Assembly (NCBI RefSeq): GCF_011043545.1
Contig: NZ_JAAKGP010000016.1
Location: 1-63,360, forward strand
Origin: Rhodobacter sp. SGA-6-6
Lineage (GTDB): Bacteria > Pseudomonadota > Alphaproteobacteria > Rhodobacterales > Rhodobacteraceae
Length of the DNA: 63,360 nt
Reading direction: 5' to 3'
Shown: piece after piece, positions 1 through 63,360 of the stretch
Layout of the letters: the number at the start of each line of letters is the position of its first letter
How positions within the stretch are numbered: the first letter of the stretch is position 1
The notes under the pieces: generated by a model
Databases searched by the model: none
What the model was told of the DNA's origin: nothing
What the model saw: only the letters and a program-made list of their open reading frames with translations
Translations under genes and position numbers: made by a program

Positions 1-92
1 TGGATCAGTTCAGCATAGAGCACTTCCTGCGAGAAGTACGGACGCAATTGCCCGTGACCTGTGGGTGCAGGGTGCCAGTGAAGGAAACCCGT

Positions 93-320
93 ATGTCTGC
101 CGCAGACGAGCATACAGGCCGGGCTGCCCTGTCGATCTGCGAGGCGCTCCTGCTTGCCATGAAAGATCTCGGGGTGATGCCGGAGCACGAGATCGTGGGG
201 CTTCTTCGCGACGCCGCGGCGACCCATGAGAATGCCGTTGGCACCGAACTCGAAATGGAAAGGCACCGGACCGTCGCCGAAATGATCAACGCGATCATTG
301 CGGGCGGAAGCCTTCGCTAG
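93..320 (+). CDS. small conserved protein, paralogue of the gene at 31039-31275
   Basis: This encodes a 75-residue soluble protein with no signal peptide or membrane segment. The ATG at 93 is preferred because AAGGAAA lies just upstream; the reading frame is open further 5' without a better start. The protein clearly resembles the 78-residue product of 31039-31275. Both carry an ALxICExLLLAxxD block, then an EREIVG/EHEIVG block followed by a KDAA/RDAA helix, and both end in an INxII segment with basic residues. I do not recognise a family with a known function. The predicted all-helical make-up and the two copies on one element suggest a small accessory or regulatory protein, but this is inference. 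Confidence 0.6.
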   Translation: MSAADEHTGRAALSICEALLLAMKDLGVMPEHEIVGLLRDAAATHENAVGTELEMERHRTVAEMINAIIAGGSLR

Positions 321-441
321 GCGCAGCGCTTTGGGCAGTTCCGGACGATCGGCCTTGCGCCTGCACTCGACCTGGGTGAACTGCGCCAGGACCTCGGCAA
401 CGCTTGAGATGGCGTCGCCCTCGATCGCCTCTCGCTACACC

Positions 442-1140
442 CTAATACCCAGCTCGCTCGCCCCCACCGCACTGTCGAGGCGCGCGCAGGCCACTAGTCG
501 TTATCCTGCCGCCATCTCCGCACCCCTGTCCAGAACTGCCTAAAGTTGGTTCGGCAGTTATAGATTCTTTCGAGATCAGATGAGCCAAGACTACGGGGAC
601 GGATCCGAAAGCTGACATTGTTTCGTACAGTGCGACGGTCCGCTTTCCTGAAGGTTTTTCGACGTGGATCAACATCCGACCGCTGTCGATATCCTGAACC
701 CGGAGGTGACAGACCTCGGCGGCACGCAATCCCGCGCCATAGCTGATGCCGAGGGCCGCGCGATACTTCAGCCCCGGCCCGGGTGCCGCCGCCAGGATGT
801 AACCGACCTCCTCGACGCTGAGCACCGCCGGCAGCTTGCGCGGCGCCCGCCGGAACTGCATGTGCCGCTTCATCTCGTCCCGGCCACAGGTCATGCCGAA
901 GAAGAATCGCAGCGACAAGACCCGCACGTTGAAGGTCGTCGCACTCATACCGGCATTCGTCATGTGGAGCTGGTAGGCGCGCAGCTCCTCAGGCGTAGCG
1001 GTGTCCGGTGAGCGCTTCAGGAATAGGGCGAAATCCTTGACGGCACGGATATGCGCGGCCTGGGTCTTCTCGGCCATGCCGCGAATGCGCATGTCCTCGA
1101 TCATCCGCTGACGCAGCGGGGTGGTCTTCTCCTCCTTCAT
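442..1140 (-). pseudogene. truncated tyrosine recombinase (IS91-associated integrase type)
   Basis: The first 160 or so residues are a convincing tyrosine recombinase. There is an N-terminal SAM-like DNA-binding domain (about residues 10-95, with the R-G-M-A-E-K-T pattern), then the start of the catalytic domain containing YGAGLRAAEVCHLRVQDID, which supplies the first catalytic Arg. After about position 655 similarity stops and the remaining 70 residues look random, so the second Arg, the His and the nucleophilic Tyr are all missing. A complete protein would be near 290-300 residues. The style matches the integrases that accompany IS91-family transposases. It is almost certainly inactive and marks an old insertion or recombination at the left of the conjugation region. 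Confidence 0.75.
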
Positions 1141-1282
1141 CGAAACCTCCTGTCTGTCGAATGGGAAGACCCAAATCGTCAGCCCGGAACGGCTTCACAC
1201 AAAGAGTAACGCTGACTCGGGAGCCGAGCGCCAGCCACAGGCGCCTATGCCGCGGAGCGGCTTAGTCCTTCCGCCCACCCTG

Positions 1283-1558
1283 TCAATCTAGGACATCAAC
1301 GAACCGCCCGTAGTCCTCGCTTACCTGCCTGGCCTCAACAAAAGCCCGCGCGCGTTCATCATCGAGGCAGCGGAAATACTCCTGGACGTCGGCGATATAG
1401 GCCTCGAAATCCCCCCGGATCAGGTCCGCGTAGGCGCGCATGTCTTCTCGGGACGCGGGCAGGAACGGCCGTTCGGGCGGGATGCAGGCATGGGCCGGAC
1501 CACTCACCACAAGGACGGTGATCAGCAGCGCCAGGGGGATGTTGCACGCACAGGACAT
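1283..1558 (-). CDS. small secreted protein of unknown function
   Basis: A 91-residue product starts with a typical signal peptide: a hydrophobic IPLALLITVLVVSG core, then cleavage near PAHA-C. The mature part is acidic and helical, with a Cys-Leu-Asp-Asp-Glu segment and aromatic residues spaced as in a short helical hairpin. AAAGGAG lies about 13 bases before the ATG at 1558, a slightly long spacing. It is divergent from the secretion operon that begins at 1753 and shares the intergenic region with it. I do not recognise the family. A periplasmic accessory role in conjugation is plausible from position only. Confidence 0.55.
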   Translation of the reverse strand: MSCACNIPLALLITVLVVSGPAHACIPPERPFLPASREDMRAYADLIRGDFEAYIADVQEYFRCLDDERARAFVEARQVSEDYGRFVDVLD

Positions 1559-1652
1559 GTGCAGGGCAAAACTCCTTTGCCGCCTTTAAGATCATAATTT
1601 TGTCAGCTATCACCGTTATCGGAGCAAGGCGATCTTCGTCAAGTCGTTTTAA

Positions 1653-1686
1653 TTGTCTTGATATCATTCATGTTGTCTTGTATCGC
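1653..1686 (+). promoter_or_regulatory. candidate promoter of the virB operon with a direct repeat
   Basis: This is an AT-rich stretch in an otherwise GC-rich neighbourhood. TTGATA at 1658-1663 and TATCGC at 1681-1686 are 17 bases apart, a plausible sigma-70 pair (the -10 is weak). TTGTCTTG occurs twice, at 1653-1660 and 1673-1680, exactly 20 bases apart, about two helical turns. That is the arrangement expected for a regulator bound twice on one face. It lies 67 bases before the first gene of the secretion operon. Confidence 0.4.
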
Positions 1687-1752
1687 CCACGGTGTTGCGA
1701 CCCCGTGGGCCCGAGACTGCACCCAGGCAGAAGAAGGATCCAAGGGAAGGCC

Positions 1753-2112
1753 ATGATAGAAGAAGCCCCGAATGTGGTTACAGAAGATGGACTGCGCGGC
1801 CTCCTTGCCGAAGGCTACCTCATCGAGGTGGTCTGCAAGGAAGGGGCCGAGAAGCGCCACAACAGTTGGTACGGCGCCTGGGTCATCCGGGCCGTTGCCC
1901 CGGACGGGCGCGACGACAAGATGCTCGTCACCAGCCGTAGCGTCCTCAAGCTGCGCGATTTCAAGACCATCGTCGGCCTTGTCAGCTTCCTTGCCGACAT
2001 GGGCTGCACGACAGCCAGCATCCCGCTTGTCGAGGGTGCCCGCGAACGCCACGCAGCCCCCGGACGCACGTCCGAGCCGCGGACCGGTCCGGTTCTGGTC
2101 AAGGACAACTGA
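1753..2112 (+). CDS. conserved small protein at the head of the T4SS operon
   Basis: A 119-residue cytoplasmic protein starts at the ATG at 1753, preceded by AAGGGAAGG. It has no signal or membrane segment. Its centre (residues 25-65) alternates strands with the pattern W-Y-G-A-W-V and ends in a basic LVTSRSVLKLRDFKT segment, followed by a short helix and a disordered Pro/Arg tail. It is the first gene of the virB operon and its 3' end overlaps the likely 5' end of the lytic transglycosylase gene. I do not recognise a family with a known activity; its position makes a regulatory or accessory role in conjugation plausible. Confidence 0.55.
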   Translation: MIEEAPNVVTEDGLRGLLAEGYLIEVVCKEGAEKRHNSWYGAWVIRAVAPDGRDDKMLVTSRSVLKLRDFKTIVGLVSFLADMGCTTASIPLVEGARERHAAPGRTSEPRTGPVLVKDN

Positions 2113-2821
2113 CCGCGCCTTTGCGCTCGTCGTTGCACTGGGTACAGGTGTTTGTTCCGCACCCTTGGCCCTGGCCGACGGTTTCATCTTCCAGGTCAGC
2201 CCTGATGGCCGACTGATCGATACCGCCGAGACCACGAACAGTCTGCGCTCGTTCACTGGCGAAGAAGATGCCCAGATTGGACTCCTTCCAGATCGTCTCT
2301 TTCTCTTTGCAGCACCGCAGTCCCGTGGGGATGATGCTCCCCTGAGCGATGTGACAGCTGCCGCAGCGATCGCCCCGCGTGCTGTCCGCGCCACCCCCGA
2401 AATCCTCCACGCCATAGAGACCACGGCGCTGCGCTACGGCAGGCATGACGCCCTGCGTCAGGCGGGCCTGTCGGTCACTGATTGGGCGCTGTTCTACCGC
2501 GCCAATATCGAGGTCGAGAGCGCGTACAATCCCGGCGCGCGCAGCCCCGTCGGCGCCATCGGACTCGGCCAACTGATGCCCGATACCGCGCGCGATCTCG
2601 GCGTCGATCCCCATGACATCGCCCAGAATCTCGACGGCTCAGCCCGGTACCTTCTGATGATGCTGGAGCGCTTCGGCGATCCTGCGCTGGCGTTGGCCGC
2701 CTACAATGCCGGGCCCGAGGCGGTGACCCGCCACGGTGGCATTCCCCCTTTCCGCGAAACCCAGGGCCATGTGGCCCGTGTGACTGCCGTGTTCCAACGG
2801 CTCAGAGGAGATCTCTCGTGA
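2036..2821 (+). CDS. virB1: VirB1-like lytic transglycosylase
   Basis: This is a periplasmic murein transglycosylase that locally opens peptidoglycan for the secretion channel. The catalytic SLT domain is clear: the catalytic Glu sits in NIEVESAYNPGARSPVGAIG, followed by GLGQLMPDTARDLG and the AYNAGP motif. A hydrophobic stretch (ALVVALGTGVCSAPLALA) coded from about 2115 looks like a signal peptide, so the true start should lie near 2090-2110. No ATG, GTG or TTG exists there in frame; the nearest is the GTG at 2036, used here with reservation. The stop overlaps the GTG start of virB2 by four bases (GTGA), indicating coupled translation. Function is secure, the start is not. Confidence 0.85.
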   Translation: MPANATQPPDARPSRGPVRFWSRTTDRAFALVVALGTGVCSAPLALADGFIFQVSPDGRLIDTAETTNSLRSFTGEEDAQIGLLPDRLFLFAAPQSRGDDAPLSDVTAAAAIAPRAVRATPEILHAIETTALRYGRHDALRQAGLSVTDWALFYRANIEVESAYNPGARSPVGAIGLGQLMPDTARDLGVDPHDIAQNLDGSARYLLMMLERFGDPALALAAYNAGPEAVTRHGGIPPFRETQGHVARVTAVFQRLRGDLS

Positions 2822-3132
2822 CATCCAGACTTTCCCCCGTTGCCGCCCGCGCGGTGACTTGCACGCTCATGGGCGCGATGGCCCTCATCGTGCTCGCAGA
2901 TCCCGCACTGGCGCAGAGTATCGATCTCTCGCCGGTCCAGACCTTGCTGCAGGGCATCGTGAACGCCATCACCGGCCCCTTGGGCATCGTGATCGGCACG
3001 CTGGCGCTGATCGGCGTGTTCCTGTCCTGGCTCTTCGGCATCCTCGATTTCCGTCAGGCGCTCTGGGTCGTGGTCGCGATCGCGGGCATCGCCGCGGCGC
3101 CCACCATCGTCGCCGCCATCTGGACGACCTGA
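2818..3132 (+). CDS. virB2: VirB2-like major pilin
   Basis: This encodes a 104-residue pilin precursor, the T-pilus subunit of the type IV secretion system. A long signal sequence (residues 1-33, ending in PALAQ) precedes two hydrophobic helices: one near residues 44-72 with the GIVNAITGPLGIVIGTLALIGVFLS pattern, the other near 80-102. A short basic loop (LFGILDFRQ) separates them. That is the standard VirB2/TrbC layout. Translation starts at a GTG overlapping the stop of virB1, and the pilin is followed nine bases later by virB3. Confidence 0.88.
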   Translation: MTSRLSPVAARAVTCTLMGAMALIVLADPALAQSIDLSPVQTLLQGIVNAITGPLGIVIGTLALIGVFLSWLFGILDFRQALWVVVAIAGIAAAPTIVAAIWTT

Positions 3133-3141
3133 GCAAAACCG

Positions 3142-3420
3142 ATGTCCGACCAGTCCCGCGTGTTCATTGGCCTTCTCAGGCCGCCCAAGCTGATGGGCTT
3201 GCCGATCATGTACGCCATGGTCTGGCTCTTCGGCTCGACGCTTCTGTTTCTCTGGGTGCAGAGCTGGGTGGTGGCTGTGTTCGCGGGGTTGGCCTGGCCG
3301 GCGCTTTGGAAAGCCGCGGACTGGGATCCGAACTTTCTCGATGTCCTGGTGATCACCTTGCAGGAAACGCCGCCCACAACGAACCGCAAGCTCCACGGGG
3401 GCGACAGCTATGCCCCGTGA
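3142..3420 (+). CDS. virB3: VirB3-like inner-membrane protein
   Basis: A 92-residue protein with an N-terminal VFIGLLRPPKLMGLP motif, characteristic of VirB3/TrbD, followed by two closely spaced membrane segments (about residues 22-58). It anchors VirB4 at the inner membrane and is needed for pilus assembly. The last 11 bases overlap the start of virB4, as in many vir operons where the two are even fused. Confidence 0.85.
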   Translation: MSDQSRVFIGLLRPPKLMGLPIMYAMVWLFGSTLLFLWVQSWVVAVFAGLAWPALWKAADWDPNFLDVLVITLQETPPTTNRKLHGGDSYAP

Positions 3421-5794
3421 TGGACTGGCCGATGACGTGGCGGACGCGCTCGATCCGCTGACCGCGCTGCCCGCATGGGTCAAGGGCGAGAAGCGGCTTT
3501 CATCCATGCTGCCCTATGTCAGCCTCGTCAACGACCGAACGATCCGGACGCGGGGCAACGAGCTGATGCAGTGCATCCGGCTTGAGGGAGTGAACAGCAC
3601 CACGAGCGAGAACGCGCATCTAGACCGGATCGGCGGGCTTCTCGCCGGGATCGTCGCGCAGGTGGGAACCGATTTCTCCTTCTACCTGCACAAGGTCTCG
3701 AAGGCCGTCGAGGCGACCCTGCCACCGATCTCGGGCGAGGGGTTCGCCGCCACCATCGATCAGCGCTGGCGGGCGCATCTGGGCCAATCTGGCCTGCGCG
3801 ACAAGACACTGACCCTGACGGTGCTGAAGCGCCCCGAGGCCGGCAGCCGTTTGCCCTTCGGTCTAGGTGCGTCTCGCGCCCGGCATGCGGCGGACACGAC
3901 CCGACGCTTGCGCAAGCTCGATGAGGTCGTAGGCTTTCTGCTGTCGTCCTTCGACGAGCTGAAGCCCCGCCTGCTAGCCGCCAGAACCGGAGAGCTTCTC
4001 GGGTTTCTCGGATCCCTGAACACGGGCGAAGAGCACCCACTCTTCCCGCGGTCGCGCCTCGGCGTGATCGCCGAGGATGTCGCCAATACCCGCGTGACCT
4101 TCCGCGGCACGACCATCGCCCTTTCCGACGGCGCCGTCGGTGACAAGGTCGGCGTGATCTTCGCGGTGAAGAACTATCCCGCCAAGACCGACAGCCTGAT
4201 GCTCGACGAGCTGAACCTGCCCGTGGACATGGTCGTCACGCATTCTTTTGTGCCGATCAACGCCAACATCATGGCAGGACGGATCAAACGGCAGCTGCGG
4301 CTTATGCAGGCCGCCAATGACGGGGCTGTCAGCCTCGCGCAGGAGTTGGAACTCGCGCAGGACGATCTGGAATCCAAACGCCTGATCTTCGGCGAGCACC
4401 ACATGACCGTGGCGGTCTATGCGCGCACCCAGCCAGCGCTTGACGACATCGCTGCCGAGATCCGCAACATCTCCGCCACCTCCGGCATCAACCTGATCTC
4501 GGAAGCCTTCGGCGCGCGGGCGCATTTCATGGCGCAGCATCCCGGCAATACCGGGGCGCGCAGCCGCAAGGCTGCGATCACGAACCACAACTTCGCCGAT
4601 CTCGCGACCTTCCACCGTACGCCGCTCGGCAAGACTGGTCGGGAAGTGCCCTGGGGCGTGCCGATCACGCTCTTTCCGACGCCTGAGCGGAGCGGGTTTC
4701 GCTTCAACTTCCACGAACAAGGCGCGCCGGACCGCGAGCCCACAGGCGGGCACACGCTGATCCTGGGGCGTCCCGGCTCGGGCAAATCCGTGCTGGCGGC
4801 TTTCCTCATGACCATGGCGCAGCGCGCAGGCGCGCGGCTCTTCGTCTTCGACTATCGCGCTGGCATGGAGATGGCCGTCCGTGCGCTTGGCGGCAGTTAT
4901 TCGACCGTGCGGGCCGGACGGCCCACGGGCCTGAACCCGCTTCAGACCGAGATTGACGCCCGCGGTCAGGCTTGGCTGGCCGATTGGCTCGCAAGCCTCC
5001 TCGAGCGCCGCGACCGGCCGCTGACTCCCGTGCAGACCAACCGCGTGCAGGAGGTCGTGCGCCAGAACGCCAGCGCCGGGAACGCAGGCCTGCGCAACTG
5101 GTCGGATTTCGCCTCGCTCCTCGTCTCGACCGACGACGAAGGTGATCTCTTCGAGCGGATGCAGGAATGGACCGCCGATGGCCGCTACGGCTGGATCTTC
5201 GGGGCGAATGCCGAGGACAGCTTCAGCATCGACGGCGATGTCGCAGGGTTCGACCTCACCGGCATCCTCGACTCCGAAAGCGAGCGGGAACGCATGGCGG
5301 TCCTGTCCTATCTCTTCCGCCGGGTCGAGCGGGTGATCGAGGACCGCAAGCCCACCATCATCGTCGTCGACGAGGCGTGGAAGGCGCTCGACAACGCGTA
5401 TTTCGCGGAACGGCTCTCGAACTGGCTGGTGACCGCCCGCAAGCAGAACGCCGTCGTCGTAATGTTGACCCAATATGCCAGCCAGCTTGAGCGCACGCGC
5501 ACCGGCAAGACCATCGTCGAAGCCGTGCCGACGCAAGTGCTTCTGCCCAACATCCGCGCCTCGGCCGCCGACTACGCCATGCTCGGCCTCAGCGAGAAGG
5601 AACTCGACGTGCTTCTGGGCGTCGGGTCGGCGTCACGGCTCGCCCTAGTCCGAGATGACCGGGGTGCTGTGGTGATCGATGCCGATCTCAGCGCACTCGG
5701 CCCCCTCGTGACCATCCTTGGCGGCATGGAGAAGGGCGAGGCCCTTGTCGGCCCCGATTTCCGTGACCGCCCTGATTTCTGGAGAGTGACATGA
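3410..5794 (+). CDS. virB4: VirB4-like secretion ATPase
   Basis: This 794-residue ATPase energises pilus assembly and substrate transfer at the cytoplasmic base of the channel. The N-terminal half is the CagE/TrbE/VirB domain. The C-terminal half is a RecA-like motor with Walker A GRPGSGKS near residues 452-459 and Walker B TIIVVDEAW near 645-653, followed by the conserved TQYASQL and PTQVLLPN segments. Length is normal for the family and the reading frame is intact. It overlaps virB3 upstream by 11 bases and the lipoprotein gene downstream by four (ATGA). Confidence 0.95.
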   Translation: MPRDGLADDVADALDPLTALPAWVKGEKRLSSMLPYVSLVNDRTIRTRGNELMQCIRLEGVNSTTSENAHLDRIGGLLAGIVAQVGTDFSFYLHKVSKAVEATLPPISGEGFAATIDQRWRAHLGQSGLRDKTLTLTVLKRPEAGSRLPFGLGASRARHAADTTRRLRKLDEVVGFLLSSFDELKPRLLAARTGELLGFLGSLNTGEEHPLFPRSRLGVIAEDVANTRVTFRGTTIALSDGAVGDKVGVIFAVKNYPAKTDSLMLDELNLPVDMVVTHSFVPINANIMAGRIKRQLRLMQAANDGAVSLAQELELAQDDLESKRLIFGEHHMTVAVYARTQPALDDIAAEIRNISATSGINLISEAFGARAHFMAQHPGNTGARSRKAAITNHNFADLATFHRTPLGKTGREVPWGVPITLFPTPERSGFRFNFHEQGAPDREPTGGHTLILGRPGSGKSVLAAFLMTMAQRAGARLFVFDYRAGMEMAVRALGGSYSTVRAGRPTGLNPLQTEIDARGQAWLADWLASLLERRDRPLTPVQTNRVQEVVRQNASAGNAGLRNWSDFASLLVSTDDEGDLFERMQEWTADGRYGWIFGANAEDSFSIDGDVAGFDLTGILDSESERERMAVLSYLFRRVERVIEDRKPTIIVVDEAWKALDNAYFAERLSNWLVTARKQNAVVVMLTQYASQLERTRTGKTIVEAVPTQVLLPNIRASAADYAMLGLSEKELDVLLGVGSASRLALVRDDRGAVVIDADLSALGPLVTILGGMEKGEALVGPDFRDRPDFWRVT

Positions 5795-6012
5795 CCCGTA
5801 CCATCTTGCGCAGCGCCGTGCTGCTTTGCCTCGGCCTGACCCTTACGGCTTGCGCGCAGCATAACCCCGCGCAAGCCAATTGCTTCAACTTCCGCGACGC
5901 GCCTGTACAGGCAGGAACTGCCACCGCCACGACGACGATCTCGACCATGGGTGCCGCCGTCACGCGGCGCGATACGGCTTGCGATTTCGTGATGCTGGGG
6001 GCGGGTGGCTGA
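5791..6012 (+). CDS. small lipoprotein, likely VirB7-position component
   Basis: A 73-residue protein has a lipoprotein signal peptide: basic start, LLCLGLTLTAC lipobox with the lipidated Cys at residue 21. The mature part is about 50 residues with two more Cys residues (in NCFNF and TACDF) that could form a disulphide. In VirB systems a small lipoprotein, VirB7, disulphide-bonds with VirB9 at the outer membrane. This one is a candidate for that job, although it lies earlier in the operon than virB7 usually does and shows no sequence match I can vouch for. It is coupled by four-base overlap to virB4. Confidence 0.7.
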   Translation: MTRTILRSAVLLCLGLTLTACAQHNPAQANCFNFRDAPVQAGTATATTTISTMGAAVTRRDTACDFVMLGAGG

Positions 6013-6016
6013 GCGG

Positions 6017-7183
6017 ATGCGGAGCTGGCTCCCCCTCTCGATGGTCAGCCTGGCGCTGGCTGGCCCCGCTGCCGGGCCAGCCAACGCCCAAGGCGTGCCG
6101 ACTTTCGACCTGCGCCTCTTCGCAGAGCGGCAGGCAATCCTCGATCAGACCGATCAGGATCTGGCGCTACAGCAGGACCGGCTGACCCGGGAAGAGGAGC
6201 TGGCCGAGATCGAACGACAGCAACTCGCCTCGCTCGAGGGGCTGATGGATGCGATGTCCCTCGGCTCCGGCGATGTCGCAGGCACAGTGGCCGGGCTGGA
6301 GGCGGGGCAGGGGGCTGTTGGCGACGTCGAGAGTGCTGCAGCCAGCCTATATGCACCCGAAGACAACAACCCGGCCGCAGCCCGGATGTTCGGCGACGCC
6401 CGGGAAGGGATCGAGGAACTGATCATCCGCGCCGCGCGCGACACGCACAGTCTGCCGGGCGTCAGCCGCGCGGGGCTGTCGCTTGTGCAGTGGCGCTGCC
6501 TGCTGCAGGCGCTGATCTGGCAGGAAAGCCGTTTCCAGATCGGGGCACGCTCCCCCGTTGGGGCATTCGGGCTGACGCAGATCATGCCCGCTACCGCGAG
6601 CGATCTTGGCATCAACCCGGCCTATTACGACGACCCGTACCTGCAGGTCACAGGCGGTGCGCGTTACCTCGCGATGATGCTGAACATGTTCGATGGCAAC
6701 ATCATCCATGCGCTTGCCGCTTACAACGCAGGCCCGGGCAACGTGCAGGACTACGGCGGCGTCCCGCCCTTCGCGGAAACCCAGCATTACGTTGTGGTGA
6801 TCCCGCAGCAGTACAACAGCTACCTCGCCGCCGTGGGCGGTATCGATGCGCTCGGCACCATCGACCCTGTGCTTCTGGCCAACGCGAGTTTCAGCCTCTC
6901 GGCCCATGGCGCAGGCGTTTATGGCGACTACTCGCTGGTCTCTGTCCGCGCTGCCGCCCTGCGCGTGCAGGACATCATCACTCGCATCGGCGAGACCGAA
7001 GATCTGCACGAGGCGATCGCGCTCAACACCTATGCGCGCGCCGAGCTTGCTCGGCTGGTCGCGATCCGCACCCGGATCAAGGCCGCCCACACACGAGCCT
7101 TAAGCGAGGAACAACTCGCCATGGCCGCGGCCCAGGCCGCCGAGCGACAGTTCATGGATTTCACCCAGGAGACATTGCGATGA
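6017..7183 (+). CDS. VirB5-like protein with inserted lytic transglycosylase domain
   Basis: The 388-residue exported protein has signal peptide residues 1-26. The mature N-terminus begins GVPTFDLRLFAERQAIL, matching the GVPTVDTQNIAQEIRQL start of the adjacent VirB5. A charged coiled coil follows. Residues about 140-265 are a complete SLT transglycosylase domain: the catalytic Glu lies in WQESRFQIGARSPVGAFG, then LTQIMPATASDLG and AYNAGPG. The C-terminal 85 residues return to VirB5 character (IGETEDLHEAI, AELARLVAIRTRIKAA, RQFMDFT) and end like VirB5 (RRYMDFT). It thus reads as a VirB5 paralogue with a murein hydrolase inserted. ATG 6017 was chosen over GTG 6005 because it gives a compact signal peptide. 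Confidence 0.8.
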   Translation: MRSWLPLSMVSLALAGPAAGPANAQGVPTFDLRLFAERQAILDQTDQDLALQQDRLTREEELAEIERQQLASLEGLMDAMSLGSGDVAGTVAGLEAGQGAVGDVESAAASLYAPEDNNPAAARMFGDAREGIEELIIRAARDTHSLPGVSRAGLSLVQWRCLLQALIWQESRFQIGARSPVGAFGLTQIMPATASDLGINPAYYDDPYLQVTGGARYLAMMLNMFDGNIIHALAAYNAGPGNVQDYGGVPPFAETQHYVVVIPQQYNSYLAAVGGIDALGTIDPVLLANASFSLSAHGAGVYGDYSLVSVRAAALRVQDIITRIGETEDLHEAIALNTYARAELARLVAIRTRIKAAHTRALSEEQLAMAAAQAAERQFMDFTQETLR

Positions 7184-7977
7184 GAAGGCCACTGCGCATT
7201 TTCCTCACCACCACCGCCGCGACTGTCGCACTGGCCGCCGCCCTTGCGGGGCCCGTCACCGCACAGGGCGTGCCCACGGTCGATACCCAGAACATCGCCC
7301 AGGAAATCCGCCAGCTTCAGCAGATGCTGCAAGATTTCGGGATCCAGACCGATCTTCTGGACAATGCGCTGGCGCAGCTTGACCTCCTGCAGCAGCAGTT
7401 CGACCAGCTCGAAGAGATGTATGCGTCGCTGACCGGGCCACGCAGCATTCTCGGTCTCGCCATGGGCGGTGACCTCGACGGCCTCCTGCAGGCCAATTTC
7501 GAAGACATCCCTGGCCTGATCCGGGGCATCCAGGCGGGCGACTGGTCGAGCCTGATCGGCCCCAACGCAGGTCCCCTGCGCACGCAGATGGAACAGGCTC
7601 TGGCGAGTGCCGGGTTCGACGAGGACTCGCTGCGCGAGATCGCCACCAGTGGCAATCCAGGCGCGGAAGGAGTCGCGACCCGCGCCACGACCGGTGCCGT
7701 GATGTCGGCGGCGGCCCAGAACAGCCATGCAGAGGCAGCGCAATCCCTCGAACGTGTCGAACAGCTCGTCGCGATGATCCCCGACATGGAGGACCTGAAG
7801 GCATCGATGGACCACAACACCCGCGTCACGGCGGAACTGGCCATCGCCATGACTCGGATGTGGGAGCTTGAGGCGATCCAGACCCTCGGCGCGGGCAATG
7901 CCGGCGTGGTGGATGCTGCCACCGTCGCCGAAGAGCGCCGCTACATGGACTTCACCCTGCCGAGCCTCGCGCCATGA
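7180..7977 (+). CDS. virB5: VirB5-like minor pilus protein
   Basis: A 265-residue secreted protein with a cleavable signal peptide (to about residue 29, AQG) and a long helical body rich in Gln and Leu (QQMLQDFGIQ, LDLLQQQFDQLEEMY). It ends in the YMDFT motif typical of VirB5/TraC. VirB5 sits at the pilus tip and contributes to adhesion and pilus assembly. The ATG overlaps the stop of the preceding chimeric gene and the stop overlaps virB8, so the three are translated together. Confidence 0.82.
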   Translation: MRRPLRIFLTTTAATVALAAALAGPVTAQGVPTVDTQNIAQEIRQLQQMLQDFGIQTDLLDNALAQLDLLQQQFDQLEEMYASLTGPRSILGLAMGGDLDGLLQANFEDIPGLIRGIQAGDWSSLIGPNAGPLRTQMEQALASAGFDEDSLREIATSGNPGAEGVATRATTGAVMSAAAQNSHAEAAQSLERVEQLVAMIPDMEDLKASMDHNTRVTAELAIAMTRMWELEAIQTLGAGNAGVVDAATVAEERRYMDFTLPSLAP

Positions 7978-8651
7978 CCAAGGCACCGGACATGACGGCA
8001 GGCATGAGTGCCCGGGAACTGGTCGAGGAGGAACTGATCCACGGCGCACTGCGCCGGGAGCAGCTCTGGCGGATGATCGGCCTTTGCGGGGCGGGCTTTG
8101 GCATTTGCGGCTGCCTTGCAGCGGCTGCTGTCGCCCTGATGGTCGAGGTGCCGCCGCCCGTTGTCGTGCCCTATGACCCCGCGACCGGTCTCGCTCTGCC
8201 GAACGCCACGGTCGAAACGGTCTCGCTTGCCGAGCGGCCCGCCATCATCGAGGCGCAGATCTACCGCTACATCCTCGACCGCGAGGTCTACAACCAGCTC
8301 GACAACGACCTGCGCGTGCGCCGCGTGCTGGCGCAATCCACCGGGGCGGCCGAGGCCAGCATGCGCGCCATGTGGACCTCCGGTCAGGACAGCTATCCGC
8401 CGACGCGATATGGCCCCGCGGCAGAGATGGCTGTCGAGATCGCCTCGATCACGCTCATAGGGGACAACCGCGCGCAGGTGCGCCTCAGAAAGCGCCTGAC
8501 CAGCCCGCAAGGGGCACAGGACGGTTCCTTCACCGCCACGCTCATGTTTGCCTTCGAACCCGAACGGACCCGGACGATCGACGACGTCTGGCAAAACCCC
8601 TTCGGCTTCACCGTCACCCAATATGCCATCCGATCGGATCGTTCCGAATGA
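7974..8651 (+). CDS. virB8: VirB8-like inner-membrane assembly factor
   Basis: A 225-residue bitopic protein: a short cytoplasmic N-terminus, one membrane helix near residues 40-62, then the periplasmic VirB8 fold. The conserved pattern LAERPAIIEAQIYRYILDREVYN is present, as is the C-terminal NPFGFTVTQYAI. VirB8 is a nucleation factor that contacts VirB9 and VirB10. Four-base overlaps (ATGA) join it to both neighbours. Confidence 0.9.
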   Translation: MTKAPDMTAGMSARELVEEELIHGALRREQLWRMIGLCGAGFGICGCLAAAAVALMVEVPPPVVVPYDPATGLALPNATVETVSLAERPAIIEAQIYRYILDREVYNQLDNDLRVRRVLAQSTGAAEASMRAMWTSGQDSYPPTRYGPAAEMAVEIASITLIGDNRAQVRLRKRLTSPQGAQDGSFTATLMFAFEPERTRTIDDVWQNPFGFTVTQYAIRSDRSE

Positions 8652-9349
8652 CTCGCACTCTAATCTCTACGCTGTTGGCCGCCAGCATTCTCGCGTTCGC
8701 GGGAACAACTGCCTTGGCCGAGACCACCCCCCGCCCAGGCTCGCACGACAATCGCGTGCGCGTGGCGACCTGGACTGAGGGCCAGGTTTACCGTGTCGTC
8801 ACGACTCTGACCCGTGTCACCACAGTCGAATTCGGTGAGGGTGAAACCATCCGCTCGATCATCGCCGGCGATACGGTCGGGTTTCAATTCGACGGTGTCC
8901 CGGGTGGCCGTGCCTTCGCCATCAAGCCGACAGCATCTGGCGTCGCCACCAACATCACCGTCTACACCAACCGCCGCTCCTACTACTTCCATGTCGTCGA
9001 AGCCCGGGAGACGCCGCATTATGTCGTGCAGTTCCGCTATCCTGAAAACCGCGTGCAACCCACCAGGGCGGTTGCGGCCGATGCGCCGAACTCGAACTAT
9101 GCGGTCAGCGCCCGAGAAGAGTTCACGCCGACGGCCATCTGGGATGATGGTACCTTCACGTATTTCCGCTTCGCGCGGAACGCGCCGGTCCCGGCGATCT
9201 TCCGCTATGCCAATGGCGGCGAGCGGGCGGTGAACAGCACGGCACTCGAGGATGGTGTCATCCGCGTCTCGGGCGTCAATCGCCAATGGGTCCTGCGCCT
9301 CGGCGAGGACGTGGTCTGTGTTCAGGATATGGGTGGGCCCACGTCATGA
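8648..9349 (+). CDS. virB9: VirB9-like outer-membrane core protein
   Basis: A 233-residue periplasmic protein with a signal peptide ending near residue 25 (TALAE) and the VirB9 N-terminal signature: DNRVRVATWTEGQVYRV, then strands leading to TNITVYTNRRSYYFHV. The C-terminal domain contains PTAIWDDGTFTYFRF and IRVSGVNRQWVLRLG, the part that forms the outer-membrane ring with VirB7 and VirB10. It is intact and coupled by ATGA overlap to both virB8 and virB10. Confidence 0.93.
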   Translation: MTRTLISTLLAASILAFAGTTALAETTPRPGSHDNRVRVATWTEGQVYRVVTTLTRVTTVEFGEGETIRSIIAGDTVGFQFDGVPGGRAFAIKPTASGVATNITVYTNRRSYYFHVVEARETPHYVVQFRYPENRVQPTRAVAADAPNSNYAVSAREEFTPTAIWDDGTFTYFRFARNAPVPAIFRYANGGERAVNSTALEDGVIRVSGVNRQWVLRLGEDVVCVQDMGGPTS

Positions 9350-10668
9350 GCCAGGACACCGAAGACCTGGCCGCGCGCCTCGCGACTCTAGAAGCGACGG
9401 GCGACAAGAAGCGCGGTGGTGCACGGCCCTCCCCGCTAACCGTCATCCTCGGTGTGGCCGGGATCGTGGCCGTGGGCGGCCTGGCCTGGGCCGCCCTTCA
9501 GCCATCACCGGAAGCGCCCTTGCCGACCGCAGCCCCCGAAGAGTTCCAGACCACGGGATCGGGCTTCGGCGACCTCGCCCCCATGCCCGTGGTCGAGCCT
9601 GCACCGCCGCTGGCCGAGACTGGTCCCTCCGAGTCGGAACTCGCGCTGATGGAAAGCCTTGCGACGCTACGGGCGGAACTTGAAGACCTGCGCGCGCGGC
9701 CCGTCGAGGCGTCTGACAGCGGCGCGGAGCAGGCCATCGCCGATCTCACGGCGCAGATCGCGGCGCTGCAGGAGGCCTCTACCGAGGCGCAGCGCGCGCT
9801 TGAACGGCAGTTGACCGAACGCGACCGCGAGCTTGACCAGCTGCGCATGGACCTCGAAGTCGCGCGGCTGACCCCGCCTGCGCCGACGGACCTCGGGCCG
9901 AACGAGGAGGAGCTGCGGCTCGCCGAACTCGAGCGCCGCCGCATCGCGGAGGCCGAGGCACGGGCCGAACGCATCGCCTCGCCCATGATCGCGTTTTCCG
10001 GGATGGGGGCAGGGACCGACCGGGAGAACAGCCTTGAGGCGGCACGCCTGAATGAGGACGAAGCCTTCGTGCGCGCAGGCGCAAGGCCCGCTCCGGTGAC
10101 GCGGGCCGTAGTGATCGTGAACCCCGGCAACACCGTCGTGCAAGGCACGATGATCCAGGCCGTGACCGAGACAGCGCTCGACAGCACACTGCCCGGCGCG
10201 ATCCGCGCCATCGTCTCCGAGGACGTCCATTCCTTCGACGGTACCCGCGTCCTGATCCCCCGCGGTGCGCGTCTCGTGGGGCGCTATCGCTCCGATGTGG
10301 CGCTGGCGCAGTCGCGGGTCATGGTGGCCTGGGACCGCATCATCCTGCCCGACAACCAGACCGTGGAAATCAGCGCTTTTGGCGGGGACGAGCTCGGGCG
10401 CACCGGCACCACCGGCTTCGTCGATACCCGCTTTGCTCAGCGGTTCGGTTCAGCGGCGCTGATCTCGCTCATCGGTGCGCTGCCCGCGGCGGCCGCCGGA
10501 CAAATCGAGGATGAGGCAGCAGCCGACATCGCAAGTGACGTGGGCACCGACGTGCGAGACAGCACCCAAAGCGTGATGCAGGACTATCTCGCGATCCGGC
10601 CTGTGATCCATGTCGATCAGGGCACCCGGATCACGGTCATGGTCGACCGCGATCTGGAGATCTTCTGA
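9346..10668 (+). CDS. virB10: VirB10-like channel scaffold
   Basis: The 440-residue protein spans both membranes. A short cytoplasmic tail is followed by a membrane helix near residues 28-47 and a Pro-rich, then coiled-coil, periplasmic stretch (residues 95-215, many Glu/Arg/Leu). The C-terminal TrbI/VirB10 beta-barrel domain contains NPGNTVVQGTMIQAVTETAL, GTRVLIPRGARLVGRYRS and a Gly/Ala-rich antenna near residues 375-395. It senses ATP use and gates the outer-membrane pore. Confidence 0.93.
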   Translation: MSQDTEDLAARLATLEATGDKKRGGARPSPLTVILGVAGIVAVGGLAWAALQPSPEAPLPTAAPEEFQTTGSGFGDLAPMPVVEPAPPLAETGPSESELALMESLATLRAELEDLRARPVEASDSGAEQAIADLTAQIAALQEASTEAQRALERQLTERDRELDQLRMDLEVARLTPPAPTDLGPNEEELRLAELERRRIAEAEARAERIASPMIAFSGMGAGTDRENSLEAARLNEDEAFVRAGARPAPVTRAVVIVNPGNTVVQGTMIQAVTETALDSTLPGAIRAIVSEDVHSFDGTRVLIPRGARLVGRYRSDVALAQSRVMVAWDRIILPDNQTVEISAFGGDELGRTGTTGFVDTRFAQRFGSAALISLIGALPAAAAGQIEDEAAADIASDVGTDVRDSTQSVMQDYLAIRPVIHVDQGTRITVMVDRDLEIF

Positions 10669-10669
10669 C

Positions 10670-11704
10670 ATGGCAGCGAGCTATCTCGAAGCCTCGCTCG
10701 ATCGCCTCGGCGCGCCCGTGCAACGCGACGACACGATCGAGATCTGCATCAACCCCGACGGGCAGGTCTGGGGCGAGTTCCAGGGCGATCATTTCATGCG
10801 CGGCCTCGGCACCCCGCTGACGCAGACCGAGATCAAGGACCTCGGCAACCAGATCGCCTCGGCCGCCTCGACTACGCTCAGCACCAAGAAGCCCATCGTC
10901 TCGGTCTCGATCCTCTACCGGGACCGACCGATCCGGGCGCAGGTGATCCAGCCTCCCGCTGTTGAAGGCGGGTTCTCCATATCGCTGCGGTTCTTCTCCT
11001 CCCTGCCGCTGGAGGCCATCCAGCTTGGCTTCCTCTATGGAAAGGAGCGCAGCCTCGAAGGTTTGCGTCGCGAACGGAACGCCGCGCTCCGCGATGTGGT
11101 GGCCTCCGGCGACATCGATGCCGCCCTGCGCTTCTGCGTCGAGAACAAGCTCAACATGATCGTCTCGGGCGGCACATCGACCGGCAAGACGGTGGCGGCA
11201 CGCAAGATCCTCTCGCTGATCCCGCCTGAAGAACGGATCATCACCATTGAGGAGGCGGCGGAACTGCGCCCCGAGCAGCCGAATGCCGTAACGCTGATCG
11301 CCGACCGGGACACCGAGGCCCGCAGCGCCGATGTGCTTCTGGCCTCGACCCTGCGCATGCGGCCTGATCGGATCGTGCTGGGCGAGGTCCGTGGTCGCGA
11401 GGCCATGACCTTCCTTGAGGCGATCAACACTGGCCATGGCGGCTCGCTCACAACGCTCCATGCCGAAACCCCGCAACTCGCCGTCCGCCGTCTCGCCATC
11501 GCGGCCCTGAAAACCGATGTGCCGATGACCTATGCCGACATGGTCGACTATATCGAGGGCTCCATCGACGTGATCATCCAGGCGGGCCGACACGACGGCG
11601 CCCGCGGCATCACCGAGTTCTTCCTGCCGGGGCAGGCGAGGCATCCAGATCAGAACACGGCCGGAACCGAGGGCACAAAGCGCCCCGCTGTTGCCGCCGA
11701 ATGA
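10670..11704 (+). CDS. virB11: VirB11-like hexameric traffic ATPase
   Basis: This is a 344-residue AAA-type secretion ATPase of the GspE/VirB11 family. Walker A is GGTSTGKT at about residues 167-174. The Asp box is represented by IITIEEAAELRPEQPN, Walker B by DRIVLGEVRGREA and the His box by GGSLTTLHAETP. The ATG starts one base after the stop of virB10. VirB11 switches the machine between pilus building and substrate transfer. Confidence 0.94.
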   Translation: MAASYLEASLDRLGAPVQRDDTIEICINPDGQVWGEFQGDHFMRGLGTPLTQTEIKDLGNQIASAASTTLSTKKPIVSVSILYRDRPIRAQVIQPPAVEGGFSISLRFFSSLPLEAIQLGFLYGKERSLEGLRRERNAALRDVVASGDIDAALRFCVENKLNMIVSGGTSTGKTVAARKILSLIPPEERIITIEEAAELRPEQPNAVTLIADRDTEARSADVLLASTLRMRPDRIVLGEVRGREAMTFLEAINTGHGGSLTTLHAETPQLAVRRLAIAALKTDVPMTYADMVDYIEGSIDVIIQAGRHDGARGITEFFLPGQARHPDQNTAGTEGTKRPAVAAE

Positions 11705-11721
11705 ACCGAAAGGAAATCCCC

Positions 11722-12141
11722 ATGCGCCATACCATCCTCGCCGCAGCTGTCACCCTGCTGGCCGCGCCCCTCGCCGCCCAGACCTCGCCTCAGGTCACGA
11801 ACGATCTCACCGTGACCATCACGCCCCAGCAATACCGGATCTGCAACGACCGGCCCGCGCGCCCGACTTGGATGGATGAAGTCCACCCGCGCGAGGCCTA
11901 CAAGGCGCTGACGTTGATGCGGCTCTACGAGTTGCGGTCCTGGGAGACGATCAAGGCAACTGGTGACTGCGGCTGTGATGTCCGCTTCCCGTCATGGGAT
12001 GCCGCCTCGGCCGAATACGAGGAACGGTTCGCGACCAACACCCAAGCAGAGCACACTCAAGCTCAATTGGCCCTCCGAAACGAACAGAACCAGATCGCCC
12101 GCGACGTCCAGGATATCTGCGAAGCGCAAGGCAACTGGTAA
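11722..12141 (+). CDS. small secreted T4SS-associated protein
   Basis: A 139-residue protein with signal peptide residues 1-19 (LAAPLAAQ). AAAGGAAA sits just before the ATG at 11722, which is why that start is preferred to the ATG at 11701 overlapping the virB11 stop. The mature part carries four Cys residues (in RICNDR, DCGCD and DICEA) and a WETIKATGDCGCDVRFPSWD core. That suggests a disulphide-stabilised periplasmic factor. A gene of this kind commonly sits between virB11 and virB6 in alphaproteobacterial plasmids, but I cannot assign its function. Confidence 0.65.
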   Translation: MRHTILAAAVTLLAAPLAAQTSPQVTNDLTVTITPQQYRICNDRPARPTWMDEVHPREAYKALTLMRLYELRSWETIKATGDCGCDVRFPSWDAASAEYEERFATNTQAEHTQAQLALRNEQNQIARDVQDICEAQGNW

Positions 12142-13166
12142 TGAGCATCGTCAGCTGGATGGTCGGAACTGCCGATGGCTTCCTTGCCGATGCCGCAGAG
12201 TCCCAGTTCGGGGCCGTGGCGAGCAATACCGGCACGATCGTCCTGCTGATGGTCACGCTTTCGCTGATCGGCGTCTGCATCAACATGGCCTTCCAGTTCC
12301 GCAGCATGGACGGGGCCAGCTTCTTCTGGTACCTGATCAAGCTGATGTTGATAGGGCTCTTTGCCTTTAATTGGGCCAACTTCAACGCGGTCGCCAACGC
12401 CGTGATCGGCGGGCTCGACTATGTCGCCGGGGCCCTGATCTCCTCGGTCGGCGGCGGCGGAGCAGGGGCCACCTACTTCGCGGCCGAATTCGATGATCTC
12501 ATCACGGAGTTCAGCCAATACCTGAACGCGATCGGCAACAACCTGAACTGGATGACCGGCGCGATCCTCGGCGGCATCGGCCTCGTGCTCCTGAGCCTGC
12601 TTGGCTTCATGACCGGCATCGTCCTCATCTTCGCCAAGATGATGCTGACCCTGATGCTCGGCCTCGCGCCGATCATGATCGCCCTTTCGCTCTTCGATGC
12701 GACGAAGGATTTCTTCCACAGGTGGGTCTCGACCACGATCAGCTACGCCTTCTACCCAATCGTCATCGCCGCCATGTTCTCGACCGTCGTCGGCATGGCG
12801 AATTCGCTGCTGGCTCAACTCGGCGACCCGAACTCCGCGACCAACATCGGCTCGCTGGTGCCGTTCTTCGTGATGGTGTTCCTGGCGAAGGGCTTCGTCG
12901 CGGCAACGCCCCTGATCGTGCGAGGCATGTCGGGGAACCTGATGGTGGCCGCGGCACCAGCGATCGTCAGCGGGTCTGCAGGGGTCCTGCGGGGGCTAGT
13001 GAACACCTCTGGTGTGCAGGGCAGGGCGCGGATCGGTGCGCTCACGACGGGTGAAGCGATTGGGCGGGGGGCGGTGCAGGCACCCGCAGCTGTGCGGAGT
13101 GCGGCAGCGACAGCCGCCGCTCAGGTGGTCAGGATGGCTGAGAGGGCGAAGCGGTTGGGGCGGTGA
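12141..13166 (+). CDS. virB6: VirB6-like polytopic channel protein
   Basis: A 341-residue integral membrane protein of the TrbL/VirB6 family. Several membrane helices are visible, near residues 27-50, 58-80, 90-105, 140-165, 170-190, 215-240 and 250-275. A central periplasmic loop contains AEFDDLITEFSQYLNAIGNNLNW, and the conserved LGLAPIMIALSLFDATKDFFHRW motif follows. It forms the inner-membrane part of the DNA channel. It is the last gene of the operon, and the cargo region begins directly after it. Confidence 0.88.
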   Translation: MSIVSWMVGTADGFLADAAESQFGAVASNTGTIVLLMVTLSLIGVCINMAFQFRSMDGASFFWYLIKLMLIGLFAFNWANFNAVANAVIGGLDYVAGALISSVGGGGAGATYFAAEFDDLITEFSQYLNAIGNNLNWMTGAILGGIGLVLLSLLGFMTGIVLIFAKMMLTLMLGLAPIMIALSLFDATKDFFHRWVSTTISYAFYPIVIAAMFSTVVGMANSLLAQLGDPNSATNIGSLVPFFVMVFLAKGFVAATPLIVRGMSGNLMVAAAPAIVSGSAGVLRGLVNTSGVQGRARIGALTTGEAIGRGAVQAPAAVRSAAATAAAQVVRMAERAKRLGR

Positions 13167-13404
13167 AACCCAACGAGCAGTCACAGTGATGCGTTCTCGG
13201 TGATGCGAAGGGCGGAAAGCGGACTTGCGGCATCGCGGCATAACAGTTGCAGCGACACCGGAAAAGCGGTCGCTCATGCATTGCGCGGCGAGCCGGGCAC
13301 TTGCCAGCGAGGAACGGGCGAAGAGCGTTCACTCGGCAGCGCGTAAGATGAACTGCCATACTTAATCGAACCGGGCGCTCGCGGTATGGGCACTGTGACG
13401 GTGG
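13167..13404. other. gene-free stretch after virB6
   Basis: No convincing gene, terminator hairpin with a T-run, or recognisable insertion end was found here. It lies between the stop of virB6 and the damaged IS3 transposase and marks the junction between conjugation genes and cargo. Confidence 0.4.
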
Positions 13405-14198
13405 GCGTGAGCCAGAGGGGCTTCTTCGCGTGGCATGAGCGCCTGGGCCTGCCGTCGTCGGCGGGAGGAGATGGTGCTCCTCCCACACATCCGTGCGGCC
13501 TTCGCCCTGTCGAACGGCACCTACGACAGCCCGCGCATGCACCGCGATCTCGTCGATGAAGGCCATGAGGTCGGGCGGCATCGCACGGCGCGGCTGATGC
13601 GCGATAACCAGTTGATCGCGCGACAAAAGCGGCGCTTCAAGCGCACGACGGACAACGAACATGCCTGGCCCGTCGCCCCCAACCTTGTCGCCCAGGACTT
13701 CACCGCCGAGGTGCCTGACCAAAAGTGGGGAGCGGACATCTCCTACATCTGGACCGCCGAGGGCTGGCTCAACCTTGCCGTCGTTCTGAACCTCTTCTCC
13801 CGGCGGGTCGTCGGCTGGACCATGCGTGACCGGTTGAAGCGTGACCTCGCGGTCGAACCCTGCGCCGCGCCCTGGCAGCTCGCAACCTTGCGCCGGGTCT
13901 GGTCCACCATTCGGACCGCGGATCCCAATACTGCTCTGTCGACTATCAGGTCCTGCTCCGCAAACGTGGCATCCTGATCTCGATGAGCGGCAAGGGGAAC
14001 TGCTACGACAACTCGATGGTCGAGACCTTCTTCAAGACCATCAAGTCCGAGCTGATCTGGCCCGTCGCCCGGCAGTCCCGGGATCAGGCCAAAAACGCCA
14101 TCGCCAGATATATCGACGGGTTCTATAACCCGGTCAGACCGCATTTATCGCTCGGCTTCCACTGCCCATCGCCTTCGAGCGAAAGGCCCGGGAAGTGA
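13405..14198 (+). pseudogene. IS3-family transposase OrfB, frameshifted
   Basis: Three overlapping frames together give one DDE transposase. From 13405 a frame reads VSQRGFFAWHERLG. From about 13455 another reads SNGTYDSPRMHRDLVDEG and continues through WGADISYI (first Asp) and NLFSRRVVGWTM. From about 13860 a third reads HHSDRGSQY (second Asp) and DNSMVETFFKTIKSEL (catalytic Glu), ending NPVRPHLSLGF. All three acidic motifs survive but two frameshifts separate them, so the protein is not made as one chain. Programmed frameshifting is unlikely because the breaks are inside OrfB. OrfA is absent. Confidence 0.85.
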
Positions 14199-14232
14199 GC
14201 TAAACGCTCTCCACCAAAACCGGGCAAGTCCA
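13405..14232 (+). mobile_element. remnant of an IS3-family insertion sequence
   Basis: The right boundary is suggested by the sequence at 14211-14232 (CCACCAAAACCGGGCAAGTCCA), which has the look of an IS3-group terminal repeat ending in CA just after the transposase stop. A matching left repeat was not found between virB6 and 13405. OrfA is missing too, so the element is truncated at its left end. It sits exactly at the border between the virB operon and the cargo genes. Confidence 0.6.
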
Positions 14233-14338
14233 CTGAGCCTGCAGCTATTTCAGATCGATATGCCCCACGGGTGTGGATGCAGCACCGGAGGGCGGAAGCA
14301 CTCGGCCGATGACACGGGAAGGAAGATACATGCTTGCG

Positions 14339-14363
14339 GGAACCCAAAGGCTGGGAGTTCGTT
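14339..14363 (+). promoter_or_regulatory. EcfG-type (general stress) promoter of galU
   Basis: GGAAC at 14339-14343 and CGTT at 14360-14363 are separated by exactly 16 bases. This is the consensus of alphaproteobacterial EcfG sigma factors, and the pair ends 45 bases before the galU ATG. An EcfG-type sigma gene is present at 30293-30844. A nine-base match with flexible spacing is expected about once by chance in a window of this size on both strands, so placement directly before a gene is the main support. Confidence 0.6.
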
Positions 14364-14407
14364 GTAGGCCTAAGAACGCCCCACACAGCCGAGAGTCGGT
14401 GAAAAGC

Positions 14408-15280
14408 ATGTCGACAAGGACGGTCATCATCCCAGCGGCCGGGCATGGCACGCGCTTGCTGCCAGCGACCCGGATGACGGCAAAAGAGCTTTTGCCGATC
14501 TATGATCGCGTGGCGATTGATTTTGCCATGGAAGAGGCCGCAGGCGCCGGGGTCGAGCGGATCGTGCTGGTCATCAGCGCGTCCAAGGAGGCCATCCGGA
14601 CCTACCTTGGTCCGGTTGACGCCACGCAACCCCGCAGGCCCTCCGGTTCTGGCAGAAGCCCGGGCAGGCCGAAGCCCGAAGTCTGCTTCGTGATTCAGGA
14701 AAAAGCCCTGGGCCTTGGGCATGCGGTGCTGTGTTGCAAGCACATGGTCCTGCCCGGACCCTTCGCCGTCCTTCTTCCCGATGACATCATCATGGGGCCG
14801 AACTGTCTTGAAGACATGACCACGCATTACACCACGGGGCACATGATTGCCGCGATGGAGGTCAAGGCGCACGAGACATCGCAGTATGGCATCTTCCAGT
14901 GCAGCGGACCCACGACTGATCGCCGCATCCCGGTTTCCGGAATGGTCGAGAAGCCTTGGCCCGGCACTGCGCCGTCCTTGTTCGCGGCGGTGGGGCGATA
15001 CATTCTTGACCCGACGATCTTCGGCCTGCTGGAACGCACCCCTTTGGGCAAGGGCGGCGAGTTGCAGCTGACCGATGCCATCGCAGCCGCGACCCGGAAC
15101 ACCGATGTGTCTGCCTTCAGGTTCGTCGGCACCCGCTATGATTGTGGCAACCACGATGGCCTGCTTGCCGCTTCCGTGGCGCGTCAGTCCATCGTCCGCC
15201 AGAAAACAGCCGCACGCGACGCCACCGATGCGCTTTCCGTTGTAGGTTTCGGTGCGAGTGGTGTTAAGTTGAGTGCATAG
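14408..15280 (+). CDS. galU: UTP--glucose-1-phosphate uridylyltransferase
   Basis: The 290-residue enzyme makes UDP-glucose from UTP and glucose-1-phosphate. The nucleotidyltransferase signature is intact: IIPAAGHGTRLLPATRMTAKELLPI at the N-terminus. ALGLGHAVLCCK and LLPDDIIMG are the substrate and metal region, MVEKP lies near residue 182, and FRFVGTRYDCGNHDGLL is near the end. Length is normal for GalU. The frame is open further upstream, but ATG 14408 starts right at the conserved N-terminus. Its product is the donor for the cyclic glucan synthase encoded next, so the two form a natural pathway unit. An EcfG-type promoter lies just upstream. Confidence 0.92.
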   Translation: MSTRTVIIPAAGHGTRLLPATRMTAKELLPIYDRVAIDFAMEEAAGAGVERIVLVISASKEAIRTYLGPVDATQPRRPSGSGRSPGRPKPEVCFVIQEKALGLGHAVLCCKHMVLPGPFAVLLPDDIIMGPNCLEDMTTHYTTGHMIAAMEVKAHETSQYGIFQCSGPTTDRRIPVSGMVEKPWPGTAPSLFAAVGRYILDPTIFGLLERTPLGKGGELQLTDAIAAATRNTDVSAFRFVGTRYDCGNHDGLLAASVARQSIVRQKTAARDATDALSVVGFGASGVKLSA

Positions 15281-15293
15281 GAGCTTTCTTCCA

Positions 15294-15312
15294 GTCCCGT
15301 TGGGAACGGGAC
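15294..15312 (+). terminator. hairpin after galU
   Basis: GTCCCGTT (15294-15301) and AACGGGAC (15305-15312) form a perfect eight-base stem with a three-base loop 14 bases after the galU stop. There is no T-run, so it may act as a weak or Rho-assisted terminator or as an mRNA-stabilising stem rather than a classical terminator. Confidence 0.4.
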
Positions 15313-15493
15313 ACGCCGACACAAGGCCGCGACTTTGGTCGTTGAACTTGAAATTCGCGCAGAAGGCGAGTTCTGGGGCAAATGCCTGTCTTTCATTGAG
15401 CGTTCGTGCAGAGCCGAGAGGGTTGCGCCGGCGTTCTTCTTTCGTGTGGGAATCCACCCGACCCGGACACTGCCATGACCGAAAGGATTTCAC

Positions 15494-15700
15494 ATGGATT
15501 GGGACCAGATCGAAAACAAATGGGCCGCAATGACCCGGCGCGTTCGCGGGGATCTGACGCCCGACAGCGCAACGCCGAAGACGACGCCGAAGACTCAGGG
15601 GCTTCGGCAGGGAACGCGGACCGATACCCGACTGGCAGCCATCGCCGAGCGCCCGCCTGCGCCGGCGGTTGATGCAGGCCGGAAATTGTCCGCAGAGTGA
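15494..15700 (+). CDS. small protein with CsbD-like N-terminus
   Basis: A 68-residue protein starts at ATG 15494 behind AAAGGA. Its first residues, MDWDQIENKWAAMTRRVRGD, resemble the start of CsbD-family stress proteins (MNWDxIExxWKxxxGxV). The rest is a Thr/Pro/Ala-rich tail unlike CsbD. The stop overlaps the GTG start of the cyclic glucan synthase, so the two are translationally coupled. CsbD-like genes are often members of general stress regulons, which fits the neighbouring EcfG-type promoter, but the CsbD relation is tentative. Confidence 0.55.
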   Translation: MDWDQIENKWAAMTRRVRGDLTPDSATPKTTPKTQGLRQGTRTDTRLAAIAERPPAPAVDAGRKLSAE

Positions 15701-18700
15701 GGAGACCAAGCAGACTGGCCCTGGTCGAATGGCCCTGGGCGCCTCGGTCCGGACCGGCCGATGTCTGGGCAGACCCGTCCCCGGTCCGGGCCGACCTGTT
15801 CGGCACCGAGCGGCTTGAGCATCATGCCCAGTCGCTTGCGGCCGCACATGCGGTTGTGACGGGCAGGCCGCTGGCCGTCCGCACGCTTGCCAGCCGGGTA
15901 AGAGAAAACGCGGGCGTGCTATTGCGTGCCTATCGGACCTGCTCGCACGGGGTGCGGGACGACCAGACCATGGCGCCCGCCGCGGAATGGCTGCTGGACA
16001 ATTTCCACCTGGTCGAACAGCAACTGCGCCAGATCCGCGAGGATCTGCCGCCCGGCTATTACCGCCACCTGCCAAAGCTGGCGGACGGCCCCTTCGTAGG
16101 CTATCCGCGCGTCTTCGGCCTTGCATGGGCCTATGTGGCGCATACCGACAGCCTGCTGTCCGGGACGGTGCTGGCACGCTTTGTGCGCGCCTACCAGCAG
16201 GTCCAGCCCCTGATGATCGGCGAACTCTGGGCCGTCGCGATCACGCTGCGCATCGTGCTGATCGAAAACATGCGTCGGCTGGCGCTTCAGATCGTAGATG
16301 GCCATGCGCTGCGCCAGCAGGCGGATGCGATTGTCGATGCCGTTCTTGCCGCTGGCCGGACACCCGGGCAGTCGCAGCTTTCGGCGATGCAGAAAGCGGT
16401 CGCACCCTTCGAGGATGCGCCCTTGCCCGAAACGGTTGCCGCGCAGATAGCCAAGCGCCTGCGGGGGGTCGATCCGTTGCAGACGCCGCTTTCCGGCTGG
16501 CTGGAAAGCAGGCTTCTGCGTCAGGGCATGACCATCGACGATGTGGTGGCCAACATCCAGACGCGGCTTGGCGCCTCCAATGTCACGATGCGGAACATCG
16601 TCACCTCGATGCGGCTGATTTCCGAAATGGACTGGGCCGAGTTCTTTGAGGAGGTCAGCCTTGTCGACGCGCAACTGCGGCGCTGCGCGACCTATCCCGC
16701 GATGGATTTCGCCACCAGGAACCGATACCGGACCGAGATCGAGGGCCTGTCCCGGGGCAGCCCGCTGTCGGAAAGCGCGGTGACAGAGGCCTGCCTGACG
16801 CTTGCGGCCACAGGCGTCCCGGATCACAGCCGCGATCCGGGGCATTGGCTGATCGGCGACGGGCGCCCGACGCTTGAGGCGCAGGTCGGATACCGCCCAC
16901 CTATCCGCCAGACTGTCATGCGCCGGGTCGGGCGCCTGGGTCTGACGGGTTACCTGGCCGCGATTGCCTCCATGGCCCTGGCGCTCATCGCGGTCGCCCT
17001 GACCCTGATGGGCACGGCGGGCGCTGGTTGTGTTGCGCTGGTCCTGCTGGCGCTGGCGGGTCTGCCTGTCGCGTTCGATCTGGGTGCTGCCATCGTCAAC
17101 ACCATCGTCACGCGGACCGTGCCCCCGACGCCCCTGCCCGGCCTCGATCTGGCGAAAGGCATCCCGGCACATCTGCGCACGATGGTGGTCGTTCCCGTGC
17201 TGCTGCATGACATCGCGGAGATCCCCGAACTGATCGAACGGCTGGAGGTGCATCACTTGTCCAGCGCGGGCGGGGCGGTGCATTTTGCGCTGCTGTCCGA
17301 CACCGCCGATTCAGCAAACGAGACCGATGCCGGGGAAGCCGCCATCGTCGCTGCGGCTACGGTAGCCATCGCGCGCCTCAATGCCGCTTATCCGTCCGAG
17401 GACGGCGCCCGGTTCTACCTGCTGCATCGCCGCCGCCTGTGGAACCCGGTCGAAGGGGTCTGGATGGGCTGGGAGCGCAAGCGCGGCAAGCTGGTCGAGC
17501 TGAACCGGCTGCTGCGGGGGGCCACGGACACCAGTTTCTCGGTTCTCAGCGGCCCGCCGCCGGAAGACATCCGCCATGTCATCACGCTGGACGCCGATAC
17601 CCGGCTGCTGCGCGGAACCGTGGCGCAGATGATCGGAAAAATCAGCCACCCCCTGAACCGTCCCCGGTTCGGGGACGATGACAGGCGCGTCGCCGGGGGC
17701 TACGGAATTCTCCAGCCCCGGGTCTGCCCCACCCTGCCGAATGGGCGGGAGGGGTCGATCTACCAGCAGCTGTTTTCAAGCCCCGGCGGGATCGAGCCCT
17801 ATGCCGCGGCTGTTTCGGATGTCTATCAGGACCTGTTCCAGGAAGGCTCCTTCACCGGCAAGGGCATCTACGACATCGACGCGTTCGAGGCGGCACTGGC
17901 GGGGCGTGTGCCTGAAAACACCATGCTCAGCCACGATCTGTTTGAAGGCATCTTCGCGCGCGCCGCCCTGGCGTCGGACATCGAGGTGGTCGAGAATTAC
18001 CCGGCCAGATACGATGTCGACATCCGCCGCCAGCATCGCTGGGCGCGGGGGGACTGGCAGTTGCTGCCGCGTATTCTGGAAAGCGGGGTTCCTTCGGTCG
18101 GGCGCTGGAAGATGGTCGACAATCTCCGGCGGTCGCTACTGGCCCCCATGGCCCTGCTGGCCCTGCTGGCGGGCTGGATGCTGCCGCTGCCGCTGGCGGT
18201 TCTGTGGACCGTGCTTGTCGTCACGATGCTGTCTCTGCCGCGGGCTTTGCCGCTGCCGTTCGGCCTTTTGCCCGCCCGGCCGGGGGCAAGGCTGCGCAGC
18301 CATTTCGCAGCGCTTGGGGCAGAGGCCCTGACCGCCTTGGGGCAGATCCTCCTGAGCCTGGTGTTTCTGGCCGATGTGGCGGCCACCATGCTGGATGCCA
18401 TGCTGCGCACACTGTGGCGGCTGAAGGTGTCACGGCGGCATCTGCTGGAATGGATGACCGCCGCACAGGCCGGCAGCGGCGCGCGGCCGACCATGCCGCG
18501 CCAATACCTGCACATGGCGCCGGGCGTCCTTCTGGGGCTGGCAACCTGCGGGACGGCTTGGCTTGTTAACCCGACTGCATGGCCATTGCCGCTGTTGTTC
18601 GCGCTGGCCTGGCTGGCCGCCCCGGCCGTCGCACGGGTGGTCAGCCTTCCCCGGGCCAGGCAAGCCACCGCTGTCCTTTCGCGGGCGCAGGCGCTGGAAT

Positions 18701-21700
18701 TGCGGCTGATCGCGCGCCGCACCTGGCGCTATTTCGAGACCTTCGTAACAGCGGACGAAAACTTTCTGCCCCCCGACAATTTGCAGGAAATCCCGAAGCC
18801 TGCCATCGCGAGCCGCACCTCGCCCACCAATATCGGGCTATACCTGCTTTCAACCGTCGCTGCGCATGACATGGGCTGGATCGGCCAGCGGTCTGCGTTG
18901 CAGCGCATGAGGGAAACGCTTCTAACGATCCAGCGCATGCCGCGCTATCGGGGGCATCTCTACAATTGGCATGATACGCGCGACCTGCGGGTATTGGACC
19001 CGGCCTATGTCTCGTCCGTGGACAGTGGCAACCTGGCCGGGCACCTGATCGCCGTGGCGCAGGCCTGCCGCGCCTGGGCCACCGGGGATGACCGGGGCGA
19101 GGCCGCCGTGCGCCAGGCGCTCGCCGATACCGCCGCGCTTGCGCGGCGGGCGATGCCGCAGGACACTGAAAGCGCCGATCTGGCCCGCGTGCTGGATGAT
19201 ATCCAGACCCGTGCGCTCACCCCCGCGACGTCCCTTGCCGCGCTGCGCGACATCATCGCACAGGCACGGGCGATGCACACGGAAGAAGTCTCTGACCTGG
19301 GGTTCTGGATCGCCGCGCTGCAAACGACGGTTGACGACCATCTTGGCGATAAGCCGCAGCCCGCCCTGCTTGCCGAGGTCGAGGCATTGTCGCGCGGAAT
19401 CGCCACCGAGATGGACTTCGGCTTCCTGCTGGACCCGGACAAGAAGCTGCTTTCCATCGGGTTTTCGGTGGCCACCAACCGACCCGACACCAACTGCTAT
19501 GACCTGCTGGCATCCGAGGCTCGGCTAGCCAGCCTCTTTGCCATCGCCAAAGGCGACGTGGAGGCGCGGCACTGGTTCCGGCTGGGCCGCCCCGCCACGC
19601 CCATCGGTGTCGGATCGGCCCTGATCTCGTGGTCGGGCAGCATGTTCGAATACCTGATGCCGTCGCTGGTGATGCGCGCGCCGCCGGGGTCGGTCCTGGA
19701 GCAGACGACCCGGCTGATCGTCGCCCGGCAGATGGCCTATGCGAAGGGGCTTGGCATTCCTTGGGGCATCTCGGAATCGTCCTACAACGCCCGGGATCTG
19801 GAGATGACCTATCAATATTCCAACTTTGGCGTGCCGGGGCTGGGGCTGAAGCGGGGGCTGAGCGAGAACCGCGTGATCGCGCCCTATGCCACGGGTCTTG
19901 CGGCGATGGTCGATCCCGTCGCCGCCGCAGGCAACTTTGCCCGGCTCGCCGCGCTGGGGGCCGAGGGTCGCCATGGCTTTTACGAGGCCGTGGATTTCAC
20001 GCCGTCCCGGTTGCAGGCCGGTGAAAGCCTGGCGATCATCCGCAGTTTCATGGCGCATCATCAGGGCATGACGATCACCGCCATCGCCAACGCGCTGCTG
20101 AATGGCCGCCTGCGCGAACGGTTTCACGCCGAACCGATGATCCAAGGGGTAGAGCTCTTGCTGCAAGAGCGCATCCCGCGCGATGTCGCCAGCGCCCCGC
20201 CGCGTGCGACCGAAGTGCCGGTCACCGCAACCGAACACAGCGATGCCCCTGCCGTCCGCACATTCGATGCCCCGGCCAGCGAAACTCCGACCGCTCATCT
20301 TCTGTCCAACGGCAATTACGGGGTGCTGCTGACCCCCACGGGCGAAGGTTTCAGCCGCTGGCGCGACATGGCGATCACACGCTGGCGGGCGGAATCGACG
20401 CAGGCGGCGCACGGCTCGTTCATCTTCATGCGCGACACGACCACGGGTGCGATCTGGTCCGCAGGCGTTCAGCCCACCCGCGCGACACCCGACAAGCAAA
20501 GCGCCTTCTTCTGCGAACATCACGCCGCCTTCACCCATCAGGACCGCCGCCTGACGACGAAGACAGAGATCGTGGTGTCCGCCGAAGATGACGCCGAGGC
20601 CCGGCGGGTGACGTTCACCAACAGCAGCCGCCGGACGCGTGAAATCGACGTGACCTCATACGCCGAGCTGGTGCTGGCGCCGCCGTCGGCGGATCAGGCG
20701 CATCCGGCCTTTTCCAAGATGTTCGTCGTGACCGACTACCTGCCCGAGCTGGGCGTCATCATCGCCACCCGCCGCCGCCGGTCCCCCCACGACCCCGAGA
20801 TATGGGCCGCCCATATCGCGGTGGTCGAAGGGCAGGAAACCGCGCCGATCCAGATCGAAACCGACCGGGCGCGTTTCATCGGCCGCGGCCGCGAGATGGC
20901 GACGGCGGCCATGATCGTCACCCCCCTGTCCGGCACCACCGGCACCGTGCTTGACCCGATCTTCTCGATCCGCCGCCGGGTCGGCATACCGCCGGGCGGC
21001 GTGGCCCGCGTCACGTTCTGGACCATGGTTGCGGACAGCCCCGATGCGCTTTTGGACCTTGTCGACCGCCACCGCGACCCTTCCGCCTTTGCGCGGGCCG
21101 CGACCCTGGCCTGGACCCAGGCCCAGGTGCAGTTGCGCCACCTTGGGATAACCCATGCCGATGCCGCCGATTTCCAGACGCTTGGCGGTATGGTGACCCG
21201 CAACGATCCGCGCCTGCGCGCCACGCCGGGGCAGATCGTCACCGGGGCGGCGCCACAATCGGCGGTTTGGGCCCTGGGGATTTCCGGCGACCTGCCGATC
21301 GTGCTGCTTCAGATCGAGGATGCGGGGGATATCGCCGTCCTGCATCAGCTGCTCAGCGCGCATGAATTCTGGGGGATGCGGCAGCTTGCGGTAGATCTCG
21401 TCATCCTGAACGACCGCTCGTCTTCCTATGTGCAGGATCTTCAGATCGCCATCGACAGCGCCGCCCGCGCCGAAGGCGCGCGCCCGCAGGCCACCGGCAT
21501 TCACTCGCCGGTCAGGGGATCGATCCATACGCTTCGCGCCGACCTTTTGCCCCCCGGCGCGCGCGCATTGCTGTTGTCGGTCGCGCGCGTCATTCTGGTG
21601 GCGAGCCGCGGCAGCATTGGCCAGCAGCTGGCGCTTTTGACACCTCGCCCACCGGAGACGAGCCTCGCGGCGGCCCTGCCCGCAGCCCTACCAGCAGCCG

Positions 21701-24150
21701 TTTCGCCGACGGCAGACCTGCCGCAGCTTGAGTTCTTCAACGGCACTGGCGGCTTTGCCGAAGACGGGCGCGAATATGTGACGATTCTGAAAGACGGCCA
21801 GACCACGCCCGCGCCGTGGATCAACGTGATTGCCAACCCCCGGTTCGGCTTTCAGGTCTCTGCCGATGGCAGCGGCTATACTTGGTCGGAAAACAGTCGC
21901 GAGAACCAGATCACCCCCTGGTCCAACGACCCTGTCAGCGACCCGGCGGGCGAGGCGATCTATCTGCACGATCTGGAGACCGGCCATATCTGGACCCCGA
22001 CCGCCCTACCCATGCGAAGCCCCGGCACCTATGTCGCGCGGCACGGGTTCGGCTATTCCACGTTCCGGCACGAAAGCCATGGCATCGCCGCCGAGATGGT
22101 GCAGTTCGTGCCGCTCGACGCCCCGGCCAAGATCAGCCGACTGCGCCTGCGCAACACCGGCCCGACCGCGCGTCGGCTGTCGGTCACCGCATATGCCGAA
22201 TGGGTGCTGGGCACGGCGCGCGGGGTTTGCGTGCCCCACATCTGCACCCGCACGGATGCCGCCACGGGGGCGATCCTGGCCGAGAACAGTTTCAGCACCG
22301 CCTTTCCGGGCCGCGTCGCCTTTGCCGATTTCGGGCCGGGCACCGCCAGCCTGACCGCTGATCGGGCCGAGTTCCTTGGCCTGGGCGGCTCGATGAAAGC
22401 GCCGGCCGGCCTGCGGACCGCGCCTCTTTTGGGCACCACCGGGCCCGCGCTTGACCCCTGCGCCGCCCTGCAACGCCGCGTGACCCTGCGGCCCGGCGAG
22501 ACGGTGGATCTGACATTCGTGCTGGGGCAGACCGAGGATGCAGCCGCCGCCGCCGCCCTGATCCAGCGCCTGCGTGAAGGCGATACCGACGCCATGCTGG
22601 CAGAGGTCGGGCAGCACTGGTCGGACCTTCTGACCCCGGTCCAGATCAAGTCCCCGGATCGCGCGATGGACATCATGTTGAACGGCTGGCTGATGTATCA
22701 GACCCTTGCCTGCCGCATCTGGGCGCGTGCCGGGTTCTATCAGGCCAGCGGCGCCTACGGGTTCCGCGACCAGTTGCAGGATGGCATGGCGTTGACTTTC
22801 GCACGTCCCGACATGACGCGCGCCCACCTGTTGCGGGCGGCCTCGCGTCAGTTCCCGGAAGGGGATGTGCAGCATTGGTGGCTGCCGCATTCCGGCCAGG
22901 GCGTGCGTACCCGTATTTCGGACGACAGGGTCTGGCTGGGTTACGGCGTTGCCCGCTACATCGCGATGTCGGGAGATGCGGCGATCCTGGACGAACAGGT
23001 GTCCTTCCTGCACGGCCCGCCCGTGCCCCCCGACGCACATGACGACTTCTTCCAGCCGCAGGTTTCGGAAACCACGGATACGCTGTTTGAACACTGCGCC
23101 CGGGGGCTGGATCAGGCGATCGCCCTGACCGGCCAGAACGGGATGCCGCTGATCGGCACCGGCGACTGGAACGATGGCATGAACCGGGTCGGCGAAGGCG
23201 GTGAGGGCACCAGTGTCTGGCTCGGCTGGTTGCTGATTGCCACCATCGACATGATGGCCCCCCTTGCGAATACCCGCGACCCCATGCGCACCGCGCGCTG
23301 GCGCGATCACGCCGCATCGGTGCGGAAAGCGATCGAGACGCATGGCTGGGACGGCGCATGGTATCGTCGCGGGACATATGACGACGGCACGATCCTCGGC
23401 TCTGCCCTGTCGGACGAATGCCGGATCGACAGCATCGCGCAGTCCTGGGCGGTCCTGTCCGGCGCCGCCGACCCCGGACGCGCCCGGATCGCGATGGAGT
23501 CGATGACCGAACATCTTGTGCGGCGGGATCCGGGGCTTGCCCTGCTCTTCACCCCGCCCTTCGACCGCACGCCCCAGGATCCCGGTTATATCAAAGGCTA
23601 TCCACCCGGCTTGCGCGAGAACGGCGGGCAGTACAGCCATGCGGCAATGTGGGCCGTTCTGGCGCAGGCAAGGCTGGGAAACGGCGATGCAGCGCATGGG
23701 CTTTTTGCGCTGCTGAATCCGATCAACCACGCCCGGACCCCGCATGAGACCGGGCGCTACAAGGTGGAACCTTATGTCGTGGCCGCCGATGTCTATTCCA
23801 CCGCACCCCACGAAGGGCGCGGTGGCTGGACCTGGTACACGGGTTCCGCAGGCTGGATGCACCGAGCAGGGATCGAGGGGCTGCTGGGCCTGACCCGCGC
23901 GGGCGATACGCTGCGCCTGAATCCGTGCTTTCCGAAAGCCTGGCCCGAATTGACCGCCACCGTCGCCCTTGGGGCCGCCCGCTATGCCGTCACCATCCGC
24001 AATCCTCATGGCGCGGGCTGCGGCGTCGGATCGGCAGAGCTGGATGGTGCGGCCCTGGTGCCGAACAGCGATGGCCTGTCCGTCCGTCTGCAGGATGGTG
24101 CCCATCGTCTGACATTGGTTCTGGGCCCGGTCGGGGACACCGCAGCCTGA
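15697..24150 (+). CDS. ndvB: cyclic beta-1,2-glucan synthase (NdvB/ChvB/Cgs family)
   Basis: This 2817-residue inner-membrane enzyme initiates, elongates, cyclises and trims periplasmic cyclic beta-1,2-glucan from UDP-glucose; length is normal for the family. A cytoplasmic N-terminal region precedes membrane segments near residues 416-470. The GT84 transferase domain follows (about 490-810), with DADTRLL near 630 and the RRQHRWARGDWQ motif near 776. Further membrane helices lie near 814-850, 878-905 and 940-985. A middle region (about 1000-1500), which includes HHQGMTITAIANALL, corresponds to the cyclising part. The C-terminal half is a GH94 phosphorylase-like domain with GTGDWNDGMNRVG near 2487-2499. 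GTG 15697 overlaps the upstream stop. The glucan aids hypo-osmotic adaptation and host interaction. Confidence 0.95.
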   Translation: MRRPSRLALVEWPWAPRSGPADVWADPSPVRADLFGTERLEHHAQSLAAAHAVVTGRPLAVRTLASRVRENAGVLLRAYRTCSHGVRDDQTMAPAAEWLLDNFHLVEQQLRQIREDLPPGYYRHLPKLADGPFVGYPRVFGLAWAYVAHTDSLLSGTVLARFVRAYQQVQPLMIGELWAVAITLRIVLIENMRRLALQIVDGHALRQQADAIVDAVLAAGRTPGQSQLSAMQKAVAPFEDAPLPETVAAQIAKRLRGVDPLQTPLSGWLESRLLRQGMTIDDVVANIQTRLGASNVTMRNIVTSMRLISEMDWAEFFEEVSLVDAQLRRCATYPAMDFATRNRYRTEIEGLSRGSPLSESAVTEACLTLAATGVPDHSRDPGHWLIGDGRPTLEAQVGYRPPIRQTVMRRVGRLGLTGYLAAIASMALALIAVALTLMGTAGAGCVALVLLALAGLPVAFDLGAAIVNTIVTRTVPPTPLPGLDLAKGIPAHLRTMVVVPVLLHDIAEIPELIERLEVHHLSSAGGAVHFALLSDTADSANETDAGEAAIVAAATVAIARLNAAYPSEDGARFYLLHRRRLWNPVEGVWMGWERKRGKLVELNRLLRGATDTSFSVLSGPPPEDIRHVITLDADTRLLRGTVAQMIGKISHPLNRPRFGDDDRRVAGGYGILQPRVCPTLPNGREGSIYQQLFSSPGGIEPYAAAVSDVYQDLFQEGSFTGKGIYDIDAFEAALAGRVPENTMLSHDLFEGIFARAALASDIEVVENYPARYDVDIRRQHRWARGDWQLLPRILESGVPSVGRWKMVDNLRRSLLAPMALLALLAGWMLPLPLAVLWTVLVVTMLSLPRALPLPFGLLPARPGARLRSHFAALGAEALTALGQILLSLVFLADVAATMLDAMLRTLWRLKVSRRHLLEWMTAAQAGSGARPTMPRQYLHMAPGVLLGLATCGTAWLVNPTAWPLPLLFALAWLAAPAVARVVSLPRARQATAVLSRAQALELRLIARRTWRYFETFVTADENFLPPDNLQEIPKPAIASRTSPTNIGLYLLSTVAAHDMGWIGQRSALQRMRETLLTIQRMPRYRGHLYNWHDTRDLRVLDPAYVSSVDSGNLAGHLIAVAQACRAWATGDDRGEAAVRQALADTAALARRAMPQDTESADLARVLDDIQTRALTPATSLAALRDIIAQARAMHTEEVSDLGFWIAALQTTVDDHLGDKPQPALLAEVEALSRGIATEMDFGFLLDPDKKLLSIGFSVATNRPDTNCYDLLASEARLASLFAIAKGDVEARHWFRLGRPATPIGVGSALISWSGSMFEYLMPSLVMRAPPGSVLEQTTRLIVARQMAYAKGLGIPWGISESSYNARDLEMTYQYSNFGVPGLGLKRGLSENRVIAPYATGLAAMVDPVAAAGNFARLAALGAEGRHGFYEAVDFTPSRLQAGESLAIIRSFMAHHQGMTITAIANALLNGRLRERFHAEPMIQGVELLLQERIPRDVASAPPRATEVPVTATEHSDAPAVRTFDAPASETPTAHLLSNGNYGVLLTPTGEGFSRWRDMAITRWRAESTQAAHGSFIFMRDTTTGAIWSAGVQPTRATPDKQSAFFCEHHAAFTHQDRRLTTKTEIVVSAEDDAEARRVTFTNSSRRTREIDVTSYAELVLAPPSADQAHPAFSKMFVVTDYLPELGVIIATRRRRSPHDPEIWAAHIAVVEGQETAPIQIETDRARFIGRGREMATAAMIVTPLSGTTGTVLDPIFSIRRRVGIPPGGVARVTFWTMVADSPDALLDLVDRHRDPSAFARAATLAWTQAQVQLRHLGITHADAADFQTLGGMVTRNDPRLRATPGQIVTGAAPQSAVWALGISGDLPIVLLQIEDAGDIAVLHQLLSAHEFWGMRQLAVDLVILNDRSSSYVQDLQIAIDSAARAEGARPQATGIHSPVRGSIHTLRADLLPPGARALLLSVARVILVASRGSIGQQLALLTPRPPETSLAAALPAALPAAVSPTADLPQLEFFNGTGGFAEDGREYVTILKDGQTTPAPWINVIANPRFGFQVSADGSGYTWSENSRENQITPWSNDPVSDPAGEAIYLHDLETGHIWTPTALPMRSPGTYVARHGFGYSTFRHESHGIAAEMVQFVPLDAPAKISRLRLRNTGPTARRLSVTAYAEWVLGTARGVCVPHICTRTDAATGAILAENSFSTAFPGRVAFADFGPGTASLTADRAEFLGLGGSMKAPAGLRTAPLLGTTGPALDPCAALQRRVTLRPGETVDLTFVLGQTEDAAAAAALIQRLREGDTDAMLAEVGQHWSDLLTPVQIKSPDRAMDIMLNGWLMYQTLACRIWARAGFYQASGAYGFRDQLQDGMALTFARPDMTRAHLLRAASRQFPEGDVQHWWLPHSGQGVRTRISDDRVWLGYGVARYIAMSGDAAILDEQVSFLHGPPVPPDAHDDFFQPQVSETTDTLFEHCARGLDQAIALTGQNGMPLIGTGDWNDGMNRVGEGGEGTSVWLGWLLIATIDMMAPLANTRDPMRTARWRDHAASVRKAIETHGWDGAWYRRGTYDDGTILGSALSDECRIDSIAQSWAVLSGAADPGRARIAMESMTEHLVRRDPGLALLFTPPFDRTPQDPGYIKGYPPGLRENGGQYSHAAMWAVLAQARLGNGDAAHGLFALLNPINHARTPHETGRYKVEPYVVAADVYSTAPHEGRGGWTWYTGSAGWMHRAGIEGLLGLTRAGDTLRLNPCFPKAWPELTATVALGAARYAVTIRNPHGAGCGVGSAELDGAALVPNSDGLSVRLQDGAHRLTLVLGPVGDTAA

Positions 24151-24213
24151 GGTCTTCGCGCGCGCCCCCGTGCCTTGCCGCCTGACAGGCGACCTGGATC
24201 CGCCGCTTCAGGA

Positions 24214-26291
24214 TCAGAGCGGTAGTTTGACGGTCTTCTCGCGCGACCATTCGCGCGACGACAGCAGGGCGACCAGGTCTTTTGCCCCCTTGGGCAATGC
24301 GAGGACGAAGCCGTCCGCCGCCACCCCGGCCTTGTCCAGCGGCGCCTGCGCCCCGGCCGTGTGGCCGATGGCCTTGCAATGCGCATAGGCGTCCGAGACG
24401 AAATCCAGTGCCGCCTTTTCGCCCAGCAGCTCCTGCGCCTCTTCGTCCGAAAGCACCAGCGCCACCGCGTCGAACAGCACCGAAGGCGCGCCGTCGATCT
24501 TCTCATCGGCCGGCAAATGCTTGCCGCCCTTCAGCGCCACGCCACCGACCTTGGGCGCGATGATCTTCATCGACGCACCCGCCTCCTTCACGGCCGCCTT
24601 CAGCGCATCGACCGCGGCCCCATCCGCCCCGTCCGTGACCAGCACGCCCAGGCAACGGCCGGCCACCGGCGCCTCCTGCTTCAGGATCGACAGCGCATCC
24701 GACACCGGCAGGTCGACCGGCGCCTTGGCCGGGGGGATTGCGGGCGGCAGGTCGATCCCCAACCCCGCGGCCACCCGGGCGGCCAGCGCCCCATCGACAT
24801 TGCGCAGCTGTGCCAGCACCCGTTCCCGCACATGCGGCAGCTTCACCTTCGACAGTTCGAACACCAGCGCGGCGATGATATGCCCCTGCTCCACCTCGGT
24901 CTGCGAGGCGAAGAACATCCGCGCCTGGCTGAAATGGTCGGCAAAGCTCTCCGCCCGCACCCGGCGCTTCTCTGCCGCCGGTTCCTCGAACCGCGCGACC
25001 GAGACGAAGCCCTGATCGCTGGCGCGCGGCCCGCCGTCCTCACCCGCCTCGGCCAGGCTGTTCGGCTCGTAGTTCGCGCGGCCCTTCGGCACCATGGTCT
25101 GCATCATCCCGTCGCGCTGGAAGTTGCGCATCGGGCATTTCGGCGCATTCACCGCGATCTGGTGGAAATTCGTCGTCCCCAGCCGCGATTTCTGGGTGTC
25201 GAGGTAGGAGAAGAGCCGCCCCTGCAACAGCGGGTCGTTGGAAAAGTCGATCCCCGGCACGATGTTGCTCGGCAGGAAGGCCACCTGCTCGGTCTCGGCG
25301 AAGAAGTTGTCGGGCCAGCGGTCCAGCACCAGCCGCCCGACGATGCGCAGCGGCACGTCCTCTTCCGGGATCAGCTTGGTCGCGTCCAGCACGTCATAGG
25401 GCTGGGCATCGGCGAAGGCCTCGTCGAAGACCTGCAGTCCCAGCTCCTATTCCGGGAAATCGCCCGCCTCGATCGCCTCATAGAGGTCGCGGCGGTGATA
25501 GTCGGGGTCGGGGCGCCGGAGATCTTCACCGCCTCGTCCCACAGCGTGGATTGCAGGCCCAGACGGGGGCGCCAGTGGAACTTGACCATCTTCGCCTCAC
25601 CGTCCGCATTGACCAGCCGGAAGGTGTGGACACCGAAGCCTTCCATCATCCGCAGGCTGCGCGGAATGGCGCGGTCGGACATCGCCCACATGATCATGTG
25701 CATCGATTCCGGCATCAAGGAGATGAAATCCCAGAACGTGTCATGCGCCGAGGCCGCCTGCGGAAAGCCGCGATCCGCCTCGGGCTTCACCGCGTGGACG
25801 AGGTCGGGGAATTTCATCGCATCCTGGATGAAGAACACCGGGATGTTGTTGCCGACCAGATCCCAGTTGCCCTCTTCGGTATAGAATTTTACCGCAAAGC
25901 CGCGCACGTCGCGGGGCGTGTCCTTCGACCCTTTCGAGCCCGCCACGGTGGAAAACCGCACGAAGACCGGCACCCTTTCGCCCGCCTTCTGGAACAGCGA
26001 CGCCCGGGTCAGATCGGGGATCACCTCGGTGCATTCGAAGAAGCCATGCGCGCCGGTGCCCCGGGCATGGACGATGCGCTCGGGAATCCGCTCATGGTCG
26101 AAGTGGAAGATCTTCTCGCGCAGGACGAAGTCCTCCAGCAGGGTCGGCCCGCGCGCGCCCGCCTTCAGCGAGTTCTGGTTGTCCGAGATCGGAACGCCGT
26201 GATTGGTGGTCAGCGCCTCGCCGCCGCGTTGCTGCGTCTCGCCGCCCGATCCCTGCGGGATGCCTGCGGTCGTCCCTTGCTTGCTCGCCAT
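24214..26291 (-). pseudogene. katE: large-subunit (HPII-type) catalase, frameshift plus nonsense
   Basis: Joined together, the frames would encode a heme catalase of about 690 residues with the C-terminal DJ-1/glutaminase-like domain of clade 2 enzymes. The 5' part (25520-26291) contains the active-site His region [15 protein letters not shown] and [11 protein letters not shown]. The 3' part (24214-25392) holds the heme-ligand region [15 protein letters not shown] and the DJ-1-like domain (LGVLVTDGADG). Two lesions separate them. An extra base lies in the G/C run near 25502-25516, where reading should continue [19 protein letters not shown]. In the restored frame, TAG at 25447-25449 replaces an expected Trp codon. 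Either it is inactive or both are sequencing errors. It converges on ndvB. Confidence 0.85.
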
Positions 26292-26342
26292 GGTCTGATT
26301 CCTTCCATCTGTCGTTTCAAATCCGTCGTTCCGGGCACAGAA

Positions 26343-26576
26343 TCACCCGTCGTCCGCACCCTGCCCCGGGATGCCTTTAGCCACCGCCGCGCCGATCTCG
26401 GCGCTGGCGGTGATGCCCTGCACGAAGGGCCGGTCGTGCATCAGGTAGGGGATCGCGGCCAGCACCAGCCGCCCGGCATAGCCGGGAACGCCGATCAGAC
26501 TGTAATCCTCGGCCAGCTCGGGAATCTCCTGCCCTGCCCCACCGTCGCGGGTCTTGTCGGTGTTCTGGTGGCTATC
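26343..26576 (-). pseudogene. C-terminal fragment of an unrecognised gene
   Basis: On the minus strand a frame without a start codon ends at 26343. It has a coherent-looking C-terminus: IPELAEDYSLIGVPGYAGRL, then IPYLMHDRPFVQGIT and EIGAAVAKGIPGQG. Codon use is typical of neighbouring genes, but upstream it runs into a stop near 26577. It is probably the tail of a gene that once preceded the catalase gene and was truncated by a rearrangement. I do not recognise the family. Confidence 0.35.
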
Positions 26577-26957
26577 GCCGCCCTGCGGTCACGCCCCTAT
26601 CACCTGCTGTCGGCCCGCTACTTGAATGCCGACGCGACCCCGCAGGCATGATTCCCGCCTCCCGACCGCAAAGATCGCTTCCGCTCACTACAGAACACCC
26701 AAGTTTGTGGCCCTCAGCGGCCCGTCTCCCGGCGCGCAGCGCAGTTGCAGGTGCGGCGCGACCAGTTCACCCAGAACTGACCGTCAGGCGGGGGTAAGCG
26801 GAGATTAGTCTGGCTGGCGCAGCGAGTTAGCTCAGGGCGGGAAAGCGGTCTGGAGGTGGTGCGGCATGGCGATTGCGGCAATTCTGAAAGAGCGGTCATT
26901 CGGCGGTGGATAATCACCTCGGCGGGCGTAGGTCGCCTTCTTGTTGCCGGGGCTAAC
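26577..26957. other. gene-free stretch with no recognisable feature
   Basis: No plausible gene was found in either strand. A plus-strand frame ending at 26651 has a short hydrophobic tail and could be another remnant. The stretch lies between the catalase side of the cargo and the small genes before the kinase and looks like a rearrangement scar. Confidence 0.35.
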
Positions 26958-27086
26958 ATGCGTCAGCGTCCTTCGGATGATCCGGAGATAGAAGATGAGA
27001 GATGGTTCGTCTGCGTCGGCCAGGTTTTCCAGGGGCCGCAGACAGTGATGGACGACTGGTGCCATTATCGTGGAGACCCGGGATGA
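26958..27086 (+). CDS. possible 42-residue protein
   Basis: ATG 26958 opens a short frame of 42 residues rich in acidic residues at the start (RPSDDPEIEDERW) and ending WCHYRGDPG. Its stop overlaps the ATG at 27083 (ATGA), the usual sign of coupled translation in this window. There is no strong ribosome-binding site and no recognised family, so this is a tentative call. Confidence 0.3.
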   Translation: MRQRPSDDPEIEDERWFVCVGQVFQGPQTVMDDWCHYRGDPG

Positions 27087-27250
27087 AATTACGGTTGTCC
27101 AGATCGACAGTGACTTTTTCGAACGCGTTCGTCCTGCCGGGATACTTGGGCAAACTACCTACCGTCGGCTACGAGGTCGTCTTCAAAGAAGAACTCCTTC
27201 TGGGACTTAGCTTCGAACCGATGCCCCAGACAGGGAGATCGCACAAGCCT
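27083..27250 (+). pseudogene. possible eroded small gene
   Basis: From ATG 27083 the first 50 residues (LSRSTVTFSNAFVLPGYLGKLPTVGYEV, then EELLLGLSF) look like a real small-protein family, with an LSRxTVTF start and a strand-rich core ending near a conserved LSFE. After about 27240 the same frame continues into Ser/Arg-rich text of no evident meaning up to the ATG at 27329. A frameshift that removed the true stop is the simplest reading. Confidence 0.35.
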
Positions 27251-27328
27251 GCCTCGCGGCACTTGGGCTTTGAGCGAAAGAGCGAATCGGGAAGATCCCA
27301 CACCACTTCACTCAGGGAGGAACAAGGC

Positions 27329-27808
27329 ATGGCATGTGCGGAAACTCCTCCATCCCGACCTTCGGAGACCACTGATCTAGAACGGCGAGTGTTGGCCCAC
27401 GAAAGAATACTGCAGGCGGTGATCGCCTATATGGCGCGCACGGAGCCATGTTTCATCGACCACCTGAAGGAACGGTTCGTAGAACAGATGAAGATGGCGC
27501 GGCACGAACACGACCACCGCGAAACCGACGACTACGCGGAAGAGTTCATCCGCGCCGTGATTCTCCTTGGAGAATTGCAGGCACCTCGGCCCAAGGTGCC
27601 CGAAGTGACTGATGAGCAACCGGGGTTGCTGAGAGATGGTAGGGGACCGGTTTCTTCCGTGGGACGGCCAGCGCAGCATGATCGCGTTCAGGTGGTTGAG
27701 CGAAACGGCATCTGGCAGGTGAAGGCCGATGGCAAGTTTTGGGGCGACTACCACCAGAAGGAACACGCCCTTACTGCCGCGACTCTGCTGAAGTTGTCGC
27801 TGAGATGA
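27329..27808 (+). CDS. hypothetical protein with DUF2188-like C-terminal segment
   Basis: A 159-residue protein starts at ATG 27329 behind GGGAGGAACAAG. Residues about 18-85 are helical and charged (LERRVLAHERILQAVIAYMART, then EHDHRETDDYAEEFIRAVILLGEL). A linker follows. The last 40 residues read VERNGIWQVKADGKFWGDYHQKEHALTAA, a short strand-turn-helix pattern like DUF2188 and other modules that carry an H-x-x-K-x-x-A core. Function is unknown. The frame is open back to 27002, but the ribosome-binding site supports the start used. Confidence 0.55.
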   Translation: MACAETPPSRPSETTDLERRVLAHERILQAVIAYMARTEPCFIDHLKERFVEQMKMARHEHDHRETDDYAEEFIRAVILLGELQAPRPKVPEVTDEQPGLLRDGRGPVSSVGRPAQHDRVQVVERNGIWQVKADGKFWGDYHQKEHALTAATLLKLSLR

Positions 27809-28140
27809 CAGACAGTGTGCATTCGTCAGTCCCGCGGGAGTTCCCAATCGAGACGGCCGAGAACGAAGGAATGCCGCCACGACCGGATGTCGAGTGTACC
27901 TCAACACTCGAAACGGGCCTCCGGCGGCGATCAGGAACGCTCCGGCTACGGACGTCTCGGTCCTGGCGGATGCCGCTCATCGATAGGGCAAAACGGATAC
28001 CAAGCCGATTAACCGTGGTGCCAGTCCGGGGCGGAGGTGATAGGGTGCCTCCGGAACTTCAGCCGAAGGTCCTATCTTCGACGATGTTCCAGCCGAGTGC
28101 TGGCCCGCTTCGCGAGCTTTCGGTCCACGAGGGCCACTTC
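27809..28140. other. leader region before the histidine kinase gene
   Basis: The kinase reading frame extends back through this stretch, but its translation has no domain character and no good start with a ribosome-binding site. No promoter of EcfG type was found. I see nothing else in it. Confidence 0.35.
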
Positions 28141-29193
28141 ATGCCAAAAGAACCAGTTGTCCATTTCGAGGCGGCGAGTACGCTTGCCATTGTGGTCTCG
28201 TCTCACGAGCCGCTCCTTTTCCTGTCCTCAGACCAGAAGGTCATCGCGGCGAGCGCATCTTTCTGCCGAGCCTTCGAAATAGATCCGGCGACGCTTCCCG
28301 GCAGGCTGCTCGGCGATATAGGAAACGGCGAATGGGCGATGCCCAGGCTTGCCTCGCTGCTGAAGGCGACCGTTTCGGGAAGCGCGCAGATCGAAGCCTA
28401 TGAGATCGACCTTCGGCGGCCGAACCGGAAGACACGAAACCTGATCGTCAATGCGCGGACACTCGATGACGGTCTCAAGGACCACATCCGGCTGCTGCTG
28501 GCGATAACCGACGTGACCGATGCGCGCGCGGAGGCCAGGTTGAAAGACGATCTGGTCCGCGAGAAGGCGATCCTGATCCAGGAAGTCCAGCACCGGGTGG
28601 CAAACAGCCTCCAGATCATTGCGAGCGTTCTCCTGCAAAGCGCGCGCCGGGTTCAGTCGGAGGAGGCGCGCGGACATCTCCGGAACGCTCATCACCGGGT
28701 GATGTCGATCGCGGCAGTACAGAAGCAGCTCTCGACCTCAGAGGCCGTCACCGTCGAACTCCGCCCCTACCTGACGCAACTCTGCGAAAGCCTCGGCGCA
28801 TCGATGATCTCCGATCCGGCCCGGCTCTCGATAGAGGTGACGGTCGATGACAGTGCCGTGAAGGCAGATGTTTCGGTGAGTCTGGGGCTTATCGTGACGG
28901 AATTGGTGATCAACGCGCTCAAGCACGCCTTTCCGGATCAGCCGACCGGCAAGATCAAGATCGACTACAGCTCGGCGGGCTCGGACTGGACACTGTCGGT
29001 GAGCGACAACGGAATCGGAATGCCGACCGGCAGCGAAGCCCCCAGGGCCGGCCTCGGCACCGGCATCGTGGAAGCGCTCGCCAGGAATCTGCAGGGTGAG
29101 ATCCGGATGACCGATGGAGAGCCCGGCACATCCGTGACCATCAGTCGTCGGAGGGCGTCGGTCTCTGATGCCGGCCTTCCACCAGTTGCGTAG
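28141..29193 (+). CDS. HWE/HisKA_2-family sensor histidine kinase
   Basis: This 350-residue cytoplasmic kinase has a PAS-like sensor domain at about residues 15-125. The HisKA_2 dimerisation box is EVQHRVANSLQIIASVLLQSAR, with the phospho-accepting His. The ATPase domain carries ELVINALKHAFP (N box), DNGIGMP (G1) and GLGTGIVEALA (G2). There is no membrane helix. ATG 28141 is chosen because GAGGG lies seven bases before it; ATG 28084 is possible. Kinases of this family phosphorylate PhyR, the anti-anti-sigma factor that frees EcfG, so this one may feed the general stress response together with the sigma factor at 30293-30844. No PhyR or NepR gene is in the window. Confidence 0.85.
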   Translation: MPKEPVVHFEAASTLAIVVSSHEPLLFLSSDQKVIAASASFCRAFEIDPATLPGRLLGDIGNGEWAMPRLASLLKATVSGSAQIEAYEIDLRRPNRKTRNLIVNARTLDDGLKDHIRLLLAITDVTDARAEARLKDDLVREKAILIQEVQHRVANSLQIIASVLLQSARRVQSEEARGHLRNAHHRVMSIAAVQKQLSTSEAVTVELRPYLTQLCESLGASMISDPARLSIEVTVDDSAVKADVSVSLGLIVTELVINALKHAFPDQPTGKIKIDYSSAGSDWTLSVSDNGIGMPTGSEAPRAGLGTGIVEALARNLQGEIRMTDGEPGTSVTISRRRASVSDAGLPPVA

Positions 29194-29281
29194 AACGTCC
29201 GTCACCCGATGTCCGCAAACCATGCAACATCGCTTGATGCGATCCCCATTCGCGCAGGGGGCCATATTCTCCGCGCTGGTC

Positions 29282-29323
29282 GACAGGGAAACGGGGCGGA
29301 TTTCCCCCGCCCCGCCCCCTGTC
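29282..29323. terminator. double-stem hairpin between convergent genes
   Basis: Between the stop of the kinase (29193, plus) and the stop of the DUF481 gene (29338, minus) two nested stems form one structure. GACAGGG (29282-29288) pairs with CCCTGTC (29317-29323), and CGGGGCGG (29292-29299) pairs with CCGCCCCG (29307-29314). It is positioned as a bidirectional terminator, although no clear T-run follows on either side. Confidence 0.55.
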
Positions 29324-29337
29324 CTGGCCGTCTTCTG

Positions 29338-30171
29338 TCAGAAGGAATAGACGAGAGAGACGCCCAGTCTGTTTTCCGTCTTCACGGCACGCGAGTCGTT
29401 GTATTCGGTCAGATAGCTGATGCGGGTTGCGAACATCTCCGACATCTTGACGTTCAGGCCCAGATCGTTGTTCACGCGCGTCGCACTGTCGGAGTCCAGC
29501 ACATCGGTGTCATTCGTGGCGAACAGCATGTCGTTGATGCGCCAGTAAAGCCGCGACGACGCGATGTAGCCGGTCTCGGTCACCGAATCCTCAAGCCCGT
29601 CCTCCAGATAGCTGATGCCGATACCCGCCTGCACGCGCCAGCTCAGGTCGGGGGTGTTGATGATCCGGTAGCCGGGGCCGATGCCCATGAAGGCATCGGT
29701 CTTCACATCGTCCGCCGTCGCGGCAAGCCCGTCGGATTTCACCCGGCCCAGCGCGAAGGCATAGAAGGAATCGGTCAGATAGTAGTTCGCGTCATAGATC
29801 GCGAAAACGTCCTCCTTGGTCTTGACCGAGCCGGATTCGGCGAAATCCATCACCACGCCGATGTTCTGGACGAAGGGGCCGTTGGCCGCGCGCAGGCGGG
29901 CGCCAAGGCTGAATTCGCTGGAATCCGTGGCTCCGGTCTTGCCCGAGTAGCCAAGCGAGGCACTGCCGGACAGGCCGTCCCGATATTCCGGATTGCCGTA
30001 GCGGAAGGGATCGTTGCCGCGATCAAGGTCGATCCGCGCGGCCCGGTCGATGTCGTCGATCCGGTCTTCGACCGAGGCGATGCCGGTCAATGTGTCCTGG
30101 GCGAAGCCGGCTCCGGCACCAAGGGCCAGAGAGGCAGCAGCCGTGCCCGCAAGCAAGAATCCGAGTTTCAT
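29338..30171 (-). CDS. DUF481-family outer-membrane protein
   Basis: A 277-residue exported protein with signal peptide residues 1-25 (GAGFAQD). A helical linker (IASVEDRIDDIDRAARIDLDRG) is followed by repeated amphipathic strands beginning GLSGSASLGYSGKTG. It ends LGVSLVYSF, a typical outer-membrane beta-barrel signal with a terminal Phe. This matches the salt-induced outer-membrane (YdiY/DUF481) family. It lies downstream of the EcfG sigma gene in the same orientation, so it may belong to a stress or envelope regulon. No EcfG promoter was found directly before it. Confidence 0.8.
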   Translation of the reverse strand: MKLGFLLAGTAAASLALGAGAGFAQDTLTGIASVEDRIDDIDRAARIDLDRGNDPFRYGNPEYRDGLSGSASLGYSGKTGATDSSEFSLGARLRAANGPFVQNIGVVMDFAESGSVKTKEDVFAIYDANYYLTDSFYAFALGRVKSDGLAATADDVKTDAFMGIGPGYRIINTPDLSWRVQAGIGISYLEDGLEDSVTETGYIASSRLYWRINDMLFATNDTDVLDSDSATRVNNDLGLNVKMSEMFATRISYLTEYNDSRAVKTENRLGVSLVYSF

Positions 30172-30292
30172 GGGATGTGCCTTTCAAGAAGCATGACGCC
30201 AACTCAGGCGCTTGTCCTGTGATGGACCTGTTCCGGCAGCGCCATGCTGCTTCAGATCAGTTTCGGTGTCGAATGTTGCGCCTGATGCACGA

Positions 30293-30844
30293 TCAGGCCT
30301 GCGCCACGGCGAGATGGAAGCTGCGGTCGGGGCTGGGGATGGGGCTTTCGCCCCTTGAGATGCCCATCTGGCCGAGAAGGTCGCTTCGCGCCCGGCTGAC
30401 CCGGCTTTTCACCGTGCCGACCGCCAGGGCCGAACGCTCTGCCGCCTCCTTGTAGGACAGGCCCAGGGCGCCGACCAATGTCAACGCCTGCTGGTGCTCG
30501 GCCGACAGCCGGGCAAAGGCCGCGTGGAATTCGCGCAGGGCCAATACGCCGTCATGCGCGGGCATGACCGTCAGCCGGGCAGCAAACAGGCCTTCGGGAT
30601 CCGCCACCTCGCGCCGCCGTTTTCGCAGCTCCGAGAACCAGGTATTGCGCAGGATGGTGAACAGCCAGCCGCGCAGGCTGGTGCCGGGACGGAAGCTGTC
30701 GATGCGGCTCCAGACCTTGACCATCGTATCCTGCACCAGATCGGCGGCACGATCGGGATTGCCGGTAAGCCCTGTCGCAAAGGCCCGCAGCACCGGCAGG
30801 TGCGACAGGATCTGATCGCGGAGAAGGGAATCCATCTGGTCCAT
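30293..30844 (-). CDS. ecfG: EcfG-type ECF sigma factor
   Basis: A 183-residue group 4 sigma factor. Region 2 is seen as LRAFATGLTGNPDRAADLVQDTMVKVWSRID, followed by PGTSLRGWLFTILRNTWFSELRKRRREV. Region 4 contains LSAEHQQALTLVGALGLSYKEAAE and VGTVKSRVSRAR. The LFTILRNTWFSELRKRRREV block is characteristic of EcfG (ECF15), the alphaproteobacterial general stress sigma. ATG 30844 has AAAAGGA upstream. The gene stands alone without NepR or PhyR, so it would depend on partners elsewhere. Its expected target motif is present before galU. The short C-terminal tail after region 4 is Ser/Pro-rich. Confidence 0.85.
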   Translation of the reverse strand: MDQMDSLLRDQILSHLPVLRAFATGLTGNPDRAADLVQDTMVKVWSRIDSFRPGTSLRGWLFTILRNTWFSELRKRRREVADPEGLFAARLTVMPAHDGVLALREFHAAFARLSAEHQQALTLVGALGLSYKEAAERSALAVGTVKSRVSRARSDLLGQMGISRGESPIPSPDRSFHLAVAQA

Positions 30845-31038
30845 GGTAGTGGTCCTTTTCGGGGAAAAGCGCAGGGGCACGGGGCAGAATCCGGGTGGCA
30901 GGCCAGAGGAGTGCCCTCCCTCGCGTCGCGCCCGTTTGCGGCATCCTGCCTGAGCAATGCCATGCCTTCGCGGGCGGCAGGCTGATCTGTGTTGGGCCCG
31001 GGACCGATTTCACGACAGACCGGCCCCGGCGCGCGTGC

Positions 31039-31275
31039 CTAGCGGCGGCGGACGGAGTTTCCGCTGTCGATGATCCCGTTGATCAGTCCCGCCACCGCCT
31101 GATGCACCGCCGCGTCGCCATCGCCGCGGGGGGCCTGCGCATGGGCTGCCGCTGCATCCTTCAGGATACCGACGATCTCGCGCTCGGGCAGGATGCTGCG
31201 GTCGTTCAGCGCCAGCAGAAGCGACTCGCAGATCGCAAGCGCGGCAAGTCCTGCGACATCGGGCAAAGCGGTCAT
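31039..31275 (-). CDS. small conserved protein, paralogue of the gene at 93-320
   Basis: A 78-residue protein read from ATG 31275. It contains LAICESLLLALNDRSILPEREIVGILKDAAAAH, which aligns with LSICEALLLAMKDLGVMPEHEIVGLLRDAAATH of the gene at 93-320, and it ends GLINGIIDSGNSVRRR. It is divergent from the Crp/Fnr regulator gene at 31466 and shares its upstream region, which holds an FNR-like palindrome. Function is unknown. Confidence 0.65.
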   Translation of the reverse strand: MTALPDVAGLAALAICESLLLALNDRSILPEREIVGILKDAAAAHAQAPRGDGDAAVHQAVAGLINGIIDSGNSVRRR

Positions 31276-31374
31276 TGTGTTTCGACTTTCTGCGGAGTTT
31301 GCGCCACACTGCAAGGCAGACCTGCCCGATCCTGCGGCCTGCGCGGGAGTCTCGCAGGAAAATGCGGCGATGGA

Positions 31375-31388
31375 CTGATCTGCATCAG
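31375..31388. promoter_or_regulatory. FNR/FixK-like operator
   Basis: CTGAT and ATCAG are separated by four bases, forming a perfect palindrome close to the FNR/FixK consensus TTGAT-N4-ATCAA. It lies 78 bases before the Crp/Fnr gene at 31466 and 99 bases before the divergent gene ending at 31039. Autoregulation by the neighbouring Crp/Fnr protein is the simplest hypothesis. Confidence 0.45.
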
Positions 31389-31465
31389 CGCGGCCCGCCT
31401 TAATCCGCGGCCTTGTGCGGGAACCGGACCGCAGAGATACCCTGCCCAGTGAAGAGAGGTGCCCC

Positions 31466-32218
31466 GTGACAGAGCCAGGCAGCGCACTGTCGCTTCAGGA
31501 CAGCCCGTTCGCCCGCAAGCTTTCCGCCTTTGTCCGGCTGTCGCCGGGCGATCTGGCGGTGATGTCGGACCTCTACCGCCTGCGCCGCAGGTTCGCCGTG
31601 GGCGTGGACATGATCCATCAGGGCCAGACCGGGCAGGGCGCCTATGTCCTGGCCTCGGGCTGGGCCTCGTCCTACAAGATCCTGCGCAGTGGCAGCCGGC
31701 AGATCGTGGGGGTGCAGATCCCGGGCGATTTCCTCGGCCTGCGGTCGGTGCTGTTCCGCACCTCGGACCACAATGTCGAACCGGTCACGCCGGTCCAGGC
31801 CTCGGTCATACGCCAGCAGGATCTGCTGACCGCTTTCACCGAAACGCCGCGGCTGGCGACCGCCGTGCTCTGGGCCGCCTCGCGGGACGAGGCGATGACG
31901 GTCGAGCGTCTGGTGGATCTGGGCCGCCGCACCGCCACGGAGCGGATGGCGCATTTCCTGCTGGAACTGGGGGCGCGGCTGCGGCTGGTCGGGCTTGGCG
32001 ACAGGGCGGGCTATGCCTGCCCGCTGTCGCAATATGTCCTGGCCGATGCCCTGGGGCTGAGTGCGGTCCATGTCAACCGGGTCTTGCGCGAATTGCGCGA
32101 AGACGGGTTGCTGACCTTCCAGAAGGGCCGGGTGATCTTTGACGACTACGAGGCGCTGGTCGATCTGGCAAGCTTCGACCGCGCCTATCTGGATCACGAG
32201 GGGCCGCTGCTGACCTGA
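31466..32218 (+). CDS. Crp/Fnr-family transcriptional regulator
   Basis: A 250-residue regulator with a cyclic-nucleotide-binding-like beta barrel at about residues 25-140 (GQTGQGAYVLASGWASSYKIL, then GVQIPGDFLGLRSVLF). The C-terminal winged helix is at about 155-235, with the recognition helix in LGLSAVHVNRVLRELREDGLL. No N-terminal Cys cluster is present, so it is not an Fe-S FNR; the ligand is unknown. GTG 31466 is preferred because GAAGAGAGG lies just upstream; the frame is open back to 31415. An FNR-like palindrome lies in its promoter region. Confidence 0.88.
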   Translation: MTEPGSALSLQDSPFARKLSAFVRLSPGDLAVMSDLYRLRRRFAVGVDMIHQGQTGQGAYVLASGWASSYKILRSGSRQIVGVQIPGDFLGLRSVLFRTSDHNVEPVTPVQASVIRQQDLLTAFTETPRLATAVLWAASRDEAMTVERLVDLGRRTATERMAHFLLELGARLRLVGLGDRAGYACPLSQYVLADALGLSAVHVNRVLRELREDGLLTFQKGRVIFDDYEALVDLASFDRAYLDHEGPLLT

Positions 32219-32228
32219 GAGCAGGGTT

Positions 32229-32258
32229 GCCCCTCCGGGATTGGTTCCCCGGAAGGGC
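32229..32258. terminator. bidirectional hairpin between convergent genes
   Basis: An 11-base stem with one mismatch (32229-32239 with 32248-32258, cores CTCCGGG and CCCGGAAG) and an eight-base loop lies between the Crp/Fnr stop at 32218 and the stop of the minus-strand gene at 32268. Flanking TTGCC/GGCAA bases could lengthen the stem. No T-run is present. Confidence 0.5.
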
Positions 32259-32267
32259 GGGCAAGGC

Positions 32268-32459
32268 TTAGGCCAACGCTTGGGTGGCCGCGTTCAGCGA
32301 CTTCACGCAGTCGGCGTCATTCTTCGCCGTCTGGGCCTTTTCGGCTGCCTGGTAGTGGGTCATGGCTGCGTCCCTCTTGGGACCGGGAGAAGCCTTCTCC
32401 CAGGCTGCCCGGACGGATTTCATCTTTTCGACGGTCGAACTCTGAATGTCCATGGACAT
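32268..32459 (-). CDS. small helical protein of unknown function
   Basis: A 63-residue, highly charged, all-helical protein (IQSSTVEKMKSVRAAWEKA, then MTHYQAAEKAQTAKNDADC, ending NAATQALA). ATG 32459 has AAGGGTG upstream. Helix-rich small proteins of this shape are often stress-induced in Rhizobiales and Rhodobacterales, but I know of no function. It converges on the Crp/Fnr gene. Confidence 0.6.
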   Translation of the reverse strand: MSMDIQSSTVEKMKSVRAAWEKASPGPKRDAAMTHYQAAEKAQTAKNDADCVKSLNAATQALA

Positions 32460-32852
32460 GTTTTCACCCTTATGAAGCGACCAGACACGGACGGCTTCCC
32501 GCAAGCCCCGGATCGGGCTGCGCGAAGGTCTGCCGGGGACTGGTGCAGATTAACCCGCGGTCATTCGCGGATCAGATCTCACCATAGACCGATGCGCGGG
32601 GATCAAAACTGATGCAGGTTTGCCCCGGTTGCAGTCCTGCGCAGGCGAGAGGCAGGACGGAGATCATCCGCCAATGGCCCGGCCCGTCTCGGCGACGCCC
32701 TTCCGCCCGATTGGCCGACAGCCCTGATGCTGGCCGACGGGAGTTGGTCCGAAACTAACTCCGATCGGTCCCGTTGCGGATTTGCCGGGCTAAGCTGGGA
32801 CCGGTCAGGTTGCGCCGTTCCGCGCGGCCCCCAAGTCCTGAAAGGATACATC

Positions 32853-33206
32853 ATGAACACCCCAGAATGGCTGAAACCCGGATTGATCGGCGCGTTGGCA
32901 GGCGGCATTTCCGTTGCTATCCTCGGCTTTTCCTGGGCCGGATGGATGACCTCGTCCAGTGCTGACAACATGGCGCGCAGCATGTCGGCCAAACAGGTCA
33001 CCGAAGCCTTCGTTCCGGTCTGCGTCGGCATGTCGACCACCGATCCGGCACGGCTGACCAAACTGGAGACGATCACTGGCACGCCGCTCAGTGGCAGGCG
33101 CGATGCGTTGATGCAAACCGGCTGGGCAACCCTGCCGGGTGCCACGGCGCCCGACCGCGACCTGGCTACCGCCTGCCTTGCCGCACTGGCGTTACCCACC
33201 TCGTGA
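32853..33206 (+). CDS. small membrane-anchored protein
   Basis: A 117-residue protein has one membrane helix at about residues 9-32 (GLIGALAGGISVAILGFSWAGW) and a periplasmic domain with two Cys residues (VPVCVG and ATACLAAL) that may form a disulphide. GAAAGGAT lies just before ATG 32853. I recognise the general shape (a membrane anchor followed by a short disulphide domain) as a common uncharacterised family in Alphaproteobacteria, but not its function. Confidence 0.6.
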   Translation: MNTPEWLKPGLIGALAGGISVAILGFSWAGWMTSSSADNMARSMSAKQVTEAFVPVCVGMSTTDPARLTKLETITGTPLSGRRDALMQTGWATLPGATAPDRDLATACLAALALPTS

Positions 33207-33545
33207 CACGTTGTATCATGACTGCGGCGGCCCGTGCCATGCTGTGGTCAGAAGGGGTGGCGCCGGGGTAGACCCCGACGCCGCCGACCTTTGCGCAACC
33301 CCGAACCCACAGGGCAGTCCAGGGCCACCTGGCACCCCCGTTCTGCGGCGCCGAAGGAAAGAGGTGTCTCTGCGCAGCTTTAACCGACCACCGCTGCCTG
33401 TGGCCCATGGCAATCTCCCCGTGCAAAGGCTTTACCTGCAACGCAGATAGTGTTTCACAGCGATGGGTTCAAAATCGGATCTGCAGGTGCAGCAAAGCCA
33501 CAGTTGCCTGGAAGACCACGGTATCGCCCAGGTCGGACGGTCTCC
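33207..33545. other. gene-free stretch
   Basis: No gene with domain character was found on either strand. It precedes a decayed transglutaminase-like fragment and may include more decayed parts of that gene. Confidence 0.35.
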
Positions 33546-33862
33546 CGCGCAACTCGGGTCCATCCGCATCGGATAATGCTTACGCCACCATGAAACGCAG
33601 AAGTGGAAGGTAACGGGCCTTCGATCTGATCATCCAGCCCGAGGCTCGCGTGATCTGGACGCATGATGTCTTTGGAAACTCCGTCGCAATCGCATGTTTT
33701 TCAGGGCAGACCGACAGGCCGGTCATCGAAAGCCGGATGACGTTGAATCAGCGCACCGACTGGCCGGTCTTTGACATTGACGCGGGGGCAGGGACTTGTC
33801 CTTTCTGCTACTCCGACGACGAGAAGACCGATCTCGGCAGGTCTCCTGCGGGGTTGGGCTGA
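33546..33862 (+). pseudogene. remnant of a transglutaminase-like protein (N-terminal domain)
   Basis: Two frames together recall the N-terminal domain of bacterial transglutaminase-like proteins. At 33555 a frame reads RVHPHRIMLTPP before a stop, similar to the LGPHRLMLRP motif. From about 33630 another reads IQPEARVIWTHDVFGNSVAIACF and VIESRMTLNQRTDWPVFDID, typical of the HDVFGNSVA region. It then stops at 33862, long before the catalytic Cys-His-Asp domain would begin. The gene is therefore frameshifted and truncated. It sits at the right border of the cargo, just before virD4. Confidence 0.6.
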
Positions 33863-33997
33863 GGGTTTGGTGATGGCACGTCCCGCAGATACGCTGTCCG
33901 CCCGTCGCCCAAAAATACTGCGTCCACGAACTAATGTCATCTAACAGAAACGCCGCCGCGCAGCATCCCGCTTCATCGAGCGACCGCAAAGGGCCGG

Positions 33998-35980
33998 TCA
34001 GGTATACTCCGCGATAATGGCACGCGTTGTCTTAACTGCTGACGCAAGTTCGTTCCTATCTGCCTCCTTGAGTCCCAGGCTAGCCAGATCTACCGACACC
34101 TGCCCGGACACGTCACCATCAACAGCGTCTCGGGTAGCACGCCCCCGTGCGCGACGCGAAGGCACAGGCTTTGGATACTGCCCCGGCGTTCTAGGATCCC
34201 CTGTCGAGAGCGAAGCAGCTGGAGCCGCAACCTCCTTCGCCCCTGCAGCCGCCCGCACCTCCTGCAGCTCCAGCTTGAGCCTCTGCACGGTCTCCCGTGT
34301 GTCGGTCATCTGCCGATCCCGCCGCAGCCCGTCCTCATCTGGATAAGGAAAACTCCCCGCCTGACCGGCATGCAGAACCTTCAGCACTGGGTCCTCGAAG
34401 TACTTGATCCGCCGCGCCCGGATCGGCATCTGCGCGTCGATCACGAGGATCACCTCGTCCAGGTCCATGCGCCGGGCTTGGTCCTCGGTCAGGAGCGGCG
34501 TGTCCTCGGTCCGCTCGGAAACGCTGCGCCCCTCGAACGGGTTGCGCCCTACCGCGCGGGACCGCGTAACGACGCGCTTGGTAGTCTTGCCCACAGCCTG
34601 GCTCAGCTCCTCGATGGTCTTCTGCTCGGACGGGGTGAGGTAGAGTTTCACGCCCGCGCCACCCTGCAGCGAGCGGCGCGTGTTCTCACCATAGATCTCG
34701 TCCAGCGCGGGGATGGTCTGGGTGACGATGGCAAGGTTCCCGCCGAAGGAGCGCAGCGTCTTGATGCTCTCAGCGACGATCGGCATCTTCCCGAGCCTGT
34801 CGAACTCATCAAGCATGATCATCACCGGCCAAGGCTCATCGTCGCCCGGCTCCTGCGCCTGCAGCGAGGCGATCAGGTCCGAGAAGAAGAGCCGGATCAA
34901 CGGGGCCAGGGGGCGGATCATCTCGGACTCGACCACAAGGTAGATCGCGTGGGGCCGCCGCCGGATGTCCCGGAAGGAGAAGTCCGAGGTCGCGGTGGCC
35001 GCGTCGATCGCGCGGTTGTCCCAGGTGTCGAGACCAGAGGTCATCAGGAGCGAGAGGTAGGAGGTCAGGGTGTCGTTGTTGGTCGAGGCCATGCGTTCGA
35101 AGATCAGCTTGGCAGAGGTGTTCTTCACCTCCTGCGAGCGCTTCAGGTACTCCTTCTGCTTGTCGCCGCCTGAGGCGGTGATGCGGTAGATCTCGCCGAT
35201 GGTCGGCACGCCGCGCTCGAAGGCCAGAAGACCGGCCGCGACGAAGAGATCGATGCCCCCGGCCAGGAGACCGCTCAGCTTTTCGTTGTCGGTCTGCAGG
35301 AAGAGCTTCGCGGTGAGCTTCAACTCCATCTGTTGCCGATCGGGGTTGGTCATGGCGGCGATGCGCGCCAGCGGGTTGTAGCGGTGGGTGGGCCGGTCCC
35401 AGTCGGTCGGCGCGAAACGGAAGACTTTGTCGCCCATGCTTGCGCGGAAGCGTGAGGTCTCGCGGAAGTTCTCCCCCTTCACGTCGAGCACCACGGCCGA
35501 GCCTTTGTAGGTGAGCAGGTTCGGGATCACGAAGCCCACGCCCTTGCCCCGACCCGTGGGCGCCACGATCAGCGCGTGCGGGAAGGTCTTCGAGACGAGG
35601 AAGGGACGCTTCGTTTTCGGGGGGCCGAGCTTGCCAAGAAGGAACCCGCCGCCCGGGTTGGCAAAGAAGCCGTTGCGCTTCATCTCGCCCCGGGTCTGCC
35701 AATGGGTCGTTCCGAAGCGCGTCAGTGCATCGCCGAGAAGCGTGACGCTCAGCATCAGCGCGGCAATGCCGAAGCCTGCGAGGATCAGGTTCACCCAGAG
35801 GAAGTCCCGCGGGGCGCTGGCACCGAGGGCGCGGTATTCCCGCGCGAGCAGGGTGACATCGAAGGCTTGCGTCGACAGTCCATAGCGAATGGTCAGGTAG
35901 CCCGTGGCCACGACATAGCCGATGGCGAGGCCAACCAGCGTCAGGCTGAGGATCCCGCCCGCGATCTTGCCCTTATCCAT
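33998..35980 (-). CDS. virD4: VirD4/TraG-type coupling protein
   Basis: A 660-residue inner-membrane ATPase that docks the relaxase-DNA complex to the VirB channel. Two N-terminal membrane helices lie near residues 7-30 and 55-78. Walker A is APTGRGKGVGFVIPNLL near residues 150-160. Walker B is PVMIMLDEFDRLGKMP, followed by the IVTQTIPALDEIYG motif. The C-terminal tail is Pro/Arg-rich. Start at ATG 35980 overlaps the relaxase stop by eight bases. It is convergent with the cargo and, beyond it, with the virB operon. Confidence 0.94.
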   Translation of the reverse strand: MDKGKIAGGILSLTLVGLAIGYVVATGYLTIRYGLSTQAFDVTLLAREYRALGASAPRDFLWVNLILAGFGIAALMLSVTLLGDALTRFGTTHWQTRGEMKRNGFFANPGGGFLLGKLGPPKTKRPFLVSKTFPHALIVAPTGRGKGVGFVIPNLLTYKGSAVVLDVKGENFRETSRFRASMGDKVFRFAPTDWDRPTHRYNPLARIAAMTNPDRQQMELKLTAKLFLQTDNEKLSGLLAGGIDLFVAAGLLAFERGVPTIGEIYRITASGGDKQKEYLKRSQEVKNTSAKLIFERMASTNNDTLTSYLSLLMTSGLDTWDNRAIDAATATSDFSFRDIRRRPHAIYLVVESEMIRPLAPLIRLFFSDLIASLQAQEPGDDEPWPVMIMLDEFDRLGKMPIVAESIKTLRSFGGNLAIVTQTIPALDEIYGENTRRSLQGGAGVKLYLTPSEQKTIEELSQAVGKTTKRVVTRSRAVGRNPFEGRSVSERTEDTPLLTEDQARRMDLDEVILVIDAQMPIRARRIKYFEDPVLKVLHAGQAGSFPYPDEDGLRRDRQMTDTRETVQRLKLELQEVRAAAGAKEVAAPAASLSTGDPRTPGQYPKPVPSRRARGRATRDAVDGDVSGQVSVDLASLGLKEADRNELASAVKTTRAIIAEYT

Positions 35981-38324
35981 GGGTGATCCCCTTTTCGCCG
36001 TGGACCGCGGCATGGCGGGCGCGCTGTGCCTCGATCTGCTCTTCGGCCAGGGCATCCAGCACCCGCTCCATGGCGGGACCATGGGCCGTCACCTCGCTGC
36101 TCTCCAGATAGGCTTTGGCAAGCTCCAGCTGCCGCAGCGGATGCTCGGTGAACTTCTCCAGCACATCAACATGGCCAGCACGCAAGGCAGTCACCGCGTT
36201 CGGCGTGAGGTTGCGGTCGATCTGGGCGGCGAGGCGCTGCCCATCGGTCTCGATGAGCGGCTTCACATCCTCGGCCTCGGCCCGCTGCAGGAATGTCAAC
36301 ACATCCGGGGCAGTCTCGGTCATAAAGCGCCGTTCGGCATAATCCTGCCGGGCCTTGTCCTCGATGTCGAAGCTTCTCTCGCTGATATAGGCGCGTGAGG
36401 CGCCCATGGCGCGCAGCTGGTTGATCTCTTTCTGCACGGCAGCCCCGAACGCGTCATCCGGCATTTCCGCGCGGTAGCGGGCAACGGTGCGCGCGTCTTC
36501 CGTGATGGGCCCAAGATCATCCGAAGGATGGCGTAGGGCCAGGTCCATATCGCCCGCGTGGAGCCTGCGGTCCTTTTCCTCGACGGCAAACTCCTGCGGC
36601 TTGCGGCTGTCGGTGATCTTGTCCCAGGCTATCGAGGCCAGTTCGGCATGATCGGGCGACCTTTGTGCGAAGGCGTTGAAGGCGGCGCGGGCCTCTTCCA
36701 CCTCGACGGCACCGGCCCTGCGCACGGAAGGATCGTCCGAGAAGGGGTGGTCGAAATCCGTCCGGCGGAACTGAGCGACCAGCTGCTGGAAGTCCTGCCG
36801 CTCGGACGGAGCAAACACATCTGGCCGCTCGTCAGCCAGATTGCGTTCTGGCAGCATTACACGCTCGGCTAGAGAAGCCTCGGCATCCTCCGCTTCATCG
36901 GCTTCGTCCACCGCCCGCAGGATGCGTGCATCGGTCAAGGTATCACCCAGGCGGACATGAACGGCTTCCAGCCTATCGAGCGCTTCCTCGCGATCTTCGC
37001 CTTTCTCCAGATCGAGATCGCCGGCCTTGGCGATGGCGCGCAGATCCTGCGCCAGCCATTGCCGTTCGAGCGCGGCATTGCCTGCCCCCTCCCGCATGCG
37101 CGCGGCCACAGCTTCGGGATCGATGCCTGTGCCCTGCAGTGCCTCCGTGAGACGCGCCTTCACCCCATCATCGTCGAGGCGCGCCATCTGGTCCTCGCGC
37201 ATGTTGGCACGGGCATAGACCCCGTCCCGCGATGGTGCGTCGAGGAGCGCGGCCGAGCGGTCACCGAGCGGATTGAGATGCGCGACCGATGCCAGCACAT
37301 CGGTGAGCTTGCGCTCGATCTCCGGCCGCTCCGCCGCAGGCGCTCGGTCAATCGCCGCCTCGATCTGACGGATGTTCTGGGAAAACTCGGTGATCAGCGT
37401 GTCAAACGCTGTTTCGTCTTGGGACATGTAGATGGCTCCGTCAGATTGGATCTGACCGCCACTGGCAAGGATGGTGCTGGCCCGCTCGAGCGCCTCGGCC
37501 ACGTCGTCGAAGTTCGACCGGGATGCCTCGGCAGCCAGACCCCGATAGGCCAGCGCATTGCGCGCCACCGTCTCCAGGGCCGCGGCGAGATCAGCGCCTG
37601 TGCGCTGGCGCTCGACGGGCGGTCGGCCTTCGTCACGTGCCTTGTAGACCTCGTCGATCTCGGCACGGTAGGTCGTGACCCCCCGGTCAAGACGCCGTGT
37701 CGCCTCGAGCCGGATCCCGTGGACCTGCGCCGCCTCAACCATCGCCACCCGGAAGGCGTCGTAGTTGAAGTGGTGATCCTTCCCGAGAAAGAACATTTCG
37801 CCATCCTTGCTGCGGCGGTTCAGAACGATATGCGCATGTGGATGTGCGCGATCTTGGTGTATTGCAGCAATATAGTCGAATTGCGACCCCTCACCTTGAA
37901 AGAACCGCTCGCAGACCGCCTCGGTGATCGCGCGCACCTCTTCGCCGCTGGTGCCCACGGGAAACGCCATCAGAAGATGCGAGGTATGGCCGAGCTTCGG
38001 ACTGTGCCGCTCGCCCCATTGGTTCTCGAAGCGCCGCACGACCCGGTTGATCTCGGCCTCGGTCAGGGTCTTTTTGCCGTCATGGGTGCCGCGGCTGTCG
38101 AGGATATGGCTCGACTTGGTTGTGAGATAGGTCAGCTGTGCCTTCAGCTGCGCGCCCGTGTGGCAGCCGCCTTTCGAGATTGGCTTGAAGATAGCGGGCG
38201 AATAGCCCCGCGCCGCCCGGACCATATGAGCTTTCTTCGCCAGCCCCTGCCAGCTGCCTGAGACGCGGCTCCAGTGGCGATCAAAGAGGGCGGGCCCAAT
38301 ACCGCGCGCCTCACTCCGCGCCAT
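35973..38324 (-). CDS. virD2: VirD2/MobA-type relaxase
   Basis: The 783-residue relaxase nicks oriT and carries the strand into the recipient. The three-His metal motif is HPHAHIVLNRR at residues 161-171. HTSHLLMAFPVG near 113-124 is motif II, and the nucleophilic Tyr is probably in AQLTYLTTKSS near residue 66. The rest of the protein (about 250-783) is long, charged and helical without a recognisable helicase or primase. It overlaps the mobilisation protein gene upstream by 14 bases and virD4 downstream by eight, so the three are co-translated. Confidence 0.9.
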   Translation of the reverse strand: MARSEARGIGPALFDRHWSRVSGSWQGLAKKAHMVRAARGYSPAIFKPISKGGCHTGAQLKAQLTYLTTKSSHILDSRGTHDGKKTLTEAEINRVVRRFENQWGERHSPKLGHTSHLLMAFPVGTSGEEVRAITEAVCERFFQGEGSQFDYIAAIHQDRAHPHAHIVLNRRSKDGEMFFLGKDHHFNYDAFRVAMVEAAQVHGIRLEATRRLDRGVTTYRAEIDEVYKARDEGRPPVERQRTGADLAAALETVARNALAYRGLAAEASRSNFDDVAEALERASTILASGGQIQSDGAIYMSQDETAFDTLITEFSQNIRQIEAAIDRAPAAERPEIERKLTDVLASVAHLNPLGDRSAALLDAPSRDGVYARANMREDQMARLDDDGVKARLTEALQGTGIDPEAVAARMREGAGNAALERQWLAQDLRAIAKAGDLDLEKGEDREEALDRLEAVHVRLGDTLTDARILRAVDEADEAEDAEASLAERVMLPERNLADERPDVFAPSERQDFQQLVAQFRRTDFDHPFSDDPSVRRAGAVEVEEARAAFNAFAQRSPDHAELASIAWDKITDSRKPQEFAVEEKDRRLHAGDMDLALRHPSDDLGPITEDARTVARYRAEMPDDAFGAAVQKEINQLRAMGASRAYISERSFDIEDKARQDYAERRFMTETAPDVLTFLQRAEAEDVKPLIETDGQRLAAQIDRNLTPNAVTALRAGHVDVLEKFTEHPLRQLELAKAYLESSEVTAHGPAMERVLDALAEEQIEAQRARHAAVHGEKGITHG

Positions 38325-38913
38325 GCTGGGTCACCTGTTCCGCTTGCGGCCGCGCCAGACTGGCGAGAGCTTTAGTGACCTCAAGGTCCAATGTCCGGCG
38401 GCGTGCACGGAACATCTCCTGAATCTGGTCGGCCATATCGAAGACCAGCACCGCGAGATCGCGGATTTCGGCATGACTGGCGGGGGTGTAGGGCAGGCGC
38501 TCGCCTTTGAGCTTTGCCTCGTTCAGACGGCGCGCGACCTGGTTCACGTTGTTCCCGACCCGGTTCAGCGCCGCGCTCAAACCCTTCAGCTCATCCGTCA
38601 TGCCCTCATCGGGGCGCAGGAGATCGTCGGCAGCCAGCATCAGGCAGCGCATGGCATCTGACCGATGGGCAATGCCGCGCCGCGCGAGGGCTGCATCGAA
38701 GCCGCGAAGGTCGCGATCAGTGACCCGCATGGTCAGCACACGGGTGCGGCTGTCGTTGGCGGAGACGGCGGAACGACCCCGGCTCAGCACGTTGTAGACG
38801 GTCTTCGGGGAGACCTTCAGCGCCGCACTGATCGCACTGACTGAGACGCCTTTCGCCCGTTCCCGGACGATCTGACGGCGCTCCTGATCGGTCAGTCGGC
38901 GGGTGCTACCCAT
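38311..38913 (-). CDS. MobC/VirD1-like relaxosome protein with N-terminal HTH
   Basis: A 200-residue DNA-binding accessory protein for the relaxase. Residues about 1-50 are a helix-turn-helix of the resolvase/HTH_23 type (LTDQERRQIVRERAKGVSVSAISAALKVSPKTVYNVL). Then comes a ribbon-helix-helix-like part (RTRVLTMRVTDRDLRGFDAALARRG). Residues 110-140 carry the MobC motif LSAALNRVGNNVNQVARRLNEAK. The HTH fused to a MobC domain is uncommon. It starts next to the candidate oriT. Confidence 0.82.
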   Translation of the reverse strand: MGSTRRLTDQERRQIVRERAKGVSVSAISAALKVSPKTVYNVLSRGRSAVSANDSRTRVLTMRVTDRDLRGFDAALARRGIAHRSDAMRCLMLAADDLLRPDEGMTDELKGLSAALNRVGNNVNQVARRLNEAKLKGERLPYTPASHAEIRDLAVLVFDMADQIQEMFRARRRTLDLEVTKALASLARPQAEQVTQHGAE

Positions 38914-38946
38914 GTGAAGTATACGTTCCTATTTCTTGCCAACTTC

Positions 38947-39032
38947 GTACAAGCCCGCCTTCTCCCAGCACAAGCGGAGAAGGCACCAAGGGCTTGTACT
39001 CAATGTAGAAAATCGGCCTCTCGGGCCGATTT
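38947..39032. other. candidate oriT: two nested and adjacent inverted repeats
   Basis: Just upstream of the divergent mobC gene lie strong inverted repeats. GTACAAGCCC (38947-38956) pairs with GGGCTTGTAC (38990-38999), with an inner CTTCTCC (38959-38965) and GGAGAAG (38976-38982). A second stem has arms AAATCGGCC (39010-39018) and GGCCGATTT (39024-39032). Their position between relaxase genes and VirC-like genes is where oriT is expected. I could not identify the nick site by comparison with a known sequence. Confidence 0.55.
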
Positions 39033-39070
39033 GACGTCCTTTGGCAAATGCAGCGCGCAAGGCGCTCAAT

Positions 39071-39345
39071 GCAACGCGTCCCGCGTTGCCTGCACCGCGC
39101 ATCGCGTCCTTTGGACTGCGTCTTGCGCGCCCTGCAGCACGGCTTCTGGCAAGTGTCAGATGGCCCGTGCTGCCCGCATCGCGCGTGGTGCCCGATGGTC
39201 CACGTCCCGTGCGGTATGCGTCACGCTTCCTGCGTCGCGCACTATGGCCGATGTGGCATGTCGCGCGTCATCTGGGGACCGCATCGCGCGGACGGGAGAA
39301 CGCCAGGTGTCACGAGCGTGGTGCTTTTCGCTCCCTGCGCGATGC
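39071..39345. repeat. GCATCGCGC-like repeats, possible parS or overdrive-like sites
   Basis: The motif GCATCGCGC and one-base variants occur at about 39099, 39177, 39232 and 39281, and inverted (GCGCGATGC) at 39337-39345. An eight-base perfect inverted repeat, GCAACGCG (39071-39078) and CGCGTTGC (39082-39089), opens the array. The sequence lies directly before the ParA/VirC1-like gene. It could be the binding site for the VirC2-like protein or a centromere. Confidence 0.45.
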
Positions 39346-39474
39346 ACCATGGACCCCGCATTCCGCCTGAGGCAGCCCGCATCCCGTCTTCTGCTTGACG
39401 CCGTCGCGCGCGGGGGTTAGCGACGATGAAACATCTTTGCTGCGTTTCACTATTCTTGTGAGAGGTCCGCCCCC

Positions 39475-40194
39475 ATGCCGAACGACAATCTCGTGGTGAT
39501 CGCCGCGATGGCCCGGAAAGGGGGGAGTGGCAAGACCACGCTCTCGCGCGCCCTGATCAGCGCTGCTGTTGCCGCTGGCCGTCGCGTCCTTCTGATCGAT
39601 ACCGACAGCACCGGCGTGCTTGGCACCTGGCACAAGCGGGCTGAAGCCGCGGGGCTGGGATCACCGCTCCTGCGCTCGGCAACCGTCGAAAGCGTGGGGG
39701 CCGTGGATCGCCGGATCGAGCAGGTCTATGCGGCGGGATCGGCCGATTTCATCTTCATCGACACGGCCGGCGTCGGGGCTGAGTGGTCGGACGGGATCGC
39801 CATTCTGGCCGATCACATCGTGACGCCTGTGATGCTCTCGACTTCGGATCTCGATGTCGGCGCGCAGACCGCCGACTGGTTCGAGAAGCTCCGCGCCCGC
39901 GTCGATGACCCCGACAGCCTGCCCCGCCACCACGTGGTCCTGAACATGGTCGACCCCAAGACCACCCGTGCCGATGCTACCCTCATTGAGGCGGCGATCG
40001 CGCGGTTTCCGGTAGTCGAGACGGTGATGATGCGGCGGAACGTCTACAAGGAGATGGACGAGAAGGGCCTCCTGCACGCTGTGGCCTTGCAAAAGCAGGC
40101 CGATCCGAACCCCCTCATGCGCCCCCATGTGCGCCATGTGGTGGAGGCCCTCGAAGAGGCGACCGACATCCTCAACAACATCCTGGCCGCGTGA
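39475..40194 (+). CDS. ParA-family ATPase, VirC1-like
   Basis: A 239-residue P-loop ATPase with the deviant Walker A ARKGGSGKTTLS near residues 14-25, the LLIDTDSTG motif (residues 39-47) and FIFIDTAGVGAEW for Walker B. It starts at ATG 39475. VirC1 of Ti plasmids is a ParA relative that brings the relaxosome to the pole and raises T-strand yield. This gene's place opposite virD2/mobC and before a VirC2-like gene fits that role. A plasmid partition role is the alternative. Confidence 0.8.
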   Translation: MPNDNLVVIAAMARKGGSGKTTLSRALISAAVAAGRRVLLIDTDSTGVLGTWHKRAEAAGLGSPLLRSATVESVGAVDRRIEQVYAAGSADFIFIDTAGVGAEWSDGIAILADHIVTPVMLSTSDLDVGAQTADWFEKLRARVDDPDSLPRHHVVLNMVDPKTTRADATLIEAAIARFPVVETVMMRRNVYKEMDEKGLLHAVALQKQADPNPLMRPHVRHVVEALEEATDILNNILAA

Positions 40195-40204
40195 GGACGG
40201 GGTT

Positions 40205-40852
40205 GTGAGGAAGAAGATCCCGACCATCACACGGCCCGACCCGGCTTATGCTGCATCCCTGCGTCCAGAGGTGGGAGAAGACCCGGGAAGGGAAAAGGTT
40301 CTGCGAACTGAGACGAAGGCAGAACCTGCAAACGTCGAGCCTGTGGTCTTGGACAGTCACGCTGTTTCGCCGCCAAGTACGCAGCCTGCGCCCGCTTCTC
40401 AGCCCAGCCAGGAGACAGCCGGGCGTGCAGCATCCGCTGCCATGGTATCTCCCATCCGCCCACGCCGCATTCCGGCGACGCGCAAGATCGACATCCGGGT
40501 GAACGCGCTGGAACGGCAGGAGGAAGCCCTGATCGACTGCGGCGTCGATCCGGCCCATGTCATCCGCGCCGCCCTGCGCCGTGCAGTGAAGAACTGGGAG
40601 CTCGGGCCCGACTTCATCCCTCCCGCCGAGGAGCGGCGCACGCGGATCACCGAATGGCGTGCACGAACCTCGCTGGCAGTCGATGACGCCACTGTGACCA
40701 CCCTCCTGCGCGCCCACGACCCGCTCAACGTGATGAGCAAATGGACCCTGATCCGCGGGCAGTTGGAGCCCCGAGTCTGGGCCGAGATCGACGCTATCCT
40801 GAGCGAGATCGCCGCCTATGCTGCGGTGCCGCACGGAGATGACGAAGTCTAA
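40205..40852 (+). CDS. VirC2-like ribbon-helix-helix protein (tentative)
   Basis: A 215-residue protein begins at GTG 40205, 10 bases after the ParA-like gene. Its N-terminal 85 residues are disordered and Pro-rich. The C-terminal half starts RKIDIRVNALERQEEALIDCGVDPAHVIRAALRRAVKNWELG, a strand-helix-helix pattern typical of ribbon-helix-helix DNA-binding proteins, and continues with a helical domain. Ti-plasmid VirC2 has the same order and partner. The assignment rests on synteny and fold pattern rather than a clear sequence match. Confidence 0.6.
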   Translation: MRKKIPTITRPDPAYAASLRPEVGEDPGREKVLRTETKAEPANVEPVVLDSHAVSPPSTQPAPASQPSQETAGRAASAAMVSPIRPRRIPATRKIDIRVNALERQEEALIDCGVDPAHVIRAALRRAVKNWELGPDFIPPAEERRTRITEWRARTSLAVDDATVTTLLRAHDPLNVMSKWTLIRGQLEPRVWAEIDAILSEIAAYAAVPHGDDEV

Positions 40853-41009
40853 CCCATTGTTTAGGCGCGTTTCCGCCAAGCATCCGATCACAATTTTCCC
40901 GAAAGCACCTGTTCATCTTGCAGTTGCAGAAACCAGTCATTAACAACCCTGCCAAGGATAGAGTGGCCTCCTTTTTCCCGGTGCAGAGGTCCAGGTAGAG
41001 GAGCAGATT

Positions 41010-41180
41010 ATGTCCAACACAGCCCGCCTGACAGGCGAACCCATCATGCGCATCCTCTGCAAGAAGACCGACGCCCTTGTGGGCTATCTTTACCAGTGGA
41101 ACAACGGCGACCTCCAACCGGCATGGATCAACGAGGCCATGGCCGAGGTCCGCTACGAGCCCATGGTACAGGCCGCCTGA
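41010..41180 (+). CDS. small conserved protein (56 residues)
   Basis: ATG 41010 with AGAGGAG upstream opens a 56-residue frame. It contains MRILCKKTDALVGYLYQWNNGDLQPAW, ends RYEPMVQAA, and shows good codon use. It is soluble, with one Cys. Small genes of this sort often accompany conjugation genes in Rhodobacterales plasmids. Function unknown. Confidence 0.55.
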   Translation: MSNTARLTGEPIMRILCKKTDALVGYLYQWNNGDLQPAWINEAMAEVRYEPMVQAA

Positions 41181-41220
41181 AGCGGGGAGACGCCCAGCTG
41201 GTTAAACGCCAGCGCTCGGG

Positions 41221-41294
41221 ATGATGCATAGAATTCGCTTTCATGCATCATGAGTCGCCATTATTGTGAGTTATAGAAACGGATCCTATAGCTC
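41221..41294. promoter_or_regulatory. two inverted repeats before the fic gene
   Basis: ATGATGCAT (41221-41229) and ATGCATCAT (41243-41251) are perfect nine-base arms separated by 13 bases. A second imperfect pair, GAGTTATAG (41268-41276) and CTATAGCTC (41286-41294), ends at the base before the fic ATG. These may be operators for a regulator or for Fic-type autoregulation; the AT-rich spacer at 41261-41290 is the likely promoter. Confidence 0.45.
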
Positions 41295-42395
41295 ATGCGC
41301 TGGAACTGGAATCAACCCGACTGGCCGAATTTCGTCTATGACAGCGCTGCCATCGAACCTCTCGAGCGGCGGTTCCTACTGTCATCCGGCGAGATTCTCG
41401 GCGCCGTCCGCCATGTGACCGGCAATGAACGCGACCGCCTGCGCATCGAACTTCTGAGTGAAGAGGCGATGCGGACAAGCGCCATCGAAGGCGAGGTGCT
41501 AGACAGGGGCAGTGTGCAATCCTCCCTCCGGCGGCAATTCGGTCTGATCACTGACGGTGCGCCATCGAAGCCCAAGGAACAGGGCGTCGCAGAGATGATG
41601 GTCGACGTCTACTCGACCTACGGCGCGCCTCTGACCCACGAGACCCTCAGCCGATGGCACGGGATGCTCCTGGCACATGACCGCGGGCTCGAAACCATCG
41701 GGGCCTACCGGCGACATGCCGACGCGATGCAGATCGTCTCCGGTCGCATCGACCGGCCGACGGTGCATTTCGAGGCGCCGCCCTCCGCGCAGGTCCAGGG
41801 CGAGATGGACGTGTTCGTCGACTGGTTCAACCGAACGGCGCCAGACGGCACAACGCCCCTGCCAGCACTAACCCGCGCGGCGCTTGGGCACCTCTGGTTC
41901 GAAAGCATCCATCCCTTCGAGGACGGCAATGGTCGCCTCGGCCGCGCCTTGGCGGAAAAGTCCCTTGCGCAGAACATCGGCCAGCCGAGCCTAATCGCGC
42001 TGGCCTATACGATCGAACGGGACCGGAAAGCCTACTACGACCAGCTCGAAACCCACCAGAAGACGCTGGACGTAACCGGCTGGCTGATCTGGTTCGCCGA
42101 GATCGTTCTGAAGGCGCAGCAGGTAACGCTGACACGGGTCGCGTTCTTCATCGCCAAGGCGAAGTTCTACGACCAGTTCCGTGATCGACTGAACGAGCGA
42201 CAAGCCAAGGTGATTGAGCGCATGTTCCGCGAGGGGCCCGACGGGTTCAAAGGCGGCCTCAGCGCCGAGAACTACATCGCCATAACCGGCACGTCACGCG
42301 CCACCACAACGCGGGACCTGCAGGACCTGGTGGAGATGGGCGCGCTTAGCCGTACCGGGGAGCGGCGCCATACGCGGTATTGGCTCATGGTTTGA
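41295..42395 (+). CDS. Fic-domain AMP transferase
   Basis: A 366-residue Fic protein. The catalytic motif HPFEDGNGRLGR is complete at about residues 204-215, so AMP transfer activity is expected. The inhibitory helix motif TSAIEGE lies N-terminally at about 59-65, in the class II arrangement, so the protein is probably self-inhibited. The C-terminal 80 residues form a winged-helix-like segment (SAENYIAITGTSRATTTRDLQDLVEMGALSR). No separate antitoxin gene is seen. It may act as a stabilising or defence module next to the conjugation genes. Confidence 0.88.
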   Translation: MRWNWNQPDWPNFVYDSAAIEPLERRFLLSSGEILGAVRHVTGNERDRLRIELLSEEAMRTSAIEGEVLDRGSVQSSLRRQFGLITDGAPSKPKEQGVAEMMVDVYSTYGAPLTHETLSRWHGMLLAHDRGLETIGAYRRHADAMQIVSGRIDRPTVHFEAPPSAQVQGEMDVFVDWFNRTAPDGTTPLPALTRAALGHLWFESIHPFEDGNGRLGRALAEKSLAQNIGQPSLIALAYTIERDRKAYYDQLETHQKTLDVTGWLIWFAEIVLKAQQVTLTRVAFFIAKAKFYDQFRDRLNERQAKVIERMFREGPDGFKGGLSAENYIAITGTSRATTTRDLQDLVEMGALSRTGERRHTRYWLMV

Positions 42396-42414
42396 GATAA
42401 AACCGCTACAATCA

Positions 42415-44586
42415 TCAGACCGTGAAAATGCCAGTTGGCGTCCCCGACCATGAAATGCGGAGAGCTTTTTTCGCCCGGGTCGCAGCGACATGCAGGAGGG
42501 ACCGGTACTGCATGATAATGTCCTCCTTATCTGCCGGATCCACGGCGGCCCGGAGCGCACCCGGTGGCGGGAAGGCCGCCTCGGACAGGAAGGGGATCGC
42601 CACGGCGAAGAACTCGAGCCCCTTCGCCCGGTGCATCGTGGTGATCCGAATCCCCGGAACGGACCGGTCGTCCGCACCGGACTGGAGCATCACCGTCTCG
42701 ATACCGGCCGCGCGGAGCGCCGCCTGAACCCGGTCCGCGTCGGCGCGACGCGCGCACAGGACCCCGATGTCGGAGAGGCGGATCTGGTCGGGCGGCAGGG
42801 CCCGGACCCAGGCCACCAGCCCGTCCAGCTCCTCCGCCTCTGTCCGGCACCCGACCAGCTCGGGGGCGGCCCCGCGCATGAGGCTGACATAACCGCGTAG
42901 GGTATCCGTCCCTTCATCAAGATCGTCAACGCTGACCCCCTCGAGAACCGAGACCGCCCAGGCCCGGATCTCCTGCGTGGTCCGGTAGTTCAGGCGGAGG
43001 CGCTTCGAGCGGCCGCGCACGTTGATCCCGCAGGCGGACATGGCGGCCCGCCGCCCATAGATCCGCTGATGCGCGTCGCCCACGATGAAGAGGGAGTTCC
43101 GGTCCCCCGCCGGGGTCTCGGGCATGATCGCGCGGATCAGCCGGAACGCCTGTTCGCCCATGTCCTGCGCCTCATCGACGATGACCGCGCTGTAGGGCAG
43201 GTTCGGCGCTTCGGAGGTCAGGATCTCGGTCGCCTCGCGGTAAGCGTCGTCAGGCTCCGCGAGCCCTTCGCTGATCAGCCGGGCCCGGTAATCGGCGAAG
43301 ATGTCCCACAGCACCGCCCGCTTCTTGCGGTCGAGAGGGGTGCCCCGGCCGGCCCGGGACGCCTTCAGGTATCCCTTCTGATCGGTCAGCCCCTTCGCCT
43401 GGACGATCTGCGCCCATTCCGCGCGAACGAACGGCTCAGACAGCCCCTCGGGCAGCTCGTGATCATCGAAGACCTCCTTCCACACCTGGTCCAGCCGGTC
43501 CCGCGCCTCGCCGAAGAAGGCGACCTCGCGGGCGAAGCTCTTGCGCTTGAGGAACTGAGAGACCCAGCGGTCGAGGTTGATCACCTCGATCCGGGGCGGG
43601 CGGGCGTCCAGATGGTCAGGGCACAGGGTCCGGAGGTTCGCCTCGATGTCATGCGCGAGGCTGGTCGTGAAGGTGGTCAGAAGGACCCGCTGGCCGGATC
43701 GGGTCGGATCGTTTTTGATCTGGTCTGCAAGGTGCTTGGCCCGGTGCATCGCGACGACAGTCTTGCCGGTACCAGCCCCGCCCCGGACCAGAACCGGCCC
43801 GTTGTAGTCCCGGTAGGCGATCTTGCGCTGTTCGGGGTGCAGGAACACGCGCCAGCCCTCAAGTCCCTCCTCGAAAACGCGGCGCAGCTCCTCCTCGCTT
43901 TCGGGAATGAAGATGGTCTGGCGGCTCTGCTCGGTCTCGATCAGCTTTCCGAAGGTCAGCTCCGCGGCGGGCTGCTGCGGTTCCGCGTCCGGTTCCGCGC
44001 CGACCCCGGTCAGGGACTGGATTTCCTCATCCGCATAACCGGCCGCGACCGCGTAAAGGATCTGATAGGTGAGCGGATCGAACCGGTCCTCCGCGCCTTC
44101 CAGCGCCTCGATCGTGGGGATCTGACGAACGGCCGTCAGCTCCTCCTCCGGCACGCCGAGGGCGCGCAGCCTTGCATCCGTCACCTCGTCGAAGAGGCGA
44201 GGAGCGTAGGTATCCGGCGTCGCCACCGGTTCGACAACCGCGTCCACCTCCTCAATCACCCGGATCCGGTTCGTTTCCGGGTCGAGCTTGACCCGGCGCC
44301 CTGCCGCCCAGCGGTAGGCCTTGTCGTGCTCGTTGACATGCACGAACATGATGTCGCGGCCGACCTCGAAGGCGATGGCCCGATACCCCTGGTCGACCCG
44401 CATGGACTTGATCGAGCTGTCCCTCGATCCTTCCACCGTTTCCAGGTTCAGCCCATTCGCGGACGGGTCCGACATATACTTGGTCATCAGGTCCATGAAC
44501 CGGAGCGCAACCCGGTCCGGCAGTTTCCGCAGGCTCTTCATGCAGCCGATGTCGTAGGAGACCCGCTTGGTCATTGTGTCTGTCAT
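42415..44586 (-). CDS. UvrD-family SF1 helicase with N-terminal RelE-like domain
   Basis: A 723-residue fusion. Residues about 5-95 (LPDRVALRFMDLMTKYMSDP, then SSIKSMRVDQGYRAIAFEVGRDIMFVHVNEHDKAYRWA) have the RelE/ParE toxin-fold pattern. Residues 240-723 are a UvrD/PcrA-type helicase: Walker A RGGAGTGKTVVAMHR near 267, VDEAQDMGEQAF near 468, GDAHQRIYGRR, LRLNYRTTQEIR, TMHRAKGLEF near 648 and VAATRAK at the end. It is translated by four-base overlap (ATGA) after the giant helicase gene and is the last gene of the defence-like operon. Confidence 0.85.
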   Translation of the reverse strand: MTDTMTKRVSYDIGCMKSLRKLPDRVALRFMDLMTKYMSDPSANGLNLETVEGSRDSSIKSMRVDQGYRAIAFEVGRDIMFVHVNEHDKAYRWAAGRRVKLDPETNRIRVIEEVDAVVEPVATPDTYAPRLFDEVTDARLRALGVPEEELTAVRQIPTIEALEGAEDRFDPLTYQILYAVAAGYADEEIQSLTGVGAEPDAEPQQPAAELTFGKLIETEQSRQTIFIPESEEELRRVFEEGLEGWRVFLHPEQRKIAYRDYNGPVLVRGGAGTGKTVVAMHRAKHLADQIKNDPTRSGQRVLLTTFTTSLAHDIEANLRTLCPDHLDARPPRIEVINLDRWVSQFLKRKSFAREVAFFGEARDRLDQVWKEVFDDHELPEGLSEPFVRAEWAQIVQAKGLTDQKGYLKASRAGRGTPLDRKKRAVLWDIFADYRARLISEGLAEPDDAYREATEILTSEAPNLPYSAVIVDEAQDMGEQAFRLIRAIMPETPAGDRNSLFIVGDAHQRIYGRRAAMSACGINVRGRSKRLRLNYRTTQEIRAWAVSVLEGVSVDDLDEGTDTLRGYVSLMRGAAPELVGCRTEAEELDGLVAWVRALPPDQIRLSDIGVLCARRADADRVQAALRAAGIETVMLQSGADDRSVPGIRITTMHRAKGLEFFAVAIPFLSEAAFPPPGALRAAVDPADKEDIIMQYRSLLHVAATRAKKALRISWSGTPTGIFTV

Positions 44587-47500
44587 GTCCGTGCCTCCTG
44601 AAGGGCCGTGATAATTCGCGAGACCGTCTCCCCGATCTGATCGGTTTCCGGATCAAACGGGATCAGCGCCCAGCCGACCCCCTCAAGGGATGTTTCGGCA
44701 ACCGCGACGCGGGTATCCGACCATCCGAATTCCATAGCGCCCACCACGCGTCCGCCCGCAACCAGATCGTCCCCGAAGTGGTCCGGCCCGGGCGCCTCGG
44801 CCGCGATCAACGCGTCAATCAACGGGTGGAACGCGTCGTCGCACAGCGCCCGCGCCTCTTCCCAAGCGGCCAAGCCGGGGCCCTGGTCCCCCTGGTCGAC
44901 GGGTTCCACCATGTCGGGTGGGGCCAACGTGTCCAGCCCGTCGAACTCGACATGAAGACCACGCACGCCCTGGAACAGGTTCACGATCCGCCAGAGCCCG
45001 CGCCAGGCCTCCGTGTAGAGGGTTTTCGCGGCCGGAACCTCGCCCGGATCGGGCAGGACCGAACGCAGGAGAAGACGAAGGTCGCGATCCGATTGGGCCC
45101 ATTCGGTGGGCGAGATCTTCTCACAGGCCAGATAGAGATCGAGCGCCCCGACCCCGACCTGTTCCACCGCCTGTGTACCGGAGAGAAACAGGCGCCCCGC
45201 CTCTGAAAGAGCCGCCTGCCGGGGAAGCTGGTCGATGGGGCGACCGCCCTTCACGAGGCCCCGGATCAGGACGGACCGGATCACCGCATCCCCGTCCGCA
45301 TCCCCGTCCAGAAGGCGCCTCAGTGCATCGAGCGTGCTGATGGTCTGAAGCGTCCGGACCGCCTCTGCATGTGGGGCGAGCAGCGGATGCGCCAGCGCAC
45401 GCCCAAGGGGCCCGGTCATCTGCGCCCCGAGGGCGGTTTCAGAGAGCGGGTTCAGGTAGCCCTTGTCCTCCGGGTCAAGATCGCGCCAGGACAGGGTCCA
45501 GACCCGCACCTGCCCGGACCGGATCATCAACATCCGGTCCAACAGGTCCTGGGCGACCGTACCCGCGTGGTACTCGATCCCGTCCATTTCGATGACGATC
45601 GGTAGGCCGCCGCTGCGGCCAACCGGGGTGAGCAGGAAGTCGACACGCTTGCGGGGCAGGCCCCGGAACCGCGCGTCAATCTGCACCTGCGGCTCGATCG
45701 TCCAGAGGCGCGGCGCGTCCGGCCGACCCGCGCGCAGGACGAACCCACGCCGTCCACCCGGCAGCACCTGCGGCGTCAGCGCCCCGTCTCCATAGAAGCC
45801 GGAAAGGGCGCGCAGCAACCGCTTCTCCAGCACGCTCTCGACCAGCGCGCCCCGAATTGACGCGTCGATCCCGGTCTCGGTCTGGGTCAGGCTGTCCCAT
45901 TTCTCGAGGATCGCCTCCATCATCTGCCGCGCCCGGTCCCGATCTGGCTCGCCGGGCCCGAACTGTGACCGGTAGGGCTTCACACAGCGGAAGCACCCGT
46001 TCCGGTCCGGCTCCTGGTTGCAGGGGCAGTCCCGGAGCGCCTCCGCCGCGCGGCTGACAACCTCGCGCATCGTGTTCGGATGTTCCGCGATCTGACGCAG
46101 ATAGCCTGATCCGCCCGGCACGGAATCGTAGAGGTAAAGGCTGCGAACCGTGGTCATTCCGTTCAGCTGCGCCTGGAAGATGGTGGACCGGATATGGTCG
46201 ACCTTCCCCGCGAAGTGACGCCGCATCCCGAGGTTGATCGCCGCGACGAAGCTTTTCAGGTCATCATCATCCGCGTCCCCGACCACCGGGATCACGATCC
46301 GGATCGCCTCCGTGTCGAACTTTCGCATCAGGAACACGCCGGTTTCCCACTGCTCGCGAAGCAGGTCCTCATCCCGCATGACAAGACAGTTCGGCGGGTG
46401 CGTTCCGCGATCGTCCTCGCCGCGTGGGGGACCCTGAAGCGACCCGCAGTGGCGACAGATCCGGAACGGCTGTGCGGGCCGACGCTCGCCCGCGATCCGC
46501 GGCCCGGGGAGGGTGGACTTCGTCCCGAAGTTGAAGTCGCGGAACGTGCAACTGGGCAGGAATTCAAACCCGAACGGGGCACCGTTCTCCCGGCTGGTGA
46601 ACCAGGAGGCGGCGATGTCTTCCGGTCCATGGAAGGGCATGAGAACCCGGTCGAACTGACGCTGGTCCCGCTGATCCCCGTCCCGGATCGCCGCCTTTTC
46701 CTCGCTGTCGATCGCGATGACAGACTTGAGCTGGACCACGTCATGCGCGGAGCCGCTATCCGACCACATCTCGTCCCCGCATTGCGGGCAGGTGCGGGTC
46801 TCGGCGCCCTCAATCCGGTGCGCGACATGCGAACAGGCTGGGCAAAAGGTCCAGCGGGCCAAATCTTCCTTGCCGATCTCGATCCGGTCGATCTGCACCT
46901 GGCGCCCGTTGGCGTAGAAGAACTGGCCCGGCGCGAATTCCGACAGGGCGGAGCTGGCGGGCCGGGAGTATTCGACGTGCAGAAGCCCGTCCTCGTCCCG
47001 TGCTGTCGCGCCATCGTTGCGCCGCGACAGGATCGACGTCAGCTTCACCCCTTCTTCGGGGAAGGCGTAGTTCGGCAAGATTCCCTTGTCGGTCAGAAAC
47101 TTGATCACCGGCACATCGTCGATCCCGCTTCGGATCAGACGGTTGATCTCGGTCCGGTCCCGGGTCAGGTCCTGTTCACGACGCTCATATTCTTCATCGG
47201 TCAGCTCGGCCCGGCGCTTCTTGAGCCGACCAAGTTCCTTGGTCGCTTCCTCGCGCTTTTCCACCAGCCGGGCCCGTTCGGTGGCAGCCCCGTCGAAGGC
47301 CTCCCCGACGCGCCAGCCGATCGATTTCGGGTCCGTTCCGGTCAGGTAAGATCGGATCCGGTCGGCCAGATCCGTCCGGTCCTGCACCTCTTGCGGCAGG
47401 CCAGACAGGAACCGGTCTGCCAGTTCCGGCCCGGTTTCGCGAACCAGTTCAAGCCACTCAACCGGGAACCCTTCGGTCGCGCCGGAGGCCCGGCGTTTCA

Positions 47501-50500
47501 GCACGTCCCGGACCTTCCCGTAATCCCCGCTCTCCTTCGTGGCCGCGACATAGGCGTCGAGGGTATAGGCGGTCACCTGACGAAGCAGCACCTCTTCGGC
47601 CGCGAGGAACACGCCCGGCGGCCGGACCTGGCCTGCCAGCATCGGGGTTGGGTCTTCCCAGAACTGGAGGTCATGGGCACGCGCATTCGCCAGCACAATG
47701 TTCAGCGCGTTCCCGTCGCGCCGCCCGCTCCGCCCCATCCGCTGGACGTAATTCGCCTCCTCCGGGGGGACCGAGCTCAGAAGCAGGGTGGACAGGTCCC
47801 CGATATCGATCCCCATCTCCAGGGTCGGAGTGGCCGAGATCAGGTTCGGGGCCCAGCGGGTTTCGCTCTTGATGAACCCGGTCTCGATCCGCAGCCGCTC
47901 ATCCGTTTCGAGGATGCCGGTATGTTCTCGCGCCACCACCCGGTGGTTTCGGTCCGAGCGAAGGGCGCGGCGCAGGGCGGGCCGGTCAGCCTGCTCAACC
48001 GCTGCTAGGTGCCCGTCACAACCGATCCGCGTACAGGGGGAGCCGATCAGGACACCTGCGTTTTCCGAAAGCCCGGTCTCGCGCCGACCGCACAAGTCGC
48101 AGCACAGCCCGATCGTCGCGGTGGAGACGGTGACCCGTTCCGGCACGAGAAGCCAGGCATGCCGGTTCTGCCCCTCGGGCCCGTTCACGCGTCGGACGAT
48201 GTCGTCGGCCTCAAGTCGGCGCAGGAGGAGCGGATAGATCGCGTCAGGGTCCGCGCCGTAGCGCAGGTCGGACGGTCCGATCAGCCGGAACAGCCAGTCC
48301 CGGTACCAGCTCGCGGGGCCGGTCCGGGTGATCTTCTCAAACCCGGTCGGGGCGGCGCCGAGGGTCACCGGGATCGGCGCGAGGCCCCGCCGGCTGTCCG
48401 GGCTTGGCAGGGAACCGGTCTTCCCCACGCCCACCTGGATGGCGGCCGCGTACCAGTTCAGCCCGTAGTTCCCTTTCCCGTTCGCGATCGCGCTCTCGAG
48501 ATAGGGGTGCGCCACGGACCCCTGCCGCCGCATCCGCTGCGTCACCCCGGCGAGGAGCCGGGTCAGAAGGGCCGGGTCGAACTCCGGCGCGCCCGGCAGA
48601 TCGTTTCGCAGCTCCCGTGCCAGCCGCTCCGCGGACAGGCGCAGCAGATCCGTGGGCACATCCGCCGCCGCCATGCCGTTCAATTCAAGCGTGTGGTTGA
48701 AATGCGCCCTGTAGCTCAGGTCGACGAAATACTCCCAGCCGAGCCGGATCCGGATATGGTCGAGAAACACCGGGTCGGTGATGGTGGCCCCGCTTTCGAC
48801 CAGCTCCCGGTAGCGCCGCCGCCAGGTCAACTCCTTCGGGATGAACAGCGCTGTGAACCCGTCCGGGCCGAGGTCGTTCAACTGGGCGCGCGGGACGTCC
48901 TCGATCACCTCTTTCAGGCTCATCGCGCCCGTTTCCGCGGACCGAAGCGCCCCGTAGAGTGCCTTCTGGTAGACCGACAGTGCGTTCCGGGTTTCGGCCA
49001 CCGCCGCCCGGTGCGCCGCGTCCTGAACCGAATCCGAGAACATCAGGAAGCGCGGTTTTGCCTCGGGGCTCTCTTCGTTCTGTTCGGAGGTGTAAAGGGT
49101 ACCGGTGATGCCGGTCGTCAAACGCGCCGCCCGCATCCCGAAGAGGAGAAGCCCGCGCGCCTGCCCGCAGGCAGGGCAGGTCCGGTCGATCCGTCCGTTC
49201 GCGTCGGTCGGGTTGTACAACCAGACCTGTGAGGCCGGTCCCGGGCCGAGATCCTTGTGATCGGCCGGGGTGAACTCGACCGTTTCCGCGTTCAGGACCC
49301 CCTTCACGATCTGACCACCGGCGCCGCTGGCCGGGACCATCCGGTCGATCGACTCGTGATAGATGAGCCGGATCCGGTCCGCCCCGTTCTCGTCGAAGAA
49401 CTCCTGGTAGAGCTGCTCCAGGTCCGCATGTAGCGACTTCGACCGGGCGTCCTGCCGTCCGAGATGCGCGGTCGCCCCGCACCGGTTGCAGTTCACGACC
49501 GGAAGGGCCCGGCAAAGCTGGTCCCTTTCCAGGTCCATTTCATGGAAAAGGTCGATCTGTGAACGGACCCCGCCCGCCTCGAGTCGCGGCAGGGTTGTCA
49601 CCATCCGGGCCATCTCCCGGATCCAGAGCTGGAGCCTGACGTTGAATAGAGGGCGCGGGCTCTCAGCCGACCCGGACCGGGCCCAGGCGACCAGCCCTAC
49701 GACCAGCTCGGCGAGCGCAGTCAGGTCTGCCTCGGGCCAGTCACGAAGGACCCGGACTTGTCCCAGCCCAGCCGCAATCGCCTCAAGCGAAGCGGGTCCC
49801 TTGTGCTCGGCGATGATCTTCAGGGTCCGCTGACACAGGTGATGCTGGACGAGCCGGTCCCCGAGTGCGATCCGCCAAGCCGGGTCCGCTGGATCACCTG
49901 TGTCCAGAAAGGCGAGGTCGGGGTCGGTCCGATCCGGGAACAGACAGACAGCGAGCCGTCGCGCGGCACCCGGCTGGTCCATTTCCGTCGCCGCTCTCAA
50001 GGCGCCGTGGATATCGGCGGGATCCGGCCGGTCCAGATACTCCGCGTCGCCGAACACCTCGTTGGGGGATTTCCGGGTCTCCCGGACCACCGCGCCCGCG
50101 TCGAACGGCTCGCCGAAGATTGTCTCGGCGTATTGGCGCAAGTCCGTCGCCGCCTCTTCCCCGGAGCCAAGCGTTGCCGACGACCCCACGCAGATCAGGT
50201 GTCCTTCCGGGGTGTTCAGCCGGTACTTCAGGCGGCGCAGCAGCAGGGCCAGGTCCGCCCCCTGCGCCCCGTCGAAGGTGTGCATCTCGTCGACCACCAG
50301 AAACCGGAGCGTTTCCGGGTCGTTCTGCGCCCAGAGCGGCTTGTCCCGGCCGCGTAGAAGCAGGTAATCCAACATCTTGTAGTTCGTGAGCAGGATGTCC
50401 GGCGGGTTCTTCCGCATCGTCTCGCGATGCGTGATCACGCTGTCCTCGGTCACCTCATGCGCCGGGTTCTGCGGCTCCGCGTCCGCATAGATCCCGGCCC

Positions 50501-50984
50501 GCACCCCGTTCAGCGACGGGATCCGGGTCAGCGCATCCGCAATGCGGCGCGCCTGGTCCGTCGCCAGCGCGTTCATCGGGTAGATCAGGATCGCCTTGAT
50601 CCCGGGCTTCCCCTTGTTCCGCCGACAGTGGTCCAGGATCGGCCACAGGTAGGATTCAGTTTTCCCCGACCCGGTCCCGGTCGCGACCAGGGTCGAGCGC
50701 ATCGCCGTCCCGCTCAGCCGGGCAAAGGCGTCCGTCTGGTGCTGGTAGGGCGCGAATTTCAGCGGAACCTCCGGGAAGGGCTGCGCCCACGTCCCCTCCT
50801 TCGCCCCGTCGATCTGCCGGAACGGCATGTCGACCGAGATCCACGGCCCCTTCAGGAAGTTCGCGGGCTCGGTGATGAACCGGTCCACCATTCCCTCAAA
50901 GGCGGGGCTGGTGCTGTTCAGCGTCGTGTGGACCAGTTCGCGCAGGCTGTCCTGCACATGACGGGCGAGGAGGATCGGGTTCAT
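44583..50984 (-). CDS. giant DEAD/DEAH helicase with DUF1998 and C-terminal PD-(D/E)XK-like domain
   Basis: A 2133-residue protein. The SF2 helicase core has Walker A GTGSGKTES near residues 103-111, LVVDEMHTFDGAQGADLA near 240, GSSATLG, and later TLEMGIDIGDLSTLL with YVQRMGRSGRRDGN near 1050-1090. Cys-rich zinc motifs follow (CDLCGRRETG near 965, FCPACSHVAHR and CPQCG near 1390). The DUF1998 end is LYDSVPGGSGYLRQI and CPCNQEPDRNGCFRCVKPY near 1650. Residues about 1780-1835 read KRVDFLL, PIVIEMDGIEYHAG and VRVWTLSWRDL, a PD-(D/E)XK pattern like DUF559/Vsr nucleases. DISARM has helicase and DUF1998 as separate proteins (DrmA, DrmB); DruE of Druantia is a single giant. ATG 50984 has GGAG upstream; GTG 51011 is possible. 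Confidence 0.85.
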   Translation of the reverse strand: MNPILLARHVQDSLRELVHTTLNSTSPAFEGMVDRFITEPANFLKGPWISVDMPFRQIDGAKEGTWAQPFPEVPLKFAPYQHQTDAFARLSGTAMRSTLVATGTGSGKTESYLWPILDHCRRNKGKPGIKAILIYPMNALATDQARRIADALTRIPSLNGVRAGIYADAEPQNPAHEVTEDSVITHRETMRKNPPDILLTNYKMLDYLLLRGRDKPLWAQNDPETLRFLVVDEMHTFDGAQGADLALLLRRLKYRLNTPEGHLICVGSSATLGSGEEAATDLRQYAETIFGEPFDAGAVVRETRKSPNEVFGDAEYLDRPDPADIHGALRAATEMDQPGAARRLAVCLFPDRTDPDLAFLDTGDPADPAWRIALGDRLVQHHLCQRTLKIIAEHKGPASLEAIAAGLGQVRVLRDWPEADLTALAELVVGLVAWARSGSAESPRPLFNVRLQLWIREMARMVTTLPRLEAGGVRSQIDLFHEMDLERDQLCRALPVVNCNRCGATAHLGRQDARSKSLHADLEQLYQEFFDENGADRIRLIYHESIDRMVPASGAGGQIVKGVLNAETVEFTPADHKDLGPGPASQVWLYNPTDANGRIDRTCPACGQARGLLLFGMRAARLTTGITGTLYTSEQNEESPEAKPRFLMFSDSVQDAAHRAAVAETRNALSVYQKALYGALRSAETGAMSLKEVIEDVPRAQLNDLGPDGFTALFIPKELTWRRRYRELVESGATITDPVFLDHIRIRLGWEYFVDLSYRAHFNHTLELNGMAAADVPTDLLRLSAERLARELRNDLPGAPEFDPALLTRLLAGVTQRMRRQGSVAHPYLESAIANGKGNYGLNWYAAAIQVGVGKTGSLPSPDSRRGLAPIPVTLGAAPTGFEKITRTGPASWYRDWLFRLIGPSDLRYGADPDAIYPLLLRRLEADDIVRRVNGPEGQNRHAWLLVPERVTVSTATIGLCCDLCGRRETGLSENAGVLIGSPCTRIGCDGHLAAVEQADRPALRRALRSDRNHRVVAREHTGILETDERLRIETGFIKSETRWAPNLISATPTLEMGIDIGDLSTLLLSSVPPEEANYVQRMGRSGRRDGNALNIVLANARAHDLQFWEDPTPMLAGQVRPPGVFLAAEEVLLRQVTAYTLDAYVAATKESGDYGKVRDVLKRRASGATEGFPVEWLELVRETGPELADRFLSGLPQEVQDRTDLADRIRSYLTGTDPKSIGWRVGEAFDGAATERARLVEKREEATKELGRLKKRRAELTDEEYERREQDLTRDRTEINRLIRSGIDDVPVIKFLTDKGILPNYAFPEEGVKLTSILSRRNDGATARDEDGLLHVEYSRPASSALSEFAPGQFFYANGRQVQIDRIEIGKEDLARWTFCPACSHVAHRIEGAETRTCPQCGDEMWSDSGSAHDVVQLKSVIAIDSEEKAAIRDGDQRDQRQFDRVLMPFHGPEDIAASWFTSRENGAPFGFEFLPSCTFRDFNFGTKSTLPGPRIAGERRPAQPFRICRHCGSLQGPPRGEDDRGTHPPNCLVMRDEDLLREQWETGVFLMRKFDTEAIRIVIPVVGDADDDDLKSFVAAINLGMRRHFAGKVDHIRSTIFQAQLNGMTTVRSLYLYDSVPGGSGYLRQIAEHPNTMREVVSRAAEALRDCPCNQEPDRNGCFRCVKPYRSQFGPGEPDRDRARQMMEAILEKWDSLTQTETGIDASIRGALVESVLEKRLLRALSGFYGDGALTPQVLPGGRRGFVLRAGRPDAPRLWTIEPQVQIDARFRGLPRKRVDFLLTPVGRSGGLPIVIEMDGIEYHAGTVAQDLLDRMLMIRSGQVRVWTLSWRDLDPEDKGYLNPLSETALGAQMTGPLGRALAHPLLAPHAEAVRTLQTISTLDALRRLLDGDADGDAVIRSVLIRGLVKGGRPIDQLPRQAALSEAGRLFLSGTQAVEQVGVGALDLYLACEKISPTEWAQSDRDLRLLLRSVLPDPGEVPAAKTLYTEAWRGLWRIVNLFQGVRGLHVEFDGLDTLAPPDMVEPVDQGDQGPGLAAWEEARALCDDAFHPLIDALIAAEAPGPDHFGDDLVAGGRVVGAMEFGWSDTRVAVAETSLEGVGWALIPFDPETDQIGETVSRIITALQEART

Positions 50985-51010
50985 ACTGTCATCACTCCGC
51001 CAAACCTGCA

Positions 51011-51859
51011 CTAACGGGCATGTTGTTCAATCCTTCCCGCAGCCCGTGCGATCGCAGAATGACTTACAAATTCAATGGTTTTCTCTTTCAAATAACCATT
51101 CAGATATTCAGCCGAGTTCGACTGCAAGCCAAATCGCTTGCAGACGATGTATGTCACCGCCTCTGCTTCGAACTCCCGTACATCCAATTGAGGGGGCCGC
51201 CGATCCGGCCACTTCTTCCCGTTCCCGCCCAGATGGCCGAGGTAGACATGGGCCAGTTCGTGGACGAGCGTTGTGAATTGCGCGTTCGTATTGAGGTTCG
51301 AGTTGACCCGGACGACCCAGCCCGGTCCTATGGGTTTACCCTTGGCCGTCGGATCCACCGGAACCGCGCGGGCATCACCGGCAAGGGTAGCGGCGAGGCT
51401 CACCGATTTCACGTCGATCCGGTCCTCCTTCAGGGCGCGGCGCGCTACGCGGTCGATGAGGCCATCCCGAACCTCGACGGGCTCGCCGAAAACCTTGTCC
51501 AGAAGGGCGTCGTCGACCGGGTCCCCGGTTGTATCCGCCAGTTCATAGGCGCAGCGCACCGGGCAGAACGGCCACAGGACGACGATCGGGATCGAAGCCG
51601 GTTTCACCGTCCGTCCAATCTCCCGCCATTTGTCGGGGAACGCAATGTAGCGCGCGCCCGGGCGCTGGAGGTCGGCCAGCATCAGGTTGAACGGGGCCAT
51701 GTGGGTTTGACCCGCGATCCTGTCGAACAGGTCCACCCACGGCGGGCGGGCGCCTGGTTCGCTGGCGGCGCGGTAAAGCTCGTCGATCCGGTCCGCCGTA
51801 TCGCGCAGGATCGCGTCGATCCCTTCCTCGAAGGGAAGTTCGCCCTGCCGCCCCGTCAT
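51011..51859 (-). CDS. ArdC/IrrE-like zinc metallopeptidase
   Basis: A 282-residue protein. The C-terminal half has the zinc motif LVHELAHVYLGHLGG near residues 198-212 and the third ligand region REFEAEAVTYIVCKRFGL. These are typical of ImmA/IrrE (COG2856) peptidases. The N-terminal half (PPWVDLFDRIAGQ, then APFNLMLADLQRPGARYIAFPDKWREIGRTVKPASIPIVVLWP) resembles the DNA-binding domain of ArdC anti-restriction proteins. The start overlaps the methyltransferase stop by four bases, so it is translated with it. It could regulate the operon by cleaving a repressor or protect DNA during transfer. Confidence 0.8.
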   Translation of the reverse strand: MTGRQGELPFEEGIDAILRDTADRIDELYRAASEPGARPPWVDLFDRIAGQTHMAPFNLMLADLQRPGARYIAFPDKWREIGRTVKPASIPIVVLWPFCPVRCAYELADTTGDPVDDALLDKVFGEPVEVRDGLIDRVARRALKEDRIDVKSVSLAATLAGDARAVPVDPTAKGKPIGPGWVVRVNSNLNTNAQFTTLVHELAHVYLGHLGGNGKKWPDRRPPQLDVREFEAEAVTYIVCKRFGLQSNSAEYLNGYLKEKTIEFVSHSAIARAAGRIEQHAR

Positions 51860-54800
51860 TCAGCGGCCTCTTCGGATTTCAGCCGCTCGAAATGGGCCCA
51901 GGCGCGGCGGTAGTCCTCGATCCGGTCGCACCGGGTGAAGGGGCCGACGAAGTGGCGGGTGACGGTGCGGGGGCCGCCGGGCATCGTGTCGTCGATGGCG
52001 GTGCAGGTCAGTTCCGTCGGGTTGTCGGCGAGGATACGCTCCCAGGCGGCGCGGCCGGGGCTTTTGCCGCGGTCGTCGAGCCAGCCGACGCCGGGCAGGC
52101 CCTTGGAGCAGGTCCAGACGATCCGGCCCTTCTGGTCATACCAGGTGCCCGCCTCGTTCTCCTGAAGGACCGGGAAGTAGATCCGATAGATCTCGATCAA
52201 CTGGTCGAGTGTCAGGCCGAGCGCCTGCGCGACCAGCACGTCAATCTCGACAAGCGCCATGCGGCGGGCGAATTCGGTCCGGAGGCCTGCGGTTCGGTCC
52301 CAAGTGACCGGGCCTTCGACCGGACCTTCGAGGTGGAGTCGGGGGTCAGGGGAGGACCACGGGAGGACATCAAGTGTGGTAGCGTGGCAGTTCCAGAGGT
52401 CGGCGTAGGCCGAGGTGATACAGGCGAGTCGCAGGGAGCGGTGCCTGGCGGTATCCTCCAGTTCTGGAAACGGCCATCGGCCTATATCAGAGGCAAAAAG
52501 ATCACCGCGTCCGTTTGCCTTGACCAAATAGTCGAACGGGATCGAACAAGCGAACGAGTGTATTGCGAGAGAAACTGAAACGTCCGCACAAGCGATGCTT
52601 TCAACCTTGTGTATGTGCGCCGCGCCCGGCGGGATCATCGCACCGATCAAGCTGCGCTCTCCGTTTAGAGCAATCATGTTCCGAAACGCCACGCGATAGA
52701 AATCGGCGTGGCCTTTCGTCGGGTCCCAGCGGCACTGGGTCATCCGGCTCCGGTAATCTTTCATCTCCAGCGCCGGACCGTAATTCGTGCGCGGCAGATA
52801 GTCTTCAGGCGCGGTGGTCAGGTCGACAACGAGGTAATCCGCATTTGTCCGTGAGATCGCCTTGGGCGTCTTGTAAATCGGGTTCCCGACGTGAAACAGC
52901 GGTCCCTGAAGTATCATCTGATCCGCTGCTCGGAAGCCAGTCTCACGCCGGATTGTCCCGTCTTTTTGGGCAGCCGTTTCATGCCAGTGGGGCGACTGTT
53001 GCCACAACGGAATTTCAATTATCCGCTCTCCAGCACCCGCGCTCACCGAACGCTCGATCCGTGGGATCGCGGCGTCGAGTTTTGGAAACCGCGCCATCTG
53101 GCGGAAGACGTCCAGGGTTCGGGCCGAATAAGGCTGAATGAACCGGGCCTCTTCAACCGCGACCGTCTCATCTTCAGAAAGGGCATGGATCACCGCCAGC
53201 GCATCGCGGTCGATCCGCATCACGCGGTCACGATGGCCGCGGGTGTCCCAGTTCCCTTCTGAATTCTTGATACTGGGGACCGGGCCGATCCCGTCCTGAT
53301 CCGCATACGAATCTTCGACCTGTGCGGCTGTGAAGGCGTAAGTGAATTTCTCGAAATCTGGCGCGCGCTGCTCGCCGCGATAGATGTTCAGGCTGAATCT
53401 GACGTTGTGATCAACCTCCATGAAGTTCCGCGATTTCATCCGGTTGATGAATTCGAAATGCTTCGCGATCCGCGCATACCAGTGCCGCCGGAACACCCCC
53501 GACTTCGGGTCGCCCAGATGCCCGTCCTGATGGATCAGCGCCGCATAACCCTGCTGCGCGACCAACCGGAACGACAGGTCGATGAAGCAGCGATAGAGGT
53601 TGTTCGACCCGCCCCCGGCAAAGGGGTTCATCACCTCGGACGAAGTTACCTCCATCGCCCCCCGAGTCGACACGAAATCCTGTAGGAACGCCTCGACGGC
53701 CGGAACCGTCCTCCCCTCGCGCCGCACGGGCGGGGCCTTAGGCAGCGCCTCGGGCAGGACCTTCTTCGCGTCCGACGCCGACAGCCCCGCATGAAGCGGG
53801 TCGATATCCGCCAACACCAGCCCCTCGTTCCACGAGGGCTTGGCCCAGGGCGGGTTTCCGACGATGACGTCAAACCCGCCGCGCGCCTTCATCACGTCGG
53901 CGAAGATCAGGTCGAAATGCACGAAGCGCTCGCGCTCGGCCACCTCGACCGCCGTCTTCAGCCAGTCGAAATTCTCGATCAGCGCCTCGACATTCGTTTC
54001 CCGGAACAGCCCGTCCTGCCGCTTGGCGGCGGCCTTGAACAGGTCGCGGGCGGGGGCGTCGGGTTCCAGCAGGTCGAGGAAGTCCGGGGCCGGATCGGCG
54101 AACTCCGACACGCTCGGCGCGGCCAGCGATCCGTCAGCGGTGAACCCGCCCTCAAGGATCATCGCCATCCCCTGAAGGAACTCCGCCCGGCCGGGCAGAA
54201 GGTCCGCCTTGTCCAGCGGCCAGAGCCAGAGGGCGCACCACGCGTCCATCGCTGTTTTCAGCCGCTTGTAGGGGAGCGTGTTGGTCGCGTGGTCAGCCCC
54301 GGTCAGGTGGGCGTTCAGGCGAGCCTTTTCGTGGAAGTCTAGCCGCTTGTTCCCCGGCATGACCTTGTTCGGCCAGAGCGTGATCTCGTCATTCGCGGCT
54401 GCGCGCGTCTTGGCGAGGTCCTCGGCCACCTGCTCGAACAGCGCCTCGGCGACCCGGCTGAGCTTCTGGACCAGCTTGATCTCGTGGGGTTCGAGCTTCT
54501 TGAAGAAGCCGTCCTTGCGCCACGCCTTGATCTGATCCTGCGCGGATTTCGCGAAGGGGGCGATCGACTTGTCCTTGTCGAAGTTCGCCATGTCCTTGGC
54601 GGGGAGGAGCCACTGCCAGACGTGCCCGTCCGGCAGGCGTTTGCGCCAGCCGATCTCATCGGGCTTCCCGTTGAACCACAGGTCGCCCTGCGCCTTGGCG
54701 CTGAGAAGCGCGGGGGCATAGGCGGCCCGGCGCGCGCCGATCAGGGAGTTCCCGGCGTGAAGCTGGTCCCCGAACCAGGGCGAGAACTCGCTCCCGTGCA

Positions 54801-56808
54801 GGCTGTTCAGCCACAGCGAGATCGCCCCCAGTTCGACGGCGATCGGGTTGAGGTCTACCCCGAAGCAGTTCCGGTCTGCGATGTAGGCCCGGACCCGCTG
54901 CTTCTCGAGGACGATGTCCTCCTGCGGGATGGTCCGGCCCGTCGCCTTCTGTTTCCGCTCGAGGTAGAGGTCGGCCAGCTGGTTCGTGGTCTCCACGAGG
55001 AAGGCCGCAGAGCCCATCGCGGGTTCGAGGATCTTCAGGTCCAGAAGCTGATCGGCGGTCAGGTCCCGGCACCGCTCCATCAGCGCGTGCTTGACCAGCA
55101 ACCGGGCGAGGGGTTCGGGCGTGTAGTAGGAGGCGGACTTCTCCCGGTCCCGGCCGGCGAGGCGGTAGATGAAGGTCCCCTTTTCATAGACGAGCGCCTC
55201 GGACCCGTTGAAGACGATCTCTTCCGGGGCGAATTCGTTGATCCGGCTGCGGGGGACGAACCAGCTGGGCGCCAGCTTGTCCACCTTATCACGGCGGAAC
55301 GCGTCCTCCTGTTCGGCCTCTTCCTCACCGAACAGGTCCTCCTCGCCGTCCTCTTCCGGTTCGGTGGCTTCGGCCTCCTCCCCGTCCTCGGCCGCGTCAT
55401 TCGACCGGCCCTTCCGGGGTTTCAGCTCGATGAGGTCGGTCTTGGCGACCACTCCGGTGAACGAAATCAGGGTCTCATAGACCGCGCCCAACTGGCCGAT
55501 CCCAAGCTTCGCGTAAGATATCCGGCCCGTGCTCTTGCCGGTGGACCGGAGCGACAGCAGGCGGATCACCTGTTGAACTGCCTCGTTCCGCAGCCGCAGC
55601 CCGTTCAGGAGTGGCGTGCTCTCCGGGTCGAGCAGGGAAACCTTCACGGCCGGTAGGCGAAGACCGGACCCCCGTTCCTCATCGGCGAGGTCGAGCCCAG
55701 TGTAGAGGAGGTCGAGGGTCCGCTGAAGGCTTTCCCAGAGGAACGTCCCCTCCCGGTCCGCCGTGGTCCGGAGCGGAACGGATTCCAGTTCACGCAGCGC
55801 CTCAAGCGAATATCCGGTCGCGTAGATCGGGTTCCGCATGTCGAGCAGGTTCAGACGGGGGTTCGCCTCCGCGTAGAACAGGAACAACAGCCGGTACATG
55901 TAACGCAGGCATTCGCGCGACAATTCCGGCCCGTCGATCCAGACCCCGCGCCGGGCCGGGTCCGGGAAGCTGGACGGGTACTTCCCGCCGGTGACCGCAA
56001 TCACCTCCTGGCCGAGCAGCTCGATCGCGTCCCGGACGGTTCGCTTCAGGGAGGTCGTGACTGCGTTTGCGTTCCGCTGCGCCTCCTCCTCGAGCCGATC
56101 CGAGATCGGCGCCCCCTGATCCGGGACGCGCGCCTCTCGGGAGATCAGGCAGGCCATCACGGTGAGCGTGTCCCGGTCCGCCCGGGCGAAGATTTCTTGA
56201 AGGTCGAACCGGAGGACGGACCGGGCCGGCCATTTCCTCTTGTCGATCAGCACGATCTGCGACAGGCCGAGGACAAGCACGTGACGAGGGCCGTCGGACA
56301 GCTCGAACACCCCCTCGGCGAGGACGGACTCGATGGTGCGATCCAGTAGGGCCGCTTCGCGCAGGTCCGGCGGGAATTGATCTTCGGTGAAGCAGGCGCC
56401 CAGTGGGTCCGATGCCTCATCCTCAGGGGCCGGGATCGGCGCCTCGATTACCCACAGCGCGTCACGCCCGCTCGCATCCGGGGCGCGGGACACAAGCGGG
56501 ATTACCGGCGCCCCGTCGAGAGCCGTGTAGGCCCCCTCGCGCCGCCACACGTAGCCGAGGGCGGTCAGCACGTCGTGGTGCGCGTCCCGGACCAGTTCGG
56601 CGCGCCGGGACCGATCCGAACTGTTGCGCACCTGGCGCAGCGCCTCGACTGTCGGGCCGGCGACGCGGGCCAGCCGCTCAACCGGATGGGCGGCCCGGTC
56701 AAGACCGGCCCAGCGGGCGGTGATGTCCTGAAGCTCCTCTTTCAGCACGTCCGAAAGGGTCCCGGATGGGAAGAACTCGGCTTCGTTTTCGATCCCGATC
56801 AGGTCCAT
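51856..56808 (-). CDS. large N6-adenine DNA methyltransferase (DrmMI/PglX-like)
   Basis: A 1650-residue SAM-dependent adenine methyltransferase. An N-terminal region of about 550 residues precedes the catalytic domain: SYYTPEPLARLLVKHAL, motif I ILEPAMGSAAFLVE near 593-606, and motif IV VIVGNPPWAKPSW near 980-992. A target-recognition region follows (to about residue 1500), and the end is helical. The acidic stretch EEDGEEDLFGEEEAEQED near 495 is a flexible linker. This architecture fits Eco57I-like, BREX PglX and DISARM class 1 DrmMI enzymes. ATG 56808 is preferred to 56844 because GGGGTGA lies before it and it follows the helicase stop by four bases. Confidence 0.9.
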   Translation of the reverse strand: MDLIGIENEAEFFPSGTLSDVLKEELQDITARWAGLDRAAHPVERLARVAGPTVEALRQVRNSSDRSRRAELVRDAHHDVLTALGYVWRREGAYTALDGAPVIPLVSRAPDASGRDALWVIEAPIPAPEDEASDPLGACFTEDQFPPDLREAALLDRTIESVLAEGVFELSDGPRHVLVLGLSQIVLIDKRKWPARSVLRFDLQEIFARADRDTLTVMACLISREARVPDQGAPISDRLEEEAQRNANAVTTSLKRTVRDAIELLGQEVIAVTGGKYPSSFPDPARRGVWIDGPELSRECLRYMYRLLFLFYAEANPRLNLLDMRNPIYATGYSLEALRELESVPLRTTADREGTFLWESLQRTLDLLYTGLDLADEERGSGLRLPAVKVSLLDPESTPLLNGLRLRNEAVQQVIRLLSLRSTGKSTGRISYAKLGIGQLGAVYETLISFTGVVAKTDLIELKPRKGRSNDAAEDGEEAEATEPEEDGEEDLFGEEEAEQEDAFRRDKVDKLAPSWFVPRSRINEFAPEEIVFNGSEALVYEKGTFIYRLAGRDREKSASYYTPEPLARLLVKHALMERCRDLTADQLLDLKILEPAMGSAAFLVETTNQLADLYLERKQKATGRTIPQEDIVLEKQRVRAYIADRNCFGVDLNPIAVELGAISLWLNSLHGSEFSPWFGDQLHAGNSLIGARRAAYAPALLSAKAQGDLWFNGKPDEIGWRKRLPDGHVWQWLLPAKDMANFDKDKSIAPFAKSAQDQIKAWRKDGFFKKLEPHEIKLVQKLSRVAEALFEQVAEDLAKTRAAANDEITLWPNKVMPGNKRLDFHEKARLNAHLTGADHATNTLPYKRLKTAMDAWCALWLWPLDKADLLPGRAEFLQGMAMILEGGFTADGSLAAPSVSEFADPAPDFLDLLEPDAPARDLFKAAAKRQDGLFRETNVEALIENFDWLKTAVEVAERERFVHFDLIFADVMKARGGFDVIVGNPPWAKPSWNEGLVLADIDPLHAGLSASDAKKVLPEALPKAPPVRREGRTVPAVEAFLQDFVSTRGAMEVTSSEVMNPFAGGGSNNLYRCFIDLSFRLVAQQGYAALIHQDGHLGDPKSGVFRRHWYARIAKHFEFINRMKSRNFMEVDHNVRFSLNIYRGEQRAPDFEKFTYAFTAAQVEDSYADQDGIGPVPSIKNSEGNWDTRGHRDRVMRIDRDALAVIHALSEDETVAVEEARFIQPYSARTLDVFRQMARFPKLDAAIPRIERSVSAGAGERIIEIPLWQQSPHWHETAAQKDGTIRRETGFRAADQMILQGPLFHVGNPIYKTPKAISRTNADYLVVDLTTAPEDYLPRTNYGPALEMKDYRSRMTQCRWDPTKGHADFYRVAFRNMIALNGERSLIGAMIPPGAAHIHKVESIACADVSVSLAIHSFACSIPFDYLVKANGRGDLFASDIGRWPFPELEDTARHRSLRLACITSAYADLWNCHATTLDVLPWSSPDPRLHLEGPVEGPVTWDRTAGLRTEFARRMALVEIDVLVAQALGLTLDQLIEIYRIYFPVLQENEAGTWYDQKGRIVWTCSKGLPGVGWLDDRGKSPGRAAWERILADNPTELTCTAIDDTMPGGPRTVTRHFVGPFTRCDRIEDYRRAWAHFERLKSEEAAE

Positions 56809-56812
56809 TCGG

Positions 56813-59764
56813 TCACCCCAAAAACACAGCTTTGACGTCGACATGCGGGTTCGGGTCCGGAATCATCTTCCGGGTCCGCTCGAACCAGTCTGTCCAGTCA
56901 TGGAACAGCTTCTCGATCTCCTGTTCCCGCTTTCGGCGGATCGTCAGGCGTCTCTTCTCAAACGGGCTGAGCCCCTCATCAGTCCCGGGCACCTCGCCGA
57001 GATCAAGCGTAAGCTGGGCTCGGAACCGCGTTTCCAGAGCTGACAGCCGGTCAAGAACGGCGTCGAGGTCGCGCTGGATGTCCGCTTCTCGCGCCTTCCG
57101 CAGATCGACCAGGTGCGTCTGGAACCGGTCCACCGCGGCCGGGATCACCGCCTGCGCCGCCGAGAGGTCCTCCAGGGGGCGGCTCGGGGTGTCCCCGGCG
57201 AGCCGGGTCCGTTCCAGAAATGCGCCCACCTCCTCGATCCGCACGGTCCCGTCCGCCGACCGGATCACCACGGCCCACCGGTCCACGACCGGGGCCCCGT
57301 TTGCGTTCGGGATCGCACCGTGAAGGACCACGGCCACCTCCCCCGCGGGCAGGCGTCCCTGTAGCGACGCTACCGGGGCGGCGTGCTCCGGGAAGAAGGT
57401 GCTGGCCTGGTCTGCGAACCATTGCAGGATCGGGTGCCCGTCCCACAGGAATTGAACGGTCGGCCAAGCTCGCTCCTGCGCCTTCGCGTCGTTGATCGCC
57501 TGGTTGATCACTCCGGATTGGTCGGTCAACTCGATCCGGCCCCCGGGGCCGACCGCTTCCTCCGGCATGAACCGGCTATCAACCGCCCCTTCGCTCGCGT
57601 AACCGAACCCGTCGCGCGCCCGCATGTCGTCCGGGATCGGGAGCCGGATAACCCGGTCCTCCGGGAAGATCCCGGGCTGCTCCGGGAAGATGCGCCCCTC
57701 CGACCGGGAGAGCCGCTCAATCATCGCCCGGGCGTAGCTGAACGTATCCGGGTAGAGGCGCGGCGGGGCCTGATCCGTCGGGGGTGCCGCGTCGGCTGGA
57801 GCCGGGGCCGCGTAATCCCCGAAGAGGGCCGCGAACTCATCGTCGACCGACATGTGGGTGACGGCCTCCGCGGCTCTGGCGTCCATCTGGCGCTCGAACG
57901 CCTCCGCGCCGATGCCGGTGGCGACCGCCTCAGCGACCACAGCCTCTTCCCCGTCCGCGTCCCCCGCGCCGAGGAACACGGCCGGGTCACCAACGCCGGC
58001 CTGGGCCGCCTCGTCCTTTGCGACCAGCTTCTCGAGGACCCACATCTGCCGCACCTTCGGATGCGTACTCTCGCCGACGAAGTAGCTGATCTGCGGGGGC
58101 CGGTCCTGACCGTAGCGGTCGATACGGCCGTTGCGCTGCTGGAATCTCAACAGGGACCAGGGGAGATCGAAATGGATCAGCCGGTGGCACTGGAAGTGGA
58201 GGTTGAGCCCCTCGGACGCCATGTCGGAGGCGATCAGGATCCGGATCGGTGATCGCTCCTGACCGAACGCCTCAATCACCTCCTGGGTCCGAACGTCCGC
58301 CTCGACGCTTCCCCCGTCCACCCGTGCCACCTGGTCGGCCGAAAGACCCAGGTCCTCGCGCAGCCGGTCCGCGAGCCAGGACACTGTCGCGATCCGTTCC
58401 GAAAAGATGACCAGCCGGTCCCGGGCGGCGCGCCCGGTCCAGTTCAACTGGCGCAGCAGGCGCAGTAGCTCCTGATACTTGCTGAACGCGCCCGTATCGA
58501 TCGCCGCCACGTGGTCCGCCAGCGCCCGTAGCCGGTCCCGGTCAGCTGGGGTGCCGCGGGCGGTCCCGTTTTCGATACCCCGGATCCGGCGTGAGAGCGT
58601 CTCAAAGCAAGCGGCTGGGCTGGAGAAGATCGCCTTGGCGATCGTGGTCCGGAACAGGTCGATCGCGCGTCCCCGGGTCTGTTCGTCATCAAGATCGAGG
58701 TGCAGGTCCGCGATCGCCTGATAGGCCACCTCTTCCTGAGGGCTGAGCGGGAAGCGGCGCGGGAACAGCTGCCGTTTCGGGACCTCTCGGCCGATATCGG
58801 CGACCACCTCCGGCGACGAGCGGAACCGGCGGATGACAAGATCCTCGATGTCAGACCGGTGCAGCCGGGTCGGATCCGGAACCCGGGTTGGGTCGAGCAT
58901 CTTGATAAGACTGGCGAAGCTTTCCTGCGATCCATCATGCGGGGTCGCGGTCAGCAGGAGCAGGGAGTCGGTGCGGCGAGACAGGAGCTGCGCCAGCTCC
59001 GCCCTCTGCGAGTTCGACCCGGCGACCGACTTCCGTTCGGCGGTATTATGCGCCTCGTCGATGATGATGAGGTCCCAGTAGGAATGTTTCAGCGCGTCCC
59101 GGATTTGGTTGTCCCGTTTCAGGGTGTCGATCGAGACGATGGACCGGTCGAACTGATCGAACACGTTGTAATGAGCCGGGATCTTGTTCCGCATCCTCCG
59201 GATTGCGGCGCTGTCGAGCCGGGAAAGCGGGATCGAGAACCGGGTCCAGAACTCCTTCTGGAACTGGGTCAGCATGGCCCGGGTCGTGACCACCAGGATC
59301 CGATCCGCTCGACCGCGCAGAGCGAGCTCCGAGGTGATCAGGCCCGCCTCCAAGGTCTTCCCGAGGCCAACGTCATCCGCGATCAGGAGCCGAACCCGGT
59401 CCTGCGCCAGCGCCCGCTCCACCGGGAGATGCTGAAAGGTCAGATCGTCAATCGCGGCCCGGCCCAGCGTCAGGGGGCGACGCGTTGTCGTCGGTGTCGC
59501 CCGGAACGCGGCCGCGAGGTGCAGCTTCGTGTCGATCAGACCGGGGGACGTGTCCGAGACGAGCCTGACCGCCGCGGGGTCAAGGACGCGCGCCCCTTTC
59601 TCGAGATCCCAGACGAACCGGGCCTCCTTGTCACGAACCAGACCGTTCAGGCCCCGACAGTGGACCTCCCGGAATCCGCGCTTCAGCGTCGAGGTGCCCA
59701 GCACCTTCCAGGTGGCGGAGCGGAGGCTGATGACGGACCCGGGGGTGGGGATTGCTGAACTCAT
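56813..59764 (-). CDS. SNF2-family helicase (DrmD-like)
   Basis: A 983-residue Swi2/Snf2 ATPase. Walker A is DDVGLGKTLEAGLI near residues 130-143, motif II is LIIIDEAHNTAER near 240, and ATPHDGS follows. The C-terminal helicase part has IASDMASEGLNLHFQCHRLIHFDLPWSLLRFQQRNGRIDRYGQ near 505-550. The last 400 residues are long and charged, with no recognised nuclease. DISARM class 1 begins with the same kind of helicase, DrmD. ATG 59764 precedes the conserved MSSAIPTPGSVISLRSATWKVLG start. Its stop lies four bases before the methyltransferase start. Confidence 0.88.
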   Translation of the reverse strand: MSSAIPTPGSVISLRSATWKVLGTSTLKRGFREVHCRGLNGLVRDKEARFVWDLEKGARVLDPAAVRLVSDTSPGLIDTKLHLAAAFRATPTTTRRPLTLGRAAIDDLTFQHLPVERALAQDRVRLLIADDVGLGKTLEAGLITSELALRGRADRILVVTTRAMLTQFQKEFWTRFSIPLSRLDSAAIRRMRNKIPAHYNVFDQFDRSIVSIDTLKRDNQIRDALKHSYWDLIIIDEAHNTAERKSVAGSNSQRAELAQLLSRRTDSLLLLTATPHDGSQESFASLIKMLDPTRVPDPTRLHRSDIEDLVIRRFRSSPEVVADIGREVPKRQLFPRRFPLSPQEEVAYQAIADLHLDLDDEQTRGRAIDLFRTTIAKAIFSSPAACFETLSRRIRGIENGTARGTPADRDRLRALADHVAAIDTGAFSKYQELLRLLRQLNWTGRAARDRLVIFSERIATVSWLADRLREDLGLSADQVARVDGGSVEADVRTQEVIEAFGQERSPIRILIASDMASEGLNLHFQCHRLIHFDLPWSLLRFQQRNGRIDRYGQDRPPQISYFVGESTHPKVRQMWVLEKLVAKDEAAQAGVGDPAVFLGAGDADGEEAVVAEAVATGIGAEAFERQMDARAAEAVTHMSVDDEFAALFGDYAAPAPADAAPPTDQAPPRLYPDTFSYARAMIERLSRSEGRIFPEQPGIFPEDRVIRLPIPDDMRARDGFGYASEGAVDSRFMPEEAVGPGGRIELTDQSGVINQAINDAKAQERAWPTVQFLWDGHPILQWFADQASTFFPEHAAPVASLQGRLPAGEVAVVLHGAIPNANGAPVVDRWAVVIRSADGTVRIEEVGAFLERTRLAGDTPSRPLEDLSAAQAVIPAAVDRFQTHLVDLRKAREADIQRDLDAVLDRLSALETRFRAQLTLDLGEVPGTDEGLSPFEKRRLTIRRKREQEIEKLFHDWTDWFERTRKMIPDPNPHVDVKAVFLG

Positions 59765-59837
59765 TTGAGACGCACTCTTTTCAATCCAAACCTGGCGAGC
59801 CGTAAGTGTTCGACAGCAGACGAGAGAACCATTTTTC

Positions 59838-60698
59838 TCATGGCGCTGTCGCCTCCAGTGTCTCTCGGTTAAGCAGCACGATTTGCTGATCTTGGGGCGG
59901 TCGCGCGCTTGGATCGGTATCCAGTCCAAGCCGTCGCAATGCGTAATAGAGAAGGGCGCGCCTGACCTTGATCGCCGCCTTTCCCCCATCCATGCCGTAG
60001 TCGAGCGCAATGACCTTTGCCTGTGTCGGGGAAAGATCAGGATGCGGGCCTATCTCGAGGACCACGTTATCATTCCAATCCGCGTCCGCCGAAGGCACCG
60101 CGGCGCTCTCAGTGCACCCACGAATTTCGATCATTCGAGAGAGTAGGAAATCCTTGAAGACTTCGTCGGAGAGACAATAGGCGCGCGCATGCCACCGGAA
60201 GCCATCAAAAGCGATGGCATGGGGCGCAATCCAGCGCCAACGTGGCTCAGGGTTCGACAAGGACTGATATTTGACCTCGATCGCCTCCGAACGCCGGATA
60301 GCCCCGAGCACTGACCGGAGCGTGACAGGGTCGACGCCTCGCACGGGCGTGGGCGAGGCTGCGTAGGGCGGCAAGTCGGCTATCCAGGAGTCCTCTCTGT
60401 CGAGGATACCGTCAGCGACAGACCGCAGCTGGGCCAGATACCTGCTTGCGTCAGGTTCTAGAAACTGTGGCTTGAACCCTGGCCCGCGAACGTAGGTCCG
60501 GGCGCTTTTGTCGTAGACCATGTTGTCTGGTGCGAAGCCGATATAGCGATTAAGGTCCATTGAGGCCTGGTTCACCGAAACCCCGAATTGATCCATCAGA
60601 TCAATGCGGTTCACGTGCCCCTCCCAGAACAGGCGGAACTCGATGAACTCGAGACGTTGCTCGACTCCCCAGCGTAGATCCGACTTGTCGTTCGACAC
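59838..60698 (-). CDS. WYL-domain transcriptional regulator (BrxR/CapW-like)
   Basis: A 286-residue regulator. The N-terminal winged helix is in RLEFIEFRLFWEGHVNRIDLMDQFGVSVNQASMDLNRYI. The WYL core follows (AIEVKYQSLS, WIAPHAIAFDGFRWHARAYCLSDEVFKDFLLSRM), and a C-terminal WCX-like part is present (DLSPTQAKVIALDYGM, RRALLYYALRRLGL). GTG 60698 has GGGGGAAG upstream and leaves two inverted repeats outside the coding region; TTG 60746 is the alternative. WYL regulators of this layout control BREX and CBASS defence operons, so it likely represses the adjacent helicase operon, which starts 73 bases downstream. Confidence 0.85.
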   Translation of the reverse strand: MSNDKSDLRWGVEQRLEFIEFRLFWEGHVNRIDLMDQFGVSVNQASMDLNRYIGFAPDNMVYDKSARTYVRGPGFKPQFLEPDASRYLAQLRSVADGILDREDSWIADLPPYAASPTPVRGVDPVTLRSVLGAIRRSEAIEVKYQSLSNPEPRWRWIAPHAIAFDGFRWHARAYCLSDEVFKDFLLSRMIEIRGCTESAAVPSADADWNDNVVLEIGPHPDLSPTQAKVIALDYGMDGGKAAIKVRRALLYYALRRLGLDTDPSARPPQDQQIVLLNRETLEATAP

Positions 60699-60721
60699 GA
60701 CTTCCCCCCAAGCATAACCGT

Positions 60722-60755
60722 GCGCATTAAAACTATGCGCGCCCAATAACTGGGC
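60722..60755. promoter_or_regulatory. candidate operator for the WYL regulator
   Basis: Two inverted repeats lie 24-57 bases before the WYL start. GCGCAT (60722-60727) and ATGCGC (60735-60740) are separated by an AT-rich TTAAAAC-type spacer. GCCCA (60741-60745) and TGGGC (60751-60755) follow directly. BrxR-type regulators bind inverted repeats upstream of their own genes. Confidence 0.45.
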
Positions 60756-60862
60756 CTCCGCTGACCCTATGGCTTAGGCTTCGGTTTTTCAACGCAAATC
60801 GGGCGAGCACATGACGATAATGAACCGTCAGTGCTTCATGGCGCGCTCGTCTGGTTTCAGCG

Positions 60863-61123
60863 TCAGTCGACGTACCCACGCCGCTTCTTCACCGCTGCGA
60901 GCTTCATCAAAGCCGTGATGGCCTTGCCTTCATCAGGATGGGTCTCGACCATCATCTGCCCCCGAAACCCGATCCGGCCCCATTCGCGCACGAGGCTGGC
61001 GCGACCGAAGAGGTCACTTTGCACGCTCAGCCGATAGAAGCGACGCATGTTGCGCGCCGGATCAATCCGGCGCATCTGCACGTCGGTCGGGAAGACATCA
61101 AGCTGGATCGGACTATGGTACAT
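60863..61123 (-). CDS. WGR-domain protein
   Basis: An 86-residue protein that is almost wholly a WGR domain: RFYRLSVQSDLFGRASLVREWGRIGFRGQ, with the eponymous Trp-Gly-Arg, then a helix (DEGKAITALMKLAAVKKRRGY). WGR domains are thought to bind nucleic acid. Small single-domain versions are common on rhizobial and Rhodobacterales plasmids near DUF2493 genes, as here. Confidence 0.82.
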   Translation of the reverse strand: MYHSPIQLDVFPTDVQMRRIDPARNMRRFYRLSVQSDLFGRASLVREWGRIGFRGQMMVETHPDEGKAITALMKLAAVKKRRGYVD

Positions 61124-61156
61124 GTAGTGATCGAGTGAGGTTTCTTACACAATATC

Positions 61157-61180
61157 AGGTGGAAGCCTATGCTTCCACCT
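61157..61180. terminator. perfect hairpin between the DUF2493 and WGR genes
   Basis: AGGTGGAAGC (61157-61166) and GCTTCCACCT (61171-61180) form a 10-base perfect stem with a four-base loop, 29 bases after the DUF2493 stop on the minus strand. There is no T-run, so it may be a terminator or a protein-binding site in front of the WGR gene. Confidence 0.45.
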
Positions 61181-61208
61181 CGATTTCGCTGCGAGGGAAA
61201 CAGGGGGC

Positions 61209-62141
61209 TCACGCCCCCTTCTCGAACTTCATGACCGGGATGCCCAGCTTCTTGGCCTTGTCGGCGAGGTTTTCCTGGATACCGGTTCCGGGGAAGACGA
61301 GGACGCCCACGGGCAGCACATCCAGCATGGCGTCGTTGCGCTTGAAGGGGGCGGCCTTGGCATGCTTGGTCCAGTCGGGCTTGAAGGCGACCTGCGTCAC
61401 GCCCCGAGCCTCAGCCCATTTGGCGGCGATGAGTTCCGCGCCCTTGGGGCTTCCCCCGTGCAGAAGGACCATGTCGGGATACTTGGTCCGGACCTGATCG
61501 AGCTTGCCCCAGATCAGGCGATGATCGTTGAAATCGGTCCCTCCGGTGAGGGCGACCTTGGGGCCCGCGGGCAGCATCACCTCGGTTTCTGCGCGGCGCT
61601 TGGCGGCCAGGAAGTCGCGGCTGTCGATCAGCGCTGCGGTCATGTGCTGGCGGCTCACCATCGAGCCGGTGCGGGGGCGCCAGGTGGAGCCCGTGTGATG
61701 GACGAACTCGGTCGCGGCGTGATCGCGCATCATGTCCATGCAGTTCCGACGTTCGATCAGAGTCAGGCCTTCGGCCGTCAGGCGCTCGAGTTCCGTGGAT
61801 TTCACCTCGGAGCCGTCCTGCTCGCGCTGGAGGCGGCGCTGCGCCTGTTCGTTCTCATCGAGCGACCGCTCGATCCGGGCCGTGGCGCGGTGGAAGAGGT
61901 TGACCTGGCCCCAGAGCACCTCTTCGAGGTCGGGTTCCATGCGGGTGTCTTCCAGGGTCGCAACGAGGGCATCGAAGATGTCGGCGACGGCGACCGCGAG
62001 GCGCTGCCCATCGGGCATCGGGCGCGGATCGGGCTCGTCGAAGGGGCGGTAGCCATAGAGCTGCAGCTCGTCGAGCGCATGGGCGGTCTGGGATGCAGTG
62101 TGGGCGGGTTCATACGCGTCGTCATGGGTGTGGATCGTCAT
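61209..62141 (-). CDS. DUF2493 (SLOG/YspA-like) nucleotide-binding protein
   Basis: A 310-residue protein. The N-terminal 190 residues are helical and charged (FHRATARIERSLDENEQAQRRLQREQDG). The C-terminal 110 residues are the DUF2493 domain: KVALTGGTDFNDHRLIWGKLDQV, then VLLHGGSPKGAELIAAKWAEARGV and GVLVFPGTGIQENLADKAKKLGIPV. This is a Rossmann-like SLOG fold related to YspA/DprA, expected to bind nucleotides or their derivatives. ATG 62141 follows CGGAGGC. Function is unknown; it is a common plasmid gene in Rhodobacterales. Confidence 0.8.
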   Translation of the reverse strand: MTIHTHDDAYEPAHTASQTAHALDELQLYGYRPFDEPDPRPMPDGQRLAVAVADIFDALVATLEDTRMEPDLEEVLWGQVNLFHRATARIERSLDENEQAQRRLQREQDGSEVKSTELERLTAEGLTLIERRNCMDMMRDHAATEFVHHTGSTWRPRTGSMVSRQHMTAALIDSRDFLAAKRRAETEVMLPAGPKVALTGGTDFNDHRLIWGKLDQVRTKYPDMVLLHGGSPKGAELIAAKWAEARGVTQVAFKPDWTKHAKAAPFKRNDAMLDVLPVGVLVFPGTGIQENLADKAKKLGIPVMKFEKGA

Positions 62142-62261
62142 CGGTTTTTGCCTCCGGGCCTGTCTCGTCCGCGCGTCATCCCGCGCGGCCTTCATGGGCT
62201 GCGAAAGCCGTCACGGGGGACGCCCCTTCACCCCCTTTCGGGGCCGGAACGCATGTGGAGG

Positions 62262-62338
62262 AGGACGGGGGGCGGCTGATTTGTCTCGCGATGCAAAGGC
62301 GGCTCTGCCGCCGGCGGAAATCAGTCGCCCCCCGTCCT
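62262..62338. repeat. long inverted repeat with inner hairpin
   Basis: Two 21-base arms (62262-62282 and 62318-62338) match at 20 of 21 positions and enclose a 35-base loop. The loop itself contains GGCGGC (62298-62303) and GCCGCC (62307-62312). It lies in the 358-base space between the DUF2493 start and the primase-like stop, where I see no gene. On transferred single-stranded DNA it would fold into a strong stem. Confidence 0.6.
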
Positions 62339-62499
62339 TGAAGGGCGGCACCTTTGACGGCCGCCTGCCCATCTCTTGAAGGCCGTGTGGGTGACGGGTG
62401 GATGAGGTTGCCCGGGAATAGGCAAAGCGACAGTCCAGAGCCACGACAGGGATGTGACCCCTGCCCCGCTGTCTCTTGCCCGCCCCTGCGCGACGCTGC

Positions 62500-63360
62500 T
62501 CAGCCCAACAGGCGCTGCTGATCCTCAGGTCCGATCTGCACTGCCAGATGCTGGCGCAGCGCGTCCTTGCCGGTCGCCCGGAGATCATCGTTGAAATCCC
62601 CGAGCCGCGGTTCCAGCACCCGAACGGCAATCCCGACCTCGGTTGCTCTGGCGCTCAACCTCTCTGCCGCGCCTCGCCCCGCCGGATCGCGGTCGATGGC
62701 GATGTAGAGGCGCTGCAGCCCCTCCGGCAGCAGGACCGCCCCGAGGTGACCGGACGAGAGCGCCGCCCAGACGGGAAGGCCGGGCATGGCCTCGACAAGG
62801 GACAGCATGGTCTCGATGCCCTCGCCGACCACGAGGATGTCATCATGCGGGGTCAGCCTGACGGCATTGCCGAGGAGGTGACCCATGGCACGCCTCTGCG
62901 TCTCGACCCGCGCTTTTCCCTGTCCGTCAGGCGCGAGCCAGGTGCGATGCACACCCTGCAAGGCCCCTGCCCCATCGGTGACCGCGGCGATCAGCGCCGG
63001 TCTGGGGAGGCTCCGGGTCTGGCCCTCATCCCGATGCCAGCATTTCGGGTGGAAGCGCAGGGCACTCATCACTCCGCCCTGGGTCAGGCCCCGGGAGCGG
63101 AGGTAGGTGTCGGCAAGCGTGCCTGCGACCGGCACCGAGGCTGCGAAGAGCCGCGCCGCCGCTGCTGGTGTGCTACCGGGTGCCTTCGCCTTCTTTGGCA
63201 CCGGCGCATCCGGGAGGACCGGCTGCGGACGGCCCAGATGCGCCCGGGCCTCAGTGAGAAGATCGGGAAAGCGAGAGATCCCGGTCCTCTCGCGGATGAT
63301 GTCGAGAAGATCGCCATGCTCGCCCGTGGCTCCGTCGGTGTTATGTGGAATTCCACATAA
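62500..63360 (-). CDS. Toprim-domain plasmid primase-like protein (partial, 5' end outside)
   Basis: The frame is open from the stop at 62500 to the window edge (286 residues), so the gene starts outside. The N-terminal visible part reads TDGATGEHGDLLDIIRERTGISRFPDLLTEAR, then ADTYLRSRGL. The C-terminal Toprim-like part has ILVVGEGIETMLSLVEAMPGLPVWAALSSGH and LYIAIDRDPAGRGAAERL, with the Glu and Asp-x-Asp of Toprim, and ends in a FNDDLR segment. It resembles DUF7146/Toprim proteins of alphaproteobacterial plasmids, likely acting in DNA priming after transfer. The outermost residues (LCGIPHN) coincide with a perfect 20-base palindrome and no longer match the family. Confidence 0.8.
   Translation of the reverse strand, partial: LCGIPHNTDGATGEHGDLLDIIRERTGISRFPDLLTEARAHLGRPQPVLPDAPVPKKAKAPGSTPAAAARLFAASVPVAGTLADTYLRSRGLTQGGVMSALRFHPKCWHRDEGQTRSLPRPALIAAVTDGAGALQGVHRTWLAPDGQGKARVETQRRAMGHLLGNAVRLTPHDDILVVGEGIETMLSLVEAMPGLPVWAALSSGHLGAVLLPEGLQRLYIAIDRDPAGRGAAERLSARATEVGIAVRVLEPRLGDFNDDLRATGKDALRQHLAVQIGPEDQQRLLG
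63341..63360. repeat. perfect 20-base palindrome at the window edge
   Basis: TTATGTGGAATTCCACATAA reads the same on both strands over 20 bases and stands out as AT-rich. It coincides with the point where the primase-like protein loses its expected N-terminal sequence, so it may be an insertion junction, a recombination site or a regulator site. Confidence 0.5.

Follow-up and report, generated by a model that had tools for sequence, protein, structure and literature searches.

Do the six genes that lie head to tail on the minus strand of this DNA from Rhodobacter sp. SGA-6-6 constitute a new defence system, as an earlier note proposed, or a known system to which something has been added? The cluster itself, listed in table 1 for the window (the whole stretch of 63,360 nucleotides that was analysed), was confirmed by reading its ORFs and seams directly, and the seam figures reported earlier all proved correct to the base: armA and armB are separated by a gap of 4 bases and the ArdC-like gene and armC by one of 26 bases, and both armB and the ArdC-like gene and armC and armD overlap by 4 bases (ATGA). 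The WYL gene precedes armA by a gap of 73 bases. Start codons were set by the annotated orthologues on the Haematobacter plasmid pOT1-7, the mechanical ORFs being longer at some 5′ ends; the GTG start of the WYL gene was placed by its 861-base orthologue on that plasmid. The operon is not a product of chance, since its ORFs are intact (282 to 2,142 codons) and an identical set of six genes, encoding proteins 94–100% identical, recurs on another plasmid (L039).

Table 1. Features of the operon and its flanks (window coordinates).
Feature	Coordinates	Strand	Basis or remark
Fic protein, conserved operon flank	41295..42395	+	Pfam DUF4172 and Fic
ArmD, RelE-like N-terminal domain fused to GajB-like UvrD helicase	42415..44586	-	
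ArmC, YprA-family giant helicase	44583..50984	-	
Candidate PD-(D/E)xK/Vsr-like nuclease, ArmC C-terminus	45462..45836	-	pattern LE...DG..H...D...R
MrfA Zn-binding (former DUF1998) domain of ArmC	45981..46241	-	Pfam PF09369, E 8e-11
ArdC-like M78/gluzincin metalloprotease, accessory gene in armB/armC seam	51011..51859	-	
HELAH zinc motif of ArdC-like protease	51248..51262	-	residues 200-204
ArmB, PglX-like/type IIG-like adenine methyltransferase	51856..56808	-	
ArmB region, putative exchangeable target-recognition domain	52345..53844	-	residues 1001-1500, mechanical ORF
ArmA, BrxHII/RapA-like SNF2 helicase, also related to DrmD family	56813..59764	-	
WYL-domain regulator, first gene of operon	59838..60698	-	Pfam WYL, E 2e-10
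Plasmid-backbone flank: WGR protein (60863-61123) and YAcAr/SLOG protein (61209-62195)	60863..62195	-	Pfam

Identity and setting of the operon

Sequence comparison identifies the operon almost certainly as an ARMADA type II antiphage system. ARMADA type II, consisting of armA-armB-armC-armD, is known from Escherichia coli NCTC 12900 and ATCC 8739, and the E. coli system shows antiphage activity that requires all four Arm proteins (Bell et al. 2025, preprint, PMC12458937) and is reported as non-abortive (section 6 of the same preprint). The window contains nearly full-length orthologues of all four genes in the order A-B-C-D, B and C being separated by one additional gene. Identity amounts to 37.5% with ArmA of E. 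coli ATCC 8739 (991 columns), 35.2% with E. coli ArmB (1745 columns), 33.3% with ArmC (1905 columns) and 38.7% with ArmD (721 columns, starting at window residue 6). The residues mutated in section 6 of the preprint are all conserved (8 of 8), namely K136 and D236 of ArmA, the NPPW and GxG motifs of ArmB, K117 and D241 of ArmC (in mechanical-ORF numbering), and K275 and D471 of ArmD, and the RelE-UvrD fusion is common to both systems. The window operon differs from its E. coli counterpart in the identity of its proteins (only 33–39%), in the WYL regulator in front and the ArdC-like gene in the armB/armC seam, and in lying on a contig that also carries conjugation genes; in E. coli, armD is mostly chromosomal (510 of 532 places, against 22 on plasmids). 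The ArmC tree comprised ARMADA-like sequences and one DruE, with no type I reference. The RelE-UvrD fusion was also considered as a marker of ARMADA and rejected: it was matched at 1e-60 in 17 of 385 genomes of the class, and among the stretches fetched, several of them short or limited by a contig end, armB and armC adjoin it only in G000 and G472.

The earlier view of a new system, related to DISARM and Druantia yet distinct from them, can draw on the PADLOC profiles that the earlier note had proposed to run, and on NCBIfam: between them they give only partial matches to DrmD, DrmMI/IIG, DruE and GajB, and none of the rows displayed bears the name ARMADA. It is nevertheless extremely improbable, because a named and experimentally tested system has these four genes in this order (PMC12458937) and direct comparison reveals nearly full-length orthology to it. 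The view is refuted for the four core genes and survives only for the added ArdC-like gene. Of the six genes whose combination had been taken for entirely new, four make up ARMADA type II, arranged as published, and the RelE-UvrD gene belongs to this core as ArmD instead of being the second embedded protein for which it had been taken; the exact composition has thus been named already for these four genes, but not for the ArdC-like peptidase. The gene order, on whose conservation the claim of novelty had been made to depend, is kept in other genomes.

The description of a defence operon with parts of DISARM class 1 and Druantia, distinct from both, stands. With DISARM class 1 the window shares a DrmD-family SNF2 helicase (ArmA, PADLOC DrmD match at 4e-101) and a PglX/DrmMI-like methyltransferase (ArmB, PADLOC REase_MTase_IIG 618 bits and DrmMI 205 bits). 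However, in place of the separate DrmA and DrmB of that system, which also has the phospholipase D DrmC, it has one Druantia-like fused chain, and ArmA falls short of the DrmD equivalog score, reaching 353.5 bits with NCBIfam DISARM_DrmD, under the cut-off of 610. The union of helicase and DUF1998/MZB on one chain was indeed recovered in ArmC (DEAD, Helicase_C and MrfA Zn-binding domains), and the reported absence of a phospholipase D gene agrees with Pfam, which found none in the five operon proteins other than ArmA. With Druantia III the window shares parts of the YprA helicase core, ArmC giving two partial matches to E. coli DruE (33.0% over 285 columns and 23.2% over 711 columns), but the C-terminus of ArmC is unlike that of DruE; E. 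coli DruH was the best match of no window ORF (limits E 1e-6 and 60 bits).

The C-terminal Vsr-type nuclease of ArmC is a claim of the ARMADA preprint (PMC12458937). The corresponding pattern occurs in 11 of the 11 ARMADA ArmC rows printed and is missing in the E. coli DruE row. Pfam gave no useful match, nuclease included, for the ArmC C-termini of the window, E. coli and Nostoc. A model of the C-terminal 223 residues (pLDDT 64.7) yielded 204 Foldseek matches in the PDB, none of them at E ≤ 0.001, and the weak ranks mix EndoMS, a Pyrococcus repair endonuclease, Can2 and BamHI with unrelated proteins. In ArmD of the window, Pfam finds the UvrD domains and gives no score for RelE, which was assigned by alignment with relatives.

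The contig is probably a conjugative plasmid of an alphaproteobacterium. Transfer genes are present both in the window and on the L039 plasmid, the WGR and SLOG flank is kept in L039, L040 and L046 (the SLOG gene alone also in L034 and L035), and the Fic protein on the other side is 100% identical in L039 and 99.7% identical in L040.

The putative recognition region of ArmB

Between near-identical operons the identity of ArmB drops chiefly in its putative recognition region. The core and this region are, respectively, 98% and 31% identical between L034 (from Leisingera JC1) and L035, 95.4 and 48.6 between Nostoc and Aulosira, 99.4 and 74.3 between E. coli ATCC 8739 and L043, 96.9 and 62.5 between ATCC 8739 and L092, and 90 and 47 between the window and L048, for which ArmC stands at 94. 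A test for clustering of amino acid mismatches along ArmB was clear for five pairs and weak for the window and L040 (54 against a shuffle maximum of 48). The 5′ part of armB was found in 515 of 5,426 E. coli genomes, each at a coverage of at least 80%, and the end of armB with the start of armC in 514 at the same coverage; the recognition region of ATCC 8739 reached at least 80% coverage in only 5 of the 518 E. coli genomes having any match. This sharp C-terminal replacement, seen between near-identical operons as well as across about 500 E. coli genomes, makes it very probable that the region sets an exchangeable DNA specificity of ArmB.

BREX genes include PglZ and BrxC. The armB gene sits with a helicase array, not with BREX genes, and its product resembles the BREX methyltransferase PglX, whose C-terminal recognition region decides the motif according to the part of PMC11341690 available; in ArmB, natural alleles are seen to differ by replacement of the entire region. 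A PDB search with ArmB gave no match at 0.001.

From these comparisons we infer that ARMADA may discriminate by means of ArmB methylation as a self mark, a subject not discussed in the main text of PMC12458937. There may be more to the mechanism than methylation, since mutation of the ArmB GxG motif lowered defence in E. coli only in part (PMC12458937). In the natural ArmB replacements the remainder of the operon hardly differs, which renders the self-mark question directly testable.

The ArdC-like gene and its distribution

Whereas the four-gene core of ARMADA type II is known, the conserved ArdC-like gene in the seam is an addition to it. The main text of PMC12458937 (supplements being outside the scope of this statement) mentions no metalloprotease of the ArdC/IrrE/M78 type, and the ArdC-like seam gene, the other seam genes and the ArmB replacement are all undescribed in the literature examined. 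WYL appears in the same main text in a reference title only.

Residues H200, E201, H204, E229 and E233 of the ArdC-like protein are invariant in all 13 aligned sequences, the window included. The window protein matches Pfam M78 at E 5e-4 with 20.3 bits, under the cut-off of 22 bits, and was assigned to M78 through alignment with its relatives, all 13 aligned sequences matching at E ≤ 0.01. Among solved structures, the profile of the 13 sequences best matches ArdC (6i89, E 8.3e-4), with IrrE at E 5.6e-3 and CapP at 0.19; a narrower profile of 8 sequences had no PDB match at E ≤ 1, and an AlphaFold2 model built from 8 closely related aligned sequences reached a pLDDT of only 37.8. As far as the available account of ArdC from plasmid R388 goes, the two proteins have in common the HExxH...E protease domain, a presumed two-part layout and the plasmid setting. 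They differ in that the similarity is weak and confined to the protease part, in that the window protein shares an operon with a defence system, and in the N-terminal domain, the ssDNA-binding ArdcN (PF08401) being matched in 4 of the 13 aligned sequences and not scored in the window protein.

The gene is under purifying selection, with dN/dS of 0.05–0.12 in 15 comparisons among 6 loci, as low as that of armC. It lies in the armB/armC seam at 10 loci, not all of them independent, across a range of ArmC identity from 100% to 56% (L038). It is nonetheless dispensable, because the near-identical operon of a Martelella plasmid (ArmC 99.6% identical) cleanly lacks it and keeps its arm genes intact; the Gemmobacter plasmid L046 and L101 are likewise without it and have their arm genes intact. 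L101 lies on a contig of 1.65 Mb and L070, which also lacks the gene, on one of 0.46 Mb, and the contigs of L032–L038 were not assigned to plasmid or chromosome; a link between the gene and plasmids is therefore not claimed. Two other dependencies were considered and rejected: the gene does not track the ArmB allele (the recognition region of L032/L048 is 47% identical to that of the window and the ArdC-like protein 95%), nor does it depend on the WYL gene, as L040 and L046 have WYL and no protease.

Possible roles of the ArdC-like protein

The observations are best explained as a whole, with a probability of roughly one half, by a plasmid-borne ARMADA type II with self-marking by ArmB and the ArdC-like protein as a safety catch. 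ArmB would methylate adenines, the target site being determined by its exchangeable C-terminal region, and would thereby mark self; the SNF2 motor ArmA, together with ArmB, would engage unmarked incoming DNA; and the ArmC helicase, with its candidate C-terminal nuclease, and the RelE-UvrD helicase ArmD would destroy or block such DNA, leaving the cell alive. The plasmid would itself reach a new cell as an unmethylated single strand, and the ArdC-like protein, by its family an ssDNA-binding metalloprotease, might shield the entering plasmid DNA or restrain ArmC until ArmB has marked both plasmid and host. Counted for this explanation were the antirestriction by R388 ArdC, the ssDNA loading of DruE and the transfer genes. 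In the portions of the two sources available, R388 ArdC is required in recipients against HsdRMS (PMC7213743), and DruE, which is related to ArmC, loads on 3′ ssDNA (PMC13192584). That the ArdC-like protein restrains ARMADA for its carrier plasmid is, taken by itself, a tentative proposal, somewhat less likely than not. The same portion of PMC7213743 states that antirestriction by R388 ArdC did not need protease activity; despite this, the zinc site of the seam protein is invariant, which is at least equally compatible with a proteolytic role.

A proteolytic role could also be that of a signal protease of the IrrE/CapP type, which would cleave a repressor or an Arm subunit upon damage or infection and so switch the system on. 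The invariance of the HExxH...E site in 13 of 13 sequences, the presence of IrrE and CapP among the structures matched by the family profile, the purifying selection and the WYL regulator leading the operon would all agree with it. We consider it unlikely, however, as operons that have the protease and operons that lack it (L040 and L046) both contain WYL, which hence offers no protease-dependent partner, and as the gene is flanked by armB and armC, with no repressor gene.

Other genes occupy this seam in three further operons: toxin-antitoxin genes and an Abi_C-like protein are encoded there in L103 and L104, and a MoxR-like AAA fragment in Nostoc (L042). An ArdC/M78-like gene follows armD in Microvirga (L041) and stands apart from the ARMADA genes, in the stretch fetched, in Cupriavidus (L047). 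The seam might accordingly be a tolerated landing place for translationally coupled passengers, the ArdC-like gene serving the plasmid in a way unrelated to ARMADA. This appears rather improbable given that the seam position is kept over the full range of ArmC identity with dN/dS as low as that of armC, and that no inserted gene was found at the A/B seam in any of the 22 collinear operons measured there, nor at the C/D seam in any of 23.

Should the ArdC-like protein act as a safety catch, it would be an anti-defence protein retained within a defence operon, and it would bear on how plasmids introduce a system that attacks DNA into cells still lacking the mark on their own DNA. More generally, and more doubtfully, ARMADA type II may be a modular, restriction-like system with a swappable ArmB region that alters the DNA target and a single accessory slot between armB and armC, which would keep a dedicated protein between the genes for modification and those for destruction; in a group of alphaproteobacterial operons, in several cases on plasmids, this would be an ArdC-like protease, converted from an anti-defence tool of the plasmid into a built-in safety catch of its own defence system. 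Relatives of the protein were found in 0 of 13 stretches in a scan of viral contigs, and a search of a phage collection returned one weak match.

Identity and setting of the operon

The earlier note had read the six minus-strand genes as a defence system related to, yet distinct from, DISARM and Druantia. When the ORFs and seams were re-read in the window, with the start codons of annotated orthologues on the Haematobacter massiliensis plasmid pOT1-7, its placement of the genes and all its seam figures proved correct. PADLOC and NCBIfam profiles (the NCBIfam scan leaving out ArmB) gave partial matches alone among the best 25 per protein: the SNF2 helicase matched DrmD, the methyltransferase type IIG/DrmMI, the giant helicase DruE and the product of the last gene NERD+UvrD/GajB; the name ARMADA was absent among these matches. 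Membership in DISARM and in Druantia III was considered and rejected, as the operon departs from each of them in defining features.

A 2025 preprint (PMC12458937) describes ARMADA type II as an ordered set of four: first a helicase akin to BrxHII, then a methyltransferase akin to PglX, next a YprA helicase and last a GajB-like helicase carrying an N-terminal RelE domain. It includes E. coli ATCC 8739 among the strains tested. Against that strain the window's ArmA, ArmB, ArmC and ArmD show 37.5, 35.2, 33.3 and 38.7% identity over nearly their full length. The ArmC alignment extends to residue 1845 of 2142, whereas DruE of Druantia III from the same E. coli locus aligned with the window's ArmC in two segments only. 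All eight mutated residues named in the preprint are conserved in the window. The four-gene system is already known under the name ARMADA type II, the assignment to type II resting on ArmD and gene order (the ArmC tree has no type I reference). New relative to the known ARMADA are the extra gene, the slot that holds it and the natural exchange within ArmB. Among the matches listed from open-licence papers to August 2026 (supplements excluded), none describes an ARMADA operon with an ArdC-like gene, and the terms ArdC, metallopeptidase, DUF1998 and DISARM are all absent from a term-searched 2026 survey of BREX-related systems.

The source genome comprises 67 contigs (4.29 Mb), and the window is one entire contig of 63,360 bases; no exact terminal repeat was found on it, and a closed plasmid form is thus unsupported. 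Because this contig has conjugation genes, the operon is probably plasmid cargo here, as on pOT1-7 and Martelella pMM259, on both of which the genes flanking the operon have matches. The glycosyl hydrolase 94 protein on the same contig we take to be of the cyclic beta-glucan synthase kind.

Coordinates of features in the window and in other fetched loci (L-numbers)
Feature	Locus	Position	Strand
Operon	window	42415-60698	-
ArdC-like gene	window	51011-51859	-
VirB/TrbE, VirB8, TrbI, TrbL, secretion ATPase (conjugation)	window	3.4-13.2 kb	
VirD4-type coupling protein, relaxase, MobC (conjugation)	window	34-38.9 kb	
2,817-residue protein with glycosyl hydrolase 94 domains	window	15697-24150	+
DUF4258/MqsA-like pair and Abi_C-like protein, armB/armC seam	L103	9880-11338	
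MqsA-like, VapB and UPF0175/DUF3368 genes, armB/armC seam	L104	7825-9125	
Distant ArdC/M78-like gene after armD, not in the armB/armC seam	L041, Microvirga plasmid	17166-18281	
ARMADA genes permuted, C-D-A-B	L091, Cylindrospermopsis plasmid	12001-28674	
Helicase gene and DUF1998 gene immediately ahead of ARMADA-like operon	L045, Tsukamurella plasmid	1-4413, 4449-20380	
armC fragment	L088	836-1654	

At 1e-20 the window's ArmC matched 26 of 292 genomes of the order, near full length in only three (G000, G255 and G258) and as a fragment in G171; the other matches are partial, as expected of Druantia-like helicases. At 1e-60 it matched 8 of 398 genomes of the phylum. The G171 fragment (L088), about 90% identical to the window's armC, lies near a contig end, has no other arm genes with it and is perhaps a relic.

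The ArdC-like gene and its slot

The gene between armB and armC spans 849 bases and encodes 282 residues. Its product was aligned with relatives in a set of 13 sequences, five from the armB/armC seam (window, L032, L035, L037, L038) and eight from elsewhere, in all of which the HExxH...E zinc site is invariant. The resulting profile matched 14 sequences of solved structures at E <= 1, led by ArdC (6i89, E 8.3e-4, protease part), with IrrE second (E 5.6e-3) and CapP fourth (E 0.19). Pfam M78 is found in all 13 and ArdcN in four, the window protein not among them. Given these profile and Pfam results, the label 'ArdC-like' is backed by the protein's relatives, though weakly for the N-terminal half.

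The gene occupies this seam in ten loci (window, L032-L038, the plasmid locus L039 and L048), not all independent: L032 equals L048 in ArmB and ArmC, L039 is nearly the same as the window's own operon, and a single metagenome-assembled genome is the source of both L033 and L035. Relatives at E <= 1e-8 occur in 3 of 385 genomes of the class, counting the window's own, and within the fetched stretches no ARMADA genes were found beside the other two.

The Martelella plasmid operon L040 lacks the gene although its ArmC is 99.6% identical to the window's; there a single base separates the armB end from the armC start, with flanking bases matching the window. Recombination has probably left a border close to the seam, because the DNA of the two is 99-100% identical from armC through the Fic gene, except in the seam bin (96%), as against 74-99% across armA-armB. 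To judge from the sequences, the gene's history is one of losses or exchange and not of a single recent gain, since L040, L046 and L101, three operons devoid of it, nest among eight carriers in a quick ArmC tree. The L033 protease gene is far nearer the window's (dS 0.34) than is the L033 armC (dS 1.06), which points to exchange. Across six loci (15 comparisons), dN/dS is 0.05-0.12 for the ArdC-like gene, similar to the 0.08-0.15 of armC; six comparisons involving L038 are at or near saturation.

Seams were measured in 27 loci, of which 24 were kept after exclusion of those with split armC (L044, L045) and the permuted L091, whose order differs from the type II order called 'strict' in PMC12458937. 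The armB/armC seam holds an ArdC-like gene in nine, other genes in three and none in 12, a sample biased in that six of the nine were retrieved with the ArdC-like protein itself. The other contents are a 185-residue MoxR-like AAA fragment in Nostoc (L042) and toxin-antitoxin and Abi_C-like genes in L103 and L104; because the latter two are relatives, the insertions may represent no more than three independent events. No inserted gene was found at the A/B seam (0/22 operons measured) or the C/D seam (0/23). Of the 518 E. coli genomes that matched the seam query, 514 covered at least 80% of it; among 60 matches listed, 59 were unbroken over all or almost all of the query and one reached 62%.

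Variation of the putative ArmB recognition region

Several near-identical operon pairs diverge sharply in ArmB, chiefly at about residues 1000-1550, some with smaller dips elsewhere. Over the first 1,000 residues, the putative recognition region (1001-1500) and the end, identities are 98, 31 and 88% for L034 and L035; 95.4, 48.6 and 92.0% for Nostoc and Aulosira; 99.4, 74.3 and 98.5% for E. coli ATCC 8739 and L043; 96.9, 62.5 and 95.4% for ATCC 8739 and L092; and 90, 47 and 88% for the window and L048 (ArmC 94%). The densest 400 columns of mismatches lie far above all 300 shuffles in five of six pairs, and only slightly above the 300-shuffle maximum for the window and L040. Conversely, alike recognition regions turn up in separate lineages, since the window and L035 share 81% there, with ArmC at 78% and the ArmB core at 85%.

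The 5' part of E. coli armB matched 515 of 5,426 genomes, 511 of them with identity of at least 95%. For the ATCC 8739 recognition region, coverage reached 80% in just 5 of the 518 genomes that gave any match, in a megablast search from which strongly diverged stretches drop out, and it follows at least six patterns among the 40 matches listed. Many of the E. coli genomes counted are clonal, and the counts are not independent. In BREX PglX the motif is decided by a C-terminal recognition domain (PMC11341690), and by analogy we infer that ArmB recognition would be arranged likewise. In the main text of PMC12458937 'methylat' does not occur, and 'target recognition', used once, refers to zinc modules of helicases.

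Possible mode of action

In our preferred reading, the recognition region of ArmB would define the site at which this protein marks self, and DNA lacking the mark would be the substrate of ArmA, ArmC and ArmD. ARMADA protection is non-abortive and requires all four genes (PMC12458937); the related helicase DruE loads on 3' single-stranded DNA (PMC13192584). A conjugative plasmid delivering a DNA-attacking system together with unmethylated single strands to a naive cell would need restraint, which the ArdC-like protein might provide, its gene being immediately flanked by the modification genes on one side and the helicase-nuclease genes on the other. The ArdC of R388 is a single-stranded DNA-binding protein that defeats restriction in recipient cells; however, its protease activity is dispensable (PMC7213743), operons lacking the ArdC-like gene persist on similar plasmids, and most carriers are contigs with no assigned replicon. 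That the protein is a signal protease, or its gene a passenger, are both serious rivals to such restraint.

In the same class, L057 and L071-L085 encode ArmD-like RelE-UvrD proteins, with no armB or armC in the fetched stretches; those of L071 and L078 also carry an ArmA-like SNF2 helicase, and in L082 the protein adjoins a DruE-like ORF. These RelE-UvrD proteins may belong to other systems.
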